Below, in pieces: positions 1 to 64,000 of a stretch of DNA of 64,000 nt. Numbering within the stretch: the stretch's first letter is position 1; each line of letters begins with the position of its first letter. The notes below the pieces were generated by a model. It saw nothing but the letters and a program-made list of their open reading frames with translations. It was not told the origin of the DNA and made no database searches. This DNA is from Variovorax sp. WDL1 (GTDB lineage: Bacteria > Pseudomonadota > Gammaproteobacteria > Burkholderiales > Burkholderiaceae_C), in the NCBI RefSeq assembly GCF_001541225.1, contig NZ_LMTS01000288.1, forward strand, positions 1 to 64,000. The letters are read 5' to 3'. A program made the translations under genes and the position numbers.

Positions 1-30
1 CGGATTCGAGGGGAACAACGTGGTGAGAAA

Positions 31-106
31 CTACAGCTAGCTCAACTGGATAGAGCGGCCGCCTTCTAAGCGGCAGGTGGACCTTCGACTGGTCCGCAGG
101 GCACCA
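31..106 (+). tRNA. tRNA-Arg (anticodon TCT), degenerate acceptor stem
   Basis: The D stem (GCTC/GAGC), anticodon stem (GCCGC/GCGGC, loop CTTCTAA) and T stem (GGACC/GGTCC, normal loop TTCGACT) are intact and the CCA end is encoded. The acceptor stem is not: CTACAGC against GCAGGGC gives three Watson-Crick pairs and one wobble out of seven. It is the first of ten tRNA genes in 1.2 kb. It may be a decayed gene or one whose 5' end was replaced; charging is doubtful. Confidence 0.7.
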
Positions 107-204
107 GCTTCTCGCCTGTAGCGCGACTTGCATCACTGAAACACTTCACCGCGATCGCCGATATCCGGAGATCATCTTCACCATCAGCTCGATTGGAGGA
201 CCAC

Positions 205-405
205 ATGCGACTCACCACCAGCCATCGCCGGCCGGCGAACCGCAATGCCGTGCCCGCCTCCAAGCCCCGCAACCCCGTCGTGCAAGCCGTCGTTCACGGG
301 TTCGGCACGATGACGGGCAAGCGCCACCGCGAGGCCGAACGTGCTCGTGAGCGCTTCGAGAAGCTCGACTTCGATCAGCGCGTGCGCGAGATCGGCGAGT
401 GGTGA
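205..405 (+). CDS. small basic protein inside the tRNA array
   Basis: A 66-residue frame sits between tRNA-Arg and tRNA-Asn. The ATG was chosen because a perfect GGAGG lies five bases upstream (195-199); an in-frame TTG at 193 would overlap that site. The protein is rich in Arg and Lys and has a helical second half with alternating charge (residues 36-66). There is no signal peptide, membrane segment or family I recognise. It may be an RNA- or DNA-binding protein made from the array transcript, but that is inference. Confidence 0.5.
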   Translation: MRLTTSHRRPANRNAVPASKPRNPVVQAVVHGFGTMTGKRHREAERARERFEKLDFDQRVREIGEW

Positions 406-441
406 CTGTGGCGGCCTCGCGCCGTCACGCACATGGATTTT

Positions 442-518
442 TCCTCGATAGCTCAGCTGGCAGCAGCGGCGCACTGTTAATGCGTAGGTCCCTGGTTCGA
501 TCCCAGGTCGAGGAGCCA
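442..518 (+). tRNA. tRNA-Asn (GTT)
   Basis: Complete cloverleaf: perfect acceptor stem TCCTCGA/TCGAGGA, anticodon loop CTGTTAA, T arm CCTGG-TTCGATC-CCAGG with canonical T54 and A58, discriminator G and encoded CCA. This is one of the most regular members of the array. Confidence 0.92.
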
Positions 519-526
519 ATGTTCCC

Positions 527-600
527 AGCCGCATAGCTCAGGGCAGAGCACCGTCTTGATAAGGCGGGGGTCGATGGATCGTTCCCATCTGTGGCTACCA
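527..600 (+). tRNA. tRNA-Ile (GAT) with swapped T-loop bases
   Basis: The acceptor AGCCGCA/TGTGGCT pairs along its length with one wobble. The anticodon loop is TTGATAA. The D loop is short (AGGGCA). The T loop reads ATCGTTC where TTCGATC is expected, so T54 has become A and A58 has become T. The same T arm occurs in tRNA-Met at 812-886. Confidence 0.85.
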
Positions 601-607
601 GTTCGAT

Positions 608-683
608 GGCGGCCGTAGTTCAAGGGCTAGAACCGCGGGTCGTGATCCCGCTGATTCGGGTTCGAGTCCCGGCAGTCGCCCCA
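608..683 (+). tRNA. tRNA-His (GTG)
   Basis: Anticodon stem GCGGG/CCCGC with loop TCGTGAT. The histidine-specific extra G at position -1 (608) faces C73. The T loop is canonical (TTCGAGT) and CCA is encoded. The acceptor stem has one mismatch and one wobble. Confidence 0.88.
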
Positions 684-701
684 TCCTCTCACTCCTTACA
701 T

Positions 702-789
702 CCCCGCGTGGCGGAATCGGCAGACGCGGTTGCCTCAAAAGCAGCTGCCCTCAAGGGCGTGTCCGTTCAAGATCGGATCCCGGGGACCA
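702..789 (+). tRNA. tRNA-Leu (CAA) with 8-nt T loop
   Basis: Class II tRNA with a long variable arm (hairpin TGCCC-TCAA-GGGCG). Anticodon stem GTTGC/GCAGC, loop CTCAAAA. The acceptor CCCCGCG/CCCGGGG pairs at six of seven positions. The T stem GTCCG/CGGAT only closes with an eight-base loop (TTCAAGAT) instead of seven. CCA is encoded. Confidence 0.82.
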
Positions 790-811
790 CCAGGTGCATG
801 GCTTTTTTTCC

Positions 812-886
812 GGTGCTGTAGCTCAGTGGAAGAGCACGTCCCTCATAAGGACGGGGCCGATGGATCGTTCCCATCCAGCACTACCA
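812..886 (+). tRNA. tRNA-Met (CAT) with swapped T-loop bases
   Basis: Acceptor GGTGCTG/CAGCACT, anticodon stem CGTCC/GGACG with loop CTCATAA, encoded CCA. The anticodon stem lacks the three G-C pairs of an initiator, so it is an elongator tRNA-Met or, if C34 carries lysidine, a tRNA-Ile2; sequence alone does not decide. The T loop is ATCGTTC, the same exchange as in the neighbouring tRNA-Ile. Confidence 0.85.
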
Positions 887-895
887 GGAACACTC

Positions 896-970
896 GCGGG
901 TGTAGCTCAGAGGCAGAGCAACCGACTTTTAATCGGGAGGCCGAGATTTCAAAATTCTCCGCCCGCACCA
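896..970 (+). tRNA. tRNA-Lys (TTT)
   Basis: Acceptor GCGGGTG/CGCCCGC fully paired with one wobble; anticodon loop CTTTTAA; encoded CCA. The T arm GAGAT-TTCAAAA-TTCTC is A/T-rich and has a T-T mismatch next to the loop, unlike a typical proteobacterial tRNA-Lys. Confidence 0.87.
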
Positions 971-982
971 GTACATCAGAAC

Positions 983-1058
983 GGACCTCTAGCTCAGCTG
1001 GTAGAGCGGCGCTTTTACACGGCGAAGGTCCGGGGTTCGATGCCTCGGAGGTCCACCA
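983..1058 (+). tRNA. tRNA-Val (TAC)
   Basis: Perfect acceptor GGACCTC/GAGGTCC, canonical D arm, anticodon loop TTTACAC, T loop TTCGATG, encoded CCA. The anticodon stem GCGCT/GGCGA carries a G-A mismatch at its outer end. Confidence 0.88.
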
Positions 1059-1060
1059 TT

Positions 1061-1145
1061 GCACGGCTGGCGGAATCGGCAGACGCGACGTTGAGGGCGT
1101 CGTGTCCGAAAGGACATCCCGGTTCGAGGCCGGGGTCGTGCACCA
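1061..1145 (+). tRNA. tRNA-Leu (GAG)
   Basis: Class II tRNA. Acceptor GCACGGC/GTCGTGC, perfect anticodon stem CGACG/CGTCG with loop TTGAGGG, variable arm TGTCC-GAAA-GGACA, T loop TTCGAGG, encoded CCA. It starts two bases after the preceding tRNA-Val, so the array must be processed from a common transcript. Confidence 0.9.
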
Positions 1146-1153
1146 AACCACAT

Positions 1154-1230
1154 CCAGCCATAGCGCAGTCAGATAGCGCGCGCGCCTCCGAAGCGCGAGG
1201 TCGCTGGGGCGGATCCAGCCGGCTGGCCCA
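1154..1230 (+). tRNA. tRNA-Arg (CCG) with non-canonical T loop
   Basis: Acceptor CCAGCCA/CGGCTGG pairs at six of seven positions; anticodon stem CGCGC/GCGCG with loop CTCCGAA; T stem GCTGG/CCAGC. The T loop is GGCGGAT, lacking T54, T55 and A58, so the usual D-loop/T-loop contacts cannot form normally. Discriminator C plus CCA are encoded. Last tRNA of the array. Confidence 0.8.
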
Positions 1231-1279
1231 ACACACAGAAGATATCCCCCACCCCCGGGCCAAGAAAGGAGGCCGACTG

Positions 1280-1843
1280 ATGAAACCCCAAGTCCTACAG
1301 CTCGACATCCAGGGAACGCCGCAGGCCTGGATCTCGCAAGAGCAAGCTACATCGCACTATGCCACCGGCGCCGTCGTCTGGGAGGACGGCGCAGGCCCGC
1401 TGGCTACGATGCGTGGGGGTTTCAACGTGGCCCGCGGCGTCCAGTCCCGCTTCGATATCTCACCGATCATCGCCTTGAAGGGCTGCGCAAGGGTGAACCT
1501 GTTCGATCAGGAACCGTCCTTCAGCCGCCGCAAGCTCTTCGTTCGCGACCGGCATACCTGCGCCTACTGCGCGCAGCGCTTTCGCGAGCAGGACCTGACC
1601 GTGGAGCACATCCTTCCGGAGAGCCGCGGTGGCGCGTGGGACTTCATGAATTGCGTGAGCGCCTGCAAGGCCTGCAATTCGCTCAAGGGCGCTCGCACGC
1701 CTGAGGAAGCTGGCATGAAGCTGGTTTATCTGCCCTACAAGCCGAGCCGCTTCGAGGATTTTCTTCTTGCGGGCCGTAACGTGCGCGCGGATGTGCACGA
1801 GTGGCTCGCGAGCCGTCTGCCGAAAGGTTCAAGGCTCAGCTGA
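1280..1843 (+). CDS. HNH endonuclease family protein
   Basis: A 187-residue protein with a zinc-binding HNH nuclease fold in its second half: CAYC near residue 93, TVEHILPESRGG (the first catalytic His in EHI), then CKACN and the N/H region ahead of LKG. The N-terminal half matches my memory of a beta-proteobacterial HNH family found on chromosomes and plasmids. The ATG at 1280 follows a strong AAGGAGG. It stands alone after the tRNA array and ends in a terminator. It probably cuts or nicks DNA; its role (restriction, homing, phage-like DNA processing) is not shown by the sequence. Confidence 0.85.
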   Translation: MKPQVLQLDIQGTPQAWISQEQATSHYATGAVVWEDGAGPLATMRGGFNVARGVQSRFDISPIIALKGCARVNLFDQEPSFSRRKLFVRDRHTCAYCAQRFREQDLTVEHILPESRGGAWDFMNCVSACKACNSLKGARTPEEAGMKLVYLPYKPSRFEDFLLAGRNVRADVHEWLASRLPKGSRLS

Positions 1844-1852
1844 TGCAACCGG

Positions 1853-1897
1853 CGAAGAAAAAGGGGCGTTCCTTGCGAGGGACGCCCCTTCTTCTTT
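1853..1897. terminator. bidirectional rho-independent terminator
   Basis: A strong stem (AAGGGGCGT with ACGCCCCTT, GC-rich and about 12 bp) is flanked by an A-rich run on the left and a T-rich run on the right. It lies between the convergent HNH gene (+) and the small gene ending at 1913 (-), so it can serve both strands. Confidence 0.85.
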
Positions 1898-1912
1898 GTT
1901 GGCGCGCGATCC

Positions 1913-2119
1913 TCAACCCCGCGGCGCCTCGACCGCCACACTGCTCTGCTCGTCCTGCATACGCTCTTCGATGCTATCCCGCAGGCGGTCGAAATCTGGA
2001 CTGTTGGGCGAATCCAGCTCACATGCTTCGATGTACGCCAGATCGCTAATTTCGTCGGCGCTGAGCATTCGAGCGGCCACCACCGTCAGCGGTTTGGATT
2101 GGGCTTGGATCGAGGACAT
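1913..2119 (-). CDS. small unknown protein ending in -PRG
   Basis: A 68-residue acidic, helical protein (about residues 20-55 are rich in Asp, Glu and Leu). The first ATG is at 2119; a TTG at 2158 is also possible. It ends VEAPRG, one member of the set of C-terminal Pro-Arg-Gly proteins in this window. It lies 60 bases downstream of the gene ending at 2183 and is probably the last gene of that operon, closed by the terminator at 1853-1897. I recognise no family. Confidence 0.6.
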   Translation of the reverse strand: MSSIQAQSKPLTVVAARMLSADEISDLAYIEACELDSPNSPDFDRLRDSIEERMQDEQSSVAVEAPRG

Positions 2120-2182
2120 AGTTCTTGTACCGATGGAAGTTGCAATGGCGCCCGGCAATGAGGGTACGGGCGCAGGAGACGA

Positions 2183-3151
2183 TCACCCGGCCGGCGTCGC
2201 CACGGCCTGGCGGTCCAGGTCTTCAACATCGGCGGCGAGCACGCACCCATAGTCGGGATGCATCGTCCATGGGGAAGCATCTAGGAGACGGACTACCTCG
2301 CCGTGGATGGCGTCAAAGTTCGCCGAGCAGTCCTCGCCGCGCGACACAGCCTGGTCTAAAGACTCGGCCATCGACTGCAGCGCCCGGTACACCGGCTGCG
2401 ACATCGCCTCCGGCCGAATGAGTGCCGTGAGGAATTCGGCCTCGCCGAGCTCGTGTGCGCCGAAGAGCGCCAGCCGCTCGGCAACCATCGCGGTGAGCGG
2501 GCCAGCGGTGTGGCGCAGTCTCATGAGCTTGAAGTTCTCGTAGGTGTCCTTGCGCGCCCCGCGGTCGAATGCGGTGGCGATGGCGTTCGCGATGGCCCCC
2601 ACGTTGGTGCGAAGCCCGATCGGCTTTCCGGCGCGCTTGCCTTCAAGCTCCAGCTCAATGCCGGTGGCGCCCACCTTGGTGACGACCATCCCCGTATTGC
2701 GCTTGCCATCGTTGAAGATCAGCGCGCCAACCTTGTCGCCGGGCTGGAATGCGAGAGCCTGCGCCGTGGCCACCAGCTTACGGTGGTGCCGCATCGCCTC
2801 GACGGCACTGCGGGCGAAGTAGACGTCGTAGGCAAAATCGCCGCCATCCACGCGCTCGGTGTTGCGCGCCAGCTGCTCCTTCGTCACGCCGAGATCCTTC
2901 GCAATGGCCGCGTTCACCTCGATGTTGTAGAAGCGACCCGCATCGAGCGCCCGCTCGGCGGCCTCCATCACCAGTCGCTGGCGCGGCGTCGGGTCAAATG
3001 CTGGGGACTTGCAGAGGCGCCAATGGTCGTAGCAGGTGCCGACGGCGGGAAGTTCATATCGAGCCACTGTTGCTCCGTGATCAACACGGCGGAAATCGCC
3101 GTCCGCGGAGATTCTCGAACGGCTCGGCAGAACCTTCTCAAATGTTTTCAC
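2183..3151 (-). CDS. unknown protein, 322 aa
   Basis: The GTG start at 3151 directly follows the TGA of the upstream gene (TGAGTG), so translation is probably coupled. The protein is soluble, with no signal peptide. A central segment (about residues 135-175) looks like a small beta-barrel: a PGDKVGALIFNDG stretch followed by alternating short strands, as in SH3-like domains. The flanks are helical. It ends ATPAG, a near relative of the -PRG tails. No family recognised. Confidence 0.75.
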   Translation of the reverse strand: MKTFEKVLPSRSRISADGDFRRVDHGATVARYELPAVGTCYDHWRLCKSPAFDPTPRQRLVMEAAERALDAGRFYNIEVNAAIAKDLGVTKEQLARNTERVDGGDFAYDVYFARSAVEAMRHHRKLVATAQALAFQPGDKVGALIFNDGKRNTGMVVTKVGATGIELELEGKRAGKPIGLRTNVGAIANAIATAFDRGARKDTYENFKLMRLRHTAGPLTAMVAERLALFGAHELGEAEFLTALIRPEAMSQPVYRALQSMAESLDQAVSRGEDCSANFDAIHGEVVRLLDASPWTMHPDYGCVLAADVEDLDRQAVATPAG

Positions 3152-4141
3152 TCAAGACAGTTTTTGAATCCCCTGTTTCGATTTTGGATTGCGGAAGATC
3201 TTGAGGCAGCGCTCAGCGGCCTTTAGGAACGCCTCGGGTTGACCGTCGAAGACATCGGCGAGATCCCTGCGCAGGTAGGAGGCGAAGAACTGTTTCACCT
3301 CATTCGAATGCTCCAGGAACACCGGCTTCAGGAGATCGCCCTGGCGGCGCTCCGGCAGATTTCCGCCGCCCTCGATCAAGGCGTCTATGTAGGCAAGGAG
3401 CTCCGGCATCCCACGAACCCAAATGGCGGCGTAGCGCTCCGCCAGAAGGTACGCGGGCCCCAGCACCATCGTAGAGTTGAGAGTGTCAGCATAGTAGGTC
3501 GATAACTGGGCCCAATAGGATCCGAATTGAAGCAGTGCAACCCGGCTTCGCGGATTGAGTTTGTAGTTACTCAAGCACTCACCGACCTCTAGCTGATGGC
3601 GAACGTTCAACGACCACCATTGCCCGAGGCGGGCCGGGAGCCGCTCCAGCTCGGCCATAGTGCACACGCAGAACGTATCGTCTATAAAAAGGTGCTTCTC
3701 TCGCTTCGCGCGCGGCGTTCTCGCGGTGGGCTGAAGCTCCATCACCACTTCGAAGGCGAGTTGATCCTTGTAGGCCCCTTCTGCTTTTCGGATCAAGATT
3801 CCAGGGTCCATCCACGCGCCAAGTACCGATTCGGCCCTAACCTGCTCATCGCCTCCAGTGTCCGGGTCGTAGCCTTCGAGTTCTCGACAGACGATAAGGC
3901 CTTGCGCAATCAGTCGATCGGCCCTTTCGTCGTCCGGGAGATCCGCATCGAGAGGCGCCGAGGGCAGATGAGCCTCAACGGCCTTTTGCAGCGCATGCCA
4001 ATCGGCGTGTCCGTACAGTCGCGCAGTCACCTCCTGGAGGAACGACAGCGGACGTGAAGGATAGACTTCATGAAGCGCCTTGGCGGCACGCTTGGCTCGC
4101 TCGATGGAGTGCGGAACTACAGGCACGAACGTGGTCTTCAT
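3152..4141 (-). CDS. unknown protein, 329 aa, with LYGHADWHALQ motif
   Basis: The ATG at 4141 was preferred to an upstream in-frame start because AAGGAG lies just upstream. Residues 1-45 hold a short helical module ending RLYGHADWHALQKAV, which resembles the G-(Y/F)-x-D-W-x-x-L-Q element seen at the start of other mobile-element proteins of unknown role. The rest is mixed alpha/beta, with CREL, CVCTM and CLS cysteines too far apart for an obvious metal site. First gene of an operon driven by the promoter at 4288-4316. Confidence 0.75.
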   Translation of the reverse strand: MKTTFVPVVPHSIERAKRAAKALHEVYPSRPLSFLQEVTARLYGHADWHALQKAVEAHLPSAPLDADLPDDERADRLIAQGLIVCRELEGYDPDTGGDEQVRAESVLGAWMDPGILIRKAEGAYKDQLAFEVVMELQPTARTPRAKREKHLFIDDTFCVCTMAELERLPARLGQWWSLNVRHQLEVGECLSNYKLNPRSRVALLQFGSYWAQLSTYYADTLNSTMVLGPAYLLAERYAAIWVRGMPELLAYIDALIEGGGNLPERRQGDLLKPVFLEHSNEVKQFFASYLRRDLADVFDGQPEAFLKAAERCLKIFRNPKSKQGIQKLS

Positions 4142-4287
4142 CACGATCTCCTTGGCCAAAGGGCGTGACGATCCCGCTTCGCCACGCCAGACAAAAGAGA
4201 TTTGTCGACGAAGCCAAACCATCCAACAACCGACGCCGGTACGGCTTCGCCATGCGGGAGGCGCGATCTCGGGAAACCGCTGGATTT

Positions 4288-4316
4288 AATCTATGCCGTC
4301 AGGCTAACCGTGTCAA
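4288..4316 (-). promoter_or_regulatory. sigma-70 promoter for the 4141-1913 operon
   Basis: On the minus strand, TTGACA (4316-4311), a 17-base spacer and TAGATT (4293-4288) make a near-consensus sigma-70 promoter. The start of the first gene lies about 150 bases downstream, leaving a long leader. Confidence 0.7.
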
Positions 4317-4360
4317 GCTAGCCGGGGCAGCCGAGCGACGCAAGGACCGTCCGGAATAGC

Positions 4361-5896
4361 TCAAGCCCCGAAGCGCTGCAGGCGCCCCTCTAAGTCGTCC
4401 TCCTCGATGAAGTCCTCGCCTCCTTGTCCGCTCATTGCCAGCGCCGCGGCGATCACCTCCGGCCGTCGGGCGTATTCGGTGCAGAGGTAGTCCGGATCCG
4501 GGACGATGTCCACCCGTCCGAGGTCCAGGCGGTCAGCATCAAAGCACGCACGCACCCAAGCATCGCCTTGGGTCTGCCCTTCGCTGTGCAGGTCACAGGC
4601 CATAGCCAGCGCTTCCAGCGCGTCGTCAGGGAGGAAGCCGAACAGGTCAGCCCGGCGCTCGCGCACGAACGCGGCTGCGCGCGGGCCGTGCTCCGGGTCG
4701 GCGCCGTCGTCCAGGCGCTGGCTGTCGTGCACCAGGCCGAAGATGTACGGCACCAGCGGATCGATGCCGAGGGAGCGCGACACCGCCAGGGCATGCTGCG
4801 ACACGCGTGCCGAGTGATCTGGCCCGTGGTACAGGCCGCACACCTCCGCATCGAAGGCGTTGTGCACGTGGTCCTCGACCGCCCGGATCTCGCGCGCGTA
4901 CCGCGTGAGGCTGGCCATTTCGCCGTCGCAGAACATGCGCAGCTGGTCGGTCGTGAGCGAACGCAGGTATTCCTCGCGGCTCACGTCCTCGCGGCGCCAG
5001 GCCGCCGGCAGGTACAGGAACTCGCTCTCATCCGTGCCCGCCCAGAAGATGTCCTCGGGATGCACCAGCGGCAGCCTCTTGACGAACGCAGCCTGGCCGC
5101 GGCCACCATGCTCGCTGGCGTACCGCGCATTGAGGGCGATCCAGTCGCCAGGCAGTATCTCGTAGGCCGCCGGCACGCCGCGATACACCGGCTGCGGCGC
5201 GCCGTTAATCCCCATGGCGTCGAAGTTGCGCGGGGGCACGACCCGGTGCACGCGATCTGCCCGGTGGTCGTGGTCGGGACGGCGCATGCGGTCGGCGCGC
5301 TCCAGCACGCCGGCCTGCGGGTGATGGCCTTCCAGCCATGCTTCGATCGATTCCCAGGGCTGCTGTTCGAGTCGGGCGCCGAGCTCCTCGCCCAACGTGG
5401 CCATGCGAATGGCGTCGCGCTGGTGAGTCACCCATACCGGCACCGGCTGGCCGCTCGTGCCGTCCGTCAGGTCGAGCACTCGCACGGCATCGGCTTGCTC
5501 AAAGGCGATGCGGAACAGGGCGTTCCAGCGCTCTCCACTGCCCGTGCCTTCGTAGTCGTAGAGATCGCCAGCCTCGATGAAGCTCCACGGGTCCCGCGGC
5601 TCCCCGCTGCGCCGGCATGTCCAGTCATCAAACTCCATCGTGAGCGCATCAATGATCGCGCGGTGCCGCGCGTCGGCCCTGTCCGGGACGGTCAGATCCA
5701 GCACTGTGCGGCCGGTCAGTACGCAGGCAACCGGCTCGTCCTTCGGATCCGGCCATTTCTGGTTCCCGGCATAGAGCTTCGCTTGCGAATAGGCCTCGGT
5801 GAAGAACCACGGTCGCTGCGAGTCCCCGAGCTCACGAAGGCGGTTGTCGGGCTCGCCGCGAAAGACGACGGGAGAGATGTCGCGCGCAATGGTCAT
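4361..5896 (-). CDS. ART-like / HD-domain fusion protein
   Basis: A 511-residue multidomain protein. Residues 1-60 (VVFRGE, then WFFTEAYSQAKLYAG) and about 235-300 (PVYRGVP, PGDWIALNARYA, DIFWAG, EFLYLP) both look like the R, S/T and E-type strands of ADP-ribosyltransferase-like domains found in polyvalent proteins of plasmids and phages. Residues about 350-470 form an HD phosphohydrolase: HGPDH, then LVHDSQR, a later CDLH and a final Asp. Metal-dependent phosphoester hydrolysis is known for HD proteins; ADP-ribose or nucleotide substrates are my inference. No membrane segment or signal peptide. Confidence 0.7.
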   Translation of the reverse strand: MTIARDISPVVFRGEPDNRLRELGDSQRPWFFTEAYSQAKLYAGNQKWPDPKDEPVACVLTGRTVLDLTVPDRADARHRAIIDALTMEFDDWTCRRSGEPRDPWSFIEAGDLYDYEGTGSGERWNALFRIAFEQADAVRVLDLTDGTSGQPVPVWVTHQRDAIRMATLGEELGARLEQQPWESIEAWLEGHHPQAGVLERADRMRRPDHDHRADRVHRVVPPRNFDAMGINGAPQPVYRGVPAAYEILPGDWIALNARYASEHGGRGQAAFVKRLPLVHPEDIFWAGTDESEFLYLPAAWRREDVSREEYLRSLTTDQLRMFCDGEMASLTRYAREIRAVEDHVHNAFDAEVCGLYHGPDHSARVSQHALAVSRSLGIDPLVPYIFGLVHDSQRLDDGADPEHGPRAAAFVRERRADLFGFLPDDALEALAMACDLHSEGQTQGDAWVRACFDADRLDLGRVDIVPDPDYLCTEYARRPEVIAAALAMSGQGGEDFIEEDDLEGRLQRFGA

Positions 5897-5954
5897 TGTT
5901 AGGTCGGTTGCTTGCTTGGCGGCTCATCCGGTCCGCCGGGCATACGCATTGTGA

Positions 5955-6941
5955 TCAGAAAGAGGGTGCCGCTGCCGGGCTGTGCTCGTGCTCCTGCAGA
6001 ACCGCTTCGTAGGGGTTGGCCATGCCGAGCGTGACGTAGCGGTCGCCAAGCGCCTGAGCAGTTTCCAGCGGATGGTCGTGGAGTTCATCGACGATCGCAG
6101 CGCGCACCATCTCGACCTGGCCCTCCTGGGCCATCACCGCCAGGAATTCGCTCTCGTTGTCGCCAAGCCAGATCCCGTCCGTGCCGACCAGGTAGTCGTG
6201 GCCAACGTTGATCATCACTCGCTCCAGCAACGCCGCGTCCGACTCGTCAGCGAGGCCGCGCTTGCCGTTGATCGCGATCTCGCGGCGCCACTCGCGCCCA
6301 TACGCTCCAGCGTCGTTCTCGCTGCGGAAGTAGGCGTCCTGAAGCGCAGATCGCAGGCCCTCGCTCAGCAGCTCGACTCGAGCGAGACTGTGAGCCGATA
6401 CGGCATGGAACAGCCGGTCCGCAAGCTCACCGCGAGACTTGGAGCCGTCGGGCGGCGCGGCCGGGCCCATCTCGCGAACAACCGCGGCCAGGACGCGCGC
6501 GCGGAGATTTGCATCATCCCTAGCCTCCTGCGCGCGTTCGGCCTGGGCGAGATTTCCGCCCGCGGCAGCGAGCGCCACAGCATCACCGGCCCGGCGCGCC
6601 TCCTTGTCGAGGAGCGTGTTCAGCAGACGCTCAGCCTTGGCTGCTTGCTGGCTCGCATAGACGAACGCGTCGTGGACCGTCAGGAACATGCCTGGTAGCC
6701 CCTCGACTGTGCGCAAAGCAGTCTCCAGTGTCATGAAGCTCACTCCGACCAGGTCAGGCTGAGCCTGCTCGAGCCGGTATTGGCCGGGTTCGAACGTCAT
6801 CGCGCGGTCCAGGGCGTCGACGATGATGTGGCGCTCGCCGAGTAGCGCGGCGCGCCCCCTGGCTGCGGTCGCCTGCCAGGTCGCGATCTCTTCGCGTAGA
6901 ACGTTCAGGACTTCGACGGTAGGGTTGGATTCGTTGCTCAT
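5955..6941 (-). CDS. unknown helical protein, 328 aa
   Basis: ATG at 6941. The middle (about residues 90-175) is a long Ala/Glu/Arg-rich helical region, probably coiled coil. The C-terminal third is acidic and ends HSPAAAPSF. No signal peptide or family recognised. It follows the gene ending at 6963 by 21 bases in a same-strand block running 8902 to 4361. Confidence 0.75.
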   Translation of the reverse strand: MSNESNPTVEVLNVLREEIATWQATAARGRAALLGERHIIVDALDRAMTFEPGQYRLEQAQPDLVGVSFMTLETALRTVEGLPGMFLTVHDAFVYASQQAAKAERLLNTLLDKEARRAGDAVALAAAGGNLAQAERAQEARDDANLRARVLAAVVREMGPAAPPDGSKSRGELADRLFHAVSAHSLARVELLSEGLRSALQDAYFRSENDAGAYGREWRREIAINGKRGLADESDAALLERVMINVGHDYLVGTDGIWLGDNESEFLAVMAQEGQVEMVRAAIVDELHDHPLETAQALGDRYVTLGMANPYEAVLQEHEHSPAAAPSF

Positions 6942-6962
6942 GGAATTGGCTCAAAACAGTGA

Positions 6963-7376
6963 TCAGCAGCGCGGCAGCTCTGCGGTTTCCGGCTCGTCTT
7001 CCGGCTCGATTGGCATGGGCCGCTGGATCTCGCTGAAGCCGAACTTGTCGACGACGAAGGTGGTCCCATCGCGCATGACCAGGTCGCCGACGGACGTGCT
7101 TCGACGTGAAGCGGTTGTCTTGACCTGCACACCGGGGTTCCCGGACCAGTCACTGTCGATGTGGTTCGTCGCGGAGAAGGCACGCTCTAGGTTGTCGCCC
7201 TCCACTTCCGCAACCAGCTCGAACGACAGGCCGACCTCGCGCCATTTCACCTCCTCGCTGAAGATCTCTGCCAGCGCATCGCGATCGACGCGGAACGCGA
7301 TGCGCGCGTGCATGTCGACGACTGCGGGGTTCAGCTGGCCTGCCCTGGCCACCTTCAGATGGAATACTTGCATCAT
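6963..7376 (-). CDS. conserved mobile-element protein with TNHID / RSTSVGD motifs
   Basis: A 137-residue protein. TNHID around residue 70, W-x-x-N just after it, then RSTSVGDLV and a closing GFSEI strand match a small family I have seen in phages and plasmids and whose function I do not know. The fold is probably a beta-rich single domain. The C-terminus ELPRC resembles the PRC tail of the next upstream gene. ATG at 7376. Confidence 0.75.
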   Translation of the reverse strand: MMQVFHLKVARAGQLNPAVVDMHARIAFRVDRDALAEIFSEEVKWREVGLSFELVAEVEGDNLERAFSATNHIDSDWSGNPGVQVKTTASRRSTSVGDLVMRDGTTFVVDKFGFSEIQRPMPIEPEDEPETAELPRC

Positions 7377-7394
7377 GGTGAGTGTCCCGTCCGA

Positions 7395-8408
7395 TCAGCA
7401 GCGTGGCGCTGGGGCAGCTTCGATATCTGCCTGCGCGAAATGGCGCGCAAAGGGGCTCTCGATGCCTTGGCGATCGAGGCGCAGATGAATCGACTTGAGC
7501 ATTCGCCCGGCCGCGAGTGGCGATCGTTCGATGGCGCCTTCGATGGCCACGACGGCCGACTCGCTTGCGAATGCTCTCAGCAAGCCGATCTCGAAGTCCT
7601 CGTCCATGTTGTCGAAGAGATCGTGCGGATGGGCGGCCAGGATCAAGTCGCAGAGGTCCTCGTCTGACTCATTGCCCGTCAGCTCGAAACGACCCTCGTC
7701 CAGGGTCTCCTCGATCACCGAGCGTTGTTCGACGTCGAACACCACGAGCCTGTCCGCGCGGTTCGCTTCTACGGCAGCGCGGAGCATGTCCCGCATGCGC
7801 TCGGCGTCGCTGGAGCATTTCGCCGGCGCGCTTCCAGCCATGGCGCCAACTGCTGCGTCAAAGACACGGCTCAAGAGTGCCTCCCGCTCTGCCGCGCGGT
7901 CGACCGCATGGTTGCCCGCATCGGCAAACGAGATCCAGCGCCCGTGCTCTGCCGGGCCCCCCGCGAAAAGATCCGCCTTGGCGATTGTGTGGTGGTAGAG
8001 CGCAGCCTTCGCGGGCTCGAGCGTAAAAGGCGCCGACTCCCGGGGATCCGACACGTACCCCTTGCCTACGACCTCACGGATGCGCAGATGCCAAATCGAT
8101 CCGTTCACCGGCCAACGGCGTGCCGCGGCGACCTCCGCGGCGTAGGCGATCGCGTCCTCCTTGGTCGGCAGGTCGGCGATGCATACCACGCCGCCGCCCT
8201 CCTCGCGAAGATAGACGGAGCACATCTTGAGCGGCCCGTCCTCAGGCGAGAACACCAGGCGGGTGCAGTACACCTTGCCACCATGGTCCTTCTCGATGGC
8301 GATCGCCTCGACCTCGACGCCCTTGAATCCCTTCGCAGGGATGTCGGCAATGGTTGGGTACAGGGTCCACGGCGTGACGGGGACTTCGGCAATGATGGGT
8401 GCGGGCAC
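7395..8408 (-). CDS. unknown protein, 337 aa, ending -APRC
   Basis: The GTG start at 8408 has AAGGAG six bases upstream. The N-terminal 110 residues are beta-rich; a central helical part includes KCSSDAERMRDMLRAA and an acidic region rich in Glu and Asp follows. There is no signal peptide or membrane segment. The tail APAPRC differs from the -PRG tails by the last residue only. Unknown function; probably cotranscribed with the genes on either side. Confidence 0.75.
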   Translation of the reverse strand: MPAPIIAEVPVTPWTLYPTIADIPAKGFKGVEVEAIAIEKDHGGKVYCTRLVFSPEDGPLKMCSVYLREEGGGVVCIADLPTKEDAIAYAAEVAAARRWPVNGSIWHLRIREVVGKGYVSDPRESAPFTLEPAKAALYHHTIAKADLFAGGPAEHGRWISFADAGNHAVDRAAEREALLSRVFDAAVGAMAGSAPAKCSSDAERMRDMLRAAVEANRADRLVVFDVEQRSVIEETLDEGRFELTGNESDEDLCDLILAAHPHDLFDNMDEDFEIGLLRAFASESAVVAIEGAIERSPLAAGRMLKSIHLRLDRQGIESPFARHFAQADIEAAPAPRC

Positions 8409-8437
8409 GGTGGCTCCTTGCTTTGGGGTTTGGGGGA

Positions 8438-8902
8438 TCAGCCGCGCGGTGTGGCTTGCTCGACTCGACTATTCGTCCAGTCTGCGATCCGGCCGTGAAT
8501 GCTCTCTGCGAGATCCGGCGGACTCAACAGGCCGACGCGACGCACGATCTCCTTCGGATCAGTGGTGCCGACGTCGGGGGTGTAGTTGTAGGGCGACCAT
8601 TCGCCGAGAAAGGTGCCGTCAGGCCCGATCACGCTCAGCAGCAGGCCGCAAGCCGGCTCGCACGACAATCTGGTGAGAGCACGTTCATCTCCGTCAGTCA
8701 GGAGCATCTCCACGTGCACAGCTCCGTCCAGGTCAGCGTAGTGGACCGAGAAGCCGATGCCTCGTTCCACGTCGTGTTCGATCTCGACGACGCGCCCGCA
8801 ACGCAGGCCCCTCGCTTTCAGCTGGGCGTTGAGAGCTTCCATCGCGCTCTCGATGGCCGGCTTGGCCGCATCCTCGAAGGTCTTGTAGTGGTCGTTGGTC
8901 AT
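8438..8902 (-). CDS. unknown protein ending -PRG, 154 aa
   Basis: The start at 8902 is uncertain: no clear ribosome site is visible, and the frame stays open to 9076. Residues 20-45 (LNAQLKARGLRCGRVV) and a later LLLSVIGPDGTFL resemble the repeated domain found in the 14-19 kb operon. The C-terminus is EQATPRG. It is the first gene of the block running down to 4361 and diverges from the zinc-finger gene at 9128. Confidence 0.65.
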   Translation of the reverse strand: MTNDHYKTFEDAAKPAIESAMEALNAQLKARGLRCGRVVEIEHDVERGIGFSVHYADLDGAVHVEMLLTDGDERALTRLSCEPACGLLLSVIGPDGTFLGEWSPYNYTPDVGTTDPKEIVRRVGLLSPPDLAESIHGRIADWTNSRVEQATPRG

Positions 8903-9127
8903 TTTGCCCACACCGTACAGGACGGCGTCTCTTGTTCGCGGAGCAGTTTCGCTACGGGCGATTGTGATAGGCCAGGCCAGTAAGTGGTGCGATTTTTCCG
9001 GGCCGACCGCCTTTTCGCCGAGACGCGGCCGAGGGGATGTGACGGCAGTTGCTATCTTCTCGGTTCGCTCGTGCATGGAGGCCCGGAGTAACGGGCAACG
9101 CCTGCATGCTTCCAGGAGAAATGAGCA

Positions 9128-9487
9128 GTGAATGAGGAACCAGATAGCCAGGCGACTTGCCCCGCCTGCAAATGTGAAATCAGCACGCGAAGGCTAAAAA
9201 AGCACTTGCACGACCGATGCCCCAGTGTGGCGAAATTGCCCCAAGGGCGCCGTGCCGAGCGACTCCTAGCACTGGGCTTCGGCGTGCTCTTTCATGGAAC
9301 GCTCGCGAAATGCAGCAACTGCGCTCGACCAATGGCGTGGCTCCCCGTCGAAAGGAACGGCACTAAAGGCTTTGAAGTCGACTCGTTGGGGAACATTGTT
9401 GGGCCCCACGTATGTATGCGAACGAGGAGTGACAGCGTGCGAGCTTTGAGCGGTGGGCTTCCGAGCCTCGGGAAGCGTCGGGTGTAA
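9128..9487 (+). CDS. small zinc-finger protein
   Basis: A 119-residue protein starting at GTG with AGGAG about ten bases upstream. Two metal sites are visible: CPACKCEIS...HLHDRC near residues 11-31 (C2HC type) and CSNC near residue 62 paired with a later HVC. The hydrophobic stretch between them is too short for a membrane span. It may bind DNA or RNA; I recognise no named family. Its base composition is less GC-biased at third positions than its neighbours. Confidence 0.55.
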   Translation: MNEEPDSQATCPACKCEISTRRLKKHLHDRCPSVAKLPQGRRAERLLALGFGVLFHGTLAKCSNCARPMAWLPVERNGTKGFEVDSLGNIVGPHVCMRTRSDSVRALSGGLPSLGKRRV

Positions 9488-10411
9488 GAAGAGCAAGCTA
9501 AGGGGCGCAACAGCGGCCACTCCTGCCAGCATTCAGCACAGGGGCCGCGGCATGGGCTCGTTCGCAATCTCGTCCGCGGCCTCGTCCCGCCCTTCTCCCA
9601 TTAGATAGGCGGCGAAGCCATGCTCCTGCCCGCTCCATCCGTAGATGTCCAGTGGCTGGTCTGTACCCCGAAGGCTGGCAACCGCGGCTGTTCGCCGCGG
9701 CAGCGGCCCTGGCAAGCGGCACGCCGAACGGAACTCAGTGCAGGCCCGGGCCTGCAAAAGGGTACGAGCCTACCTGGACGCGATGTGGCCCTTGAGGGGG
9801 TGAAGGTGCTGTGCAGGGAAGGTGCCATCTGGAGTGGCTGGTGTGGAGCCCTCTCGGGGAGGTGATGAGTAGGGTGCGAAGTGCTGTGGTTGTGTGCCTC
9901 ATGCGTGCGCCCGCTTATCAGCGGACGCGGGGAGAGTGGAAGAGGGAAGGGCTGCGACCGTGCTAACGCACGGCCTGAAGGCATCTCGGCGTCATGTCGA
10001 GGCCGTGGACGGTTGAGAGGCGGGGGATACGAGAACGGGGCGCCTGGATACAGGCTGAGGGAGTGGAGGCGCCTGACAGGCTGTGCGGCTTCCAGTCGAT
10101 GCGGCTCGGTGAACCATAGCGGCGGGTGGGTTCGAATCGAGAAGGAGTGCTGGTGCGTCGATGTGCCAGCGCAGTGCAGTCGCGCTATCGCGCTCTCAGC
10201 CGCAGACCTGAGGCGAGCCATGGTGCCTTCCAGGGCGGCCGGCTGGATTCGTGAGGCGAGGCGACTCGGCCGCGGAGCATTTGCTCGAGGGTGGCGCTCA
10301 GCCTGGGAGTTCTGCGGAAGCGAGACCAGAGCTCAAGGGCAGAGGCGCCGGCGCGCCGTGGAGCTGGAAGAGCTGCAGGTGAGACGGCCAGGTGTTGCTG
10401 GCCACCGGTGG
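9488..10411. other. 924-base stretch without a confident gene
   Basis: Several long frames cross this stretch, but their codon use and composition (runs of Arg, Pro, Ser, Gly) look like noise. The best candidate is a minus-strand frame ending at 9533 whose last 45 codons (including GQEHGFAAYLMGEG) have coding-like third positions; it has only a TTG start at 9757 and may be a gene remnant. A short hairpin CCGCGGC/GCCGCGG lies near 9683. Confidence 0.4.
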
Positions 10412-11098
10412 CTAGAGGCTGTCTTTGAACTTGCCCTTGTTCTCGGCCGCCTTCTTCGCGGTCCTCTCGAAATACTCGTTAGTGCCGACCAGGAGCACGG
10501 ACTGCGAGAGCTTGCCGCCCACCTCCATAAAGGTGATGGTGACCTTGGAGCCTTTCCACTCGTGGATGGCTCCATTCACCGCGGCGCCGAAGCCGTTCTG
10601 GTACTGCTGAGAGCTGGTCGACGTCGTCGGCTGCCCATACTTCCCCACGAGCAGGTCCATCATCTGCGCCAGGTTGCTGCGCGGAAAGGTGAGCATGACG
10701 CCGTGCAGGCCGTCATCGTTGAGCTTCAGGAACATTAGCTCATAGGCGAAGCCGAGAGCCGGCTTGTTCCAGAACTCGTAGAAGGGTGCATTCGCGAAGC
10801 AGAAAGGCGAAGACCGCTTCATCTCATCCCAGTCGAGCGTCTCGAGGCCGCCGGGGTAGCTCGCGCTCAATGTGGGGCACTTCTTCACCGCCGCCTGGCT
10901 CGCAATGGGGGCGCCCAGCTCGAGCCCCAAGAACGTCGTCGGCTCCTCGGTCCACACCCGCGGCGCTGGCGGCGCGTCCGGCGCAGGCTCAGTAGCGGCT
11001 GCCGCTGCGCGACCTTTCTTGGCGGGCAGCGGCTTCTCGGCCAGCGCAGGCGCGCAGAGGGCGAGGGCGACAAGGAGGATGCTCAGATTCTTGGTCAT
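10412..11098 (-). CDS. exported protein, 228 aa, unknown
   Basis: A typical Sec signal peptide (MTKNLSILLVALALCAPALA, cut after about residue 20) is followed by a lysine and Ala/Pro-rich linker to about residue 48 and then a globular domain of about 180 residues. That domain opens with TTFLGLELGAP and holds two cysteines (near 74 and 98) that could form a disulphide in the periplasm. It stands alone. Function unknown; fold recognition would be the next evidence. Confidence 0.8.
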   Translation of the reverse strand: MTKNLSILLVALALCAPALAEKPLPAKKGRAAAAATEPAPDAPPAPRVWTEEPTTFLGLELGAPIASQAAVKKCPTLSASYPGGLETLDWDEMKRSSPFCFANAPFYEFWNKPALGFAYELMFLKLNDDGLHGVMLTFPRSNLAQMMDLLVGKYGQPTTSTSSQQYQNGFGAAVNGAIHEWKGSKVTITFMEVGGKLSQSVLLVGTNEYFERTAKKAAENKGKFKDSL

Positions 11099-11668
11099 GT
11101 CAGTCGTTAGTTTCTATTTGCTTGAGGCGCCCGGAGTCTAGCCGGGGGGAGCCGGTTGGTTCGAGGGTGGCCAGGCCCGGGCGCGCCTCGAGTGCGCAAT
11201 AGTTGCGGATCGCCAGGCCGCCGGCCCGATGTGTGCACCGGGTCAAGATCGCTCGAGGACCCAGGGCATGGAGGGATGTCGACCAGGCGCCAAGCGGTCA
11301 AGGACTGAAGGCCGCGTCACGGCCGCCCAGGACTGCCGCGGGAGGCGCGGGGTCCTGCCCAGAGGCCCTGTGGGCCCGGGGATGCTCGCTGGCCAGGCGC
11401 AGCTCCTCGCGAGGACGGATGACTCAGGGCCGCAGGCCCGCACGGGGGCGATTGACTCTCGCCGCGTAGGTGCGGATGACTCGGACTTCGGCCTTGACCT
11501 GACTCGCGAGGTTGCATTGACTGATGCCTGTGGCCATCATGCAGTGCCCGGAGGCACTGCAATTGCCGGGAGGCGACGTCCGCGGGCGTTGGGACGTCGG
11601 GCCATTGATGAGAAACCAGGCCGCGCGTCGCAACGCTATACCCCTGAACAACCACAGGAAGGCTCACC
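11099..11668. other. 570-base intergenic stretch with a hairpin
   Basis: No credible gene. A perfect nine-base inverted repeat with a four-base loop (TGCAGTGCC, CGGA, GGCACTGCA) lies at 11540-11561, about 110 bases before the MAPEG-type start. It has no T run, so it is not a standard terminator. Confidence 0.5.
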
Positions 11669-12116
11669 TTGCAGGCTCGTCACCTCTTCATCGCTCAAAC
11701 CGCCGCCGCGATTCTTTGCGCCGCCGCCATGCTGGTCGGCGCCTTCCACGAACCGGTCTACATGCCCACCGCGCGCGCGGATGTCATCCGAGACCTGGCG
11801 GGGTGGTTCGCGATACCGGTGCTGGGCGCCATGGGGCTCGCGAAACTCGGGGTGCGCAATGCGGGACGGCTGCTTCAGAACACGCTGACCCAGACGCTTC
11901 TGGCGCTGCTCGCACTGGCAGCCTTCGTCTCGACCGCGCCGGCGCAGCTCGGCGCCGTGCCCGCGGCATTCATGGTGCTCTTCCTTGCGGGGCGGCTCGC
12001 GTTCTTCGTTGGCCACGCGCAGGGACCCCTTGTGGAGCGTCTTCGGCCATGGCCTCGGCTCGGGCGGCAGCGTGCTGCTCCTCGCATTCGCCTGGGGCTA
12101 CGCTTTCAGCGCCTGA
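11669..12116 (+). pseudogene. MAPEG-family membrane protein, frameshifted
   Basis: The TTG start at 11669 follows AGGAAGG. The reading frame gives a membrane protein of the MAPEG type (glutathione/eicosanoid-linked four-helix proteins): helices at about residues 8-25, 45-60, 72-95 and 100-112, with LGAMGLAKLGVRNAG and FLAGRLAFF. After about residue 116 the frame becomes Arg-rich nonsense. The next frame continues with DPLWSVFGHGLGSGG and a fourth helix and stops at 12114-12116. A one-base change near 12015-12025 explains both halves. It could be a sequencing error or a real inactivation. Confidence 0.7.
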
Positions 12117-12180
12117 AGACGTCGATAGCCGGTGCCGCACAGACAAACGGCGCCTTGAAGCGCCGCTTGCTGCCTGCAGT

Positions 12181-12271
12181 CGATGACACTGTGCTGGATG
12201 CTCTCGCCTGGTCATTGGCACGCCCGAAGGCGATGCAAACGCCCGGTCGGGCCGAGCGCGCAGTGTCATCG
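12181..12271. repeat. 11-bp inverted repeat with 69-base spacer
   Basis: CGATGACACTG at 12181-12191 and CAGTGTCATCG at 12261-12271 are perfect inverted copies in the region between the MAPEG pseudogene and the lipoprotein gene. They could close a long RNA hairpin or be the remains of a small mobile element; no transposase is present. Confidence 0.5.
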
Positions 12272-12404
12272 TAGACATCGGTGGCCGCCAGGCTCGTCAG
12301 ACACGGACGCTACCTTCACAAACGGGGGAAACCAGGGCAATCCGGGCGTGCAGAGACCGCGCATCTCCATACAATGCTCACTTTTTTCTTACAAAGAGAG
12401 CATC

Positions 12405-13616
12405 TTGAAACATCGACTCCGTGAACTTGCGATTTGCCTCTCGAGCTTGGTTTTCCTGACCGCATGTGGCGGAGGAGGTGGTGGCGGCGGAGGAGGCGGG
12501 TATCCGCTCGTCACGGCCGGGCCGGTACCCGCGGCGCCGGCGGCCGCACAGCCAGTTGCGCCTGTGGTCCTCCCGCCTGAGGCAGCTCCGGATGCACCTC
12601 CGGACCCCCAACAACCGACGCCTCAGCTGCCAGTCGCCATTGTCCCGAGCAAGGTTGATGCACTCACCCAAGCGACTGTGCAGGTCGACGGCTCGGCCAG
12701 CACCGGCGTGCAGGGAAATGCGGTCAGCTACCTGTGGACCCTGGAAACAAAGCCGTCGTCCAGCACGGCGCAGCTCAACAACACGACCACGCAACAGGCG
12801 ATGCTCTGGCCGGACGTCGTCGGTACCTACAAGCTAAAGCTGGTCGTCTCTAGCGGCGGGAAGACGAGTGAGCCGGCATACACGACCATCGAAGCAGTCG
12901 CGCCCGGCGTCCTGCCGCCGTTCGTCACTTTCAAGGCCAGCGGTCTCAATGTCGGAACTTCGGTGTCCGTCGGCGGTTGCAGCTACTTCCGCAACACGGT
13001 GAATTTTTCGAACTTCTGGTCCTTCGCCAATTTCGAGCCCATGCCTTGTTTCCTCTCGCAGCCGGGCGTGCCCGACCTTGAATGGCGCGGCAGCAACTCG
13101 GGTGGGCAGCTGAGCGATATCGCCTTGAACGTGCGATACCTCGGCAGCTCCGGCATCTCGGGCAAGTCAGAGGTCACTTGGGCGAACGTCAGTACGATCA
13201 GCAGCTACGGCTTCGGGTTGTCGGCAGAGCCTATCGAGCTGGCCAAAATTCCCGCGGGCAAGGCGACAGGAACCGACTTCCACCACTGGATGAACGCGGC
13301 GTACGTTCAGCAGTTCTCCACCGGTGGCGTCCTCCAGTACCGGATCGAGGGCAGCATGCAGCCGGCGAATGTGGCGCCAGGTTGGGAACTGGACCAATCA
13401 TTGACGGTGGTAGTGACCCTCGAGGGACCGACCTTCATCAACAGCCAACCAGGCTACGAGTCGATCAAGGTGTTCGAGCGTACCTTCACTGCTGATTTCG
13501 ACGAGACGATCCCGCTCAGCCTGAACTGGGCCCAGATGCCAGCGACGTTTGTGAACTACGGAACCTATCGCGTCGCGGTCTTCAACCGTGTGGCGTTCAA
13601 GCGCACCTCAGAGTAG
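12405..13616 (+). CDS. lipoprotein with PKD-like domain, 403 aa
   Basis: The TTG at 12405 is preferred because a lipoprotein signal starts there: MKHRLREL, a hydrophobic core LSSLVFL, and the lipobox LTAC with Cys at about residue 21. A run of 11 glycines and a Pro/Ala linker follow. Residues about 85-165 look like a PKD/Ig-like beta sandwich (VDGSAST, VSYLWTLE, GTYKLKLVV). The C-terminal 230 residues are beta-rich and unassigned. It should be anchored to the outer membrane. A TACAAT element (12370) is a possible -10 box. Confidence 0.8.
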   Translation: MKHRLRELAICLSSLVFLTACGGGGGGGGGGGYPLVTAGPVPAAPAAAQPVAPVVLPPEAAPDAPPDPQQPTPQLPVAIVPSKVDALTQATVQVDGSASTGVQGNAVSYLWTLETKPSSSTAQLNNTTTQQAMLWPDVVGTYKLKLVVSSGGKTSEPAYTTIEAVAPGVLPPFVTFKASGLNVGTSVSVGGCSYFRNTVNFSNFWSFANFEPMPCFLSQPGVPDLEWRGSNSGGQLSDIALNVRYLGSSGISGKSEVTWANVSTISSYGFGLSAEPIELAKIPAGKATGTDFHHWMNAAYVQQFSTGGVLQYRIEGSMQPANVAPGWELDQSLTVVVTLEGPTFINSQPGYESIKVFERTFTADFDETIPLSLNWAQMPATFVNYGTYRVAVFNRVAFKRTSE

Positions 13617-14050
13617 GCACTGCGGGGCCGGCCGGCGGCCAGCGCCTTCAGTGGCTGACGGTGCACTTCACCTGCACGACGGCATAGCCACACATGCCGC
13701 CGGCCGAAACCGAGGTCTCCTTGGACGTGTACGTGTCGCAGGTTCTCTTGCGTGACCTGGTCGCGCTGCGGGTTCGCTGGGTTGAACGCCGAGTCGTCGA
13801 AGGCGACGGACAGCGCCTGCGCGCGCGTCAGGCCATGCCGCTTCGCCCAAGGATCGAGTGCGCTGGAGATCCACATCTCGCGCGAGGCGGCCTCGTGTCG
13901 CACCGCACGGGCTGCCGACTCCTCCAGATCCAGGCCTTCCTCGAAGTCCCGGACCGCGCTGTGCGCGCGGGGGTTCGTCCGGCCGATGCCAGATTGCTCC
14001 AGGCGCAGGCGAAGCTGCTCCACCTCTTGAGGGGTTCGAACGATGCTCAT
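13565..14050 (-). CDS. unknown helical protein; 3' end uncertain
   Basis: The ATG at 14050 overlaps the upstream stop by four bases (ATGA). Residues 1-110 look real: helical, charged, with MSIVRTPQEVEQLRLRLEQ and coding-type third positions. The last 35-40 codons are Arg-rich and run 52 bases into the convergent lipoprotein gene. Another frame over the same bases ends in SAGGMCGYAVVQVKCTVSH, which looks more protein-like, so a frameshift near 13720 is possible. Last gene of the 19260-13565 operon. Confidence 0.5.
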   Translation of the reverse strand: MSIVRTPQEVEQLRLRLEQSGIGRTNPRAHSAVRDFEEGLDLEESAARAVRHEAASREMWISSALDPWAKRHGLTRAQALSVAFDDSAFNPANPQRDQVTQENLRHVHVQGDLGFGRRHVWLCRRAGEVHRQPLKALAAGRPRSAYSEVRLNATRLKTATR

Positions 14051-14493
14051 GCGCGGGGCCTCTCGGCTTTTCCATCCATCTCGGACTCCGCGGCTGGGAC
14101 GCACCTGGGCTGATCGTTTCCCACGTCCCACTCGATCAAGCCGGAATCGAGATGCAGTTCGCGCAACATGGCCTGCCCGATAGCCATCAGCGGGCCCGGA
14201 TAGAGCCCGATGCATTGATTCCCAGCGGGTAAAAATTGCGAGATCCGTGTGAGTTCGCCGGCTTCTGCATCGAACTTCACTGTGGCCACGTTCGCGGCGA
14301 GGAGTTCCTCGCGCAACTCCGCGCGAGTCCTGGTCGGGCCGAACGGATGTGAAACGGCTGATGCCACCGTCGGGTGCCGGGTCCTGCCGGCGCGGACCTT
14401 CGGAACAGGTGCGAAAGGGGCTGCGATGGTGGCTACAGGGCGAGCAGGCGCCGGCGCGGGCGCTGCGTCGAAGAGGTCGAAGTTTGCTTGCAT
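14047..14493 (-). CDS. small protein with GV-VRF-type domain, ends -ERPRA
   Basis: 148 residues; ATG at 14493, ten bases after the upstream stop. The N-terminus (MQANFDLFD) leads into an Ala/Pro linker to about residue 50. A domain starting LREELLAANVATVKF resembles segments of the proteins encoded at 15259 and 18166. The tail ERPRA is one residue away from the ERPRG of two operon neighbours. Unknown function. Confidence 0.65.
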   Translation of the reverse strand: MQANFDLFDAAPAPAPARPVATIAAPFAPVPKVRAGRTRHPTVASAVSHPFGPTRTRAELREELLAANVATVKFDAEAGELTRISQFLPAGNQCIGLYPGPLMAIGQAMLRELHLDSGLIEWDVGNDQPRCVPAAESEMDGKAERPRA

Positions 14494-14503
14494 GGTTCGC
14501 CGA

Positions 14504-15262
14504 TCAGCCCCGAGGGCCAGCCTCCACTTCCGCCGCGGATTCCTGCGCGACAGTGAGCTCAACTACTTCCCATTGTGCGAGCGGGTCCGTTGTCAGGCCC
14601 CAGGGTCCGTTCGCGAAGAAGGCGGTGGCATCGTCGAGTTCCCCCCACCCGTCGCGCTCGCTCCAGTACTGGGAGCCCTCGGGAGACTGGGCCACCTTCG
14701 CCACGAACGGGCCACCTGTGATGCTGGGCATCAGATCCTGCGCTTCACGCAGCCACTCGCCGAAGCTGTCGACCAGGTCGCCGCCATTCACGTCGCCGTT
14801 TCCTGCGTGGAGCGGCCGGTTGCTCCGGAAGAGCTCCTTGAGGACGCGGGCGCCAGGGTCAGACTTTGGTGCGGGCATGCTTCCGACGGTAGCCTTGTGC
14901 TTGCGCAGCCAGCCCCCGAGCTCGTCCACCAGGTCGCCGCCGCTGATCTCGCGGTCCTCGAACTGGAAGTCGCTGAACGTCTCGAACAAGTTCACGAGCA
15001 GCGCGGTCGACGTGGGGGTATCGGCGCTCAGCACCGTGTAGCCGGTATCGCGGGCCCATGTCTCTGCTTCCGCCCGGCTGAGCCAATGGTGCTCGAGCCG
15101 CTCGCCGGCGCGGTGGCCGCTTTCGATCTGAAGGCAGACGCGCGGCGTCTTGCCGTAGGGCTTGCCGGGCACGGCCTTGACGTCGACGGGCATGGGTTCT
15201 CCGGTTGAAGGGGGTTGCTTCGAGGCGCTTCGGTTGCGGGCGGTCATGCCAGGAGCAGTCAT
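14504..15262 (-). CDS. unknown protein with duplicated GGDLVD motif, ends -PRG
   Basis: 252 residues; ATG at 15262 overlaps the upstream stop (ATGA). It contains an internal duplication: SGGDLVDELGGWLRKHK near residue 107 and NGGDLVDSFGEWLREAQ near residue 157. These two helical repeats flank an unrelated loop. The C-terminal 70 residues are aromatic-rich (YWSERDGWGELDD). No signal peptide. The protein ends VEAGPRG. Unknown family. Confidence 0.75.
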   Translation of the reverse strand: MTAPGMTARNRSASKQPPSTGEPMPVDVKAVPGKPYGKTPRVCLQIESGHRAGERLEHHWLSRAEAETWARDTGYTVLSADTPTSTALLVNLFETFSDFQFEDREISGGDLVDELGGWLRKHKATVGSMPAPKSDPGARVLKELFRSNRPLHAGNGDVNGGDLVDSFGEWLREAQDLMPSITGGPFVAKVAQSPEGSQYWSERDGWGELDDATAFFANGPWGLTTDPLAQWEVVELTVAQESAAEVEAGPRG

Positions 15263-16179
15263 GCGCCAGGTACCTCCTGGCCGACAGCCTCAGGCTCGTC
15301 CTCATCCGGCTCGGGAAGCGACTGGAGCATTTCGTCGCCCCAGGCTTCGGCAACAGCCTCGAGGGCCTCCCGGCTCTGGGGCAGGGTAAAGATCTCGATC
15401 AAGCCCAATCGCTTGCCTTGCTCATGGTCACTGCCTCCAGTGATGTGCAATGGGCCACAGATGCCCTCGACGACGTCATCCAGGGTTTCAGTTGCGAGCT
15501 TCTGGACAAGTTCGATGTCAGGCGCGTGCTCGTAGCCGTGGTAGCCGTGCGACACAACATCGGTGACCCACTCCTGTTCAGAGCCATTGCGCGTCCGCGT
15601 GCCGGCAATACCCTCGACCAAGAGCTCGCGCTGCGCAGCAGTCAGGAAACGAACCTGGTCCGTCCGCGTGTTGTCCTCCAGCACCTTCAGGCCATCTCGC
15701 AGGTATTGGATGCTCGCGCGATCTGTGGGCGCCACGCTGCCCATGGCAAGCAGCACCGCTGCGATCGCGTTGTCCGCAAGGATCGTGGACGAGTCGGCCG
15801 AGGATGCGGCATCGATCACGCGCCGGCGCTCGAGCTTCACGTTGTCGTAGTGCCGATGGTCCATGCCGTCCACCTCGACGGCCCAATCGATTTGGCTGCG
15901 ACCACCATCTCCTGCGTTCCAGTCCTGCACGCGATCATCGACCCAACGCGTCAGGACGTGCAGGGCCAGAGCGTTTAGATCCCGGTCTGCGACGACCGCG
16001 CCACTACGATCGACCATCGCGGCCTGTGCGGCCTGATGCCCTCCATCATTCGCTTCCTCGATGAGAAATCGCACGGTGACGACGCCGGCGGCGATCAGCT
16101 GCGCGCGCAAGGCGGCGCGGGCCTCCACCAACGCGTCGCCGGTGAGGGCGAGGGGCTTGCTTGGGGTTTGGTTTGTCAT
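15259..16179 (-). CDS. unknown protein with GV-VRF-type domain, 306 aa
   Basis: ATG at 16179, six bases after the upstream stop. Residues 18-75 (LRAQLIAAGVVTVRF, then AAMVDRSGAVV) match a domain also visible in the products at 14047, 17745 and 18166. A short IDWAVEVDGMDH stretch has a counterpart IDWDVGRD in the 18166 product. The remainder is helical. It ends EVPGA, so it lacks the exact -PRG tail. Cytosolic; function unknown. Confidence 0.75.
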   Translation of the reverse strand: MTNQTPSKPLALTGDALVEARAALRAQLIAAGVVTVRFLIEEANDGGHQAAQAAMVDRSGAVVADRDLNALALHVLTRWVDDRVQDWNAGDGGRSQIDWAVEVDGMDHRHYDNVKLERRRVIDAASSADSSTILADNAIAAVLLAMGSVAPTDRASIQYLRDGLKVLEDNTRTDQVRFLTAAQRELLVEGIAGTRTRNGSEQEWVTDVVSHGYHGYEHAPDIELVQKLATETLDDVVEGICGPLHITGGSDHEQGKRLGLIEIFTLPQSREALEAVAEAWGDEMLQSLPEPDEDEPEAVGQEVPGA

Positions 16180-16184
16180 TTCGT

Positions 16185-17168
16185 TCAGCCCCTCGGGCGC
16201 TCCATTTCAGGTTCAGTTTCGTCGGGTTCGACGCGGAGGTAACCGACGCCGAACTCCGACACCAGTTCAGCCCCGCGCTCAGCGAGGTATGCCTTCAGAG
16301 CAAGCTCGACACGCCCAATGGCCTCGCGATCCGCACTCTCGACGTGCACCAGGCGCTGGGCGCCTTCGCTCGCCTTGAAGCTCACTTCGAGGCCTTCCGA
16401 CAGTGCGACGTTCTGCAGGCCCATGGCGATGTCGCGCACGTGCACCTCCGCCACCCTCTCGGGCTCGGGGCTGCGGAAGGTGAGTTCCAGGAACGGCAGC
16501 TCGCTCGGGAACAGGCCGCGGAACTCGAAGGGTCGCTCCCGGCGCATGCTTTCCTGCACCGGCCTGTCGTCATAGACCTTCACGATCGAATGCCGAATCT
16601 TCGTTCTGCGCTCGCCGGGGTTCTCGCCCCGAGCGCGATCGCAGAAGATCTCGGCGTCCTTCGCGGCCTCGTTGCGCACGTCGACGGCGCCGGTGCCTGG
16701 CGGCATACGGACGGTGCTCACGCATTCTTTGCCGTACCAGAGCCAGTAGGTGGTCAAGCCGGGGCCGCGCTGCGCCGCCGGCACGTAGTCGGGCACCTCG
16801 GCGAGACCGCCAGGTTGTGCTGAATTCGGTGTCGCCGCCTGTTCACTCGCAACAGCCATCAGCGTCGGAGCCTGTGCGGGGGCAACGGGTGCAGCAGCCG
16901 GGACAGCGATAGGGCCGATGCGATCCGCCCGCTTCCTGAACTCGTAGATGTCGCCGCGAAGCCCTTGCGTGAACTCGCTCACAGTTTCCTGTGCGTGCGA
17001 CAGCGACGCTTCGAGATCCTCTTCGGTCTCCTCGCCTTCGTCGATCCGCATTTGGATCAGATCGCGCGCGTTGGCGGCCTCGATCAATCTTTCCGCGCCT
17101 TTCGCGAGGTAGTGCGCGAACTCGACAGCCTTGTTGAGCTGAGCGATCTGGGGTGCGAGATCAGCCAC
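16185..17168 (-). CDS. unknown protein ending -ERPRG, 327 aa
   Basis: The start is the GTG at 17168, which sits inside the last codons of the upstream gene (GTGGCTGA: GTG is the start, TGA is the upstream stop), giving tight coupling. Residues 1-75 are helical and probably coiled coil. An Ala/Pro linker at about 90-135 follows, then an alpha/beta domain with LTTYWLWYGKECVSTVRMP near residue 145. It ends EPEMERPRG, using AGG for the arginine. Confidence 0.7.
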   Translation of the reverse strand: MADLAPQIAQLNKAVEFAHYLAKGAERLIEAANARDLIQMRIDEGEETEEDLEASLSHAQETVSEFTQGLRGDIYEFRKRADRIGPIAVPAAAPVAPAQAPTLMAVASEQAATPNSAQPGGLAEVPDYVPAAQRGPGLTTYWLWYGKECVSTVRMPPGTGAVDVRNEAAKDAEIFCDRARGENPGERRTKIRHSIVKVYDDRPVQESMRRERPFEFRGLFPSELPFLELTFRSPEPERVAEVHVRDIAMGLQNVALSEGLEVSFKASEGAQRLVHVESADREAIGRVELALKAYLAERGAELVSEFGVGYLRVEPDETEPEMERPRG

Positions 17169-17730
17169 GGGCCGACTCCTTCGTGCCTGCTTCCTCGGTG
17201 AGGGCCTCGGCGATTGCGGACTGAAAGGGGTTGGGCATGCCACGCCGGGTCAGTTCGGCGCTGAGGCTCCCCAGCAGGCCAAGGTCCGGGTTCCCGGGAT
17301 CGAAAGTTCCTCGCAGCACCATGTCGACGGCCTGAGGGCTCGAAAGCCCCTCCAGGATATTCACGCTCAAGGCGCCGGCGCCGCTCACGGGCGATTCAAG
17401 GCCAGCGGCGAGGATGTCTTCGTAGGTCAGCTCCAGTGCCGCCTCGATTACATGCTCATCGCTGGCGTACGCCAGGCCATGATGGCCATTCAGGACGATG
17501 TCTACGAAGTCGTCCGCCTGGCGCCGGTCCGCTGCTATGGCGCAGATCAGCGCGTCGCGCACCTGTCCGGAAAGGAATCGGGGGTTGTCATCCTTGCCAT
17601 CTTCCAGCAGAACGGCGATCTGGATCTGAAGGTGTCCGTAGCGAGGCGAACCAGGCTCCGGCGCGGACTTGCCCAGCGCTGCGAGGGTTGCTGCGAGCAC
17701 GCTGTCGCGCGCGCTATCGTTGTTGCTCAT
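17161..17730 (-). CDS. unknown protein ending -SARG, 189 aa
   Basis: ATG at 17730; the longer upstream frame is Arg-rich and discarded. The protein is helical with paired Asp residues (RRQADDFVDIVLNGHHG) and resembles a small all-alpha repeat protein. It ends KESARG, a variant of the -PRG tail. Stop and next start overlap by eight bases (GTGGCTGA). No family recognised. Confidence 0.7.
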   Translation of the reverse strand: MSNNDSARDSVLAATLAALGKSAPEPGSPRYGHLQIQIAVLLEDGKDDNPRFLSGQVRDALICAIAADRRQADDFVDIVLNGHHGLAYASDEHVIEAALELTYEDILAAGLESPVSGAGALSVNILEGLSSPQAVDMVLRGTFDPGNPDLGLLGSLSAELTRRGMPNPFQSAIAEALTEEAGTKESARG

Positions 17731-17744
17731 GATGGGATCTCTTG

Positions 17745-18173
17745 TCACGCGTACATGCGCGGGCGCTCGGCCTCGGGCTCGGATTGATCTTCTGCGGGGC
17801 TTGTTGCCCGTCCTGCGAGTTCGCGGAGGTCCTCGCCCATCACCAGGTCGTGCTCGCTGCCGGGATAGTTGCGACTCGCGATCGTCACGTCGCCGTCCAA
17901 GAGCCATTCCAGGACTCCAGCAGAGCGCTGCCATAGTTCGGCACCGCCCGGGTTCGCAGAGAGCTGGGACGCCGCGATGTGACGCAGGTTGTCAGCTTCC
18001 GGCGGGGTGACATCCCGAACAGGATTGCCGGCCGCGTCGAGAAGCTCGGCGCAAATGAATTCGCCCCTGTAGCGGTACTTCACCATGGCCACGCCGTCGT
18101 GCTTCAGCAAGAGCCGCATGCCGGTTCGCTGGCCCTTCAGGGAGGGCTCGATCTCTTGCCAGGTCTTAGCCAC
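17745..18173 (-). CDS. unknown protein with GV-VKY-type domain, 142 aa
   Basis: The GTG at 18173 overlaps the upstream stop in the same way as at 17168 (GTGGCTAA). An ATG at 18119 is the alternative. Residues 18-55 (LLLKHDGVAMVKY, then AELLDAAGNPV) belong to the domain shared with the products at 14047, 15259 and 18166. The C-terminus is AERPRMYA, as if an ERPR-G tail had been changed and extended by a few codons. Confidence 0.65.
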   Translation of the reverse strand: MAKTWQEIEPSLKGQRTGMRLLLKHDGVAMVKYRYRGEFICAELLDAAGNPVRDVTPPEADNLRHIAASQLSANPGGAELWQRSAGVLEWLLDGDVTIASRNYPGSEHDLVMGEDLRELAGRATSPAEDQSEPEAERPRMYA

Positions 18174-19260
18174 GGGGACGCTCCCCGTCGAACTCGGTTT
18201 CAGGCTCAAGTAGCCCAGGCGCAATACACCGGTGGTATTCGTCGACCCACAGGCTGTGCCGTGCGAAGTCGTCGTCGTGGTTGAGAAGCTCCCCAGACTC
18301 CGAGACGAACAGGGTCTCACGCGCGGGCCGAGCGTCGACCCATTGCAGAAAGAGGCGAAGCGGCACTCTGGCGCTGGTCATCGGCCAAAAATCTTCGTTG
18401 GCTCCGCAGAGTTGTACGGTCTCGCCGAAGTCGCGCACAACGAGCTTCGGTTCGTTGAAATGAACCGATGGGTCCTTTCCATCAGCAGCACCGCCGGCAC
18501 GAACGGGCAATGAGGGAGTGCCCAGCGGCAGTCCGCGCCCCTCGCGCAGCTGGCCGATCGCGGTGCTGTTCAGAGTCAGTTCGGCCCAGCGCGGCATCGC
18601 CCGGCCGAGAGCTGGTTGCAGCTCCATCACGACGACGCGCTCTTCCCGCCAGCCGTCGCCGAGTTCCGGCAGCAGGTGCCGATCGAGCGCATCGGAAGCG
18701 TTGCGCCAGCGCAGCGGCTGGATGTTTCGATCGATGCCCTCGATCCGGACGGAGTGCGTCAGGACATCACGGCCAACGTCCCAGTCGATCGTTGAAACCC
18801 AAGCCGGCTCCACGGCCTGAGGCGGCATCGCCTTCAGCAGTTCCCGGTCGAGTCGCCTGCCAAGGCGTTTCAGATTTCCCGTGTCGATGTCACTATTGCC
18901 CGCTCGGAGCTCTTCGCCAGAGGCGTCAAAGACCTTCAGCGCCGAGACTTCGGGATCCCCGCCGCTACCGTCGCGGGTGACTTCGATACGGACACGGTGG
19001 ATACCGCTTTCGTCCAACAGGTACGCCCGCAGTTGCGCCACCTCGACAAAGTCCTCTCCTGCTTGCAGCACATTGACCGTTTCCGCTGCGGCCATGAGCT
19101 GGTTGCGTTGCTCGGAGGACATCAGGGACCAGGCCGCGCGCAAAACATCTTGTAGGTCGCCGACTTCGTGATCGGGATCGTCGTTCTGGCCGTGCTGCTC
19201 GGCAGCGTCGAGGATGCGCTCGATGCGCGGGTCATGGGGTTCGGAGGTCGTCGTGGTCAT
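18166..19260 (-). CDS. unknown protein ending -ERPRG, 364 aa
   Basis: ATG at 19260; first gene of the eight-gene minus-strand operon. Residues 1-60 are acidic and helical. Residues 70-130 (LRAYLLDESGIHRVRI, then LKVFDASGEEL) carry the shared domain. IDWDVGRD near 165 matches the 15259 product. The C-terminal half is an unassigned alpha/beta region (VHFNEPKLVVRDFGETVQL). The tail is FDGERPRG. The promoter must lie in 19261-19402, back to back with that of the helicase. Confidence 0.75.
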   Translation of the reverse strand: MTTTTSEPHDPRIERILDAAEQHGQNDDPDHEVGDLQDVLRAAWSLMSSEQRNQLMAAAETVNVLQAGEDFVEVAQLRAYLLDESGIHRVRIEVTRDGSGGDPEVSALKVFDASGEELRAGNSDIDTGNLKRLGRRLDRELLKAMPPQAVEPAWVSTIDWDVGRDVLTHSVRIEGIDRNIQPLRWRNASDALDRHLLPELGDGWREERVVVMELQPALGRAMPRWAELTLNSTAIGQLREGRGLPLGTPSLPVRAGGAADGKDPSVHFNEPKLVVRDFGETVQLCGANEDFWPMTSARVPLRLFLQWVDARPARETLFVSESGELLNHDDDFARHSLWVDEYHRCIAPGLLEPETEFDGERPRG

Positions 19261-19332
19261 GGTGAGTGGTCGCCTTCGTCGTCCGTGAGTCTCTCAACGG
19301 GTTTGTGTGCAATTCGTCGAGAAGCAATTCAT

Positions 19333-19360
19333 TTGAACAACTGTTCTGCATTATTACTAT
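19333..19360 (+). promoter_or_regulatory. promoter for the RecD2-like helicase, with internal dyad
   Basis: TTGAAC (19333-19338), a 16-base spacer and TACTAT (19355-19360) form a sigma-70 type promoter about 40 bases before the ATG at 19403. The dyad GAACA-AC-TGTTC (19335-19346) overlaps the -35 box and spacer, a position suited to a repressor. Confidence 0.6.
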
Positions 19361-19402
19361 GCTACGGGTCATTCGTTTATTTGTTTTCTGGAGCCCATCA
19401 CC

Positions 19403-22400
19403 ATGGCGATGACGTCAGCAAGCGTGCCCACCGACGCGGAAACCGCACCAGCCCGGGCGCCGGCCCCGGCGCCTGCCGTTCTGCGCTTCGCACCGTTTCG
19501 TCGGCTCACGCGCGCCACCGCCTCCGCGCCGGCTCCGGGTGCGGCTCCGGTACCCGCTTCGGCCCGCGCGGCAGTTCCAGCGCCGGCGACGGCCGTTGCG
19601 TCTGCCGCCCGACCGCTGGGGCTTCGGTTCCCTGGCGCGGCTGGTACACCCGCAGGGCCCTCCGTCGCCCATGCCCCGGTCCCGCCCGTTCCTGCCCCAG
19701 CTTCCGTCCCTGCAGTTGCCACAGCACCATCGGCCGCCGCGGCACCTACCCCTTTCCGATTCCGCTCCTTCTCGGTCGGCCGCGCGCCAGCCGTGGCCGC
19801 GGCCACCGCACTTGCTCCGGCTCCCGCCCCGGAAGCGCTCGCTCCGACGGCGGCACCGGCTCAAGTCCCAGCCTCAGCCCCGGCACAGGCGCCTGCGCCC
19901 GCGCCCGCGCCTGCGCCTGCGCCTGCGCCTGCGCCTGCGCCTGCTCAGGAAGAACTGGAAGATCTGACCCCACCTCCTCCCGCCGCTCCCGTGCCGAAGG
20001 GACTCGGTTTCGGCTTCAAGGCGGTCGCGGGGGAGTCCGCCCTTCCGCTTGGCTTCGGCGGTATGGCCAAGCCTTCCCCCGACGAGACCCACGTGGGCAT
20101 CGTCAAGAGCGTCGCCATCTACGGCGACTGGGCGGTCGGCTCCATGGACACACAGGAGCGCGAATCCCTGAAGATCACCGGCTCGGCCGTGGCGCACCTG
20201 AAGGAAGGTCTCGAGTACGCCCTGACCGGTCGCATGAAGGTTCATCCCAGCCACGGCGTGCAGCTCGATGTCGTGAGCTTCGAGCCGCACATCCAGCCCG
20301 ACGTGCCCTCCATGGCGCGCTTCATCGCCGCAAATTTCACCGGCATTGGCAAGAAGCTCGCCGAGAAGTACCTCACGAAGGTCAAGGACGAAGGCGGCGA
20401 CGAAGGCCTTGAGGCCCTGCGCCTGAAGCTCGTCAACGAGCCCTGGACCGTCACTTTCGAATCGGTTTCCAACCGGAAGACGAGCTTCGGGGACAAGAAC
20501 GCGCCTCCTGCCGATTCGGACAACCCCGCCACGCTCGCCGACTCTCCCGAGATCCCCTACATCGAACGCATGCTCGCCACCAAGTTCGGCGCGCTGCGGG
20601 AGCTGAAGGCCGCCGCAATGAAGCTCCTGGCGATGACGCTTTGCTCGCAGGCGAAGGCGCTCAAGGACGAAACCCGGCCGATTACCGAGGTCGCCACGGC
20701 GCTCCTCGCAAAGGATCCGTACAGCCCCATGCGCACGATCCCGGGCTACGGCTTCCGCAGCGCCGATGCGATCGGCAAGGCGTTGAACATCCCCCGCGAC
20801 GCTCCGGTGCGCCTGACCGCCCTCGCCTCTTTCCTCGTGATGGAGGAATGCGACTCGGCCGGCCACGTCTTCGTGGGCGAGCCGCAGCTGCGCAACCGCC
20901 TGGCAAAGACCGAGCCGATGATCTCGCTGGAGACGCTGATCGAGTACGCCACCGAGAGCGGCAACCTGCGCATCGAGGAAGACGAGCGAGGCAATCGCCG
21001 GATCTACCCGGCCAAGCTCTACGAGGCCGAGGTCCGCCTGGCCGAGGACCTGCACGGCATGCTCGTGTCGGCCAAGCCCCTGCTGCGCAGGCGCACCTAC
21101 GAGCAGTTCCGCACGAAGGCAATCGAGGTGAGCCAGCGCCTGCTCGGCTACGAGCTCGACGAGGACCAGATGAAGGCCCTCTACGGCATCGCCACCAGCG
21201 AATCGCGCCTGCACGTCGTCACAGCCGGTCCCGGCTGCGGCAAGACCGCGATCATGGAAGTCTTCAGCGCCATGATGTCCCACAAGGACTGGGCGTTCGC
21301 CGCTCCGACAGGCAAGGCCGCCAAGGTCCTGTCCGCGCGCGTCGAGCGGAACGGCTATTCGGCCTCAACTCTGCACTCGCTGCTGAAGGGCAGCCCCGAG
21401 GGCGGGTTCATGGTCAACCGGAACAGCCCCCTCGGCTGCCAGATCCTCGTGGTCGACGAAGGCACGATGCCGACCCTGTCCCTCTTCGAAGCGGCTACCG
21501 CTGCCCTGCGGCCGGATGCGCACCTGATCATTCTGGGAGACCCTGGTGTCGACGGACTGGCAGGCCAGCTGCCTTCCATCGGCGCCGGCCGCGTGCTCAG
21601 CGACATCATCCGCCTGCCCGGCGTGGACCACCACCACCTGACCGCCACGAAGCGCAACTCCGGGGCGATTCTGGAGACAGTGAACCAGATCCGCCAGTAC
21701 TCGCTCGCCTGCGAGGATGGTCCGGGCGTCGCGTTCTCCCACAGCTTGCCGTCGGCAGAGAGCTACTTCGAGACCGTCGCCGGCAAGTACGTCGAGCGCG
21801 CGCAGGCCAACGGCATCGAGAACGTGGTGCTGCTCATGTCGCGTCGCAACGGCGCGGCAGACGAGCCGTCCTGGTGCACCGACTATGCGAATGCCCGTCT
21901 GCGCGACCTGCTGAATCCGCACGCCATCAAGATCCCCGGCACCGCCTCCCTGCATGTGAACGACCGGATCGTGATCCGAGACAACATGACGCTCGGCGAG
22001 GACGAGGAAGGGATGGACATCCGAGTGGTCAACGGCGATACCGGAACGATCATCCGCTTCCAGCCCCACAACGATCCGAAGCACCGCGGCCCGCAGTACG
22101 TGGTCATCAAGCTCGACGACGGACGCTTCATCCAGTTTCCGGGCGACTCGCTCAAGGATCTGCAGCACAGCTACGCAGCGACCGTGCACATGGCCCAGGG
22201 CAGCGAATACAAGGACGTGATGCTGGTCATGACGCCCGGCCAGGCATCCTTCATGAACGCGAACATGTTCCTGACGGGCGCCAGCCGCGCGCGCGAAGGC
22301 CTCTGGATCTACGGCGACGACGCCGAGCTGCGCAAGATCGCCGCGACGAAGCTTCCCGCCCGGAACACGACGCTGGTGGAGCGCGTCAACGTGAACCTGC

Positions 22401-22459
22401 CCGAGACGCTGAGCAACATCGAGGACGCCGGCTCCGAAGAGGATCGGCCGAAGGGCTGA
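19403..22459 (+). CDS. RecD2-like SF1B DNA helicase with disordered N-terminal arm
   Basis: 1018 residues. Residues 1-210 are Ala/Pro-rich and disordered, with scattered GF or RF motifs (PKGLGFGF at about 197). From about 300 the RecD2 layout appears: hairpin TGIGKKLAEKYL, then IPGYGFRSADAIGKAL near 445, Walker A PGCGKTA near 611, Walker B VVDEGTM near 683, and ATVHMAQGSEYKDV near 925. SF1B helicases unwind DNA 5' to 3' in repair or conjugation. The tail DRPKG is a lysine variant of -PRG. The GNAT gene follows directly. Confidence 0.9.
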   Translation: MAMTSASVPTDAETAPARAPAPAPAVLRFAPFRRLTRATASAPAPGAAPVPASARAAVPAPATAVASAARPLGLRFPGAAGTPAGPSVAHAPVPPVPAPASVPAVATAPSAAAAPTPFRFRSFSVGRAPAVAAATALAPAPAPEALAPTAAPAQVPASAPAQAPAPAPAPAPAPAPAPAPAQEELEDLTPPPPAAPVPKGLGFGFKAVAGESALPLGFGGMAKPSPDETHVGIVKSVAIYGDWAVGSMDTQERESLKITGSAVAHLKEGLEYALTGRMKVHPSHGVQLDVVSFEPHIQPDVPSMARFIAANFTGIGKKLAEKYLTKVKDEGGDEGLEALRLKLVNEPWTVTFESVSNRKTSFGDKNAPPADSDNPATLADSPEIPYIERMLATKFGALRELKAAAMKLLAMTLCSQAKALKDETRPITEVATALLAKDPYSPMRTIPGYGFRSADAIGKALNIPRDAPVRLTALASFLVMEECDSAGHVFVGEPQLRNRLAKTEPMISLETLIEYATESGNLRIEEDERGNRRIYPAKLYEAEVRLAEDLHGMLVSAKPLLRRRTYEQFRTKAIEVSQRLLGYELDEDQMKALYGIATSESRLHVVTAGPGCGKTAIMEVFSAMMSHKDWAFAAPTGKAAKVLSARVERNGYSASTLHSLLKGSPEGGFMVNRNSPLGCQILVVDEGTMPTLSLFEAATAALRPDAHLIILGDPGVDGLAGQLPSIGAGRVLSDIIRLPGVDHHHLTATKRNSGAILETVNQIRQYSLACEDGPGVAFSHSLPSAESYFETVAGKYVERAQANGIENVVLLMSRRNGAADEPSWCTDYANARLRDLLNPHAIKIPGTASLHVNDRIVIRDNMTLGEDEEGMDIRVVNGDTGTIIRFQPHNDPKHRGPQYVVIKLDDGRFIQFPGDSLKDLQHSYAATVHMAQGSEYKDVMLVMTPGQASFMNANMFLTGASRAREGLWIYGDDAELRKIAATKLPARNTTLVERVNVNLPETLSNIEDAGSEEDRPKG
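19889..19945 (+). repeat. tandem hexamer tract coding for Pro-Ala
   Basis: About nine near-identical copies of GCGCCT or GCGCCC inside the helicase gene encode alternating Pro and Ala in the disordered arm. The copy number probably varies by slippage; each six-base step keeps the frame. Confidence 0.85.
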
Positions 22460-22464
22460 GCCCG

Positions 22465-23199
22465 ATGAGGCCTCCTCTCATTGATGCTTCGTCGGGCGCA
22501 ACGGAGGCGTTGGCGAAGTACTGCACCTTCGATCTGCCCTTCGCCAGAGACGCCGCCGCTGTGGATTGGGCTGCCTACACGGACCTGATCGGGCCGAATA
22601 TCGGAGCAGTCATGGCTCGGGTGAGTTGGAACTATGCTGGCATGCTCGCTCGTGTCGACGCTTTCCTTCCGGAGCTCAGCGCCTCGCGACGTTCATGCGC
22701 CGCCCGCATGGTCGGAAGCGGTTGGGCTGGACCGATCCGCTCCAAGGGCGGCTGCCGCGGCATCAACGTCAGCTACGGCGTCGGATCTGGTCACCGCGGC
22801 GCCGGGCTGGGCCGCTTGCTGGCCTACTGCGCCGTGGCGGAATGCATGGCCCACCAGGTGCTCGCCGGCGCGCCGCTCCCGACGTTCGTGAACACCCAGG
22901 CGCGCGCTACGAACGCCGCGTCCCTGGCCGTGGCCCGATCTCTGGGGGTGCCGGCATGCCCGGAGGCGGGATTCGTCGTGCCGGAGGACGGCCACCAGGT
23001 GGAATACCTCGGCTTCCGAGAGCCGGTCGAGCACTTTCTGGCTCGCGGCCTGGATTGCGCGGTGGATCGCCTTGCCGGCTATGACCCTGGCGCGATGGCG
23101 GCCGCCCGCATCGGGATCGTCGCCGACGAAGGTGAGGACCTGGATCTACTCGGGTTGTTGGAAGGATCCACGGCGTGCGTTGAGCACGCGCGACCGTAG
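22465..23199 (+). CDS. GNAT-like acetyltransferase, 244 aa
   Basis: ATG at 22465, five bases after the helicase stop. A GNAT acetyl-CoA loop is visible at GHRGAGLGRLLA (about residue 111), followed by the helix and the VNTQARATNAASLAVARSLG strand-helix typical of the fold's end. The substrate is unknown. An operon with the helicase suggests a protein or nucleotide target in DNA metabolism, but that is inference only. The frame also opens far upstream inside the helicase gene; that part is a shadow. Confidence 0.75.
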   Translation: MRPPLIDASSGATEALAKYCTFDLPFARDAAAVDWAAYTDLIGPNIGAVMARVSWNYAGMLARVDAFLPELSASRRSCAARMVGSGWAGPIRSKGGCRGINVSYGVGSGHRGAGLGRLLAYCAVAECMAHQVLAGAPLPTFVNTQARATNAASLAVARSLGVPACPEAGFVVPEDGHQVEYLGFREPVEHFLARGLDCAVDRLAGYDPGAMAAARIGIVADEGEDLDLLGLLEGSTACVEHARP

Positions 23200-23209
23200 G
23201 CAGGTCTCA

Positions 23210-23491
23210 TCAGCCCGCAGAGTTCACTGCATCCTTGAGCGCCTTGCCCGCCGTGAACTTCACCGCTTTAGTCGCCTTGATCGTGATTGCCTCGCCGGTC
23301 GACGGGTTACGGCCCGCGCGCTCGGCTCGGTCGGAGATCGAGAAGTTGCCGAAGCCAAGAAGTTGGACGCCCTCGCCTTTGCTCAGCGCAGTAGCCAGTT
23401 GCTCGAGCGCGGAATCGAGCGCGCGGCCGGCGTCGGCCTTTGAGAGGTCGGTGTCGGCGGCGATTGCGGCGATGAGCTCGGCCTTGTTCAT
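23210..23491 (-). CDS. hup: HU-family DNA-binding protein
   Basis: 93 residues matching the bacterial HU family over its full length: [11 protein letters not shown] at the start, [18 protein letters not shown] (the beta arm with the Arg-Asn-Pro tip that intercalates into DNA) and a closing helix. HU dimers bend and wrap DNA and assist replication and recombination. It is convergent with the GNAT gene (10-base gap). More likely an element-encoded HU than the host's main copy. Confidence 0.93.
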
Positions 23492-23699
23492 GTGTGACTC
23501 CTAAGATGAACGTGGATAGTTGGAGGCCTGCCGGGCGGCACAGCGGAGCGCACGAGCGCTTCCGACGCGCACCGCACGCTGGGCCGGGGTTGTCCATTGT
23601 GGCCGATGACTCTCGCCGATCCCTCTCGCCGACACGCAGCCCCCCCATGCAGGCGTATGCGAACTTAGTTGCTCATCGCCGGCCTAGTCCTGACCTCTA

Positions 23700-23713
23700 G
23701 TGAATTGTTTCAC
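23700..23713. promoter_or_regulatory. palindrome upstream of the primase operon
   Basis: GTGAA-TTGT-TTCAC is a perfect 5+4+5 dyad about 65 bases before the first gene of the 23778-26432 operon. It is a plausible operator; the cognate regulator is not identified. The rest of 23492-23777 holds no gene. Confidence 0.4.
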
Positions 23714-23777
23714 GCATATGCCCTAGCGCAAAAGAGATCCGCGTCAGTAGACTGATACGCAAGAAGGAATCAGCCTC

Positions 23778-24221
23778 ATGCAAACGACCTCCACTACTGC
23801 CCTCGATGCCCTGCGCCAGTTGATCGCAACGCGAATGGCCTCGATCGACGACGGCTTCGCCTTTCGGAACGACGGATCGCTGCCCTACCCCGACGGCGAG
23901 TCGGATAGCGCACGCGTGCTCCTGCGCCAGCATTCGATGCTGACGGACCTCCAGGAAGCCGCAGCGATCGGAGTGACCGAGGTGGACCTCGGATTCGAGG
24001 GAGAGTTCGACCCGGTGGAGCATTCGCTCGTGCCAGAGGGCGAGACGGCGTTCGCGAGGAACAAGGCGCTACATGAGATCGCGCTGGCCGGCATCGAGCC
24101 CATCATCGCTGCGGCGCGCGCTGCCGGTATCGCCGTCCATGCACCGGAACTCGAGCTGGAAGCCGACGCGGCCCTGTCTGAGGCCGATCAGCCGCTCGCG
24201 GGAGAGCGTCGTGGTGGCTGA
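23778..24221 (+). CDS. unknown acidic protein, first gene of primase operon
   Basis: 147 residues; ATG at 23778 with GAAGGAA upstream. Acidic and mostly helical, with a conserved-looking SLPYPDGESDSARVLLRQH stretch near residue 34. No signal peptide. It ends GERRGG, loosely like the Arg-Gly tails elsewhere. It overlaps the next gene by eight bases. Unknown function. Confidence 0.7.
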   Translation: MQTTSTTALDALRQLIATRMASIDDGFAFRNDGSLPYPDGESDSARVLLRQHSMLTDLQEAAAIGVTEVDLGFEGEFDPVEHSLVPEGETAFARNKALHEIALAGIEPIIAAARAAGIAVHAPELELEADAALSEADQPLAGERRGG

Positions 24222-24444
24222 CACGAATGAGCGATTGCGCTCCGCCGCGACCGTGTTTGCCAATCTGCGCACCCGCCGCGCGGGCCCGCGCATCGGCACG
24301 CTCTTCAATCGTCCAATCCATGACTTCATCGAGAGCCTCGACGGCGCCCGCTGGATCTTCGACGGGAAGAACTTCGCCGGCCGCGTGCTGGCCCCATCTG
24401 ACATCGTCCACCACCAGGCGGTCTACTCGCAAGTGACGCGCTGA
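24214..24444 (+). CDS. small unknown protein, 76 aa
   Basis: The start is GTG 24214 (or GTG 24211), inside the 3' end of the previous gene, after GGGAGAG. The frame shows strong coding-type third positions. It is a basic alpha/beta protein with GPRIGTLFNRPIHDFIESL and ARWIFDGKNFAGRVL. It ends eight bases before dnaG, so the three genes form one operon. Unknown function. Confidence 0.7.
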   Translation: MADTNERLRSAATVFANLRTRRAGPRIGTLFNRPIHDFIESLDGARWIFDGKNFAGRVLAPSDIVHHQAVYSQVTR

Positions 24445-24452
24445 GGAATGGG

Positions 24453-26432
24453 ATGCTGAGCAACGAGGCGCCCGAGCGGCAACAGGCCACCGGGCCAGGC
24501 GGCAGCCGCAACATCGACGGGTCGGTGATCGACCAGATCAAGCAGCGCGTCGACATCGTTGAAGCCGTTGGACGACACGTCGAGTTGAAGCGCGCCGGCG
24601 GAGCGCTGTTCAAGGGCCTGTGCCCTTTCCACACCGAGCGCTCGCCCTCGTTCACCGTCACGCCGTCGCGCCAGAGCTACCACTGCTTCGGCTGCGGTGC
24701 TCACGGAGACGCCGTGCAGTTCCTGATGGAAATGGAGGGCATGTCCTTCCGCGAGACGATCGAGGACATGGCCCAGGCGGCAGGTGTCGCGATCCCCGCA
24801 CCAGACCCGCATGCGCCGGTCGTTCGCCGCCCGCCGCCCGATGTGAAGAAGGCGATGCACCTGGTGATGGACATCGCAGCGAATCGCTACTCCAGCGAGC
24901 TTGCTGGCGCTCTTGACCTGATCCGAGCCCGGCCCGACGCCTCCGGGTTTCAGGCGGACAGTGCCCGCTATGTGCACACGAAGCGCGGCATCCACAAGAC
25001 CACCATCGATCGGTTCCGCATCGGCCTGGCGCCGGAGGGCTGGGACACGCTGAAGGAACTGGACTGGCCGCGCGAGACGTTCGCCCCCGGCCAGCCTGAC
25101 GCCGCCACCACGCTCGCGGCGGTCGACCTGATTCGGGCGCGCGAGGAGCGCGAGGCCAGCACAACGCCCGCCACGGCTCCCGCGCCTGTCGCGCCGGTGC
25201 GCAAGCCTTTTGGATTCCCGAGCGCCGCGCGCCCGATGAGCATGGCACCAGCCGCTGCGCCGGCGCCGGCGGCGCAGCCCGTCTCCTACTACGACACCTT
25301 CCGCGCCCGGCTGATCTTCCCGGTGCGGGACACGGCCGGGAAGATCGTCGCCTTCGGCGGGCGCAGGCTCATCGAGGACAGTTCGGGCGCCAAGTACCTG
25401 AACAGCGCCGAGACGCCGATCTTTCACAAGAGCCACGTCCTGTACGGCCTGTTCGAGGCGCGGGAGGCGATCCGCAAGGCCAAGCGCGTGCACGTGGTGG
25501 AGGGCTACATGGACGTCGTCATGCTGGCGCAGTACGGCGTTGAGAACGCTGTGGCGTCCATGGGTACGGCCATGACGGAGAGCCAGCTGCAGACGCTCCT
25601 GCGCTTCACCGAATGCGTGATCTTCGTCTTCGACGGTGACGCCGCTGGCCAGAAGGCTGCCCGCAAGGCCGCAGAGACCGTGCTGCCGCTGGTGCGGGCG
25701 ACCCACGACATTCGCATCCTGACACTTCCTGACGGTCAGGACCCCGACGACTATGTCCGCAGCCATGGGCGGGACGCCTTCGACCAGCTCGTAGAAGGCT
25801 CAGCTAAATCGCTCTCGTTTTTCTTGCGCGACCAGCTGATCGAGGAGTGCGGCGGCGCGAATTCGCCTGAGCAACGCGCCCGCTTCCAGCAGCGTTTCCA
25901 GCAGATCCTGAAGCTGATGAGCGCCGACCAGACGCTGGCGAAGGAATACTGGAAGATGTTCCAGCAGGTGCTCACCGGTGGCGAGGCCGGGCGTGCTCAG
26001 CCTGGTCCCGCTGGCAGCCAGTCCTTCCAGTCCTTCGGCTACCGCCGACCCGCCGTCACGACCCCGACGCGGGCACCGCTGCTCACCGCTGCGGAAAGCT
26101 CGATCGTGGCCAAGCTTCGCGATGCCGTCCGCGCAGCACCCGAGGTGGCGCTCCAGGTACGCGACGAGATCGTCGGGTTGCTAGACCTGGACGATCCAGC
26201 CGAGCTACGCCTGCAGAAGGATCTGGACGCCCTGGACAACACAATGCCGCCCCAGCGCGCCGCCGAGGGCACGCCTGAATGGCTCCTCGCACGTGACGCC
26301 CTCCTCTCGCATGCGGAACTCTTCGAAATCTATCGCCGGCAACAGGTGCGCGCCGAGCTGCAGGCCCAGCGTGCGAGCGGCGAGATCTCGACGGCGGACT
26401 ACATCCGCGAACTGCGCGAGCTGGGCGCCTAA
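24453..26432 (+). CDS. dnaG: DnaG-type DNA primase
   Basis: 659 residues with the DnaG order: CHC2 zinc finger (CPFHTERSPSF then CFGCG, residues about 56-82), the catalytic core beginning around the KRGIHKTTIDRFRIGLAP stretch, a TOPRIM site (VVEGYMDVV near 348, FDGDAAGQKA near 393) and a helical C-terminus. It makes RNA primers for lagging-strand replication. An Ala/Pro-rich insert at about 235-275 carries RKPFGFP, similar to motifs in the helicase arm. The C-terminal helicase-binding domain is short or divergent, so it may use an element-encoded partner. Confidence 0.93.
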   Translation: MLSNEAPERQQATGPGGSRNIDGSVIDQIKQRVDIVEAVGRHVELKRAGGALFKGLCPFHTERSPSFTVTPSRQSYHCFGCGAHGDAVQFLMEMEGMSFRETIEDMAQAAGVAIPAPDPHAPVVRRPPPDVKKAMHLVMDIAANRYSSELAGALDLIRARPDASGFQADSARYVHTKRGIHKTTIDRFRIGLAPEGWDTLKELDWPRETFAPGQPDAATTLAAVDLIRAREEREASTTPATAPAPVAPVRKPFGFPSAARPMSMAPAAAPAPAAQPVSYYDTFRARLIFPVRDTAGKIVAFGGRRLIEDSSGAKYLNSAETPIFHKSHVLYGLFEAREAIRKAKRVHVVEGYMDVVMLAQYGVENAVASMGTAMTESQLQTLLRFTECVIFVFDGDAAGQKAARKAAETVLPLVRATHDIRILTLPDGQDPDDYVRSHGRDAFDQLVEGSAKSLSFFLRDQLIEECGGANSPEQRARFQQRFQQILKLMSADQTLAKEYWKMFQQVLTGGEAGRAQPGPAGSQSFQSFGYRRPAVTTPTRAPLLTAAESSIVAKLRDAVRAAPEVALQVRDEIVGLLDLDDPAELRLQKDLDALDNTMPPQRAAEGTPEWLLARDALLSHAELFEIYRRQQVRAELQAQRASGEISTADYIRELRELGA

Positions 26433-26568
26433 ACGGTCTCGTCGTGTGCCTGCGACGTCCGCCGGCAAAGAAATTGGCCAAGTGTGAATTCCTTGGATGG
26501 CTTTAAGGCAGGTCGGTCCGAATTGCATCTCACCGAAGCTACAAACCAAGGTACTTAGACCAAACACC

Positions 26569-26889
26569 ATGCGAATCATGACCTTACCCCGGCCGATAAA
26601 GCGTTTTCTTTCCCTTGCCGCCCTCACGACGTTGGGCAGCCAAAGCTTTGCCTTCTGCATGGCACCCAGTCCACCGGTGACGCCGTCAAACTACAGCTCA
26701 ACGCCCCAAGCACCGATATGCATCAGCGGTTGCGACTCCTTTCAAGCTCAGCAGTTCACCAATAGCGTCAAGTCCGCTATGGCGGAGGCAAACACCCAGA
26801 TCGAAGAGTTGGTGGAGTACAAGCGCCAATTGGTGCGGTACCACAACGAAATGATCGACTACATGAACTGCGAGAACCGTAGGCGGTAA
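26569..26889 (+). CDS. small exported protein, 106 aa
   Basis: The ATG at 26569 begins a Sec signal peptide (RFLSLAALTTLGSQSFAF, cut near residue 30). The mature part has three cysteines (CISGCDSF and a final MNCENRRR) and a central amphipathic helix with polar ends. Periplasmic; not recognised. It is transcribed away from the primase operon and is convergent with the minus-strand gene ending at 26934. Confidence 0.65.
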   Translation: MRIMTLPRPIKRFLSLAALTTLGSQSFAFCMAPSPPVTPSNYSSTPQAPICISGCDSFQAQQFTNSVKSAMAEANTQIEELVEYKRQLVRYHNEMIDYMNCENRRR

Positions 26890-26933
26890 CAAGCAGCCAA
26901 GTTCGAGACGCTTTGCTGCGTCCAGTGCCGGGA

Positions 26934-27149
26934 CTACCCGCGGGGCGCGTCAGCTTTAGGAGCCTGTGCTCCACCCGCCATCAGCACGTCCTTCAGAGAC
27001 GGCTTGGCCCGGGCGGGCGCGATTACCTGACACAGCGCCTTCTGCCAGGTCATGTCCGTGCCATGGAACTCCACGGCCTCAGGCGCATCGAGCATGAGTT
27101 CGAGGGCGATGCGTTCTTGGTCGGTGAAGCGTTGGGCGGTAGCGGTCAT
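26934..27149 (-). CDS. 71-aa protein made of the protease N-domain and tail, ends -PRG
   Basis: ATG at 27149. Residues 7-35 (RFTDQERIALELMLDAP, VEFHGTD, then W) match the N-terminal module of the two metalloproteases at 27211 and 28718. Residues 47-55 (SLKDVLMAG) match the LKDVLLSG near the end of the 28718 product. The protease domain and the hydrophobic segment between them are missing. It ends KADAPRG. Either a deletion derivative or an independent small partner of the proteases. Confidence 0.65.
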   Translation of the reverse strand: MTATAQRFTDQERIALELMLDAPEAVEFHGTDMTWQKALCQVIAPARAKPSLKDVLMAGGAQAPKADAPRG

Positions 27150-27210
27150 GGGACACTGTACTGGAACGGGCGTGATCGTTGCGGGATTTCTGCTCGACTC
27201 GCCCCCGGCC

Positions 27211-28707
27211 CTATCGTAGCCGTGGCGCACCGCTCTGCAGTTGCTGCATGTCCTCGTCGGTGTAGCCGCGCGGATCACTGCGCTGAGGAACGCCGCTGGC
27301 CTCGCCGGCAGGACGGATCCCGAACTGCGCAGCCAGGCTCACCCGCTCCGCCGGGACCTGCCCGGCGCGCTCAGCAGGATGCGTCGACTGGTTGGCGAAC
27401 TGGCGGTTCTGCTCGAGCTCCATCTCGCGAGCCTCGAATGTCTTCCAGACCGGCTTCAGGAAGCTGGCGATGGCCTGGGCGTTGTAGCCCCCACCTTCGG
27501 TCGACCGCATGGCCTCGCGAGCTCTGGGGTCCCGCTGCACCTGGTCCTGCACCCACCTGATGAAGTTCGAGCTGTCGTGGCCTCCAGCGTTGATGCGCCA
27601 GGAGGCGATCCCGTTCCACTGCTGGCCGTTGAGCGGCTGCTGGGCGTTCATGGCCAGCGCGGCGAAGGCATCGGCATAGCGCTCCGACGACCGAACGGAC
27701 TTGTCGGCCACCTGGGGGTCGCTCATACGCTCGAAATTGCCAGACCTGATCGCGCTCTCGGTATGGACGTCCACCAGGCCGGAGACCGAGATCCGCTGGC
27801 GTGCCCGTGCGGCGCGGCCGGTCTGGGCATCCATCGCGGCAGCGATCGCTTCGCCCTGCTGTGCGCAGTGCGCTGCCTCGTGGAGCACCGCGAAGTCCAT
27901 CGACTCCCTCGGCGAGAGGCCGGTCTTCTGAGACATCCGCTGCGCGAAGTCCGTCTGGCTGGCATGGACCACGATCAGACAGGCAGAGGTGCTCGGCTGC
28001 TCTCCCATGTACATCATGGCCGTCGGACCGTTGACCCTGGCTTGCATCATGCTGTCTCGCAGCAGGCCCTGGCCACCCTGGCCCGCCGGCGGCACAGCGG
28101 CTGCAGCACGCCTGGCGGCCTCGTCGAACTGGCTGTATGCATCACCCGGGGAGATGACCACCGGGAACAGCACAGGGCGCAGCTTCGAAGTCGCGGCGAT
28201 CGAGCCCACGTCGTTGCGGACCATGACCTCGGCCAGCTCCGTCGTCGACTGGGGCACCTCTGTGCGGCCGATGCCGAGCGCCTGCGCCAGCGAGGGCTTC
28301 GCCTGCGTGGTCGTGCGCAGGTTACCGCCGGTGTTGAAGATTGTGCGGCTCGCGGGGTAGCCGTTCTGGGCCGCCATTGCGCTCTCGTCCGAGCGAGTGC
28401 CCTTGACGAGATCCCGTGTTCCCTGGGAGACGGCAGTGACGCCCTCGTTCATGACATTGCGCACGCCCGTCGTCACCGCGTTCGTGGCGACGCTGGAGAC
28501 CACGTTCGAGATCGTGCGCTCGAAAAGGCTGGGACTGTCCGCATGTGCCGCTGGCGCGAAGCTCATGGCAGCCGTCGCCATGATGGCGCCGACTACGCCG
28601 CTCTTCCAGGCAGTGTCGTTGCCGTGCACTTCGACGACTTCGGGTTCGGCGAGCATCGCCTCGAGCTGCGCTCGCTGTGCGGCAGAAAAGCGGTTCTGAG
28701 TAGCCAT
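27211..28707 (-). CDS. exported HExxH metalloprotease-like protein, 498 aa
   Basis: Residues 1-33 form a cytoplasmic-looking module (FSAAQRAQLEAMLAEP, VEVHGND, W). A hydrophobic export segment follows (about 36-56, ending APAAHA). A zincin site FAVLHEAAHCAQQ lies near residue 268-280, with SERYADAFAALA about 75 residues later as likely third ligand. Secreted or periplasmic zinc protease is inferred. The target is unknown. Paralogous to the gene at 28718 and ten bases downstream of it. Confidence 0.75.
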   Translation of the reverse strand: MATQNRFSAAQRAQLEAMLAEPEVVEVHGNDTAWKSGVVGAIMATAAMSFAPAAHADSPSLFERTISNVVSSVATNAVTTGVRNVMNEGVTAVSQGTRDLVKGTRSDESAMAAQNGYPASRTIFNTGGNLRTTTQAKPSLAQALGIGRTEVPQSTTELAEVMVRNDVGSIAATSKLRPVLFPVVISPGDAYSQFDEAARRAAAAVPPAGQGGQGLLRDSMMQARVNGPTAMMYMGEQPSTSACLIVVHASQTDFAQRMSQKTGLSPRESMDFAVLHEAAHCAQQGEAIAAAMDAQTGRAARARQRISVSGLVDVHTESAIRSGNFERMSDPQVADKSVRSSERYADAFAALAMNAQQPLNGQQWNGIASWRINAGGHDSSNFIRWVQDQVQRDPRAREAMRSTEGGGYNAQAIASFLKPVWKTFEAREMELEQNRQFANQSTHPAERAGQVPAERVSLAAQFGIRPAGEASGVPQRSDPRGYTDEDMQQLQSGAPRLR

Positions 28708-28717
28708 TGCGGGACTT

Positions 28718-29947
28718 CTAGTTGGATGAGGAAACGGAGCGGCCGAGAGTGGCCGCAGACGGGGAAACGGTTTGAGCGGCCACGGCGTCGCGGGCCTTCA
28801 TGCCAGACAACAGCACGTCCTTGAGACCTTCGCTGCTCTCGCGGCGCGCGGCGAGCTCTGCCTTCTCGAATGCGTTCCACTGGGGCCGCAGGAAAGCCGC
28901 GATCGCCTGCGCATCGAAGCCCGGCGCGGAGGTGGCCTGCATCGCCGCAAGCGAGGATGGCTCCCGGCGCACCTGGTCACGCACGAACGCGAGGAAGCTG
29001 GCGGTGTTGTGGGTGGCGGCGTCGCCCAGCCGCCAGGCGATCAGGCCCTCGATCTGCTGCCCGTCGATGCGGTTCTGCGCCATCAGGGCCATCATCGCGA
29101 AGGCATCGGCGAAGCGCTCGGCGCTCAGCCTGCTCGAGCGGCCGGAAAGCAGGCCGCTCATGAACACCTCCGCTTCCTTGCCGTTGGCAATCGCCTCCTC
29201 GGCCTGGGCGCCGAGCATGCCCGATGCGATGCGCTCGGGAAGCACGCGCCCGTGCCTCATCACGTCGTAGGCAGCGGTCACCGTCTCAGCCTGCTGCGCA
29301 CAGTGCGCGCTCTCGTGCATGACCGCGAATTCGAGGGCGGCTTCGGTGCTCAGGCCTGTGGCCCGCGCGAGTGATGCGATGGCCGGCGCATGCTGGTCGC
29401 TGATCAGGAAAGTGCAGCCCGTGCGACCCTGTTCCTTCGCGACATAGCTCCAAGAAATTGGGGTTTCCGTCTTCGGAACGTCGGCCACCAGGTTGTTCTG
29501 CAGTCGGATCGGACCACCCAGGGCAGGCTCCATGACCCGGCCGCTGAAAACGAACTGAACGACCTTGTCGTGCACCTGGTCCTCGGTCAATCCTGCAGGA
29601 AAGGCGAACGGGTACACGGTGGGCTTCACGCTCACAGCGGTGGATGCGATCTCCTGCGCACCGGCGCGGCGCATCAGTTCACCGGCGGCTGCGTCCGTAT
29701 TCGGCACGACCGCCTTCTTGGCAAAGAAGGAAACGGAGGGCGCTTCGATGTGGGAGAGGTAGGCCGGGTCTGTGTCAGCGCGAGCAAGGCCGAAGCTCAT
29801 GCCTGCGGTCGACATGATTGCCGCGAGCACGCCCGCGCGCCAGGCGCGATCCGAGCCGTGGATCTCCACGCGCCCGGGCGCATCGAGCATGCTCTGCAAT
29901 GAGGCACGCTCTCTCGCGCTGAAACTTTTGGACGATATGGCTCGCAT
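28718..29947 (-). CDS. exported HExxH metalloprotease-like protein, 409 aa
   Basis: Same plan as its neighbour at 27211: N-terminal module (FSARERASLQSMLDAP, VEIHGSD, W) to about residue 35, hydrophobic segment ending in LARA near residue 57, zincin site FAVMHESAHCAQQ near residue 205-217, and AERFADAFAMMA as likely third ligand region. The C-terminal tail includes LKDVLLSG, also found in the 71-residue protein. ATG at 29947 opens the two-gene operon; the promoter would lie in 29948-30169, which holds no gene. Confidence 0.75.
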   Translation of the reverse strand: MRAISSKSFSARERASLQSMLDAPGRVEIHGSDRAWRAGVLAAIMSTAGMSFGLARADTDPAYLSHIEAPSVSFFAKKAVVPNTDAAAGELMRRAGAQEIASTAVSVKPTVYPFAFPAGLTEDQVHDKVVQFVFSGRVMEPALGGPIRLQNNLVADVPKTETPISWSYVAKEQGRTGCTFLISDQHAPAIASLARATGLSTEAALEFAVMHESAHCAQQAETVTAAYDVMRHGRVLPERIASGMLGAQAEEAIANGKEAEVFMSGLLSGRSSRLSAERFADAFAMMALMAQNRIDGQQIEGLIAWRLGDAATHNTASFLAFVRDQVRREPSSLAAMQATSAPGFDAQAIAAFLRPQWNAFEKAELAARRESSEGLKDVLLSGMKARDAVAAQTVSPSAATLGRSVSSSN

Positions 29948-30169
29948 GCTTCAAATCATCCGCGCAGATTCAATTTGCTGCGGAAATGTTTTTTCGCAAA
30001 GGAATTTTTCATTGCATCAGATGCTCGGATTGCCGGAGCGCAACGGCGCAATCGCGAAGGCGCCACCGCAGCGAAGCAGTGGCGTTCGGGTGCGACTTGG
30101 AGGAAGATTGCGGTGCGCACACGGCTACACCGCAGGCCGCTCAGCGAGCCCAAACTTCGAGTCAGCGGA

Positions 30170-30514
30170 TCAGCGCGTGATCGGAACAGGCACCATGTCG
30201 TTGATAGTGATGCGGCCCTTTACGATGTCGCCGGGCCCCGAGAAGAGCGCAACGACCACCGTGTTGACCCACTTGGTGCGGAATTTCGGCGCGACAAAGA
30301 GCATCGTCCGTGCCGGCGGCTGCTGGAACGTCAGCTCGAGGGCGGACGCCAGCCAGCGAGCGCTGACCGGAGGCTGCATACCCGGCTCCGCCTTGACGAT
30401 CAGACACGCGGCGTCGCCGCGCTCCATCGTTGCGAAGTCGGTGATGACGAGGTTGTCCTTGGCGCGCGGCTTGTGCGCCGGGTCCGGAAACCACGAGGTC
30501 TGGGGGCTGGTCAT
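30170..30514 (-). CDS. small unknown protein, 114 aa
   Basis: ATG at 30514, 19 bases after the upstream stop, last gene of the operon that starts at 35287. Cytosolic, with a central hydrophobic strand-helix pattern (TKWVNTVVVALFSG) that is probably a buried strand, not a membrane span. Unknown family. The following 200 bases show no gene. Confidence 0.65.
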   Translation of the reverse strand: MTSPQTSWFPDPAHKPRAKDNLVITDFATMERGDAACLIVKAEPGMQPPVSARWLASALELTFQQPPARTMLFVAPKFRTKWVNTVVVALFSGPGDIVKGRITINDMVPVPITR

Positions 30515-30533
30515 TCTTGGTTGATTCCTGAAG

Positions 30534-31826
30534 TCAGCGGCTCACGGCGCGTTTGTTCGCCGCAACGAGCTGCGGCATCATTTCCGAACGGATGGCGGCC
30601 TGGGCGGCGTTCGAGTCGATCACCGATGCGACGATCTGGCGGTCCAAGGCGAGGCTCTGGAGCCAGGCGTTCATGGCTTGCATGCGCACGTTCTCGCGCG
30701 CGATGTCGGTGTCGGACATCGCGAGCAGTCGAAGCTGCCAGTCGGGGTTCATGTAGCGGCGCTGTGTTTCGAGAGCGATCAGTTCCGCCATCGAGATGCC
30801 CTTGCTCGACCAGGTCGGCACGTTGTTGTCCAGGTACTTCTGGACGAACGGACCGTCCTCGGACTTGAGCATCTGCTTGACCATCTCGATCAACTCGGGC
30901 TTGGCCGCGAGCAGGTTCGCTTGCGCCTCCTGCGGGTATTTCGCCACGCTCATGCGAGCTGCGAACACGTTCTCCAGCGCCATGAACTGGCGACCCGCGT
31001 CCGTCGCGCGCTGCGCCTTGGTCAGATCCTGCAGCTGCACTGGCTGGTCGAGGTTGCGCATGAGCGCGCGCAGCGCCGTCCCCTCGGCACCAGCCATGTC
31101 GACCGTCAGGCGACGCGTGAACCTGGTGCCGTCCGCATCTTTTTGTGGACCGTCGAAGAGGGTCGATGCACGGATGTCCGCATCCGGGTAGCCCGCGGAA
31201 TTCGAAGCCGTGAATCCTGAGTCGGAGCAAGCTTCGGCGCGCAGACCGCTGCTGGCGAAGGTCGAGCACGCTGCCTTGGCTGATTTCGCGGCCTCGACTT
31301 CAGGAAGACCGGCGGCCTTGCGCTTCTCGGCGACGTCGAGCACTTCATTCATGCCGGCGCTGCCACCAGGCGCCGGCTTCGGGCCGCCGCCTCCGCTGCC
31401 ACCGCCCGTTGCGGTTACGCCGCCGCGACTGGCTTCCGCGGTGCCGATGGTGCTCACGAGGACGTTGCAGGGGTCGATGCCGCTGAAGCGCTGCTCGTCG
31501 CGGATCGTGGCCTGTTCGGACGCCGTGCGCTGCGCGGATTCGCTCACGACCTTTGCGGCACCGCTGGAGGCTTTCGACGTGGTCTCGGCAGCGCCAGAGA
31601 TCGCATTGGCAAGGCCCCTTTTCAGGTCTGCGATCTTGTCGGATAGCGTGTCGGTCTGGTCTTGGAAACCGCGCTCGATCGACTGGGTGATCTGCTGCGA
31701 TGCCTGCTGCACCGTTGCGATCAGCAAGCCGTCGGTGACGGGGATCTGCGCGTGCGCCGCACCCGCTATGGCCGCCAGCGCCAGCATTGGCGCAAGGCGA
31801 CGAAGGAAGATGTCTCGAAGATTCAT
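30534..31826 (-). CDS. exported helical protein, 430 aa, possibly secretion-machine component
   Basis: Signal peptide MNLRDIFLRRLAPMLALAAIAGAAHA. The mature N-terminus is helical (QQASQQITQSIERGFQDQ, residues 38-90, coiled-coil-like). A Gly-rich linker near 140-165 follows, then a helical C-terminal domain. Cysteines near 120, 195 and 208 suit a periplasmic location. The helical plan and its exported neighbour recall VirB5-like or TraW-like periplasmic proteins of type IV secretion, but no diagnostic motif confirms this. Confidence 0.7.
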   Translation of the reverse strand: MNLRDIFLRRLAPMLALAAIAGAAHAQIPVTDGLLIATVQQASQQITQSIERGFQDQTDTLSDKIADLKRGLANAISGAAETTSKASSGAAKVVSESAQRTASEQATIRDEQRFSGIDPCNVLVSTIGTAEASRGGVTATGGGSGGGGPKPAPGGSAGMNEVLDVAEKRKAAGLPEVEAAKSAKAACSTFASSGLRAEACSDSGFTASNSAGYPDADIRASTLFDGPQKDADGTRFTRRLTVDMAGAEGTALRALMRNLDQPVQLQDLTKAQRATDAGRQFMALENVFAARMSVAKYPQEAQANLLAAKPELIEMVKQMLKSEDGPFVQKYLDNNVPTWSSKGISMAELIALETQRRYMNPDWQLRLLAMSDTDIARENVRMQAMNAWLQSLALDRQIVASVIDSNAAQAAIRSEMMPQLVAANKRAVSR

Positions 31827-31848
31827 GTCGACCGGGTTCCGATGATGC

Positions 31849-32406
31849 TCAGCACTTGCCGCTGATTGAGCACGACAGCCGATCCCAGATCGAGCCAGTC
31901 GCGGCGTTGGCGGATTGGTTCACGCCCGTCTGAATGCCGTTGGTGATGCTGCCCGTGGCCGCGCCCACAACGCTGCTGCCGATGTTGCCCGCCGTGCCGC
32001 CGCCAAGTGCGTCCCTGACGCCCCTGTTGACACCGTAGAGGCCGGAGTTCACGTTGCTGTTGATGGCGCCGGTGACCTGGCTGGTTGCCTGATTGAGAGC
32101 CGAGCAGGCGGCGCTCGTGAGCTGGCTCGACGCCTGGTTGACCATCTGATCCAGGATCGACGAACCCGTCGAGTTCGCCATGGTGGGGATCACGCGCGCA
32201 ATCGCGCCTGTAACCGTGCTTTGGCAGTTCGCGGCCTGATTGATCGCGTTCGACAGCCTCGTGTTGGCCGTGTTCTGGCGCTGGATTGCGCGGTCCAGCG
32301 CTGCCTGGCTCGCCGAGGTAGCCTGCCCGCAGTAGTCGACTGCGGCCTGTGCAATGCCGAGGTTACCGAGCGCCAGGCATAGAGCCAGGATCAGGCTCTT
32401 GCCCAT
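31849..32406 (-). CDS. exported Ala/Ser/Asn-rich protein, 185 aa
   Basis: The ATG at 32406 starts a clear signal peptide (MGKSLILALCLALGNLGIAQA) and lies inside the 3' end of the upstream gene (44-base overlap). The mature protein has two cysteines near its start and two at its end (CSISGKC) around a long Ala, Ser, Asn, Gln and Gly-rich centre. This resembles a structural or surface-exposed repeat-like protein. It is paired with the exported 430-residue protein downstream. Confidence 0.7.
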   Translation of the reverse strand: MGKSLILALCLALGNLGIAQAAVDYCGQATSASQAALDRAIQRQNTANTRLSNAINQAANCQSTVTGAIARVIPTMANSTGSSILDQMVNQASSQLTSAACSALNQATSQVTGAINSNVNSGLYGVNRGVRDALGGGTAGNIGSSVVGAATGSITNGIQTGVNQSANAATGSIWDRLSCSISGKC

Positions 32407-33682
32407 CGGGAATGCCTTCGATGGGATCAGCGGGCTTGCGATTGATGAATTGCTGCGCATAGTTTTCGACTTCGTGGAAGAGGCTCAGCGCTTGGCGCTG
32501 CGCGAATGTGAGGCGGTCCTCGCCGCCGGGCACCAGCGTCTGGGACTGTAGGATGGCGGCGATCAGATCGGTGCACCGGCCCAGGCTGCCTTGCAACCAG
32601 GCCGTGCGAAGGTCGAGCTTCAGTCCAGCGTGGTTCTCGGTGGACTGCAGGTGGTCGACCACCTCGGCGATGCACTGGGCGGCGCGCACCGGCGGGACAC
32701 CCAGCACGCTCAACCGACCGATCGCGGCGGTGACAGAAACGTAGAGGCGCGCCTGGGCAGTCTCGACGGTGTCCGCGACCGCATAGCCGTCGAAGCCCAC
32801 GCGGCCCGCGATCTCCTCTGCATCCTGGGCGATCGCGCCGAGTTGCACAGCGAGCGACTCATTGAAAGCCTTGATCTTGTCGGCGCTCATGCCGCCTTCC
32901 CACGCCATGCAGATCGTGTTGGCCGCAGCGTCGGTCGCCTGCGCACGCAGCCAATCGGGTGCCGGGCCGTCGAGCACGCAGCGCTGAGCGAGCGACGTGC
33001 CCAACTCGAGCGCCTGCCGGTGCAGATCGCGCAGGGTTTCGCTGCGCACATGCTCTTCCGCCATGATCCCGGGGCGGGCAGCCACTGCGCCGAGCAGCCG
33101 CGTCAGCAGCTTGACCGTGGAGATGTGAACCTTGGTGCTGCCTGCAACGCGCTGCGAGGCAACCGCCCCGGAAAAGCCTGCTGCCGGAGCTGGTGCGGTC
33201 ACACGCGCAGGGGCGGCGGAGTGCGTAGGCGCAGGGGGAGCCGCAGCCGGTGCTGGCGCGCGGGCAAAGCCGGTGGGCCGAGCCGCGGCGGGTGGAGTCG
33301 CGGAACGGGTCGCAGCAGGAGCGGCAGCCGCTGGGGCTGGGGCCTTCGCAGGCGACGGTGCCGCCGCGCGCTCCGAAGCACTCGCTTCCGCTGACGCCTG
33401 CGCCGGGCGGCCAAACCCAAATCCGGGCGGACGGGGTGCGGCCTGGGGGGGTGCAGCATTGGAAGCTGCTGGTGCTGGTGCTGGGGCCGGTGCAGCCGAT
33501 GCTGCCTGCACGGGCTCGTAATCGTCATCGCCGCCCGGATATGCGCCGGCCCCGGTATCGGTCGTACCAGAGCCCTTCGTGTGAAGTCGGCCCGTCTTGA
33601 GCTGGTGCTTGAGGAACTTGTTGCCACCGAAGCCGAATGCGGGAGCCGGCGCAGCCTTGGGGGTGTCGGAAGTGGGGTTCAT
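32363..33682 (-). CDS. protein with GFGF-motif disordered arm and helical domain, 439 aa
   Basis: The ATG at 33682 overlaps the upstream stop (ATGA). Residues 1-185 are disordered and Ala/Pro-rich, with repeated aromatic-glycine motifs: FGFGGNKF (about 16), PPGFGFGRP (about 86), PTGFARAP (about 137). The C-terminal 240 residues are helical, with VHISTVKLLTRLLGAVAARPG and several cysteines. Cytosolic. The arm resembles those of the helicase and primase. Function unknown. Confidence 0.7.
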   Translation of the reverse strand: MNPTSDTPKAAPAPAFGFGGNKFLKHQLKTGRLHTKGSGTTDTGAGAYPGGDDDYEPVQAASAAPAPAPAPAASNAAPPQAAPRPPGFGFGRPAQASAEASASERAAAPSPAKAPAPAAAAPAATRSATPPAAARPTGFARAPAPAAAPPAPTHSAAPARVTAPAPAAGFSGAVASQRVAGSTKVHISTVKLLTRLLGAVAARPGIMAEEHVRSETLRDLHRQALELGTSLAQRCVLDGPAPDWLRAQATDAAANTICMAWEGGMSADKIKAFNESLAVQLGAIAQDAEEIAGRVGFDGYAVADTVETAQARLYVSVTAAIGRLSVLGVPPVRAAQCIAEVVDHLQSTENHAGLKLDLRTAWLQGSLGRCTDLIAAILQSQTLVPGGEDRLTFAQRQALSLFHEVENYAQQFINRKPADPIEGIPDGQEPDPGSMPGAR

Positions 33683-34155
33683 TCGGCCATCGATGTCTGG
33701 GGTTGCAGGGCCTCGGCGCGTGCGGCCAGAGCGGCGGTATAGCTGTCGAGGGACTGGCGCTCGCGCTCGTAGCCGTCTTCCCTGAATCGCGCGAATACCG
33801 TCATGAGGTCGACAACCTTGTCTTCGTTCCAACCGAACAGACGGTCTGCCGCTTGCTGGAAGAGGAGCCCGCGCAGGACACCGACGTCGTCTCCCAGCGG
33901 GCGCACCGAGACGGTGAACTCGAAGCCGTCGGCAGCCGGGAAGGCCTGCGCCCCCACCAGCTCCATGTCGAAGTCGCTTTCGATCCCCACGCTCAGTTCG
34001 CGAGCGATACGCACGGCCTGCGCGACGACGGCCGGCATAAAAGAGAATTCCTTACCGCCGAAGATCTCGGCCGCAGCGTAGGAAACGCCGCCTGCCATGA
34101 ACGTGGCCTTGTTGGTGACGGCGAGATTGATCAGAAGGCGTTCGACCGAGACCAT
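33679..34155 (-). CDS. unknown protein, 158 aa
   Basis: The ATG at 34155 overlaps the upstream stop. Mixed alpha/beta with EIFGGKEFSFMPAVVAQAV near residue 29 and a C-terminal charged helix. No signal peptide. Middle gene of a tightly coupled operon; no family recognised. Confidence 0.7.
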   Translation of the reverse strand: MVSVERLLINLAVTNKATFMAGGVSYAAAEIFGGKEFSFMPAVVAQAVRIARELSVGIESDFDMELVGAQAFPAADGFEFTVSVRPLGDDVGVLRGLLFQQAADRLFGWNEDKVVDLMTVFARFREDGYERERQSLDSYTAALAARAEALQPQTSMAE

Positions 34156-34670
34156 CAGAAGGCCATCGGACGGTTTGCGACCTCTTCTTCGGGGCCGAAG
34201 TCCAGGTCACCCTGGATCATTTGCATGAGGCTCATGGCCAGGCGTCCAGTTGTGACCGGGTCGTCGCCGCGAGCGATTTCCTCTTGGGTCTGGGGCAGAG
34301 CGACCTCGTTGTCGACGATGGTCGAGTTCTGATTGCGGATGCGCTCGAGGGCCGCGGCCGGATCCACCAGGATCGCCTGCTGCACCGAGCGCCAGTCCAT
34401 GTCCGGCGCGCAGATGTTGCAGCATTCCTCGAAGGAGAGGATGCCCTTGTTGCTTGCAACCCAGTCGCGGCCCACCTCGAGCTCCTCGACGGCGAGGTTC
34501 CTGTTGAGGAAGCGCTCGCCGCGATTGACCTTCTGGAGCAGCACCATGTCCTCGATGCTCGATCGAATGAGGCTGGCGGCAAGCTTGCGCTCGCCCTCGG
34601 TGGCGAAGTGATACAGCTCGATGTCGTCGAGCACGACGGGGTTGTCCCAACCTACACACGGCCTAGTCAT
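34155..34670 (-). CDS. unknown helical protein, 171 aa
   Basis: ATG at 34670. Soluble and helical, with a cysteine pair in SFEECCNICAPDMDWRSVQQ near residue 79. Its stop overlaps the start of the next gene. It ends ANRPMAF. No family recognised; the cysteines could bind metal, but no second pair is present. Confidence 0.7.
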   Translation of the reverse strand: MTRPCVGWDNPVVLDDIELYHFATEGERKLAASLIRSSIEDMVLLQKVNRGERFLNRNLAVEELEVGRDWVASNKGILSFEECCNICAPDMDWRSVQQAILVDPAAALERIRNQNSTIVDNEVALPQTQEEIARGDDPVTTGRLAMSLMQMIQGDLDFGPEEEVANRPMAF

Positions 34671-34685
34671 GATGAGCTCCTGCGC

Positions 34686-34961
34686 CTACAGCTTCTTCGG
34701 GGGAAAGGGGAAACGCAGGCGCGGGACCTGCGGCACTACGAAGCGCGAGGGGTCGCGCTTCAACTCGCGCAACAGCCGCGCATAGCGCTGATCGAAGGAC
34801 GCACCGTCGATCTGGGCGGTCACGCATGCCGTGGCTTTCGGCTCACCCCGCACGATGGTCGCGTGGAACAGAGCCCGGAGATCATCAGGCAGCTGCTCGA
34901 CGCGCGCCAGGACCCGACCCATCCGGCTCACCGAGGTTTGAGTTGCAACGGCCCCACGCAT
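34686..34961 (-). CDS. small unknown protein, 91 aa
   Basis: ATG at 34961, five bases after the upstream stop (TAA at 34969-34967). Basic protein with a C-terminal Pro/Phe-rich end (RLRFPFPPKKL) and a DLRALFHATIVRGEP stretch near residue 25. Unknown function. Confidence 0.6.
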   Translation of the reverse strand: MRGAVATQTSVSRMGRVLARVEQLPDDLRALFHATIVRGEPKATACVTAQIDGASFDQRYARLLRELKRDPSRFVVPQVPRLRFPFPPKKL

Positions 34962-34966
34962 ACCAA

Positions 34967-35287
34967 TTAGCCTCGCGGAGCGTTGCCGGTGTCGGCTTCG
35001 TGCGCAGCCTGGGGTGCCTGGCGCAGGACCGGCACTTGGGCTCGCCACTCGGCGCTGGCTTCGAGGAGATCAGCGCGCGCGGGCGCGCTGCCGGCCGAGT
35101 AGACGGCCAGGACGCTCTTGACCTTCTCGACGGTGACGCCGACGCCCACCGCGATGCGATCGAGGAGCTTGTTGAGCTGGGCGGCCCGTTCCGGCGATGG
35201 AGCGATGCCGTTCATCGTCATCGCCACGCCTCCCAAAAGTGCTGTCATCTGATGTTCCCTACCTTGTTGCGAGAAATTGAAGTTCAT
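34967..35287 (-). CDS. small unknown protein ending -NAPRG, 106 aa
   Basis: ATG at 35287; first gene of the 35287-30170 operon. Helical and cytosolic, with GIAPSPERAAQLNKLLDRIA near residue 27. It ends DTGNAPRG, with CGA for the arginine. No family recognised. Upstream (35288-35350) are 63 bases before the topoisomerase stop. Confidence 0.65.
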   Translation of the reverse strand: MNFNFSQQGREHQMTALLGGVAMTMNGIAPSPERAAQLNKLLDRIAVGVGVTVEKVKSVLAVYSAGSAPARADLLEASAEWRAQVPVLRQAPQAAHEADTGNAPRG

Positions 35288-35350
35288 AAACTGGCTCTCC
35301 GTTCAAATTGTGCCGTGACGCTTACACGAACAAACGGATTTTCATCGGAG

Positions 35351-35857
35351 TCATCTGCGAGCGCCATCTGTTGGCAAAACGCCACGCGAGGCGAACGCTT
35401 CGGCGAGCAACCTTTTCACCATTTCCGATATCTTTTGTTTTAGAAGCTCGGAATTCGCCCGTCCCTCTGCGACGTCGGCGAGTGCAAGCTCCCACAGCGC
35501 GGTCATCGAGACGCTCTTGAGCGAGTCCGGCAACTGGCTCAGCAGATGCGAGCCGAAGTCGGTGATGTGAAGCTGGTGCTTCTTGCCCTTCTTCACACGG
35601 CGGATCAGGTCGCGGTCCAGGTGGTTCGTGATGATCGTGCCGCGCGTGCGCGATGTGCCGATGCCCTGCACGCGCTTGAGCATCTCGCGCTCCCGGTCGT
35701 TGCGCCCGAACTTGTGGGCCGACAACATGTCGTCCATCAGCTCGTCTTCCGTGTACGGGTTCGGCGGGCTCGTGCGCTTCGATTCAATCTTCGCGCTCAC
35801 CGCGTACATCACGGCGCCAGTCTGGTAACCGGCGAACTTGTCAGTGGGGTCGCTCAT
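35351..35857 (-). CDS. topoisomerase III, C-terminal part (separate gene)
   Basis: 168 residues matching the last quarter of TopB-type enzymes: RTSPPNPYTEDELMDDM corresponds to the PPKPFTDATL region of E. coli TopB, followed by GIGTSRTRGTII (the G-T-x-x-T-R loop) and a closing helical domain. The ATG at 35857 overlaps the stop of the upstream half by four bases and has AAAGGA before it, so it is separately initiated. Together with the 506-residue half it gives 674 residues, close to full-length TopB (653 in E. coli). Confidence 0.85.
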   Translation of the reverse strand: MSDPTDKFAGYQTGAVMYAVSAKIESKRTSPPNPYTEDELMDDMLSAHKFGRNDREREMLKRVQGIGTSRTRGTIITNHLDRDLIRRVKKGKKHQLHITDFGSHLLSQLPDSLKSVSMTALWELALADVAEGRANSELLKQKISEMVKRLLAEAFASRGVLPTDGARR

Positions 35858-37374
35858 CGAATCCTTTGCACTTCGCCTCGCACTTCGCCGTCGCCGGTTG
35901 CGCCAGCTTCCGCCTCTGCGCTCGACTCGCCGTCAGCTTCGACTTCCTTCCAGCCCCTGCGGATCTCCTGCTTCTGGCTTGCCCGGAACTCGTCCTGGCC
36001 GAACCGCCCGATCAGCGAATGCTGCTTGTAGACGTAGTCCGGGTAGAACTGGGCCATGAACCGTTTGGCGATCGTGCGGAAGACCGCCTGCTCGTTCCGG
36101 TTGGCATTGCTGTTCGGCAGGCCCACCGGGACGATCGCGAAGTGCTCGTCGAGCTTCGCGTCGTTGAAGGCGGCACCCTTGATCTCCATGTGCGCGCCCT
36201 GGGCCTGGCCGGGGAAGAGCTTCGCCAGCTGGCCCATCACCTTGCGAGCGTCGGCGTGCATGGATTCGGGCAGGAACCGGCAGTCGGTACCAACGTATGA
36301 GATCGCCTTCGACTTGTAGAGGTTCTGAGCTGCATCGGTCACCTCGTCCAGGGTCATGCCATGCTGGCGGGCCGCCTCGGCCTGGAGCGCTCCGAGAGAG
36401 AACGGCAGCGGAGGCTTCTCGCTGTGCTCTTTCGCAGTCGCCTGCACGCAGGTGCCCTTCAGGCCTCCGGTGATCGCGCGGACGATCTGCTTGGCCACCT
36501 GCTCGTCGATGATCCGGCCTTCCAGGTCGAAGCCGGGCGTGCCGGCAGCCTCTTCCCGCTTGTGCCAGCGCATGACCGTGCCATCGCGAAGGGTGATCAC
36601 GGGAATGAAGTAGTCCGTCGGCTTGAAGTTCTCGATGGCGCGGCGCCGAGCGTCCACCATCTCCAACACGGGGGTCTGCACCCGGCCGACGCCGACGTTC
36701 GACTTGCGCAGGAGCGCCTGATAGGCCATCGAGGGGTTCAGGCCCCAGACCCAGTCCAGGTACTGGCGCACCCGCGCCGCCTCGCCGCGGTTCGCCCACT
36801 TGGGGGCGCCATTGCGGTCGAAAGGCTTCTTGAGGGTCTCGGCGATGTCCTCAGCCCGGTTGGACACCAGCTCGACGCGGAAGACGTTCGGGCCTGCCGG
36901 GTCGATCCCGAAGTGCTCGAGGAGCTCGTCCACGATGAGCTGGCCTTCTCGGTCCGTGTCGCCCGCGTTCATGACCTTGATGCCGCGGCGCAGGAACTTC
37001 TTGGCCACGATGTAGGGCCCGAATGGCTTCCCGGCGCCAGCCGACTTCCCCTTGGCGCCCTTCTTCTCGTCGGTGCGCGGGTGGGTGATCAGCTTGGGGG
37101 GAAGGACAGGCAGGAAATCCTTGTACCGGTCGAACGCCCGCTCTTCCTCGAGCTTGGCCATCTCAGGGGACAGGTACTCGGAAACCCGCGCCGTGGTGAG
37201 CAAGTGCCCGGCCAAGGGCAGCACCACGTGGCCGTTGCTGATGACGAAATAGCCATCACGCGAAGCCGTTGCCTCGTTCGTGCAGGAGACGCCGTAGGCG
37301 AGCTTCATGCCCGCGACCAGATCCTTGGCCGCCGAAGGCTTCTCCGCTATCCATACGACTTGTTCGCCTGCCAT
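35854..37374 (-). CDS. topB: topoisomerase III, N-terminal part with active site
   Basis: 506 residues of a type IA topoisomerase. TOPRIM domain: IAEKPSAAKDLV near residue 9 and GDTDREGQLIVDELL near 138. Catalytic tyrosine in KAISYVGTDCRFLP near 359, matching TYPRSDCRYLP of TopB. The enzyme cuts one strand, passes the other and reseals, resolving replication and recombination intermediates. The frame stops after about 480 conserved residues and an acidic Ala/Glu tail; the remaining domain is the next gene. Confidence 0.92.
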   Translation of the reverse strand: MAGEQVVWIAEKPSAAKDLVAGMKLAYGVSCTNEATASRDGYFVISNGHVVLPLAGHLLTTARVSEYLSPEMAKLEEERAFDRYKDFLPVLPPKLITHPRTDEKKGAKGKSAGAGKPFGPYIVAKKFLRRGIKVMNAGDTDREGQLIVDELLEHFGIDPAGPNVFRVELVSNRAEDIAETLKKPFDRNGAPKWANRGEAARVRQYLDWVWGLNPSMAYQALLRKSNVGVGRVQTPVLEMVDARRRAIENFKPTDYFIPVITLRDGTVMRWHKREEAAGTPGFDLEGRIIDEQVAKQIVRAITGGLKGTCVQATAKEHSEKPPLPFSLGALQAEAARQHGMTLDEVTDAAQNLYKSKAISYVGTDCRFLPESMHADARKVMGQLAKLFPGQAQGAHMEIKGAAFNDAKLDEHFAIVPVGLPNSNANRNEQAVFRTIAKRFMAQFYPDYVYKQHSLIGRFGQDEFRASQKQEIRRGWKEVEADGESSAEAEAGATGDGEVRGEVQRIR

Positions 37375-37529
37375 TGCGTGCTACTTGCTTCTTGCGTTTG
37401 TTACGTTTGTGGCGATAGTAGCGCACGAAGCTAATCACATCGCGGAATGATGTGGTTTTGGTGTTGCTTTCGTGCGTCCCCAGCGTCGAGTCGTGAAGAG
37501 GACCGTCGGGATCGGGCGAGGGCCCCAAG

Positions 37530-38390
37530 CTATTGCTTGAGCACGATTCGCCTCTTGCTGGTAATGATCTCGCCAATGCGCGGATCGACGCTGATGAGCT
37601 TCTCGCCGCTGGGGAAGCTGTCGCCGATGGCAACCCGCCTCCCGCTCTTGAAGGTCACTCCGCCGGCGAGCACCTCGGCCAGGCCGGCCTCTTCCTTTGT
37701 CACACGCTCAGTCGGCCCGTTGGTTCCAGCAACCGGTACAGGTGCGGCCACCTGCACCACGGGGTCTCGGCGTTCGGGCGAGTCGACCGGCGGCTTGGCA
37801 CGCGCCGCCGCAGCTCGTGCTTCGGCCTGTTCGCGCTCCCTTCGCTGCTGCGCTTCCTGTGCCGCCCTGGCAAGCTTCTGCTCATGCTCGAGCTTCGCCC
37901 GCTCTGCCTTGGACTTCCGTTCCGCCTCCTCGGCTGCAGCCTTGCGCGCATCAGCGGCCTTCCGCTCGGCCGCTGCCTGCTCGGCCGCACGCGCTGCATT
38001 CGCCGCGAGGGCGGCATCGTCTGCGGTTGTGGGCTGGACCTTCGCGACCGGCGCAGCTGGGAGCGCCTGTGGGACGACCGGCGAAGGGTCTGTAACCGCT
38101 GGCAGCTGCCTTGCCTCGTCTTTTGGCCGCGGTTCAGTTGCCCGCGGAGGCTCCTCCAGCGAAACGAGCGCATCGACATCCCGCCCAGGCGCAACCGCCC
38201 GGGTCAGCGCCTCGACCTGCTGCAGCCGAGCGGCGTCGTCCTTTGCGGCTTGCAGCTGCTTCCAGAGCGGAACGCCGGCAGCCGAGCCTCCGGCCGTCGC
38301 GCCCAAGAGGAACGCCGAGGCGAGCCACGCCCAAGCCGTGAACCGAACGCGGTTGACGACGCTCATCGCCCCTGGAGTATTCGTCGCCAT
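37530..38390 (-). CDS. membrane-anchored coiled-coil protein, PilP-like end
   Basis: 286 residues. An N-terminal membrane anchor at about 17-38 (AWLASAFLLGATAGGSAAG) precedes a long Ala/Glu/Arg/Lys coiled coil (about 125-205). The end domain (GVTFKSGRRVAIGDSFPSG, then VDPRIGEIITSKRRIVL) is a small beta domain like the C-terminal part of PilP/GspC-type proteins. The start overlaps the bactofilin stop. A role in an envelope-spanning pilus or secretion machine is inferred. Confidence 0.7.
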   Translation of the reverse strand: MATNTPGAMSVVNRVRFTAWAWLASAFLLGATAGGSAAGVPLWKQLQAAKDDAARLQQVEALTRAVAPGRDVDALVSLEEPPRATEPRPKDEARQLPAVTDPSPVVPQALPAAPVAKVQPTTADDAALAANAARAAEQAAAERKAADARKAAAEEAERKSKAERAKLEHEQKLARAAQEAQQRREREQAEARAAAARAKPPVDSPERRDPVVQVAAPVPVAGTNGPTERVTKEEAGLAEVLAGGVTFKSGRRVAIGDSFPSGEKLISVDPRIGEIITSKRRIVLKQ

Positions 38391-38842
38391 CAGCCTGCCC
38401 CGGTGCCCAGCATCGACTTGATGACGCTGGAATTCAGCTTCGCGCCCATCGGGATGTTGAACAGGGGCGCACGGATGACCGCATGGATGTCCGCGCCGTC
38501 ACCGATCTGCAGGTCCTCACTCGCGATGAGCAGCGCGCTGTCCTTGGCCGCCTTGGCAGGATCGCCCACCTTGCCGGCAACTGCGATCCGCTCGGCTGTC
38601 AGGCGCCCGCTGAAGTGAGAGCCGGGGGCGATGATCACAGTGCCCTTCGCGCATTCCAGCGTTCCACGGAACGTCCCATAGATGACCACGCCACAGTCGA
38701 GCTTCAGGTGCCCGTCGAACACGGCCTTCGGGGGGATCACCATGCCGATCGCGTGCTCCTCGATGGACAGGCGCAACGTTGAGACGGCTTGCTCCGCATC
38801 CGGGTGAGCGGATGCATGGGCGCTGAGGGGTGCTGGATTCAT
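38390..38842 (-). CDS. bactofilin-family protein
   Basis: 150 residues; ATG at 38842. Residues 45-115 show the bactofilin beta-helix pattern: VFDGHLKLDCGVVIYGTFRG, then VIIAPGSHFSGRLTAERIAVAG, with repeating V-x-G-x-(h) turns. Bactofilins polymerise without nucleotide into filaments that organise envelope machines. It sits in one operon between two single-pass membrane proteins, which suggests a scaffold for an envelope complex. Confidence 0.82.
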   Translation of the reverse strand: MNPAPLSAHASAHPDAEQAVSTLRLSIEEHAIGMVIPPKAVFDGHLKLDCGVVIYGTFRGTLECAKGTVIIAPGSHFSGRLTAERIAVAGKVGDPAKAAKDSALLIASEDLQIGDGADIHAVIRAPLFNIPMGAKLNSSVIKSMLGTGAG

Positions 38843-38856
38843 GACGGGGTGATGAT

Positions 38857-39516
38857 TTAGTTCGCGTCTTCGCGCACGAGAACGCTTGCGGAGGACGTCC
38901 GGTAGATCCGGCGACCTGGATCGGTCTGGAGAAGGAGCTCCCCATTGGGTAGGGCCTTGCCGAGCTGCACGCGCAAGGGCCGGCCGGCTGCGTCCTTCAG
39001 GGCGATCGTGACCCCGTCCGCTTCGACCTGAACGACCTTCCACGCGGGCAGCGTCGCGGTCCGTCGCTGTTCGACGGCCGATGACCCGAGGTGGATCTGC
39101 AGGAGCGAGCCGAACGCGAACGCCGCGATCGTGCAAGCGACGGCCAGCACCACCACCGTGCGCATGCGAATCCGGGAGGCGATCGAATTTGCGTTGAGAG
39201 CCGCCGTGTCGGCTGATTCGGTCCCGAAACGGATCCAGGGAACGCCCTTTGCGGAGATCACAGGCCCGGCGAAGCCTGGCAGCTCGATCACGTCCGCGCG
39301 AAGCAGCGCCCGCGTCCAGTCGACCGACGTTACGGCCTGCCCGCGCGATGGCACGCTCGCCCGACCGGTGCGTGCGATCCCCGTAGCTGAGGGGCGACCC
39401 TCAGGTGTGTCCGTCTTCAATGCTTTTTCCCCAGAATCGGTGCGAACAAGCTCTGATGCTGCGTTCGCGACTCCAACCACGTTTGCGGCTTGGTATTGTT
39501 GCGGAGATAATAGCAT
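38857..39516 (-). CDS. single-pass membrane protein, PilP-like end, 219 aa
   Basis: Residues 1-115 are cytoplasmic, a membrane helix lies at about 122-142 (TVVVLAVACTIAAFAFGSLL), and the periplasmic end resembles that of the 37530 product: GVTIALKDAAGRPLRVQLG, LPNGELLLQTDPG. A C-terminal beta domain with V-x-(x)-G-x-x-L-P-(N/S)-G is common to both. The start at 39516 is tentative; a TTGTTGCG element falls inside the first codons. First gene of the three-gene operon. Confidence 0.65.
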   Translation of the reverse strand: MLLSPQQYQAANVVGVANAASELVRTDSGEKALKTDTPEGRPSATGIARTGRASVPSRGQAVTSVDWTRALLRADVIELPGFAGPVISAKGVPWIRFGTESADTAALNANSIASRIRMRTVVVLAVACTIAAFAFGSLLQIHLGSSAVEQRRTATLPAWKVVQVEADGVTIALKDAAGRPLRVQLGKALPNGELLLQTDPGRRIYRTSSASVLVREDAN

Positions 39517-39548
39517 CGCATTAATTATTCGAGCAACGCCGCTTTAAC

Positions 39549-39704
39549 ATGAATTCCCGGAAGAAGCGCACACGCATTCCCCGCCCTTCCTTGCGCGAAG
39601 CGTCCGACCAGGCCGAGCTCGCCGCTCTAGTCCACTCACCCGAGCCATCCGCCAAAGTCGCGGACGAAGCGCTGCAGGGGTACCAAGTCGATGCTGTCGC
39701 CTGA
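39549..39704 (+). CDS. 51-aa basic/acidic small protein overlapping the YcbK gene
   Basis: ATG at 39549, stop TGA at 39702-39704. The N-terminus is basic (MNSRKKRTRIPRP), followed by an acidic helix. It overlaps the start of the next gene by 14 bases in another frame, an arrangement typical of translational coupling. No clear ribosome site is visible, so the call is moderate. No homolog known to me. Confidence 0.45.
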   Translation: MNSRKKRTRIPRPSLREASDQAELAALVHSPEPSAKVADEALQGYQVDAVA

Positions 39705-40425
39705 CCCGTACGTTCAACTGGAAGGGGCGGCCTCTTCGGGTCTACCTGAACCGATGACCCGCCGAGCGGCCCTTCGTGGTCTTGGCGGCCTGGGCCTCGG
39801 GACCATCCTCCTGCTGCAGGAGCCCGGCGTCGCACACGCCCAGGCGATCGCCGCCGCCGCAGGCGCCCTCCCCTCAGCGGCTCAACGCGACGAGTTCTGG
39901 ACGCGCGATAGAACCGTCTGGGTCCGGCGCACTTCCACTGGCGAGGTCATCAAGAGCACGTACTGGCGCAACGGCCAGCTTGTCCAGAGCGAGTACGAGC
40001 GCCTGTGCTGGTTCGCGCGGGACACGACGCTCGAACGCCTCATCCGCGAGAACAGTCCTCACATTCGCAAGGCGCTCGATTCGGGACGGTTCACCAGGGA
40101 GCAGGTTTCCCAGTGGACCATGATGAACCCGATCATCTTCGACGTGCACTACGCCATCACGAGCTGGCTCGGGTGGTTCAACATGGCCAGGCCGATCGAT
40201 TGGACGAGCGCCTTCAGGCACCCCATCACCAACGCCATCACCGAAGGCTCGGCACGCGACAGCTGGCACATGCGCGGCGGAGCAGTAGATGCCCGGATCC
40301 CCGGCGTACCCATCGAGCAGTTCGGTCGCTTCGCCCAGTGGCTCGGCGCCGGCGGCGTCGGCGTCTACGTGGGGAAATCATTCACCCACACCGATTCGGG
40401 GCGGGTGCGGAGCTGGCGGTCTTGA
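39691..40425 (+). CDS. YcbK/DUF882-type murein peptidase with Tat signal
   Basis: 244 residues. TRRAALRGLGGLGLG at about 23-37 is a twin-arginine signal leading to a hydrophobic stretch and a cut near AHA. The second half matches the DUF882 (YcbK, peptidase M15-like) pattern: NAITEGSARDSWHMRGGAVD with zinc His and Asp, then VGVYVGKSFTHTDSGRVRSW with the last His. Family members are D,D- or L,D-type cell-wall endopeptidases that remodel peptidoglycan in the periplasm. This fits an envelope-machine context. Confidence 0.85.
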   Translation: MLSPDPYVQLEGAASSGLPEPMTRRAALRGLGGLGLGTILLLQEPGVAHAQAIAAAAGALPSAAQRDEFWTRDRTVWVRRTSTGEVIKSTYWRNGQLVQSEYERLCWFARDTTLERLIRENSPHIRKALDSGRFTREQVSQWTMMNPIIFDVHYAITSWLGWFNMARPIDWTSAFRHPITNAITEGSARDSWHMRGGAVDARIPGVPIEQFGRFAQWLGAGGVGVYVGKSFTHTDSGRVRSWRS

Positions 40426-40489
40426 GGGTCATTCAGGCCGCGCGAATTGAAGAAATCGCCAAGAGACGCCACCTATTGAGAACAGAGCA

Positions 40490-41047
40490 ATGTCGCTCGC
40501 GAACCCCGGGGAACGTCCCATCTTGAAACTCAGCAAACTCTTTCTCAGCGCGATCTGTATCGCCCTTCCTCTTGCCGTCCTCGCGGCTGACAACCCACCC
40601 CGCCAGGTTGAGCTCACGCTTTCCGTCTTGACGCCCGGCCGGGCAACCGCGACGGAGACGACCGCAGCTTCACTTGGACAAAATACAAGGATTGGCGGCA
40701 AGGCTCGTCAGTTCGTTGCGCGGGCGAGATGGGACGCCCAAGGTCGAGCGGTCGAAGAGAAAGAGACCCTGTACGAAGGACTCTCGCTCCTCATCACGCC
40801 GACTGCCGTTTTGGACGATCGAGTAGTTGTTTCCGTGTCGGCAGAGCTTCTTGACCTTGTCGCGATGCGCCAAGAAACGGTGCAAGGATCACGGGTCGAG
40901 TTGCCAGTAACGCGCATGAACGAGGCATCACTCGGGAACCTCGTCCTGAAGTACGGCGAGCTCACGCCAGTTTCATTGTTCAATTTGGGCTCGGCGGGCG
41001 GTCGCGTCGTCCATCTCCAAGCCAAGCCACTTCCGGCGCAGCCATAA
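40490..41047 (+). CDS. exported protein, 185 aa, possibly secretin-like
   Basis: The ATG at 40490 adds a short polar stretch; a TTG at 40523 would give MKLSKLFLSAICIALPLAVLA, a textbook signal peptide. The mature protein has a beta-rich pattern (LYEGLSLLITPTAVLDDRVVV) that recalls the alternating strands of a secretin gate, but it is far too short for a full secretin. Periplasmic; linked by position to the YcbK-type gene. Confidence 0.6.
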   Translation: MSLANPGERPILKLSKLFLSAICIALPLAVLAADNPPRQVELTLSVLTPGRATATETTAASLGQNTRIGGKARQFVARARWDAQGRAVEEKETLYEGLSLLITPTAVLDDRVVVSVSAELLDLVAMRQETVQGSRVELPVTRMNEASLGNLVLKYGELTPVSLFNLGSAGGRVVHLQAKPLPAQP

Positions 41048-41048
41048 C

Positions 41049-41459
41049 GTGCCGGTCTTCGTCTTCGGCAGCAACACGGCGGGCAGGCACGGAAAGGGTG
41101 CTGCCCTCTTCGCGCGCCAACAGCACGGCGCAATACACGGCCAAGGCGAAGGCCTGCAAGGCAATGCCTACGCAATCCCCACGAAAGGCCAGCGGCCCGA
41201 TCGTTCGCTCTTCACGCTTCCGCTGGAGCAGATCCGAGCCGGCGTCGACCGCTTTCTCGCCTTTGCAGCGAGCAGGCCGGACATTCAGTTTGAGGTGACG
41301 CCCATCGGCTGCGGGCTGGCCGGCTACAAGCACGCCGAGATCGCACCGATGTTCGAAGACGCTCCCGCGAACTGCCATCTGCCGGCCGAGTTCTTGACGT
41401 TTGGCAGCGTGGTAGCTGATCGCATCGCCGCCCCTGCTATTCGGTTCCCGCGCCGATGA
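41049..41459 (+). CDS. phage-type macro-like protein (A1S_2505-like)
   Basis: 136 residues; GTG at 41049, directly after the preceding stop. VFVFGSNTAGRHGKGAA at the start, GNAYAIPTK near 40, and IGCGLAGYKHAEIAPMF near 85 match a small phage/plasmid protein family annotated as an A1S_2505-type non-structural protein, whose GSN-x-x-G-x-H-G-x-G-A-A loop looks like the ligand loop of macro domains. Binding of ADP-ribose or a nucleotide is inferred, not shown. Confidence 0.8.
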   Translation: MPVFVFGSNTAGRHGKGAALFARQQHGAIHGQGEGLQGNAYAIPTKGQRPDRSLFTLPLEQIRAGVDRFLAFAASRPDIQFEVTPIGCGLAGYKHAEIAPMFEDAPANCHLPAEFLTFGSVVADRIAAPAIRFPRR

Positions 41460-41498
41460 CGTCGGGCAACGAAAACGTAGGTGCCTTCGACTAGATCC

Positions 41499-42041
41499 TC
41501 AGACGGGCACGAAAATCTCTGGTGTGCCGAGATCCCGCAGCGCCGAGATTGCGTCCGTAAGTGGATGCCCCGTCAGCTGTGCCGTAGCGGCATCCAAGAT
41601 ATCGGACGCCGTCGATGCATCACCAAGCTCCAACAAGGCCCACATTTGCCGCGCATGCGGCAGCACGGCAACGCAGGTTAGCGCGCGCAAGGACATGATC
41701 CAAATCGGCATGCCGCTCGCAATGCGCTGATTGAGGGGGCTGGTTGAAGCGTTTGCCTGCTTCTGCAGGTGCTGCATGCGCATGCTCAGCATCGAGATTC
41801 GGCCGGAGACAGCGGAGGGGACATTTTGCCGAGACTGCATATGCTTGAGGGCCGTCGCGAATGTAGGATCTCCCTCGCTCTTCCCATCGATTGCCATAAA
41901 GGCCAGCGCCATCGTCGCTGCCGCCCTAAGGTCACCAAGCTCGCGTGGCCCCAGCGATCGCACGACGGCAAGGACCTTCTCCGCGTCGCCGATGGCCGCT
42001 TTTTCTCCAGCCGAGCTCAAGAGTTTCTTGATGAAGCCCAC
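41499..42041 (-). CDS. unknown helical protein, 180 aa
   Basis: The GTG at 42041 follows AGGAAGAGGA. The long open frame upstream of it is not coding-like. The product is helical (GFIKKLLSSAGEKAA at the start) with two hydrophobic stretches near 60 and 115 that are more likely packed helices than membrane spans. Convergent with the 41049 gene. Bases 42042-42315 upstream contain TTGTTGCGTTCA at 42058, a half-copy of the repeat described at 44317. Unknown family. Confidence 0.6.
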   Translation of the reverse strand: MGFIKKLLSSAGEKAAIGDAEKVLAVVRSLGPRELGDLRAAATMALAFMAIDGKSEGDPTFATALKHMQSRQNVPSAVSGRISMLSMRMQHLQKQANASTSPLNQRIASGMPIWIMSLRALTCVAVLPHARQMWALLELGDASTASDILDAATAQLTGHPLTDAISALRDLGTPEIFVPV

Positions 42042-42315
42042 AGTTCCTCTTCCTTCCTTGTTGCGTTCACTGCCGCCATGCGCTGGCTTCCAGAATTCTT
42101 GCACGCATCGCGTAGGTCCCCGTCCCACCACCGGCAGCCCGATCGCTCGCCTGTAGCAAAGTGTCGCGAAGTCGACGTCCATTCGACCGCGGGAGTCCTC
42201 AACGTGAAGCGCTGGGGCAACCTCAAAAACATCTCCCGCGAATCTCGCGTTCCCGCCTAGCATCGCCCGATCGCTCCCGCCCGCGAGGGGGGGTGCTTTA
42301 CCAATGCGAGGCCCC

Positions 42316-42612
42316 ATGACCCAACCCGAATCCCCTGAGATCGCTATCGTTCGCCTGGGCGAAGGCGAGGCTGCCCAGTTCGCCATCGGCGCCCTGCCCC
42401 GTGCGGGCCGGCTCCCCTTCAGCAAGGTCGAGGTGCACGCCACCCACCTGACCGTCACCGGCCAGGACGGCACCACCGAGGAACTGGGATCGGATGCCGA
42501 GCCGCTCGCCCCTGCAGTGATCGAGCAGCTCCTCTCCGACGAAGGCCTGGTCTTCGCCGAACTGGACGAGGACACCGGCGCTCCCGTGTCCACCGAGCGC
42601 ATGAAGGGTTGA
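42316..42612 (+). CDS. small acidic protein, 98 aa, ends -ERMKG
   Basis: ATG at 42316 with GAGG upstream; an earlier ATG at 42304 is possible. Acidic, beta-rich start (IAIVRLGEGEAAQFAIG) and helical end. The TGA stop overlaps the next ATG (TGATG). The tail ERMKG loosely resembles the ERPRG tails. Cytosolic; function unknown, but coupling to the transglycosylase gene is tight. Confidence 0.65.
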   Translation: MTQPESPEIAIVRLGEGEAAQFAIGALPRAGRLPFSKVEVHATHLTVTGQDGTTEELGSDAEPLAPAVIEQLLSDEGLVFAELDEDTGAPVSTERMKG

Positions 42613-44306
42613 TGCTCGTGAATGCAGGAGAACTGACGCCGGCGCCGGCCGCAGATGTCGAGGTCCGTGGCAAGAGCTCCAAGCTCTTCAAGGCCGCAGC
42701 CTTGTTCGCCTCCGGGGTCGCGGCGACGGCCGCCATGATGGGCCCGGGTGCCCACAAGATTGCGGACGTGATCGGAGACATGCAGGCGCGCGGCCACCAA
42801 GCGAAGCAGGTCGCACCCGCGGCCTTTGCGGCCACTGCCGCACAAACCAGCGCGACCACCACGGTCCACGCGGCGCCCGTCATGCACGAGACCGACCGGG
42901 TCCGCGTTGAGATCCTGAGCAGACCGGTTCCTTCGGACACGCGAGCCGCGGCCGAGATGGCCCGCGCGGTACCGCTGCCCACAGACGCGAAGGTGGAGAT
43001 GCCATCGGCCGAGCAGACCGCCGTGCTCGCCTATGGTCAGTTCGCACCGATCGCTACCCGCGTGTTCAACAACGGCACGAAGCAGAACGAGACGCACTGG
43101 ACCTTGCATCCATGGGACGTGGCGCGCCTGGCCGACCAGGCCTCGGCCGAGCTCTACAAGGAACGGCGCATCCGCGTCGAGCCACGCCTCATCGCAGGTG
43201 CCTACTACACGGAAAGCCGCGGCGTCGTGCAGGTCGGGTTCGATCGCAAAGGTGTCGAGCTGCTCAACAAGGGCAAGTCGATCGATGAAGTTTTCAGGAG
43301 CGGGGCCAAGGCCAGCTACGGCCTGTTCCAGATCGACCAGCAGCACGCCGGCGCCACCGACGTGGACCCGGTGCGCGGCGCCAAGAAGGCTGCCGAGTTC
43401 CTCTCCGAAGGCCAGGCAAACATGAAGCGCTACCCCCGCCTGGGCATGGTCGCTGTCTCCGCCACCTACAACGTCAGCAGCAACCTGCGGGAGAAGATCT
43501 TCGCGGGCGCGCCGCTCGACGAACAGGAGACCAGGTCATTCGAAGCCGTGCAGAACCATGCGGCCAACATGTCCTACGGTGCCGCGCTCTACGACGTCGC
43601 GCACCGCACGCACCAGCAGCACCTGGCGCAGGCCCAGAAGCTCGGACAGCCGATCGCCGTGGCTGCCCACGCCGCGACGCGTGCCGATCCGCTGGCGAGA
43701 GAGCGAGTCGACGCCGTGATGGCGCTGACGGGTCGCAAGTTCCAGGAGCCGGCGGCCCAGTCCAACGCACCTGTCGAACAGATGGCGCAGACCAACTCGG
43801 TCCCGACGGCGCTCGTGGCCACGGTCATTGCGCCGACACCCGCACCGGCCGTGAAGGCAGCAGCGCCAGCGCCCTCACCTGTGGCGGCCGCAGCGCGGGC
43901 ACCGACGAATACGGCGGCTCAGGCCCCGGCAGCGACCGAGGCGCCCGCGAAGGCCGCGGCGACCAAGCCGTCGTTGCGAGAGGCCATGAAAGTGGCCGCT
44001 GCCGCCCCGACCCACAGCAAGCCCGACCGAGCGGCACCGGTTCGCCGGTCCACCGAGGCGGCAGCGCCCCGAACCGTCTCCTCGACGCAGGACCTGGACC
44101 GATTCATCCTGGAAGGTGCAGCACGCGAAGCACGCGCCGCAGCGCCGGAGCGCGCGATCGTGGTCCCATCACCAGATCGCGCGCGAGCCGCCTTCAATGG
44201 CTCGGTCAACGATTGGAAGGAGAGCGCAGCGTCGGTGCTGGGCCGCGTCGCCGCCTTCCACGAGCAGCGCACGCGCGAGATGGCAGGCCAGCGCGAGGCC
44301 CCGTAG
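42612..44306 (+). CDS. lytic transglycosylase-like protein, 564 aa
   Basis: ATG at 42612 with AAGGG upstream. Hydrophobic segment at about 30-45 (LFASGVAATAAMMGPGA), probably a membrane anchor. The catalytic domain spans about 195-320: IAGAYYTESRG (catalytic Glu), ASYGLFQIDQQHAG, DPVRGAKKAAEFL, MVAVSATYN, the order of SLT-type enzymes. The last 200 residues are Ala/Pro-rich and disordered. Such enzymes open peptidoglycan for pili, conjugation or phage machines. Confidence 0.82.
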   Translation: MLVNAGELTPAPAADVEVRGKSSKLFKAAALFASGVAATAAMMGPGAHKIADVIGDMQARGHQAKQVAPAAFAATAAQTSATTTVHAAPVMHETDRVRVEILSRPVPSDTRAAAEMARAVPLPTDAKVEMPSAEQTAVLAYGQFAPIATRVFNNGTKQNETHWTLHPWDVARLADQASAELYKERRIRVEPRLIAGAYYTESRGVVQVGFDRKGVELLNKGKSIDEVFRSGAKASYGLFQIDQQHAGATDVDPVRGAKKAAEFLSEGQANMKRYPRLGMVAVSATYNVSSNLREKIFAGAPLDEQETRSFEAVQNHAANMSYGAALYDVAHRTHQQHLAQAQKLGQPIAVAAHAATRADPLARERVDAVMALTGRKFQEPAAQSNAPVEQMAQTNSVPTALVATVIAPTPAPAVKAAAPAPSPVAAAARAPTNTAAQAPAATEAPAKAAATKPSLREAMKVAAAAPTHSKPDRAAPVRRSTEAAAPRTVSSTQDLDRFILEGAAREARAAAPERAIVVPSPDRARAAFNGSVNDWKESAASVLGRVAAFHEQRTREMAGQREAP

Positions 44307-44316
44307 CGGACCCTCG

Positions 44317-44359
44317 TTGTTGCGCTCATTGTTTCGCTGCGCAACAAAGTCCGCAACAA
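44317..44359. repeat. palindromic repeat R1
   Basis: TTGTTGCGC, 13 bases, GCGCAACAA, with a further TTGTT inside the left half and a further CGCAACAA outside the right half. Four half-sites are thus arranged as two in each direction, about 12 bases apart. It lies between the convergent transglycosylase and ATPase genes. R3 is almost identical. Confidence 0.8.
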
Positions 44360-44457
44360 GACGGAGTTCGCGAACCGGCGCCGCCTGGATGAAGCGGGCC
44401 TCCGTCATCGTCGCCAAAGGCGGCATTGCCGAAGAGATCACGCCCCCGTTGGGCTCT

Positions 44458-44501
44458 TTGTTGCGTTTATTGCTGCTCCGCGCAACAAACAGCGAAACAA
44501 T
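44458..44501. repeat. palindromic repeat R2
   Basis: The more diverged copy: TTGTTGCG, then TTTATTGCTG, and CGCAACAA with a trailing GCGAAACAAT. Same length and same arrangement of half-sites as R1. Confidence 0.75.
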
Positions 44502-44522
44502 CTCCAGCGGTGTGGGCCCTCT

Positions 44523-44565
44523 TTGTTGCGCTCATTGTTTCGCTGCGCAACACAGCCCGCAACAA
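44523..44565. repeat. palindromic repeat R3
   Basis: Nearly identical to R1 over its whole length (about 40 of 44 bases): TTGTTGCGCTCATTGTTTCG on the left, GCGCAACA and CCGCAACAA on the right. It ends 20 bases before the ATPase stop codon. Confidence 0.8.
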
Positions 44566-44584
44566 TACGGCCGCCCGCCCGGAA

Positions 44585-46171
44585 CTACCCCGAGACGCGA
44601 ACCAGCTTGAACTGCGGTGCCTGCTCGCCGCGCACCGAAGTCTGAATGGCCGCCACCTTGCCGGGAACGACCGCGTTCAGCACTTCCTTGTCGATGCGCA
44701 TCTTCCGCACGGTGCCATCGAAGTAGAGCGAGTCCAGGCCCAGCAGGATCTTGGTGCCGCAGTTGGCCAGGAAGTCCTCGGAGAAGTGCGTCGGGCTTTG
44801 GCTCGCAGCGATCAGGGCCACCCCGAATTTGCGAGCCTCCTTGGCCAACCTGTCGAGAATATTGGTGTCCTTGTCGGCGAAGAATTGGTGGGCTTCGTCG
44901 ACCACGATCACGTCCCGCAGCTCGGCAGCGCCCTTCACAATTCCGCGTTCGCGCGCATGCTCGAAGATCTCGGTGAGCCGGGTCCAGACAAACATCTTCT
45001 GCTCGGTACCGGATAGCGCCGTGAGGTTGTAGCGCCACACCGGCGCTGCCTCATCGAAGGGAGGCTCGGCGCTGCGATAGATTCCGCTGGCCACGATGGT
45101 CTCAAGCCGATTCACGATCGAGCGGACGGTCTCCATTGTGTCGAACCGTATGAGCGCATCGAGTTCCTTGCCGGTGGCGATGCCGGCCACGTACTCGCTG
45201 AATGACTCGATCACGCCATCCACGCCCTGCTCGACCTCGCGACGCGCCTCTTCCACATCCTCGCCATTGCCCAGGCCGGCGCCGAACTTCCGCGCCTTCG
45301 CCTGCCATGACACAACGCGCTTGTTGTGCTCTTCCAGAAGGCGCGTCGACTTGGTTCCGCCACCGACGGTCAGGTTTCGCAGACGTGTCTTGGCGAACGC
45401 GGCCGCCTCTGCGAGCGAGGGATAGTGCTTGCCGAACCGCTTCTGCGAGTAGCGTTCAAGAGGCCCCTCGTGCCGATCTGTCCACCAGCAACGCGCTTCG
45501 CGATCGAACTGCAGCGTGAGACCGGCGGCGCGGGCGGCTTCCTTCGCGCTGTCCTTCGCCTCGAACGGGATGTCGAGGTAAATGCGGCCTTCGCCCGGCG
45601 GGAGATCGCCGTGCTCTTCGTGCCAGGTCGACGCATCGTCAGCGCGAAAGCCGTGCATTGCGTAGAGGTCCTGCAGCAGGTTTCGCAGCGAGGCCCCCTG
45701 CCGGTCGCCCATCGGCGTGCGGCTGGAGTCGTTCACCATCTCGATGAAAGCCTGGATTCGCTTTCGCACGCCACCGTAGTGCGGGTTGGACGAGATCTTC
45801 AGTGGGTTGATGCCATATGGCGTCGACTCGGAGAAGATGACGGTGGAGGAGTCGTCCAGCTCGAGGTCCCCGTGCACATCCATCAGATGCACGCGAATGT
45901 TGCGCTGGGCGCGGGTGATCTGGCGAACGATCCGGCGAAGAGTGAACGTCTTCCCGCTGCCGGACTTGCCGGCCAGAAGCATGTGCCCGTTGACGGCGTC
46001 CGCCTCGGACCAGGCCACCGGCACCTGCTGGCCGCGCTGGAGCAGTGGATCGTCGAAGCCGAAGATGATTCGCATGACCGCAGGTGATGCCGCGGCTTCC
46101 ACAGCCTGAACCGGCTGAATCACGGAAGGCCGCGGCGCGAGCGCGCCATCGGAGACCGCGGAGATCGCCAC
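44585..46171 (-). CDS. HerA/VirB4-like ATPase with inserted DUF5710-type module
   Basis: 528 residues. Walker A GKSGSGKT at 68-75, Walker B VIVVDEAHQF near 425, then AASQSPTHFSEDFL and the C-terminal strands of the HerA/FtsK superfamily. Between them, at about 195-232, RIYLDIPFEAKDSAKEA and CWWTDR match the short DUF5710 module, which usually occurs in primase- or relaxase-type plasmid proteins. HerA-type motors form hexamers that pump DNA. ATG at 46171; the HAD gene is 14 bases upstream in the same operon. Confidence 0.82.
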   Translation of the reverse strand: MAISAVSDGALAPRPSVIQPVQAVEAAASPAVMRIIFGFDDPLLQRGQQVPVAWSEADAVNGHMLLAGKSGSGKTFTLRRIVRQITRAQRNIRVHLMDVHGDLELDDSSTVIFSESTPYGINPLKISSNPHYGGVRKRIQAFIEMVNDSSRTPMGDRQGASLRNLLQDLYAMHGFRADDASTWHEEHGDLPPGEGRIYLDIPFEAKDSAKEAARAAGLTLQFDREARCWWTDRHEGPLERYSQKRFGKHYPSLAEAAAFAKTRLRNLTVGGGTKSTRLLEEHNKRVVSWQAKARKFGAGLGNGEDVEEARREVEQGVDGVIESFSEYVAGIATGKELDALIRFDTMETVRSIVNRLETIVASGIYRSAEPPFDEAAPVWRYNLTALSGTEQKMFVWTRLTEIFEHARERGIVKGAAELRDVIVVDEAHQFFADKDTNILDRLAKEARKFGVALIAASQSPTHFSEDFLANCGTKILLGLDSLYFDGTVRKMRIDKEVLNAVVPGKVAAIQTSVRGEQAPQFKLVRVSG

Positions 46172-46185
46172 TGGGAGCGCCGCCC

Positions 46186-46785
46186 TCAGAACTTCGAGGT
46201 CGGCCCGGCGCCGTGCTCGGGCGCCACACGCTCACTTCGGGCCGCATCCAGCATGGCAGCCAGTCGGCCGCGCGTTTGAGGGACCGACAAGCCCTGATTC
46301 GGGTCCGAAAGGAGAAGCCGGGCGGCCACGCCCTCGTCGCTGGCGAAGAATTCCGGCCGGTCGTCGATCACCACGATCTCGTCCAGCGTCAGTTCTGCCA
46401 AGTGGGCTTCGCGACGGGACTCATTGACCCAATCCAGCGATTGCCGAATGAACTCAGGCGCAGGGGCGCCCAGGTCCACGAAGTAGCCTGGCGGCTGGAT
46501 GACGCGATCGCTCAGCTCGCCCAGCAGATGCGCCAACGTTGCCTGGTCAAACTTCCTGCGCCAGGTCGAGTGCACGAGGATCGCCACGTCGGGCCGGTCG
46601 ACCAGCACGTCGACCAGGTGGCCCAGCCAAATGAGGCGGCCCTGGGCCTTCATCTGCACCGCAAGGAGCGGACCGCTCGTGGGGCCGCTCGCGACATGGA
46701 TCGCATCGGAGGCCCGGTGCAGAACGCCGTCGAAGTCCAGGCAGAGAATGGTTTGGCAGTAAGACTGAATCGGCGGCATGATCAT
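46186..46785 (-). CDS. HAD-type phosphatase (SAK RNA-repair-like)
   Basis: 199 residues. LCLDFDGVLH near residue 14 is HAD motif I (DxD); VLVHSTWRRKF near 71 is motif II; DEIVVIDDRPEFF near 148 is motif III/IV. The spacing fits the small HAD domain also found in RNA-repair fusions. It probably removes phosphates from nucleic-acid or small-molecule substrates. First gene of the operon with the HerA-like ATPase. Confidence 0.8.
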   Translation of the reverse strand: MIMPPIQSYCQTILCLDFDGVLHRASDAIHVASGPTSGPLLAVQMKAQGRLIWLGHLVDVLVDRPDVAILVHSTWRRKFDQATLAHLLGELSDRVIQPPGYFVDLGAPAPEFIRQSLDWVNESRREAHLAELTLDEIVVIDDRPEFFASDEGVAARLLLSDPNQGLSVPQTRGRLAAMLDAARSERVAPEHGAGPTSKF

Positions 46786-46803
46786 TTTCTATTCGTTCGC
46801 AGA

Positions 46804-46832
46804 ATTGTAGCTATACGGACGGATTATCTCGA
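46804..46832 (-). promoter_or_regulatory. possible promoter for the HAD-ATPase operon
   Basis: On the minus strand, TACAAT (46809-46804) is a good -10 box with a weak TCGAGA at the -35 position, 17 bases away. It lies 19-47 bases upstream of the HAD start at 46785. Confidence 0.4.
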
Positions 46833-46888
46833 CACACGCCCGTATCGAACAGAATGTTTCAGCGCCAGGTAGGAGGCCGGCCCGCCAC

Positions 46889-46932
46889 ATTGTTGCGCTC
46901 ATTGTTGCTCGGCGCAACAATGCTCGAAATAA
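46889..46932. repeat. palindromic repeat R4 upstream of the Fic gene
   Basis: ATTGTTGCGC and GCGCAACAAT are perfect 10-base arms 13 bases apart, with an internal ATTGTTG. It is the same element as R1-R3, about 65 bases before the start of the winged-helix Fic gene and 100 bases from the HAD start, a suitable place for an operator. Confidence 0.75.
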
Positions 46933-46998
46933 TCGCACGCAGAAGAAGTGTGTTTTCGTAGCATGTCCCTTTCACGGACGAAGGAAGGCGACCACGAA

Positions 46999-48396
46999 AT
47001 GCACATGGATCTGAAGCACATCACCGACCTGCACAAGCGGGAGCTGGCGTACCACATCGGCATGGCCGGCGCCAACGACGGCATCTCCATCGGCGAGCTG
47101 ATGGAAAAGTGCTCGACGGTTCAGGACGCGGATGTCGGGCTCGAGCGTACCGCCGTGTGGCGCCGGCTCAAGCAGTTGAGCCAGGAAGGCCTCGTGCAGC
47201 TGATCGACGCCGGCAGCCGGCGCAGCGCCTTCTACATTCCCACGGATGCTCTGCGCAGGGCCGCGCTGCACATGCATCTCTCCAGCGATTCGCAGTCGCG
47301 GCCCCATGTCGCCTACGACCGCGGCCTGCTGGACGGCTACGTCCCCAACGAGACCCGGTATCTCCGCTCCGCCGAGCTGGAAGGCCTCCAGCTGGCATGC
47401 GCGCCTGGCACCCTGGAACGCGGAGAGCGTCAGGACCGGGACATGCGCCGTTTCATGAGCGACCTCTCCTACGCTTCGAGTCGCCTGGAAGGTGTCGACT
47501 ACGGGCACCTCGCCACGAAGAGCTTTTTCGAAGAGGACACGCCCATCAGCAACATGGCGCCGGTCGACCGGAAGGTGCTCATGAATCATTTCCAGGCGGC
47601 CAAGTTCATCATCGAAGGCATCCACCAGCCGACACGCGAAGGGGACGTGGGCATCAATGAGCATGACATCCGCAGCATCCACGCGATTCTGTCGAGTGGC
47701 TTGCTCACCAACCCGATGCATCAGGGAGCGATGCGCAACACGGCGGTGAAGATCGGCTCGAGCAGCTACATCCCTCCGGTCATCCCCGACGAGATCAAGC
47801 GGCTCTTCAGCCAGGTCGTGCAGAAAGCTTCCGAGATCAAGAACCCGTACGAGCAATCCCTGTTCCTGCTGGTTCACCTGCCCTACTTGCAGCCCTTCCA
47901 CGACTGCAACAAGCGCGTCGCGCGCCTGTGCACCAACGTCCCGCTCCTGCGCAACGGCATCCTTCCGATCAGCTGGCTGGACGTCAACAAGGACGACATG
48001 GAGGTAGGCCTGGCCGCGGTCTACGAGCAACGCGATCCCCGGATCCTGGCCGAGGTGTATGTGCAGGCCTGCCATCGGTCCTTCGAGAGCTTCACGATCA
48101 CCCAGGCGGCGCGCGATCCGGACGAGATCGACCTGCGCTACGACAACCAGCTGCGCCAGGTCATTCGCGCCGTGGTGTTGGAGAATGGCGCCATCACCGC
48201 CCCGTCGAGCGTCGATCCCTCCGATACGTCAGGGTTCATCGATCGCGTCACAGAGCTCGTGGGCGCCTGCCTCGGCAACCCCTTCGTCGGGGCCGCATAC
48301 GGCCTGAGGCTGCCGGATATCGAGCGGTTCGCCGCGGCCCGAGAGGCGGACAGCGCAGTTTCGGACGAAACGCCGCGCATGGCGGAAATCACCTAA
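46999..48396 (+). CDS. winged-helix Fic-family protein with altered active site
   Basis: 465 residues; ATG at 46999 chosen because AAGGAAGG lies at 46981-46988 (an ATG at 46963 is also possible). Residues 1-80 form a winged helix (SIGELMEKCS, RTAVWRRLKQLSQEGLVQL). SSRLEG near 160 matches the class II Fic inhibitory motif (S/T-x-x-x-E-G/N). The Fic core motif, near 298, is QPFHDCNKR instead of HPFx(D/E)GN(G/K)R: the catalytic His is Gln and a Gly is Cys. AMP transfer is therefore doubtful; a DNA-binding regulator or a different transfer activity is more likely. Confidence 0.8.
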   Translation: MHMDLKHITDLHKRELAYHIGMAGANDGISIGELMEKCSTVQDADVGLERTAVWRRLKQLSQEGLVQLIDAGSRRSAFYIPTDALRRAALHMHLSSDSQSRPHVAYDRGLLDGYVPNETRYLRSAELEGLQLACAPGTLERGERQDRDMRRFMSDLSYASSRLEGVDYGHLATKSFFEEDTPISNMAPVDRKVLMNHFQAAKFIIEGIHQPTREGDVGINEHDIRSIHAILSSGLLTNPMHQGAMRNTAVKIGSSSYIPPVIPDEIKRLFSQVVQKASEIKNPYEQSLFLLVHLPYLQPFHDCNKRVARLCTNVPLLRNGILPISWLDVNKDDMEVGLAAVYEQRDPRILAEVYVQACHRSFESFTITQAARDPDEIDLRYDNQLRQVIRAVVLENGAITAPSSVDPSDTSGFIDRVTELVGACLGNPFVGAAYGLRLPDIERFAAAREADSAVSDETPRMAEIT

Positions 48397-48708
48397 TGAC
48401 CTGTGGCTGCGGAACGCCAGTGGACGACCGCTTTCCAGCAATCATGACGTCCGCTGTAAGCCCGGTTTTGGCCCATAGCCAACATAGGCTTTTCCCGAAA
48501 GCTCAGCACGGCAGCGACAGTAGTACACGTCAGATGCCAGCATCAGGTCGTTCGGAGTTCTGCTCCGCGCTCACAGCGGTCGTTGCTTTTAGCTCGATAT
48601 AGAACGAACTTCTGCCCCCCTCACGTCGAAGCTGGTAGCCTGGCACCACGCGCGCCGATCAGGTTCCGTTCTGGTTTCACCGATGTCCTGGCGAAGGGCC
48701 AAAAAAGG
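48397..48708. other. 312-base intergenic stretch
   Basis: No gene, tRNA or terminator seen. It separates the element-type genes from the metabolic cargo that follows and has no recognisable insertion sequence end or att-like repeat. Confidence 0.5.
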
Positions 48709-49353
48709 TCATTGCCTTGCGTGCGCCACAGTTGAGCGCTTAGACAGCAGGCGCGGGGCTGCCGCTCGAGATACGGGCTCACTCCGTTCTCGTGCGAGGA
48801 GGGTTTCGCTCAACATCATCATGACGCGTTCGAACGGCCCCGGGTCATTCAACGCGCGGGTGAGAACGAGGGCCCCCTGAATGCGTAACACCGCATCCTC
48901 GGCGCGGAGTTGAGCCTCCTCGACCCCAACCCCACTCTCCTCGATAACTCCCGCGAAGGCAGCGACCCATTTCTGGAAGATCCTCTGGATTCCGGGGCCC
49001 AACTCTCCCTCGTTGCACGTCAGGGCCAAGAGCGCAACAAAGCAAGTGGTGCTTCCGCCCTTGTAGTGTTCCCACAGGTGCTCAAGAACGTCACGCAAGC
49101 GTTCCTGGGGCGGCAGATCCCCGCGCAAGCGACTCAAGATCTGCTCGTCGAAGGCATATTCGGTTTGCTCGAATACCGCATGCAGCATCTCATCCTTTCC
49201 GTTCGGGAAGTGGTGATAGAGGCTTGCTCGGCCCAGGCCGGTCTGCTCAGCGATGCGGGTCAAGGTTGCACCCTCATAGCCAAATCTGCGAAAGACCTCA
49301 CGCAGGTCTCGCACCACCTCAGCTCGGCTTCGCCGTTCTCGCATCTCTTTCAT
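48709..49353 (-). CDS. TetR-family repressor
   Basis: 214 residues. Classic N-terminal TetR helix-turn-helix: EGATLTRIAEQTGLGRASLY followed by HHFPNGKDEM (residues about 26-56). The rest is the helical ligand-binding and dimer domain. ATG at 49353. It is divergent from the receptor gene, with two GAACGTTC palindromes between them, so it should repress itself and the 49465-53210 operon until a ligand (probably a substrate of that pathway) binds. Confidence 0.9.
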   Translation of the reverse strand: MKEMRERRSRAEVVRDLREVFRRFGYEGATLTRIAEQTGLGRASLYHHFPNGKDEMLHAVFEQTEYAFDEQILSRLRGDLPPQERLRDVLEHLWEHYKGGSTTCFVALLALTCNEGELGPGIQRIFQKWVAAFAGVIEESGVGVEEAQLRAEDAVLRIQGALVLTRALNDPGPFERVMMMLSETLLARERSEPVSRAAAPRLLSKRSTVAHARQ

Positions 49354-49365
49354 GCAGGGATTATG

Positions 49366-49379
49366 ACCGAACGTTCGGT
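49366..49379. promoter_or_regulatory. TetR operator, copy 1
   Basis: ACCGAACGTTCGGT, a perfect 14-base palindrome 13 bases upstream of the repressor start. Identical core to the second copy at 49401. Confidence 0.8.
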
Positions 49380-49400
49380 ACGGGTAAATCCCGGTTCGTC

Positions 49401-49412
49401 CCGAACGTTCGG
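49401..49412. promoter_or_regulatory. TetR operator, copy 2
   Basis: CCGAACGTTCGG, a perfect 12-base palindrome 34 bases from the centre of copy 1, followed by TACAGTAAATTT, which may be the -10 region for the receptor operon. Confidence 0.8.
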
Positions 49413-49464
49413 TACAGTAAATTTCCTGCACCGGCGACACCGACCGCAAATCAGGAGAAACAGC

Positions 49465-50442
49465 ATGTCCTCTCGCAGAGAATTCCTTGCCCAAACAAGC
49501 GTTGCGACCACGCTCGCAGCCTTCGCCGCACCGCTGCTCGCGCAGGGAACCAAACCGCTCCGGTTAGTCATCGGCTTCCCGGCGGGTGTCCTTACTGACA
49601 ACGTCGCCCGGCTGATCGCTGACGGGATGAAGGGCGCCTATCCGGCCGGAACGATCGTCGAAAACAAAACAGGTGCTGGAGGACGGATTGCCGCGGAGTT
49701 TGTGAAGCGAGCCGATGCAGACGGTTCCACCTTGCTGCTGACCCCGCTCTTTACGTTCACGCTTTATCCCCACGTCTACCGCAACTTGTCGTATGACCCA
49801 CTGAAGGATTTCAAGCCCGTTGCCGCAGTTGCATCTTTCGACTACGCGCTCACCGTAGGCCCGTCCGTCCCCAATAGCGTGAAGACCCTTCCCGAGTTCA
49901 TCCAGTGGTGCCGCGAAGACGAGAAGCGAAACCAGTACGGAATCCCCGCTGCAGGATCCACGCCCCAGTTCATTGGAGACCTCCTCGCTGGTGCAACTGG
50001 CGTGCCGTTTTCGGCGGTCGCGTACAAGGGGGGAGCGCCGCTGCTGCAAGACCTGATTGGCGGCCAGATCCCGGCCATCATCGATCCGCTGCCGAACGCG
50101 TTCGAGTACCACAAGGCAGGACGCTTGCGGGTGCTTACCGTGTTTTCCGAACGCCGGTCCCCGTTGTTGCCGGACATTCCCGCGATCGGTGAGTACAAGA
50201 TGGGGCAACTCGCTGCCCGCGAGTTGTTCGGCGTTTTTGTACCAGCCACAGTCTCAGACAGCCACGTGGCAACGCTTCGCACGCAGCTTGCAGCATCGGT
50301 CGACAACTCGAAGGGCGGCTTTGCCCGCATGCTGGTAAATGCGGAGTCGATGGGTACCTCCGATCTAACTGCCTTCACGCAGAAGGAGACCGAGCGCTGG
50401 AAATCGGTGGTGCTAGCGTCCGGATTCAAGGCCGTGGACTAG
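49465..50442 (+). CDS. Bug-family (TctC-like) periplasmic solute receptor
   Basis: 325 residues; ATG at 49465 after AGGAG. Signal SRREFLAQTSVATTLAAFAAPLLAQ, possibly Tat (two Arg). Family motifs: LVIGFPAG near 38, GAGGRIAAEFVKRADADG near 70, and YKGGAPLLQDLIGGQI near 190. Bug receptors bind carboxylates or similar metabolites, some for tripartite transport, many as orphan sensors; they are hugely expanded in Burkholderiales. It is the first gene of the TetR-controlled operon; no membrane partner is encoded nearby. Confidence 0.9.
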   Translation: MSSRREFLAQTSVATTLAAFAAPLLAQGTKPLRLVIGFPAGVLTDNVARLIADGMKGAYPAGTIVENKTGAGGRIAAEFVKRADADGSTLLLTPLFTFTLYPHVYRNLSYDPLKDFKPVAAVASFDYALTVGPSVPNSVKTLPEFIQWCREDEKRNQYGIPAAGSTPQFIGDLLAGATGVPFSAVAYKGGAPLLQDLIGGQIPAIIDPLPNAFEYHKAGRLRVLTVFSERRSPLLPDIPAIGEYKMGQLAARELFGVFVPATVSDSHVATLRTQLAASVDNSKGGFARMLVNAESMGTSDLTAFTQKETERWKSVVLASGFKAVD

Positions 50443-50452
50443 GACGCAATAC

Positions 50453-51955
50453 GTGACGGAACAGCATTGCCAGCCAAGCAGCTCCAGGCGGCCACGGCTG
50501 ATAGTCGTCGGCGGAGGCTTTAGCGCGGCATCCCTTGTGGTCCAACTCCTGCGCTGCGCGCGCCTTTCGGTAGAAATCGTCATCGTCGAGTCGCGTGCGA
50601 ACGTCGGCTGCGGCTTAGCCTACTCGGCGACGGACAGCGACTATCGCCTCAATGCGCCGCTCGACGTTCACTGGATCGATCCCAATAGGCCTCTTGAACT
50701 GCGTCATTGGTTTGAGGAGCGCGGCATTCTCGAAGCAGATCCTGCATGCATGACCAGCAATGGGCTAGTATTCCTGCGGCGGTCGGATCTAGGCAAGTAT
50801 TTAACCGACACGATCGATGGCGCCTCCAGAGCTGCACCAGCGGGCTCCTCGATCCGCCACGTTCGTGACACAGCGACGTCCGTTGCACTCGATCGGGGCG
50901 TCTATCAGGTGCAATGCGCCAAGGGCGGGATCATCGACGGCGAGATGCTGGTCATCGCCACGGGCAATCCGGTGCCAGCCTTGCGAACGCCCTTCAGCCC
51001 CGCACATGAGGTCAATCCACGCATCATTGGAAATCCCCTAGAGCCCGGTTGCCTCGACCACATCCCGAAGTCGGCTCGTGTGCTGGTCGTCGGAAGTGGG
51101 TTGACCGCATTGGACATCGCGTCCACGTTTGTCCGCCGCCAGCACATGGGGGGGATCCTGGTGGTCTCGCGTCGAGGTTATCGGCCGAGCTCTCAATCGC
51201 CTGAGAGCCTGAGGCTTCCGCCGAAGCCGGTAGAACTGGGTACAGCAATCCCCCCTTTCATTGAAGGCGAACCTGCAACGATTGCCGCCTGGACTCGAGC
51301 ACTGCGCAAGCAAATCAGGCGCGACGTGGCCGAAGGCAAAACCTGGTTTGCGGCGTTCGACTCGGTTCGGGACGTCGTGTGGAAGCTCTGGCCCCGACTG
51401 TCGACGCGCGAGAAGCTCAAGTTCCTCAATAGGCTGCGCGTCTTCTATGACGTGCACCGGTTTCGCACGCCCCCGATGAACGAAGAACTGGTGGCGACTG
51501 CGGAACGAGGAGGCGACGTACGCTATGCAGCGGCGGCGCTTCTCGGTGTTGAGGCGTCACCCAGCCATGTGAACGTGCTGCTCTCGGAAGGATCCGGAGG
51601 ACAAAGCAAGTGGCATCAATTCGACTTCGTCGTCAACTGCACGGGCTTGGATGCGGGATCAGCCTGGCGAAGAAACGCCCTGCTGCGCTCGCTGCTAGAG
51701 CAAGGACTGCTGCGGCTTCATCCCACAGGGATTGGGTTCGACGTATCCGAGCAGTGCGAGGCGTTCGATTCGCGCGGTGTGCCGCAACCAACACTTCGCG
51801 TGATCGGCCCGCCCACCGCTGGCGCCTTCGGTGACCCGGTTGCCATTCCTTTCATCGCCAACCAGGTGCAAAGGATCCTGCCGGACCTGTTGCGTACCCT
51901 GGATTCCCTCCACCACTTCAATGACGAAACCTATGAACCAACATCAATTGACTGA
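50453..51955 (+). CDS. FAD/NAD(P)-binding protein (HpyO-like)
   Basis: 500 residues; GTG at 50453. N-terminal dinucleotide fold LIVVGGGFSAASL near 16, with an ESRANVGCGLAYS stretch after the second strand, as in the NAD_binding_9 family of FAD-dependent proteins. A second nucleotide loop, VLVVGSGLTALDIA, lies near 205. The product is probably a soluble flavoprotein oxidoreductase or hydroxylase; substrate unknown. It lies in one operon with the receptor and overlaps the next gene by 23 bases. Confidence 0.82.
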   Translation: MTEQHCQPSSSRRPRLIVVGGGFSAASLVVQLLRCARLSVEIVIVESRANVGCGLAYSATDSDYRLNAPLDVHWIDPNRPLELRHWFEERGILEADPACMTSNGLVFLRRSDLGKYLTDTIDGASRAAPAGSSIRHVRDTATSVALDRGVYQVQCAKGGIIDGEMLVIATGNPVPALRTPFSPAHEVNPRIIGNPLEPGCLDHIPKSARVLVVGSGLTALDIASTFVRRQHMGGILVVSRRGYRPSSQSPESLRLPPKPVELGTAIPPFIEGEPATIAAWTRALRKQIRRDVAEGKTWFAAFDSVRDVVWKLWPRLSTREKLKFLNRLRVFYDVHRFRTPPMNEELVATAERGGDVRYAAAALLGVEASPSHVNVLLSEGSGGQSKWHQFDFVVNCTGLDAGSAWRRNALLRSLLEQGLLRLHPTGIGFDVSEQCEAFDSRGVPQPTLRVIGPPTAGAFGDPVAIPFIANQVQRILPDLLRTLDSLHHFNDETYEPTSID

Positions 51956-53210
51956 AAAGTACATTACCGCCGGCGGCTTCAAAACCCGCTACCTCGAAGG
52001 AGGAAGCGTCGATGGCGTTCCGGTAGTTCTCTTGCACGACGGCGGCTGGGGCGCTCGCGCTGAGACGACGTGGGGTGGCGTTGCGCCCATCCTGCTCGAG
52101 GCCGGTTATCGCCTCCTCGTGCCAGACCTGCTAGGTTTCGGCGGAACTGAGAAGGCGTACTTTTTCGATAAATCTCCGGTCGCATTCCGAATGAAGCACG
52201 TAGCCGACTTCTGTGCTGCGGTGGGTTGCTCAAGCGCCCATTTCGTCGGCACGTCGTTCGGAGGCACTTTGCTGATGAGAGCGTTGGCCGCAAAGCCATG
52301 CCCCTGGCCGGTTGCGAGCGCATGCAGCATCGCTGGGACTGGAGGACCTTGGCGGGTCCCCGAAGCGATGGGCAAGTTGGCTGACTTCGATGGCTCCGTG
52401 GACTCGATCGCCAGGCTGGTATCGATGATCGCAGAACCGGGATATCCAGGGTTTGACTCCGAAACGTACATCAAGGAACGGCATGCCAGCGCACTAGTGC
52501 CGGGCCACTATGCTGCACTTTCCGCTGCACGGTTGCAGGCCCCGTGGGAGCAAAGTGCGCAATCCGCGCAGGCGGACGCGTATCCCGGTTCGCTGCAGGG
52601 CTGCGAAATCCCGTTAATGCTGATCGAACCGGAGCAGGATCCCACTTGCCAACCAGGATGGCCGTCGAAGATCAAGGAAGTTCTGCCGGAAGCGGAAGTG
52701 CAAACAATTTCAGGGCGGCACTCTCCGAACGTCGACAGGCCCGAACTTGTTGCCAGGATGTTGCTTGGCTGGCTGGATCGCGTCGGTTCACGCAAGGCGG
52801 AAGGAAGCGTGAAGAGGTTGCATGGCCAGGGTAAGGCCCTAACCGAGACAATCGTCTCCCTTCTCAAGGATGCCGAGTTCAGGACACTGGGGCTGCGCGA
52901 TTACTTCGAATACCGCGACTTGGGAGTTAGTGAGGCGACGGAAGGCCGGTTCGTGGCGCGTGTTGTTCGCGCACATGCAGGGCTTCCGGTCACAGCAAGC
53001 TGGCATGTGCACTATGCAGATTTCCGTTTGCTTTACGTACTGAAGGGATGGCTGAAGTTCCACTACAAGGACCGTGGCACGTTTCAGCTCAGCGCCGGTG
53101 ACGCCATCTTCCAGGCACCGGATCCACATGCGGAGCTGGAGCACTCTGAAGACGTCGAGGTCCTTGAGGTTGCGTCTCCTGCAGATTTCTCCACGGATGA
53201 CGTCTCATGA
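51933..53210 (+). CDS. alpha/beta hydrolase fused to a cupin domain
   Basis: 425 residues; ATG at 51933. Residues 1-280 are an alpha/beta hydrolase: VVLLHDGGWGA (oxyanion region), DLLGFGGTEK, nucleophile elbow GTSFGG near 103, and the late His in GRHSPNVDRP. Residues 305-425 are a cupin barrel: SWHVHYADFRLLYVLKGW (metal-type His pair), FQLSAGDAIFQAPDPHAEL. The fusion suggests hydrolysis and a second step or sensing of the same substrate. Last gene of the TetR operon. Confidence 0.85.
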   Translation: MNQHQLTEKYITAGGFKTRYLEGGSVDGVPVVLLHDGGWGARAETTWGGVAPILLEAGYRLLVPDLLGFGGTEKAYFFDKSPVAFRMKHVADFCAAVGCSSAHFVGTSFGGTLLMRALAAKPCPWPVASACSIAGTGGPWRVPEAMGKLADFDGSVDSIARLVSMIAEPGYPGFDSETYIKERHASALVPGHYAALSAARLQAPWEQSAQSAQADAYPGSLQGCEIPLMLIEPEQDPTCQPGWPSKIKEVLPEAEVQTISGRHSPNVDRPELVARMLLGWLDRVGSRKAEGSVKRLHGQGKALTETIVSLLKDAEFRTLGLRDYFEYRDLGVSEATEGRFVARVVRAHAGLPVTASWHVHYADFRLLYVLKGWLKFHYKDRGTFQLSAGDAIFQAPDPHAELEHSEDVEVLEVASPADFSTDDVS

Positions 53211-53600
53211 GTTCCGCCTACGCTCACCCTTTTAATAAACACGGACTGAACACTACCCATCTCCACGGCTCCCTGCATCGAACAGGACGTTGGAGCCAAC
53301 GGACACAGCGATCACCCAGGTCTGACTACGCGTGGAGCGGGCCGTGGTCCTCTTCAGCGCTCCTCGATTCCCGGACAAAGTGGCCAGGGCACGTAGCCTG
53401 CCGACAATCGGCACCCTAGCTAAGGCTGCTTTGCGCCCGTGACTGCTTCTGGGCCGACTGTAGCCGGTCACGGCCCAGGATCTTTGGGCTCAAAGCGGAC
53501 GTCAATGCACGCCGGCGGACCTCGCGCGGCGTCAGTACTTGCCAACTGCAATTCGCGGTGCTGCCACCGACGGCGCGTCCGAACTTCGACGCGCTTCTCT
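53211..53600. other. 390-base intergenic stretch
   Basis: Between the hydrolase operon and the convergent metal-binding gene. No credible frame, terminator or repeat seen; composition is average for the window. Confidence 0.5.
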
Positions 53601-53795
53601 TCAAGGCGCTGGCGGGTAGCCGGCGGCGGAGAGCGCGGCGGCGAACTTCTCGCGCGGCTCGGCGGACTCGACCGTCACGCGCTTGCTCTTCGGATCCGTT
53701 TCAACACGCGCTTGGGGGTCCACCGTCGCGCAGACCCGGAGGATGCCACGGGCGCAGCCGCCGCAGCTCATGGCCGGGATGTTCATTTCGATCAT
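53601..53795 (-). CDS. HMA-domain copper/heavy-metal chaperone
   Basis: 64 residues, one HMA domain. The metal site is MSCGGC near residues 9-14, the second half has VTVESAEPREKFAAALSAAGY. ATG at 53795 after AAAGGAG. CopZ-type chaperones bind Cu(I) or a similar ion through the two cysteines and hand it to a P-type ATPase. The MerR-type dyad upstream fits metal control, but neither an ATPase nor a MerR gene lies next to it. Confidence 0.85.
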   Translation of the reverse strand: MIEMNIPAMSCGGCARGILRVCATVDPQARVETDPKSKRVTVESAEPREKFAAALSAAGYPPAP

Positions 53796-53831
53796 CTGAG
53801 GCTCCTTTCATGTGGATGAGAGCATTCTGAT

Positions 53832-53850
53832 CCTTACCATGGTGTCAAGG
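53832..53850 (-). promoter_or_regulatory. MerR/CueR-type promoter dyad
   Basis: CCTTGACACCATGGTAAGG read on the minus strand: TTGACA as -35 inside a dyad (CCTT...AAGG), the layout of CueR/MerR-controlled metal promoters. It faces the HMA gene (start 53795). The -10 box is unclear. Confidence 0.6.
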
Positions 53851-53888
53851 TTGAACATTGGAGCCTGGAAGCATCAAGAGGAACTCCC

Positions 53889-55358
53889 ATGAGAGATTCG
53901 ACGGATCCGACAACGCGACCGGGCTCTGGCCTCGCTCTACTCGTCATCGCCGCGGCGCAGCTGATGCTGGTGCTAGACGATTCGATCGCCAACATCGCTC
54001 TTCCCAGCATCCAGCGCCAGTTCGAGGTGTCCTCCTCGGCTCTGCCGTGGGTGGTCAACGCCTACGTCCTCGCCTTTGGCGGACTCCTCCTCCTTGGCGG
54101 GCGCGTGGGCGACTTGTTTGGCAGACTGAGGACGTTCCGTTCCGGCCTGTGCCTCTTCACCCTCGCGTCCCTCGCCGGCGGCTTCGCCTGGAATATGGAG
54201 TCGCTCATTGCCGCGCGCGCGCTCCAAGGCGTGGGCGCCGCCCTCGCGGCCCCCAACGGACTCGCGCTGATCGCCACCAACTTCCCAACGGGCCCGGCCA
54301 GGAACACGGCGATGGCGGTCTACGGCGCCATGTCGGCCCTGGGCATCACTGCGGGCGTACTGCTCGGGGGCGTGCTCACGGGCATGCTGAGCTGGCGGTG
54401 GGTGTTCTTTATCAATGCGCCGATTGGGCTCGCTGTCCTCCTCGGCAGCCGCGCCCTGCTCGAAGGAGAACGCGGCCGCGGCAAGCTTGGCCTGTTCGGG
54501 GCAGTTGTCGGCACAGGCGCGATGATGGCTTTGGCCTATGGCGTCACGCACGCGGGCGAAGGCGGCTGGGCAGACCCCACCACTCTGATTTGGTTGGGGG
54601 CAGCGGCCGTCCTGCTCGCCATGTTCGTGACCATCCAGGCACGCAGTTCCGATCCCATGCTGCCGCTTACCTTGCTCGCTGAGCGCAACAGAGCCGGTTC
54701 CTACGGGGCGATGCTGCTCTTCGGGGCAGGGATGATGGGCACCTATTACCTGCTCACGCTGTACCTGCAGCAGGTGCTCGGCTTCGGCCCGGCCCGGGCA
54801 GGCATCGCTGCCCTCCCGTTCGCCATCGGCATCGTCTTCGGAGCTGGCCTGAGCTCCAAACTCGTGGAGAAACTCGCCCCCCGAGTTGTCGCGGTTCCCG
54901 GCCTGCTGATCGGCGCCGCGGGCATGCTGTGGCTGTCACAGCTGTCGATGGACTCGAGCTATTTCGCGGACGTGATGCCCGGTGTCTTTGCGGTCTCGTC
55001 GGGCCTGGGCGTCACCGCCATCGCCACCACCCTCACGGCGGTCCATGGCGTGCCCAAGGAGCGCGCGGGAGTGGCTTCTGCAGTAGTCAACATGGCGCAG
55101 CAGATCGGCTCGGCCTTGGGAATCGCCGCGATGACGGCGATCTCAACGTCCGTCGCTGGAGCGAAGATGCCACAGGCGGCCACCCGGCTGGCAGGCCCAG
55201 ACCACGCCACGGCCGCTCAGGCGGCCGAGGCTCTCGCCTCCGGCTACTCTGCCGCCTTCATGGCCGGGTCGGCGTTGCTGCTGATCGCGGCCATCGTCGT
55301 GGGTTGGGCGGTGAACACGCGCGAGGTGCAGAAGACTGCGGTTGCAATGGGCCACTAG
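53889..55358 (+). CDS. MFS drug exporter, DHA2 (14-helix) family
   Basis: 489 residues; ATG at 53889 after AGAGGA. First helix with LMLVLDDSIANIALPSIQ (the D-x-x-I-x-N-x-A-L-P motif of EmrB/QacA-type transporters), the loop GGRVGDLFGRLRTF (motif A), and motif C-like GITAGVLLGGVLTG. About 14 hydrophobic segments are visible. DHA2 proteins export drugs or metabolites with protons. It is back to back with the HMA gene; no EmrA-type partner is encoded nearby. Confidence 0.9.
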   Translation: MRDSTDPTTRPGSGLALLVIAAAQLMLVLDDSIANIALPSIQRQFEVSSSALPWVVNAYVLAFGGLLLLGGRVGDLFGRLRTFRSGLCLFTLASLAGGFAWNMESLIAARALQGVGAALAAPNGLALIATNFPTGPARNTAMAVYGAMSALGITAGVLLGGVLTGMLSWRWVFFINAPIGLAVLLGSRALLEGERGRGKLGLFGAVVGTGAMMALAYGVTHAGEGGWADPTTLIWLGAAAVLLAMFVTIQARSSDPMLPLTLLAERNRAGSYGAMLLFGAGMMGTYYLLTLYLQQVLGFGPARAGIAALPFAIGIVFGAGLSSKLVEKLAPRVVAVPGLLIGAAGMLWLSQLSMDSSYFADVMPGVFAVSSGLGVTAIATTLTAVHGVPKERAGVASAVVNMAQQIGSALGIAAMTAISTSVAGAKMPQAATRLAGPDHATAAQAAEALASGYSAAFMAGSALLLIAAIVVGWAVNTREVQKTAVAMGH

Positions 55359-55691
55359 ACTATCCTTGGACGCGAGTGACTTTGTGTGTTCGCGGATGTC
55401 CGCTTGGGCCGTTTCCGGCTGTGGCGGCATTCTGCGCCGCCCGCCTCTGATGCGGAGTCACTCCGTTACCCCCGCGAGGCAATCCCTCCTGGCTCCCTCC
55501 CTGCGAGACCAGCAAAGTTGAGTGGCGCGTTGGACGAGGGCCTTCGTTGCCTTGGCAACGTCCAGCAACGCAAAAGGCAAAGTCCCGTGAGGGTCCGCAG
55601 TCGCTTCGGCTCCTAGTGACGGGCGCCTTGGTCGCCACTCCGATTGCGTTTGCGACGTGCCGAGCGCCGGGCGGAAGTCCACGCCGGCAGC
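55359..55691. other. 333-base intergenic stretch
   Basis: Between the convergent exporter and the 55692 gene. No confident gene or terminator. Confidence 0.5.
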
Positions 55692-56087
55692 CTACCCGCC
55701 GCCCGGACGGTCGCGCTCATCAGCCTCCTCGGCAGACGGGCTGATGAACGGCATCTCCTCGATCTCACCGGCGACCAGGCGCTTGTAGAAGATGCCTGCA
55801 TAGGACATGGCGCCGACGCACTTGTTCACCTCATCGATCGGAAATCGCCCGGTGACCACGACCAAGTTGTCGGCCCATTCCCCGCAGCCGCCCTCGCGCA
55901 GTTTCCTGCTGGTATCGGCGTACCAGGCGGCGACGCGCTCCGGCGCCCCGTGCTTATGCAGGGTGCCTTCGGCTGTGTCGATCGCCAGGGAGATCTGATC
56001 CAACGGCCGAAGCACTGGCTCCAGGTCGTCGCTCAAAGGCCGCTTGGCATGCAGCACGTACTGGCCGCAGTTGAGCCGGTACTCCAA
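55692..56087 (-). CDS. unknown protein, 131 aa, C-terminus RPGGG
   Basis: TTG at 56087, two bases after the upstream stop; the frame is coding-like. Helical, with SLAIDTAEGTLHKHGAPERV near 33 and an acidic tail ending ERDRPGGG, a loose relative of the -PRG tails. Last gene of the operon that begins at 63983. No family recognised. Confidence 0.65.
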   Translation of the reverse strand: MEYRLNCGQYVLHAKRPLSDDLEPVLRPLDQISLAIDTAEGTLHKHGAPERVAAWYADTSRKLREGGCGEWADNLVVVTGRFPIDEVNKCVGAMSYAGIFYKRLVAGEIEEMPFISPSAEEADERDRPGGG

Positions 56088-56089
56088 GA

Positions 56090-56941
56090 TCAGCCTCGCG
56101 GGGCGGGTTGTTCGTTCTCCTCCTGCGCAGCAGAGATGGCGGCTTCGACGGCCTGGAAGGCAGCCTCGGGCCCGACGCGTGCGACCAGGTACTGGATCTG
56201 CGTGTCGACGCCGTCGTTGTTCACGTCCGAGGCCTTCATCGAGATCAGGTCCATGTCCTCCTCACGCGGCCGAGTCGAGACGCTCCGCGCGGCAGCGAAG
56301 TGCACGGCTTCGTCGAGCGTCTCCGCATCGAGCTGCGCGTCCTTCATCATCCTGGTCAGGAAGCCCGAGATCTCGTCGTTGCTCACGTAAGTCCAGCACT
56401 CGATGTAAGCACCCTGGGGCGGCAGGTCGGGATCGTCTCGCGAGATGTTCACCTTCGCATTCGCATCGACCTCGAGCTCGCCTTCCTTCTGCCCCGCCAT
56501 GGCGTACTCCCGGAAGACGCTGCGCTCGACCGCAGTCGCAGGCACCGGCCGCTTCATCGAGACAAACCCGCTGACCGCAACTTTCTTCAGCGTGAACGCC
56601 TCGATGTCTTCGTAGTAGCTGGAATGCGGCTCCTCCCCAGCTGCCAGCCGGCGAGAGAAGCTCTCCTGGAACTCCTTCGCCCATTGCGCATACTGCTCAT
56701 AGCGCCCGCGCGAGTCGCCGGCGGGAACCAGCTGCTCGCGCGCGATGGTCTCGGCGATATCGATCAGCGGCTCGACGAGCACCGCGGGCATGCTGTCCTT
56801 GGGAGACGCGGCCGCGAGTCCCTTCGCGAAGGCCTTTTGCACCACCGCGCGCCATTCGGCGACGGAAGGGGCGGAGCCGGACAGAGATGCCAGGAGCTCG
56901 TCGCACTCGGCGGGAGACAGTTCGATTGCTTGAAGGGTCAT
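56090..56941 (-). CDS. unknown protein ending -PAPRG, 283 aa
   Basis: ATG at 56941; the longer frame upstream is Arg/Pro-rich and discarded. The N-terminal 60 residues are helical (LSPAECDELLASL), followed by a mixed alpha/beta region with SRGRYEQYAQWAKEFQESF near 93. It ends ENEQPAPRG. Cytosolic. It lies 58 bases downstream of the Strawberry-notch gene and may act with it; no family recognised. Confidence 0.72.
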   Translation of the reverse strand: MTLQAIELSPAECDELLASLSGSAPSVAEWRAVVQKAFAKGLAAASPKDSMPAVLVEPLIDIAETIAREQLVPAGDSRGRYEQYAQWAKEFQESFSRRLAAGEEPHSSYYEDIEAFTLKKVAVSGFVSMKRPVPATAVERSVFREYAMAGQKEGELEVDANAKVNISRDDPDLPPQGAYIECWTYVSNDEISGFLTRMMKDAQLDAETLDEAVHFAAARSVSTRPREEDMDLISMKASDVNNDGVDTQIQYLVARVGPEAAFQAVEAAISAAQEENEQPAPRG

Positions 56942-56999
56942 GATCGTCAGAATGGTTCGGGTGGTGTTGCCGCCGCGAACGGTTCGCGGCGGCAGTGGC

Positions 57000-59900
57000 T
57001 CAGGCCGCCGCGCGCTCGGCGTTCGACTCGTCGTTGGCGGCAGGCACCTCGGCTTCCGCACCCTCCTCGGCAGGTGCTTCCTGTTCGAGGTGGGGCACCA
57101 CTGGCGCGCCGGCAGCCGCAGCAGCGATCTGCTGGCGAACCTGGGCGCGCCGTTGCGCGGTCTCTTCTCGGATCTGGGCGAAGTACTCCCGCCCGACTTC
57201 CTTGGCGAGGGCGCGCTGCTGCATGCCCTTGGCGTAGATCTCCAGACCGGTGCCGTGCACCAGCAGGCTCAGCGCGCGGTCGAGCATCGCCGGCTTGGTC
57301 GGGTCGAAGCCAAGCTTCACCGCAACGTAGCCTTGAGGGATGCCGGTCGCCGAGCCTGCCGTTGCTTCGTCGCCGAGCGCAACGCGACCGTTCAGGCCTG
57401 CCGCAGCACGTCCGGTACCGAGACGTCCGTTGCGCGACAGGACGCCCAGGGTGACGTTCAGCGGGTCGCGCGCTGCGGTCGCGCGCTCGCCGAGAGCTTC
57501 CTTGCGCATCTTCACCTGCTCGCCGCGCATCAGGCGCAGCGCGCGGCGCGCGTCCCGGGCCTTGGTCAACAGCATCAGCCCCTTGTCGTTGATCATGATC
57601 CCGTAGGGCTTGTTCGACGACAGGAACTCGGTCTCCAGCTGCAGGCCGTTCACGCCCTGTGCCTCCACCAGCTTCTTCACGAACGGCTTGATCTGTCCGC
57701 CCCAGACCCGCATCGGCATGAACTGGGCGCCCACGTGGCTCATGGTGGCCGGCAGGAGCACGCCGCGCTGGCGCATGCCCTTGTCGTCCGTGTAGATGAT
57801 CGAGCGGCCGACGCGCGATTTCACCGACCAGTCGTAGGCCATGTACATGTTGCCGCCCAGCACGTAGCCGGAGCGACGATGCTGGCCGACGGGCGCCAGG
57901 TCGAACTCGTCGCGGGTCCAGCTGATGCGCGGGTTGGCTTCACCGAGCACGTTCGCGAAGCGCCAGCCCTGCTCCGTGCCTCGCTGGTAGTTGACCGGGC
58001 GCAGGCGCGAGTAGGCGTTGGTCATCAGCGTGCCGGCGACCTCGCCTTTCTTCACGTCGCCGCGGACTTCGGAGAGCAGCGCCCGCAGCGAATACTCCAC
58101 GGGGCGCTCTTCGCCCGGGAACACGACCGCGATCTTCCACTTGTGCGGCAGGATCAGCTCGCGCACCTCGGTCGGAAGCTTCATGTTCACGATCACGCCG
58201 GTCTTGGCCTGCTGATAGACGACGCCATTGCTGTCGACCTTCGCGTCTTCCTGGAAGATCCCGCCCGGCACCAGCCCGGCAACGTGGTTCTTGAGCCAAT
58301 CGGCGCGCAGGTGCGCGCGCTGCGCGGGCGGGTTGGTAAGGACCGCCTCATTCGTGTCGGTCAACCCCGCGGCCACGGCTGCCATCTTGACGATGGCCTG
58401 CATGCCCGAGTTCAGCTTGGCCACGACATCCTGCTTCCACGAGGCCTTGCCGTTCTCATCCAGCTCGAAATGGCCACCCTCCGCGGCAAGCAGCTCGCCA
58501 CTGACGGTCGCGGCAGCCACGCAGGCAGTCCATGACATCGGCTTCAGGTCGACGTTGTAGGCGATCTTCTTGATGTAGACCGGGCGGTCGAAGGCGGAGA
58601 GCAAGTCGTCCTGGTCCGACGCGGCACCATCGGGCTGGCCGCCGGCGGCGAGCGCGCTCACGTCCATCGTGGTGTCGCCAGTCGGGGCCGGTGCTGCGTC
58701 CGTGGCAGGCTCGCCTGCCTCCGCCGTCGTCAGGGCTTCGTTGATCAGGGCCTCGACCATGTTCTCGCGCTCGCCCGAGGTGTCGCCGAAGAAGACGCCC
58801 GAGAACTCCTCCTTCGCGCGCCAGTCGAACTCGCGGGTCTTGAGCGGGTTCGTGCCCAGGAGCTCGTGGCGGTTGAAGCTCTCGTCGAACCGGTTGAAGA
58901 GCTGGTCGTACACCTGGCGCTGCTCGGCCACCTTCAGCAGCGGCAAGCGCATCAGGAACATGTTCACCGCGGCGACGCCCGTGATCTCCAGGAAGTTCTC
59001 CGGCAACGCCAGCTTCTTGGCCACGAGCGGCTCATCCTGCACGTAGCTGCGCACAGCCTCCAGGCCGATGGAGTTGAACAGGTCCGGCACGTCCTTGATG
59101 AGCATCGCGTTCTCGCGGCTCGAGCGGACGTTCGCGCTCATCTTCTCCAGCTTGCGGTTCTGCATCATCACGTAGCGCAGCTCACCGTAGATGCCGGTCG
59201 TGCAGGTCTCCACCAGCGGGAAGGTGACCTGGTCGTAGCGGTTCACGCGCCCGATCAGCTGGATGCGGTCGGTCACGTTCTCCGGAATCTGGTGCTCGAG
59301 CAGCACGCGGCGCGATCGGTCCAGGAACTGAGGAGAGGCGTGCATCGACGCGCCGGTCGCGGCCGAGCGGTTGATCAGCAGCGCCTGGATCTCGCCGTTA
59401 TTGAAGGCGCGCTTGACGGCGTTGACCGCGCGCTTGCTGCGCAGGCGCGGGGTGACCTTCCACATGGGAGCGCCGTCCAGCCGGTCGGTGGTCGGGACCG
59501 TCGCGGTCGAAACGGGGTTTCCCGCGGCCTGGCCATCCGCTGGTTCCGCGGCCGAAGCGGGCATACGTTCCAGCGAGAACGAGCGACCGGTAATCTCGCC
59601 CACGGTGATGCCCGCGTCGCGCAGCTTCTGCTCGATCACATCGAAGGCTGAAACCGGCAGCTCGGGGATCGCATTGATCAAGCGCTCCAGCTCAGCAACC
59701 CCGTCCCTGAAGTGCTGACGGTCCGCATCGGTCATATCGGGCAGGTCCAGAATCGAGACCGTGCGGCGGCCCGAGATAACCTTCTTGCCGCGCTCGCCGG
59801 CTTCGCCACCTTCGCCTGGCGCGGTGTCAGCAGGCGCGGCGGCCGCGAGGGCCTCGTCGAGGCTCACCGCGTCTTCTTCTGCCGCGGCCTGCTCGCCCTC

Positions 59901-62900
59901 AGTTTGACGCTGCAGGTTGCGCAGGATCCGCGCTTCGCGTTGTGCGGCGACCATTTCGGCGGTCGGGGCGGTTTGGGCGCCCTCCTCTGCGTCTTCGCCT
60001 TCGGCGTTCAGTTCCGCTGCGGCGCGGGCGGCGGCGTCGGCCAGGGCCGGTGCTTCCTCCGGCTCGTCGGGCACATCCTCTTCGGTGATCTCGCGCTGCA
60101 CCACCGTCGTGAGGCGCGGCATCAGCACGGCACGCACGGCGTCGCGAATGGTCGGCATCTTGATCGCGGACGGCAGCCCACCGGCGGTGCGCGGCGCAGC
60201 GCCGTTGGCTTCGGCCTGCACGTCGGCCTCGAGCATGAGCATGCGGGTCAGCGCCTCATTCGTCGCTTCCGAGACGATGACCGGCTTCAGGCCGGCGCGA
60301 ATGTGCTCGATGGCCCGGTCGGCGACCTGGTCGGCGTTGAGCGCGCCCTGCACGGCCTTCATGACCTGGTACAGCACCGAGCCAGTACCGAAGCTCGAGC
60401 TCATGATGTTGGCGCGAGCAACAGGTGTCTCGGCGGCAGCGTTGGTCTGGTCGACCATCGCGGCGCGAGCTTCCTTGGCCTTGCGCAGAACGCTCACCGC
60501 CTCGCGGTTGCCGCGCATGAAGATCTGCGACATATCGCCGGCCAGGTAGGTGGCGGCCCCCAGCGCTTCGGCCACGGCATCGCTCACGCGCTCGTTGTGC
60601 GCGCGGCGTTCCTCGACCGTGTAGACGCTCACGTCCAGCTTGGAGAGGTCGTGCTCGCGACGGATGAGCGCACCTTCGGACGCCAGCATCGAGCTGAGCA
60701 CTTCCGAGAACGACTCGCCACCCTTCTTGATCGCGGCGGCCAGGGAGGCCACGTTCACGCTGTCCGGCAGCGCGCGCTGGTAGATGTGCAGGTTGTCTTC
60801 CGTCTTGCTCCAGGTCGCCGAGGCGTACTGCACGCCCTTCGCAAGCCGCGCCATCTCGGCAATGTGGCTGGCGATCTGGCTGTCGGAGCCCGCGGCCACG
60901 TGGGCCTCGTCGAAGATGATGAGCGCGTTGCCGAGCTGGTTCTTCACCCACTGCGCCTTGTCGCTCTCGGCGCCGGCGATCTGCGAGTAGGTCAGGAAGC
61001 AGGTGTTGAGGCCCGCCTCCTCCAGCTTCATGCCGCCGTCGACCATGGCCTTCGTGCGTGCAGACGCGAACCCCTGGGCCAGCACCAGCGGCGGCTCGCC
61101 GGGGCCTGGCTCCCAGGTGATCTCGCCGTCGGTGTTCATGACCATCGGGCGGACTCGGTCCCACTCCCCGATCGCCTTCAGGTCGCGCGCGAGGTCGGAG
61201 AAGAGGTTCGCCTTGTCGGTGACGAAGAAGACCGGCTGGTTGCGACGAAGCGCCCAGGCCATCATGGCGGCCAGCTGGCGGCCCTTGCCGATCCCGGTCT
61301 CGTCGGCCAGGATGCTGGCGTAGCCTTCGAGCTGGCGCACCACCATCATGGCGATGCCGTCCACCTGCTCTGGCGACAGGCGCTTCGCCAATGCGTTCTC
61401 GCCCCAGCCGAGCTCGCGGGTCACGAGCTCGTCGATCTGGCCGTAGAGCGATTCGATCCGGGTCATCGTCGCCTGCAGGGGGGCCTGCATGTTCGACGGC
61501 ACCATCGTGCGGGCCTCGCCCACCCGGGAGAAGGCAATGTACGGACGCTGTACGCGGCCTTCAAGCGCCGCGCGCTCGACATCGACGCCTTGTGCCTGGG
61601 CGTCCAGGACCTCAGCGCGGGCCATCGCTTCATCGACCGTGGTCTTCAGGTCGTCCCACGAGGAGATGACCGGCAGGGTCGTGATCGGCGTCGGCAGGTC
61701 CACGCGGCGGTTGACCACCGACACGACGCGCAGGCCCGGGTTGTTGTCCGGCACGCCGGCCTTGCGCGACAGGATCGGTGCGGTCTCGAAGGCGCTCTGG
61801 ATCTGGTAGCGCTCGTTGACCATCTGCAGGAAGTTGCGCGAGGCGACCGAGAGTTCGCCCGGCACCGCGTCGGCGGCCAGCACGATCACGGCGCGGCCGC
61901 CCTCCTTGAGCGAGCGCAGCGAGTTGATCGCCAGCATGTAGTCCGTGCGGCGGCCATCGGCGCCGAGCACCGGGTCCGCATTGATGAACATCGCATCGGC
62001 GCCGACCTCGCGGCCAGGCGAGAACTCGCCGTCCTGCCACTCGGTGCTGGCGCGCAGGTTGACGACGCTCGAGAGCGCCGACATGTCCTTCGTACCACGG
62101 TAGGCGCGCACGTTGGTGCCCTCGGGCAGGAACGCGAAGCTCGCGCCGTCGAAGGCGTTCGGCACAACAACGGTCAGGCCTTCGGTGTCGCCCAGCAGGC
62201 GCTGGCTGGCCACCGAGATCGGGGCAGGCATCGTGCCGGTACCGCGCAGCCGGCCGCGGTACGGTGGGAGCATGTCCGTCAGGCGGGCCGACTCGCCATA
62301 AGCGTCCTGGGCCACCTCGAAGCCGTCGCGCAGATAGCGCAGGAGCGCGGTCTCGATTGCGGCGTGCACTTCGTCGTGCTGCTCGGTCGTGAAGGACACC
62401 GGCTGATCGGCGCTGACGGTGCCGTGCAGGGCCTGCAGGAAGCGGTCCATGTCCTCGGTATGCTGGACTTCGCCGAGCACCATCGAGCGCACGAAGCCAT
62501 CGGCGCACTGGACCATCGAGAGCGTGCGGAACTCGTCCGTCGCGTCCTTCGGCAGGCGCAGGAAGACGTGCGGCTGGCTCGACTCTGATTCGTCGACGCG
62601 CAGCTCTGCGCCCTGCCCCGTCACCTTGACGACGTAGCGCGATCCTGCGGCTTCGAACACCCGCTCGCCGTCGGAGTTGCGTCCCAGCAGGACAGCGTTG
62701 TTGATGTCGATCGCTGCGGCGCGCTCTTCCTTGCTGGCCGGACGCTCGTCGGGCTTGCGCGCGGTCTGCAGGTTGAGCATGTAGCTCTCCGGCGCCATCT
62801 CGCGCACGGCCGCGTTCGGGAACACGGGGCGGAAGTCGGAGGGCTTCGGACGCTCGCCGGCCTTCACACGGCGAACGAGGTATTTGCGCGCGCCACCCGC

Positions 62901-63056
62901 ATGGAAGCCGAGCTGCTGGATTGCCTTGTTCCAGGCGGGATTGAGGTAGGACAGGCCCGTGACGAACAGGTGCAGATGGGGATCGCCGCCCACCTCGATC
63001 GTTGCAATCTTCAGACGCGCACCAGACGCATCGTTCAGGTCAATCCACTTTGGCAT
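57000..63056 (-). CDS. Strawberry-notch-type helicase polyprotein, 2018 aa
   Basis: N-terminal third (1-480): an unassigned beta-rich start and a methyltransferase-like fold around 340-400 (DAMFINADPVLGADG in the place of an NPPY-type loop, then an SLKEGGRAVIVLA strand). Then an SF2 helicase of the Strawberry-notch class: LADETGIGKGRQLAAMM near 583, IIFDEAHVA near 708, SATWSKTEDNL near 740, and SAATGASMHASPQF and IQLIGRVNRYDQ in the second lobe near 1230-1270. The acidic insert near 980-1080 and the Ala/Glu-rich end are disordered. Large proteins of this sort occur on plasmids and phages; ATP-driven nucleic-acid remodelling is likely. Confidence 0.88.
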   Translation of the reverse strand: MPKWIDLNDASGARLKIATIEVGGDPHLHLFVTGLSYLNPAWNKAIQQLGFHAGGARKYLVRRVKAGERPKPSDFRPVFPNAAVREMAPESYMLNLQTARKPDERPASKEERAAAIDINNAVLLGRNSDGERVFEAAGSRYVVKVTGQGAELRVDESESSQPHVFLRLPKDATDEFRTLSMVQCADGFVRSMVLGEVQHTEDMDRFLQALHGTVSADQPVSFTTEQHDEVHAAIETALLRYLRDGFEVAQDAYGESARLTDMLPPYRGRLRGTGTMPAPISVASQRLLGDTEGLTVVVPNAFDGASFAFLPEGTNVRAYRGTKDMSALSSVVNLRASTEWQDGEFSPGREVGADAMFINADPVLGADGRRTDYMLAINSLRSLKEGGRAVIVLAADAVPGELSVASRNFLQMVNERYQIQSAFETAPILSRKAGVPDNNPGLRVVSVVNRRVDLPTPITTLPVISSWDDLKTTVDEAMARAEVLDAQAQGVDVERAALEGRVQRPYIAFSRVGEARTMVPSNMQAPLQATMTRIESLYGQIDELVTRELGWGENALAKRLSPEQVDGIAMMVVRQLEGYASILADETGIGKGRQLAAMMAWALRRNQPVFFVTDKANLFSDLARDLKAIGEWDRVRPMVMNTDGEITWEPGPGEPPLVLAQGFASARTKAMVDGGMKLEEAGLNTCFLTYSQIAGAESDKAQWVKNQLGNALIIFDEAHVAAGSDSQIASHIAEMARLAKGVQYASATWSKTEDNLHIYQRALPDSVNVASLAAAIKKGGESFSEVLSSMLASEGALIRREHDLSKLDVSVYTVEERRAHNERVSDAVAEALGAATYLAGDMSQIFMRGNREAVSVLRKAKEARAAMVDQTNAAAETPVARANIMSSSFGTGSVLYQVMKAVQGALNADQVADRAIEHIRAGLKPVIVSEATNEALTRMLMLEADVQAEANGAAPRTAGGLPSAIKMPTIRDAVRAVLMPRLTTVVQREITEEDVPDEPEEAPALADAAARAAAELNAEGEDAEEGAQTAPTAEMVAAQREARILRNLQRQTEGEQAAAEEDAVSLDEALAAAAPADTAPGEGGEAGERGKKVISGRRTVSILDLPDMTDADRQHFRDGVAELERLINAIPELPVSAFDVIEQKLRDAGITVGEITGRSFSLERMPASAAEPADGQAAGNPVSTATVPTTDRLDGAPMWKVTPRLRSKRAVNAVKRAFNNGEIQALLINRSAATGASMHASPQFLDRSRRVLLEHQIPENVTDRIQLIGRVNRYDQVTFPLVETCTTGIYGELRYVMMQNRKLEKMSANVRSSRENAMLIKDVPDLFNSIGLEAVRSYVQDEPLVAKKLALPENFLEITGVAAVNMFLMRLPLLKVAEQRQVYDQLFNRFDESFNRHELLGTNPLKTREFDWRAKEEFSGVFFGDTSGERENMVEALINEALTTAEAGEPATDAAPAPTGDTTMDVSALAAGGQPDGAASDQDDLLSAFDRPVYIKKIAYNVDLKPMSWTACVAAATVSGELLAAEGGHFELDENGKASWKQDVVAKLNSGMQAIVKMAAVAAGLTDTNEAVLTNPPAQRAHLRADWLKNHVAGLVPGGIFQEDAKVDSNGVVYQQAKTGVIVNMKLPTEVRELILPHKWKIAVVFPGEERPVEYSLRALLSEVRGDVKKGEVAGTLMTNAYSRLRPVNYQRGTEQGWRFANVLGEANPRISWTRDEFDLAPVGQHRRSGYVLGGNMYMAYDWSVKSRVGRSIIYTDDKGMRQRGVLLPATMSHVGAQFMPMRVWGGQIKPFVKKLVEAQGVNGLQLETEFLSSNKPYGIMINDKGLMLLTKARDARRALRLMRGEQVKMRKEALGERATAARDPLNVTLGVLSRNGRLGTGRAAAGLNGRVALGDEATAGSATGIPQGYVAVKLGFDPTKPAMLDRALSLLVHGTGLEIYAKGMQQRALAKEVGREYFAQIREETAQRRAQVRQQIAAAAAGAPVVPHLEQEAPAEEGAEAEVPAANDESNAERAAA

Positions 63057-63218
63057 CGCGCCCTACTCTCAGAAAAAGGTGCGCACCCACTGGGCTGCCC
63101 GGGAATCGGGGCCCAGGGGTGCGGCTGGTTCAGGGATGACTCAAGGAGAAACCGGATTCGTTCGGAATCCGAAGGTCACTGGCGGTCCCGTCAATCCGCC
63201 AGCTTCCTTCCCGGCTTC

Positions 63219-63983
63219 TCAGCCGCGGGGAGCAGCAGCAGCGGCCGCTTCGTTCAGGTCGATGCCGTCGTTTTGCTGTTCGTGGTCGTCGGGGGCCTGG
63301 CTGGACGTATGCGCTTGCGCGTCCTTGTCCTTGTAGTAGCTCTCCAGGCCAGCGGCGGTCCACACGGCGATGTTGTTGATCTCTTCCCAGTCCAGGCGGT
63401 CCTGGCCCTGGAAGCGCACGGTCTTCGCCTTGGGCAGGCCGGCGGGCTTGCCTTCACCGTCCACGAGGATCTGGCCGTCCTCACCGGCATAGATCGGGGC
63501 GAACTTCATGTTGTTCGCCGCGCCTTCAGGCTTCACGCTGATGAACGAGCGATCACGGTCGAACGGCTCGCCGTTGCCGATGCGGTCGCCGGCGCGAACG
63601 TGGCTCACGTAGATGTCGACCGGGCCGTCGCCGTGCGACAGGGCGTTCGCAGCCAGCAGGCCGATCACGGTGCGGCCGAGTTGCTGGTCCAGGCGGATCT
63701 TCACGCTCTCGCCATCGGTCAGGCGCACAGTGGCGATCGGGTACACGACGGCGGGCTGGCCCACCGGCTCGTACTTGTCGGTGCCCACCTTCACGCTCAC
63801 GACGCTACCCGACAACTGGCGGGCCAGCTCGTGTTGGCCTTGCGGGTTCTTGTAGAGGAAGCCGGGAACCTTCAGTTCCGGATTCTTCTCCACCTCGGCC
63901 GCCGACAGGTGCTTGTTGGTCCGCTCGACCAGCGAGATGAAGGTGAGGGATTGGCGGTTGGTGTTTGCCTTGACGATAGCCAT
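63219..63983 (-). CDS. unknown protein ending -AAPRG, 254 aa
   Basis: ATG at 63983 after AGGAG. Residues 1-215 are alpha/beta with few cysteines: ELARQLSGSVVSVKVG near 53 and LTDGESVKIRLDQQLGRTVI near 88, then a lysine-rich part. An acidic Ala-rich tail ends AAAAPRG. No signal peptide. First visible gene of the operon with the Strawberry-notch helicase; an accessory DNA-binding factor is possible but unproven. Confidence 0.7.
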   Translation of the reverse strand: MAIVKANTNRQSLTFISLVERTNKHLSAAEVEKNPELKVPGFLYKNPQGQHELARQLSGSVVSVKVGTDKYEPVGQPAVVYPIATVRLTDGESVKIRLDQQLGRTVIGLLAANALSHGDGPVDIYVSHVRAGDRIGNGEPFDRDRSFISVKPEGAANNMKFAPIYAGEDGQILVDGEGKPAGLPKAKTVRFQGQDRLDWEEINNIAVWTAAGLESYYKDKDAQAHTSSQAPDDHEQQNDGIDLNEAAAAAAPRG

Positions 63984-64000
63984 TTGTTCAGCTCCTAAAA

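What the first reader, a model, noticed from the sequence alone, without database searches (positions are those of the whole stretch)
1913..63983. Many unrelated proteins share a C-terminal Pro-Arg-Gly tail written with different codons
Seen directly: the proteins ending at 1913 (EAPRG), 8438 (ATPRG), 14504 (AGPRG), 16185 (ERPRG), 18166 (ERPRG), 26934 (DAPRG), 34967 (NAPRG), 56090 (PAPRG) and 63219 (AAPRG) all end in PRG. Close variants are SARG (17161), RPKG (helicase, 22459), ERPRA (14047), and PRC (6963 and 7395). The arginine codons are CGG, CGC, CGG, AGG, CGT, CGC, CGA, CGA and CGC, proline and stop codons also vary, so the peptide and not the DNA is kept. The proteins show no overall similarity. 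Chance PRG ends should occur in well under one protein in a thousand. A protein-level sorting, degradation or processing tag specific to this element is the simplest reading. It is absent from the 48.7-55.4 kb cargo genes. I know of no described tag of this form.
Basis: partly seen in the sequence, partly recalled or inferred. Interest (0 to 1): 0.88.

Follow-up and report, generated by a model that had tools for sequence, protein, structure and literature searches.

The report
Shared protein tail on conjugative megaplasmids
About thirty unrelated proteins carried by a family of large soil-bacterium plasmids end in the same acidic stretch plus Pro-Arg-Gly, which looks like an address label, most likely for export through the plasmid's own DNA-transfer machine, although export has not been tested.

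Summary
The window belongs to a 565,873-bp plasmid (Variovorax sp. WDL1 plasmid 3). Nine of 60 called window genes and 22 of 507 plasmid genes end in PRG (0.11 expected); a sample of the genome's other contigs gives 0 of 319. Related elements: RA8 plasmid 3, 14 of 397; an unnamed Burkholderiaceae contig, 13 of 218. In these three, 49 PRG proteins fall into 30 unrelated families, with 37 different DNA 12-mers, acidic tails (41 of 49 against 230 of 1066 others) and no transmembrane-like segment (0 of 49 against 215 of 1066). Between orthologs the tip is retained more than the linker, incompletely. Some untagged relatives stop where the tail begins. All six elements checked carry the same Dot/Icm-like (MPF_I) conjugation coupling proteins, including a DotM homolog; Legionella DotM binds acidic C-terminal export signals (PMC5802825). 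Best reading (about 0.5): a C-terminal export signal for plasmid proteins sent to recipients. Main rival: docking to a cytosolic hub. Against: two more distant MPF_I plasmids have no PRG end, and no relaxase was found. Export is untested.

The parts
1913..2119 (-). 68-aa protein, unknown; ends PRG after an acidic linker
   Evidence: annotated span (window = 81114 minus record position); no ortholog found among the compared elements
6963..7376 (-). 137-aa protein, variant tail PRC
   Evidence: G473 homolog ends differently
7395..8408 (-). 337-aa protein, variant tail PRC; homologs end PRG in RA8 (134-aa gene) and G473
8438..8902 (-). 154-aa protein ending PRG; RA8 ortholog ends PHC, G473 ortholog PRA
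14047..14493 (-). 148-aa protein, variant tail ERPRA
14504..15193 (-). 229-aa protein ending PRG; RA8 ortholog PRA, G473 homolog PRC
16185..17168 (-). 327-aa protein ending ERPRG; RA8 ortholog and a 36%-identical G473 homolog end PRG
17161..17730 (-). 189-aa protein, variant tail SARG; RA8 ortholog ends ARG
18166..19260 (-). 364-aa protein ending ERPRG; RA8 ortholog ends LRG
20063..22459 (+). RecD-like helicase ending RPKG (possible relic or weak variant, not counted as tagged)
26934..27149 (-). 71-aa gene ending PRG; corresponds to the C-terminal piece of a 442-aa RA8 protein that also ends PRG
34967..35248 (-). small protein (93 aa as annotated) ending PRG; orthologs in RA8, G016 and G473 end PRG
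55692..56087 (-). 131-aa protein ending RPGGG; RA8 ortholog ends RPTC (possible degenerate form, not counted)
56090..56941 (-). 283-aa protein ending PRG; PRG also in RA8, G045 and G016, PRS in G065, none in G473
63219..63983 (-). 254-aa protein of unknown fold between the YqaJ-like exonuclease gene and the 2018-aa strawberry-notch gene; PRG in RA8, G045, G016, PRA in G065 and G473

Best explanation
An acidic linker ending in Pro-Arg-Gly-COOH is a C-terminal export signal for the plasmid's own Dot/Icm-like (type IVB, MPF_I) conjugation machine. Soluble plasmid proteins that carry it would be captured at the coupling complex (the acidic part plausibly by the DotM homolog, the tip by an unidentified pocket) and passed into recipient cells with the DNA, where recombination, modification and toxin-like proteins help the plasmid establish. 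Shown: the tag exists, is a protein-level feature, is present on some proteins whose relatives end before it, sits on proteins without transmembrane-like segments, and occurs on plasmids that encode this coupling apparatus. Inferred: that the machine reads it and that the proteins are exported.
For: 49 PRG proteins in 30 families in three elements; acidic -18 to -4 in 41 of 49 against 230 of 1066; TM-like 0 of 49 against 215 of 1066. [ED]xx[ED] in the last 25 residues before the tip in 31 of 49 against 281 of 1066. Coupling ATPase and DotM homolog present in all six elements followed; DotM homolog matches NCBIfam NF033890 at 3e-18 (66 bits, under the 230-bit cut-off) and solved DotM at about 9e-15. 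Legionella DotM binds acidic Glu-rich C-terminal peptides and recruits effectors bearing them (PMC5802825, passages). Annotated Dot/Icm components of WDL1, RA8 and G473 lack the tail. Two tagged proteins are Fic proteins; a Fic toxin, VbhT, is sent to recipients by another conjugation system (PMC5675462, passages), and an F-type system sends SSB, Par and Psi proteins (PMC8406263, abstract and passages). Tail additions: methyltransferase (about 29 extra residues) and Fic507 (19 extra residues). Plasmids of the same hosts without this coupling ATPase: WDL1 plasmid 2 sample 0 of 354, RA8 plasmid 2 2 of 401, both in an imported block.
Against: No export shown. The tail is not general to MPF_I plasmids: PRG 0 of 121 (pGRT1), 0 of 132 (pBN4), 0 of 86 in 100 kb of pMTS3, 0 of 135 in Janthinobacterium pJAB4160 (first 160 kb), 0 of 173 in part of pA82, 2 of 170 and 3 of 226 in Achromobacter and Cupriavidus relatives. 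One of the three Cupriavidus PRG ends is on a DotA homolog, a machine part. A 204-aa protein inside the dot operon ends PRG in WDL1 and RA8, not in G473. DotM charge does not separate tagged from untagged cleanly: pI 9.5 in three tagged elements, 7.3-8.5 in four relatives, but 9.16 in untagged pBN4. No Pfam PF03432 relaxase on either plasmid, though MOB-suite lists two MOBP relaxases for WDL1 plasmid 3 and none for RA8 plasmid 3. Co-occurrence with the T4SS cannot be separated from common descent of the plasmids.
Confidence: 0.5

Rival explanations
1. Docking peptide: the PRG tip binds one plasmid-encoded or host cytosolic hub and gathers these soluble proteins into a complex or compartment in the cell that makes them, somewhat as SSB tails recruit partners (SSB comparison recalled).
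For: Acidic linker plus conserved tip on proteins without TM-like segments; several tagged proteins are DNA-processing enzymes: YqaJ/RecE-like exonuclease, ligase-like, methyltransferase.
Against: Core replication proteins (gyrase A and B, CHC2 primase, DnaB-like helicase, topoisomerase) are not PRG-ended (the topoisomerase of RA8 and G016 ends IRG); Fic proteins are tagged; no hub candidate was identified.
Confidence: 0.22
2. Degradation signal: the tail is read by a protease or adaptor and limits the lifetime of these proteins.
For: Short C-terminal signals of this kind exist (ssrA-like degrons, recalled); toxins and recombinases could be kept short-lived.
Confidence: 0.08
3. Processing or conjugation of the terminal glycine (ubiquitin-like or ATP-grasp chemistry).
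For: A free C-terminal Gly is used by ubiquitin-like proteins (recalled); an ATP-grasp protein is encoded at 432908-433912.
Against: ThiF/E1 family: only one sub-threshold match (10.9 bits, cut-off 28.1) on WDL1 plasmid 3 and none on RA8 plasmid 3; Gly is the least kept of the three, replaced by Ala, Cys or Ser.
Confidence: 0.04
4. Compositional or DNA-level artefact: GC-rich gene ends or a repeated DNA element that happens to read PRG.
For: 65% GC window; P, R and G have GC-rich codons.
Against: 37 distinct 12-mers of 49, no downstream similarity; internal PRG rate predicts 0.11; middle blocks 0 of 275 and 0 of 239 genes (limits set after seeing the tags); other contigs 0 of 319.
Confidence: 0.02

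Closest known systems
Dot/Icm acidic Glu-rich / E-block C-terminal signals read by DotM (Legionella; PMC5802825, PMC3096851)
   Same: Acidic, Glu-rich C-terminal tails on many unrelated soluble substrates of a type IVB system; a DotM homolog is encoded on these plasmids.
   Different: A near-fixed terminal PRG tip is not part of the E-block as described in the passages seen; the machine here is a plasmid conjugation system.
Interbacterial Fic effector VbhT with BID domain (PMC5675462)
   Same: Fic protein carrying a C-terminal module on a conjugative plasmid; recruitment of toxins by adding a signal.
   Different: VbhT's signal is a folded BID domain shared with the relaxase; here a short tail.
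Plasmid proteins translocated by the F-type pED208 system (PMC8406263, PMC11288057)
   Same: A conjugation machine carries plasmid maintenance proteins into recipients.
   Different: No common terminal motif is reported in the passages seen; signals there are C-terminal or internal and varied.
Arginine-rich C-terminal signals of VirB/VirD4 systems (recalled)
   Same: C-terminal, arginine-containing, short.
   Different: Recalled as net positive; here net acidic with one arginine at -2.
SSB C-terminal tip (recalled)
   Same: Conserved tip after an acidic linker.
   Different: There one protein is bound by many partners; here many proteins share one tip.
ssrA-type C-terminal degron (recalled)
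   Same: Short C-terminal address.
   Different: Genome-encoded on each gene, ends in charged and small residues, acidic linker.

Membership tests
C-terminal type IVB (Dot/Icm) translocation signal | Located at the extreme C-terminus of otherwise unrelated proteins | tested here: met
   49 proteins, 30 families
C-terminal type IVB (Dot/Icm) translocation signal | Glu/Asp-rich, low-charge-balance tail | tested here: met
   41 of 49 against 230 of 1066; [ED]xx[ED] 31 of 49 against 281 of 1066
C-terminal type IVB (Dot/Icm) translocation signal | A type IVB machine with coupling ATPase and DotM on the same element | tested here: met
C-terminal type IVB (Dot/Icm) translocation signal | DotM binding residues: the conserved Arg314 position | tested here: inconclusive
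   Arg339 of the plasmid protein is invariant in three elements and falls on residue 314 if the ungapped register holds (derived by offset); the paired Arg315 is Ile in WDL1; the other Arg sites lie outside the alignment
C-terminal type IVB (Dot/Icm) translocation signal | Translocation into a target cell | not testable with these tools
   needs a transfer assay
Sortase / exosortase-type surface sorting tail | Hydrophobic transmembrane segment near the C-terminus | tested here: not met
   TM-like segment in 0 of 49 PRG proteins
SspB-mediated degron system | SspB adaptor encoded on the element | tested here: not met
   PF04386: 0 of 2 plasmids; host adaptors not tested
Ubiquitin-like terminal-Gly conjugation | E1/ThiF enzyme on the element | tested here: not met
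   PF00899: none over the cut-off on 2 plasmids, one match at 10.9 bits
VbhT-like BID effectors | BID domain | tested here: not met
   Pfam scans of the two tagged Fic proteins list Fic (and a weak VbhA match for one), no BID-type domain (E up to 0.05)
Docking peptide to a cytosolic hub (SSB-tip-like) | A binding partner for the tip | not testable with these tools
   no candidate identified

The most novel reading that the evidence does not exclude
A short, readable C-terminal address (acidic linker plus PRG) defines the protein cargo of a conjugation machine: 30 or more unrelated plasmid-encoded families, including recombination enzymes, a methyltransferase and Fic proteins, are sent into recipients of this megaplasmid family, and genes join the repertoire by acquiring the tail.
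Probability: 0.42. Interest if true: 0.9.

Novelty: new variant of a known kind. Interest (0 to 1): 0.78.

Why it matters
Signals for type IV secretion are described as variable between and within systems and notoriously hard to predict (PMC11288057 and PMC5675462, passages). A near-fixed tripeptide on an acidic tail shared by about 30 families would let one read the protein cargo of a conjugation system from sequence, and would point to a set of uncharacterised proteins that may help plasmids establish in new hosts. Even if the tail proves to be a docking peptide, a common terminal address on so many plasmid proteins is unusual and can be tested with one kind of fusion experiment.

Tried and rejected
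DNA repeat or terminator overlapping gene ends: rejected (37 distinct 12-mers of 49, no downstream similarity). Shine-Dalgarno overlap with the next gene: considered, rejected because most Arg codons used (CGC 21, CGG 10, CGT 3 of 49) do not make a purine-rich site with GGN in the way CGA or AGG could. Shared ancestry: rejected, 30 families. Relaxase among tagged proteins: PF03432 gave nothing on 2 plasmids; a scan of 122 core families for conserved HxH pairs gave no tagged candidate. Structure of the 254-aa protein: AlphaFold mean pLDDT 43, not used; PDB profile search best E 0.7. PHROGs: of ten proteins only the YqaJ-like and ligase-like ones had strong matches. Viral contigs: 68 pattern stretches, none a relative. 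Basic DotM as discriminator: suggestive, weakened by pBN4. R-x-R endings on Achromobacter plasmids (R at -4 and -2 in 13 of 339, uncorrected P 8e-8): post hoc, left as a possible sister form. Left out of all counts: 16 stretches of the own genome fetched (L011-L026), because they were chosen for a PRG-TAG pattern. Not analysed for tails: Achromobacter insolitus, Bosea and most of pMTS3. Gene calls are from my own script, not from annotation; the model for G473, G016, G045 and G065 was trained on the Variovorax sequences.
Full report
What was checked. The window is G000:C230:1-64000 of a draft genome of 8,144,960 bases in 351 contigs. Its gene at 27211-28707 is 100% identical to Variovorax sp. 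WDL1 plasmid 3, NZ_LR594691.1, 565,873 bp, and a 100-base slice of the reverse-complemented window is found there. The other record found is Variovorax sp. RA8 plasmid 3, NZ_LR594664.1, 425,299 bp, with largely the same gene order over its first 50 kb.

Counting. With one gene caller, 22 of 507 WDL1 genes and 14 of 397 RA8 genes end in PRG; the next commonest tripeptides are AAR (6) and PRA (7). At each element's internal PRG rate, 0.11 are expected in each. Seventeen 20-kb stretches of other contigs of the window's genome give 0 of 319. A family-level relative (G473:C139, 235 kb, Burkholderiaceae bacterium FW106-02_bin.3) has 13 of 218, G016:C29 7 of 109, a G045 stretch 3 of 9, and G065:C8 0 of 33 but with PRA, ARG and PRS endings on orthologs. 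In the window it is 9 of 60 genes, P about 2e-23. The tags lie outside the middle of both plasmids: WDL1 0 of 275 genes between 91.5 and 401.6 kb and 22 of 232 elsewhere; RA8 0 of 239 and 14 of 158 (limits set after seeing the tags).

It is a protein feature. Over WDL1, RA8 and G473 (genes of 60 aa or more) the 49 PRG ends use four Pro, six Arg and four Gly codons and three stops, 37 distinct 12-mers; downstream DNA is as dissimilar as for other genes. They fall into 30 BLASTP families. Tails are acidic (41 of 49 against 230 of 1066) and no PRG protein has a TM-like segment (0 of 49 against 215 of 1066).

It is kept more than its surroundings. Reciprocal best pairs with PRG on at least one side: WDL1/RA8 10 of 19 PRG in both, 3 PR plus another residue, 6 other; WDL1/G473 3, 5 and 8 of 16; RA8/G473 3, 2 and 7 of 12. 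For WDL1/G473, identity at -1, -2 and -3 is 0.31, 0.56 and 0.62, against 0.00-0.31 at -4 to -18; 102 untagged pairs go from 0.35, 0.33, 0.40 to about 0.25. Pro-Arg is thus retained more than the linker, Gly hardly more than in untagged pairs, and many orthologs have lost or never had the tip. PRG held in distant homologs is seen for window genes 16185 (36% identity) and 34967 (45%).

The tail is an addition on some proteins. The tagged methyltransferase (WDL1 89980-91479; Pfam MTS) aligns with 244- and 253-aa homologs on Cupriavidus and Achromobacter plasmids that end about 29 residues earlier; these also lack its N-terminal region. The tagged 507-aa Fic protein has a 51%-identical homolog on WDL1 plasmid 2 that ends 19 residues earlier. 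The tagged 539-aa Fic protein has an 81%-identical homolog on RA8 plasmid 2 that also ends in PRG, a 49% Shinella homolog without the tail, and a 47% Niveispirillum homolog with an unrelated end. RA8 plasmid 2 has 2 PRG genes of 401, both within a block of about 15 kb matching WDL1 plasmid 3 at 394-411 kb; a second Fic paralog there ends in QRG. WDL1 plasmid 2, sampled over 360 of 816 kb, has 0 of 354. The coupling ATPase used as query has no match on RA8 plasmid 2 and two weak partial matches on WDL1 plasmid 2.

What surrounds it. WDL1 plasmid 3 carries a Dot/Icm-like (MPF_I) transfer region: DotD/TraH, a conjugative-transfer family protein, an ATPase and IcmT/TraK at 10.9-13.7 kb, and DotA/TraY, the coupling ATPase, a thioredoxin-fold protein, DotG, DotH, DotI and type IVb pilus genes at 457-500 kb of the record, all outside the window. 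A 509-aa protein three genes upstream of the coupling ATPase matches NCBIfam DotM/IcmP at 3e-18, below the curated cut-off, and solved DotM at about 9e-15. The six elements followed through the 254-aa protein all have the coupling ATPase and the DotM homolog. The components annotated as Dot/Icm in WDL1, RA8 and G473 do not end in PRG. A 402-aa protein directly downstream of the coupling ATPase gene does in WDL1 and RA8, and a 204-aa protein in the dot operon does in these two but not in G473. Tagged proteins with a recognisable domain include a YqaJ/RecE-like exonuclease, a methyltransferase, two Fic proteins, an ATP-dependent ligase-like protein and, in G473, an AAA ATPase-like protein under the Pfam cut-offs; a metallophosphoesterase has the PRA variant. 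Most other tagged proteins scanned had no Pfam match at the thresholds used.

How it most likely works. Legionella DotM binds acidic Glu-rich C-terminal peptides, and patches on it are needed to translocate effectors bearing them; DotM has mild homology to TrbA of IncI1 conjugation, whose function was unknown (PMC5802825, passages). An E-block motif marks many Dot/Icm substrates (PMC3096851, passages). An F-type conjugation system transfers plasmid SSB, Par and Psi proteins, and PsiB and SSB transfer dampens the recipient SOS response (PMC8406263, abstract and passages). The Fic toxin VbhT is transferred by a conjugative T4SS (PMC5675462, passages). The joint reading is that acidic-PRG tails address soluble plasmid proteins to this coupling complex for delivery to recipients. 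This is inference: nothing here shows export, and the tip has no known reader.

Against or neutral. More distant MPF_I plasmids lack the tail: 0 of 121 (pGRT1), 0 of 132 (pBN4), 0 of 86 in 100 kb of pMTS3, 0 of 135 in 160 kb of pJAB4160, 0 of 173 in three quarters of pA82; related ones have little: 2 of 170 (A. seleniivolatilans) and 3 of 226 (C. pinatubonensis). Of those five, one is on a HipA-like and one on an AbiEii-like protein and one on a DotA homolog, a machine part. pJAB4160 has three acidic PRC, PRS and PRM ends. DotM pI is 9.5 in three tagged elements and 7.3-8.5 in four relatives, but 9.16 in untagged pBN4. No PF03432 relaxase was found. The element is rare: 5 of 101 genus genomes and 2 of 399 in the family sample, both counts including the window's own.

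Known or new. Paper searches for a C-terminal PRG motif or Pro-Arg-Gly, conjugative C-terminal translocation signals, type IVB conjugation with DotM/TrbA, megaplasmid C-terminal tags, and Variovorax megaplasmids with type IV secretion (listings of the top results, open-licence papers only) showed nothing that describes this tail. C-terminal secretion signals are a known kind; a near-fixed acidic-PRG terminus shared by about 30 plasmid families would be a new variant.

Noticed in passing
442-1230: Array of nine tRNA genes (Asn, Ile, His, Leu, Met, Lys, Val, Leu, Arg) on the plasmid.
   Followed up: no
26934-27149: The 71-aa gene corresponds to only the C-terminal piece of a 442-aa RA8 protein, keeping the PRG end.
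   Followed up: partly
57000-63056: A 2018-aa protein annotated with a strawberry-notch C-terminal domain is shared by all relatives seen and ends ERAAA or similar, not PRG.
   Followed up: partly
L173 and L179-L200 (NZ_LR594663.1, 185.7-200.8 kb): A block of about 15 kb on RA8 plasmid 2 matches WDL1 plasmid 3 at 394-411 kb and carries the only two PRG genes there.
   Followed up: yes
L158:12546-13985, L158:17594-17935, L157:18410-19186, L171:16896-18632, L171:2760-3542: Achromobacter relatives have R-x-R-G/S or QRG endings (for example YARERG) on several proteins, possibly a sister form of the tail.
   Followed up: partly
L141:1433-2797 and L154:552-1595: A HipA-like protein (Cupriavidus) and an AbiEii-like protein (Achromobacter) end in PRG.
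   Followed up: partly
L120:22806-27324 and neighbours (NZ_LR594691.1): The plasmid encodes its own DNA gyrase A and B, error-prone DNA polymerase, thymidylate synthase and dTMP kinase.
   Followed up: no
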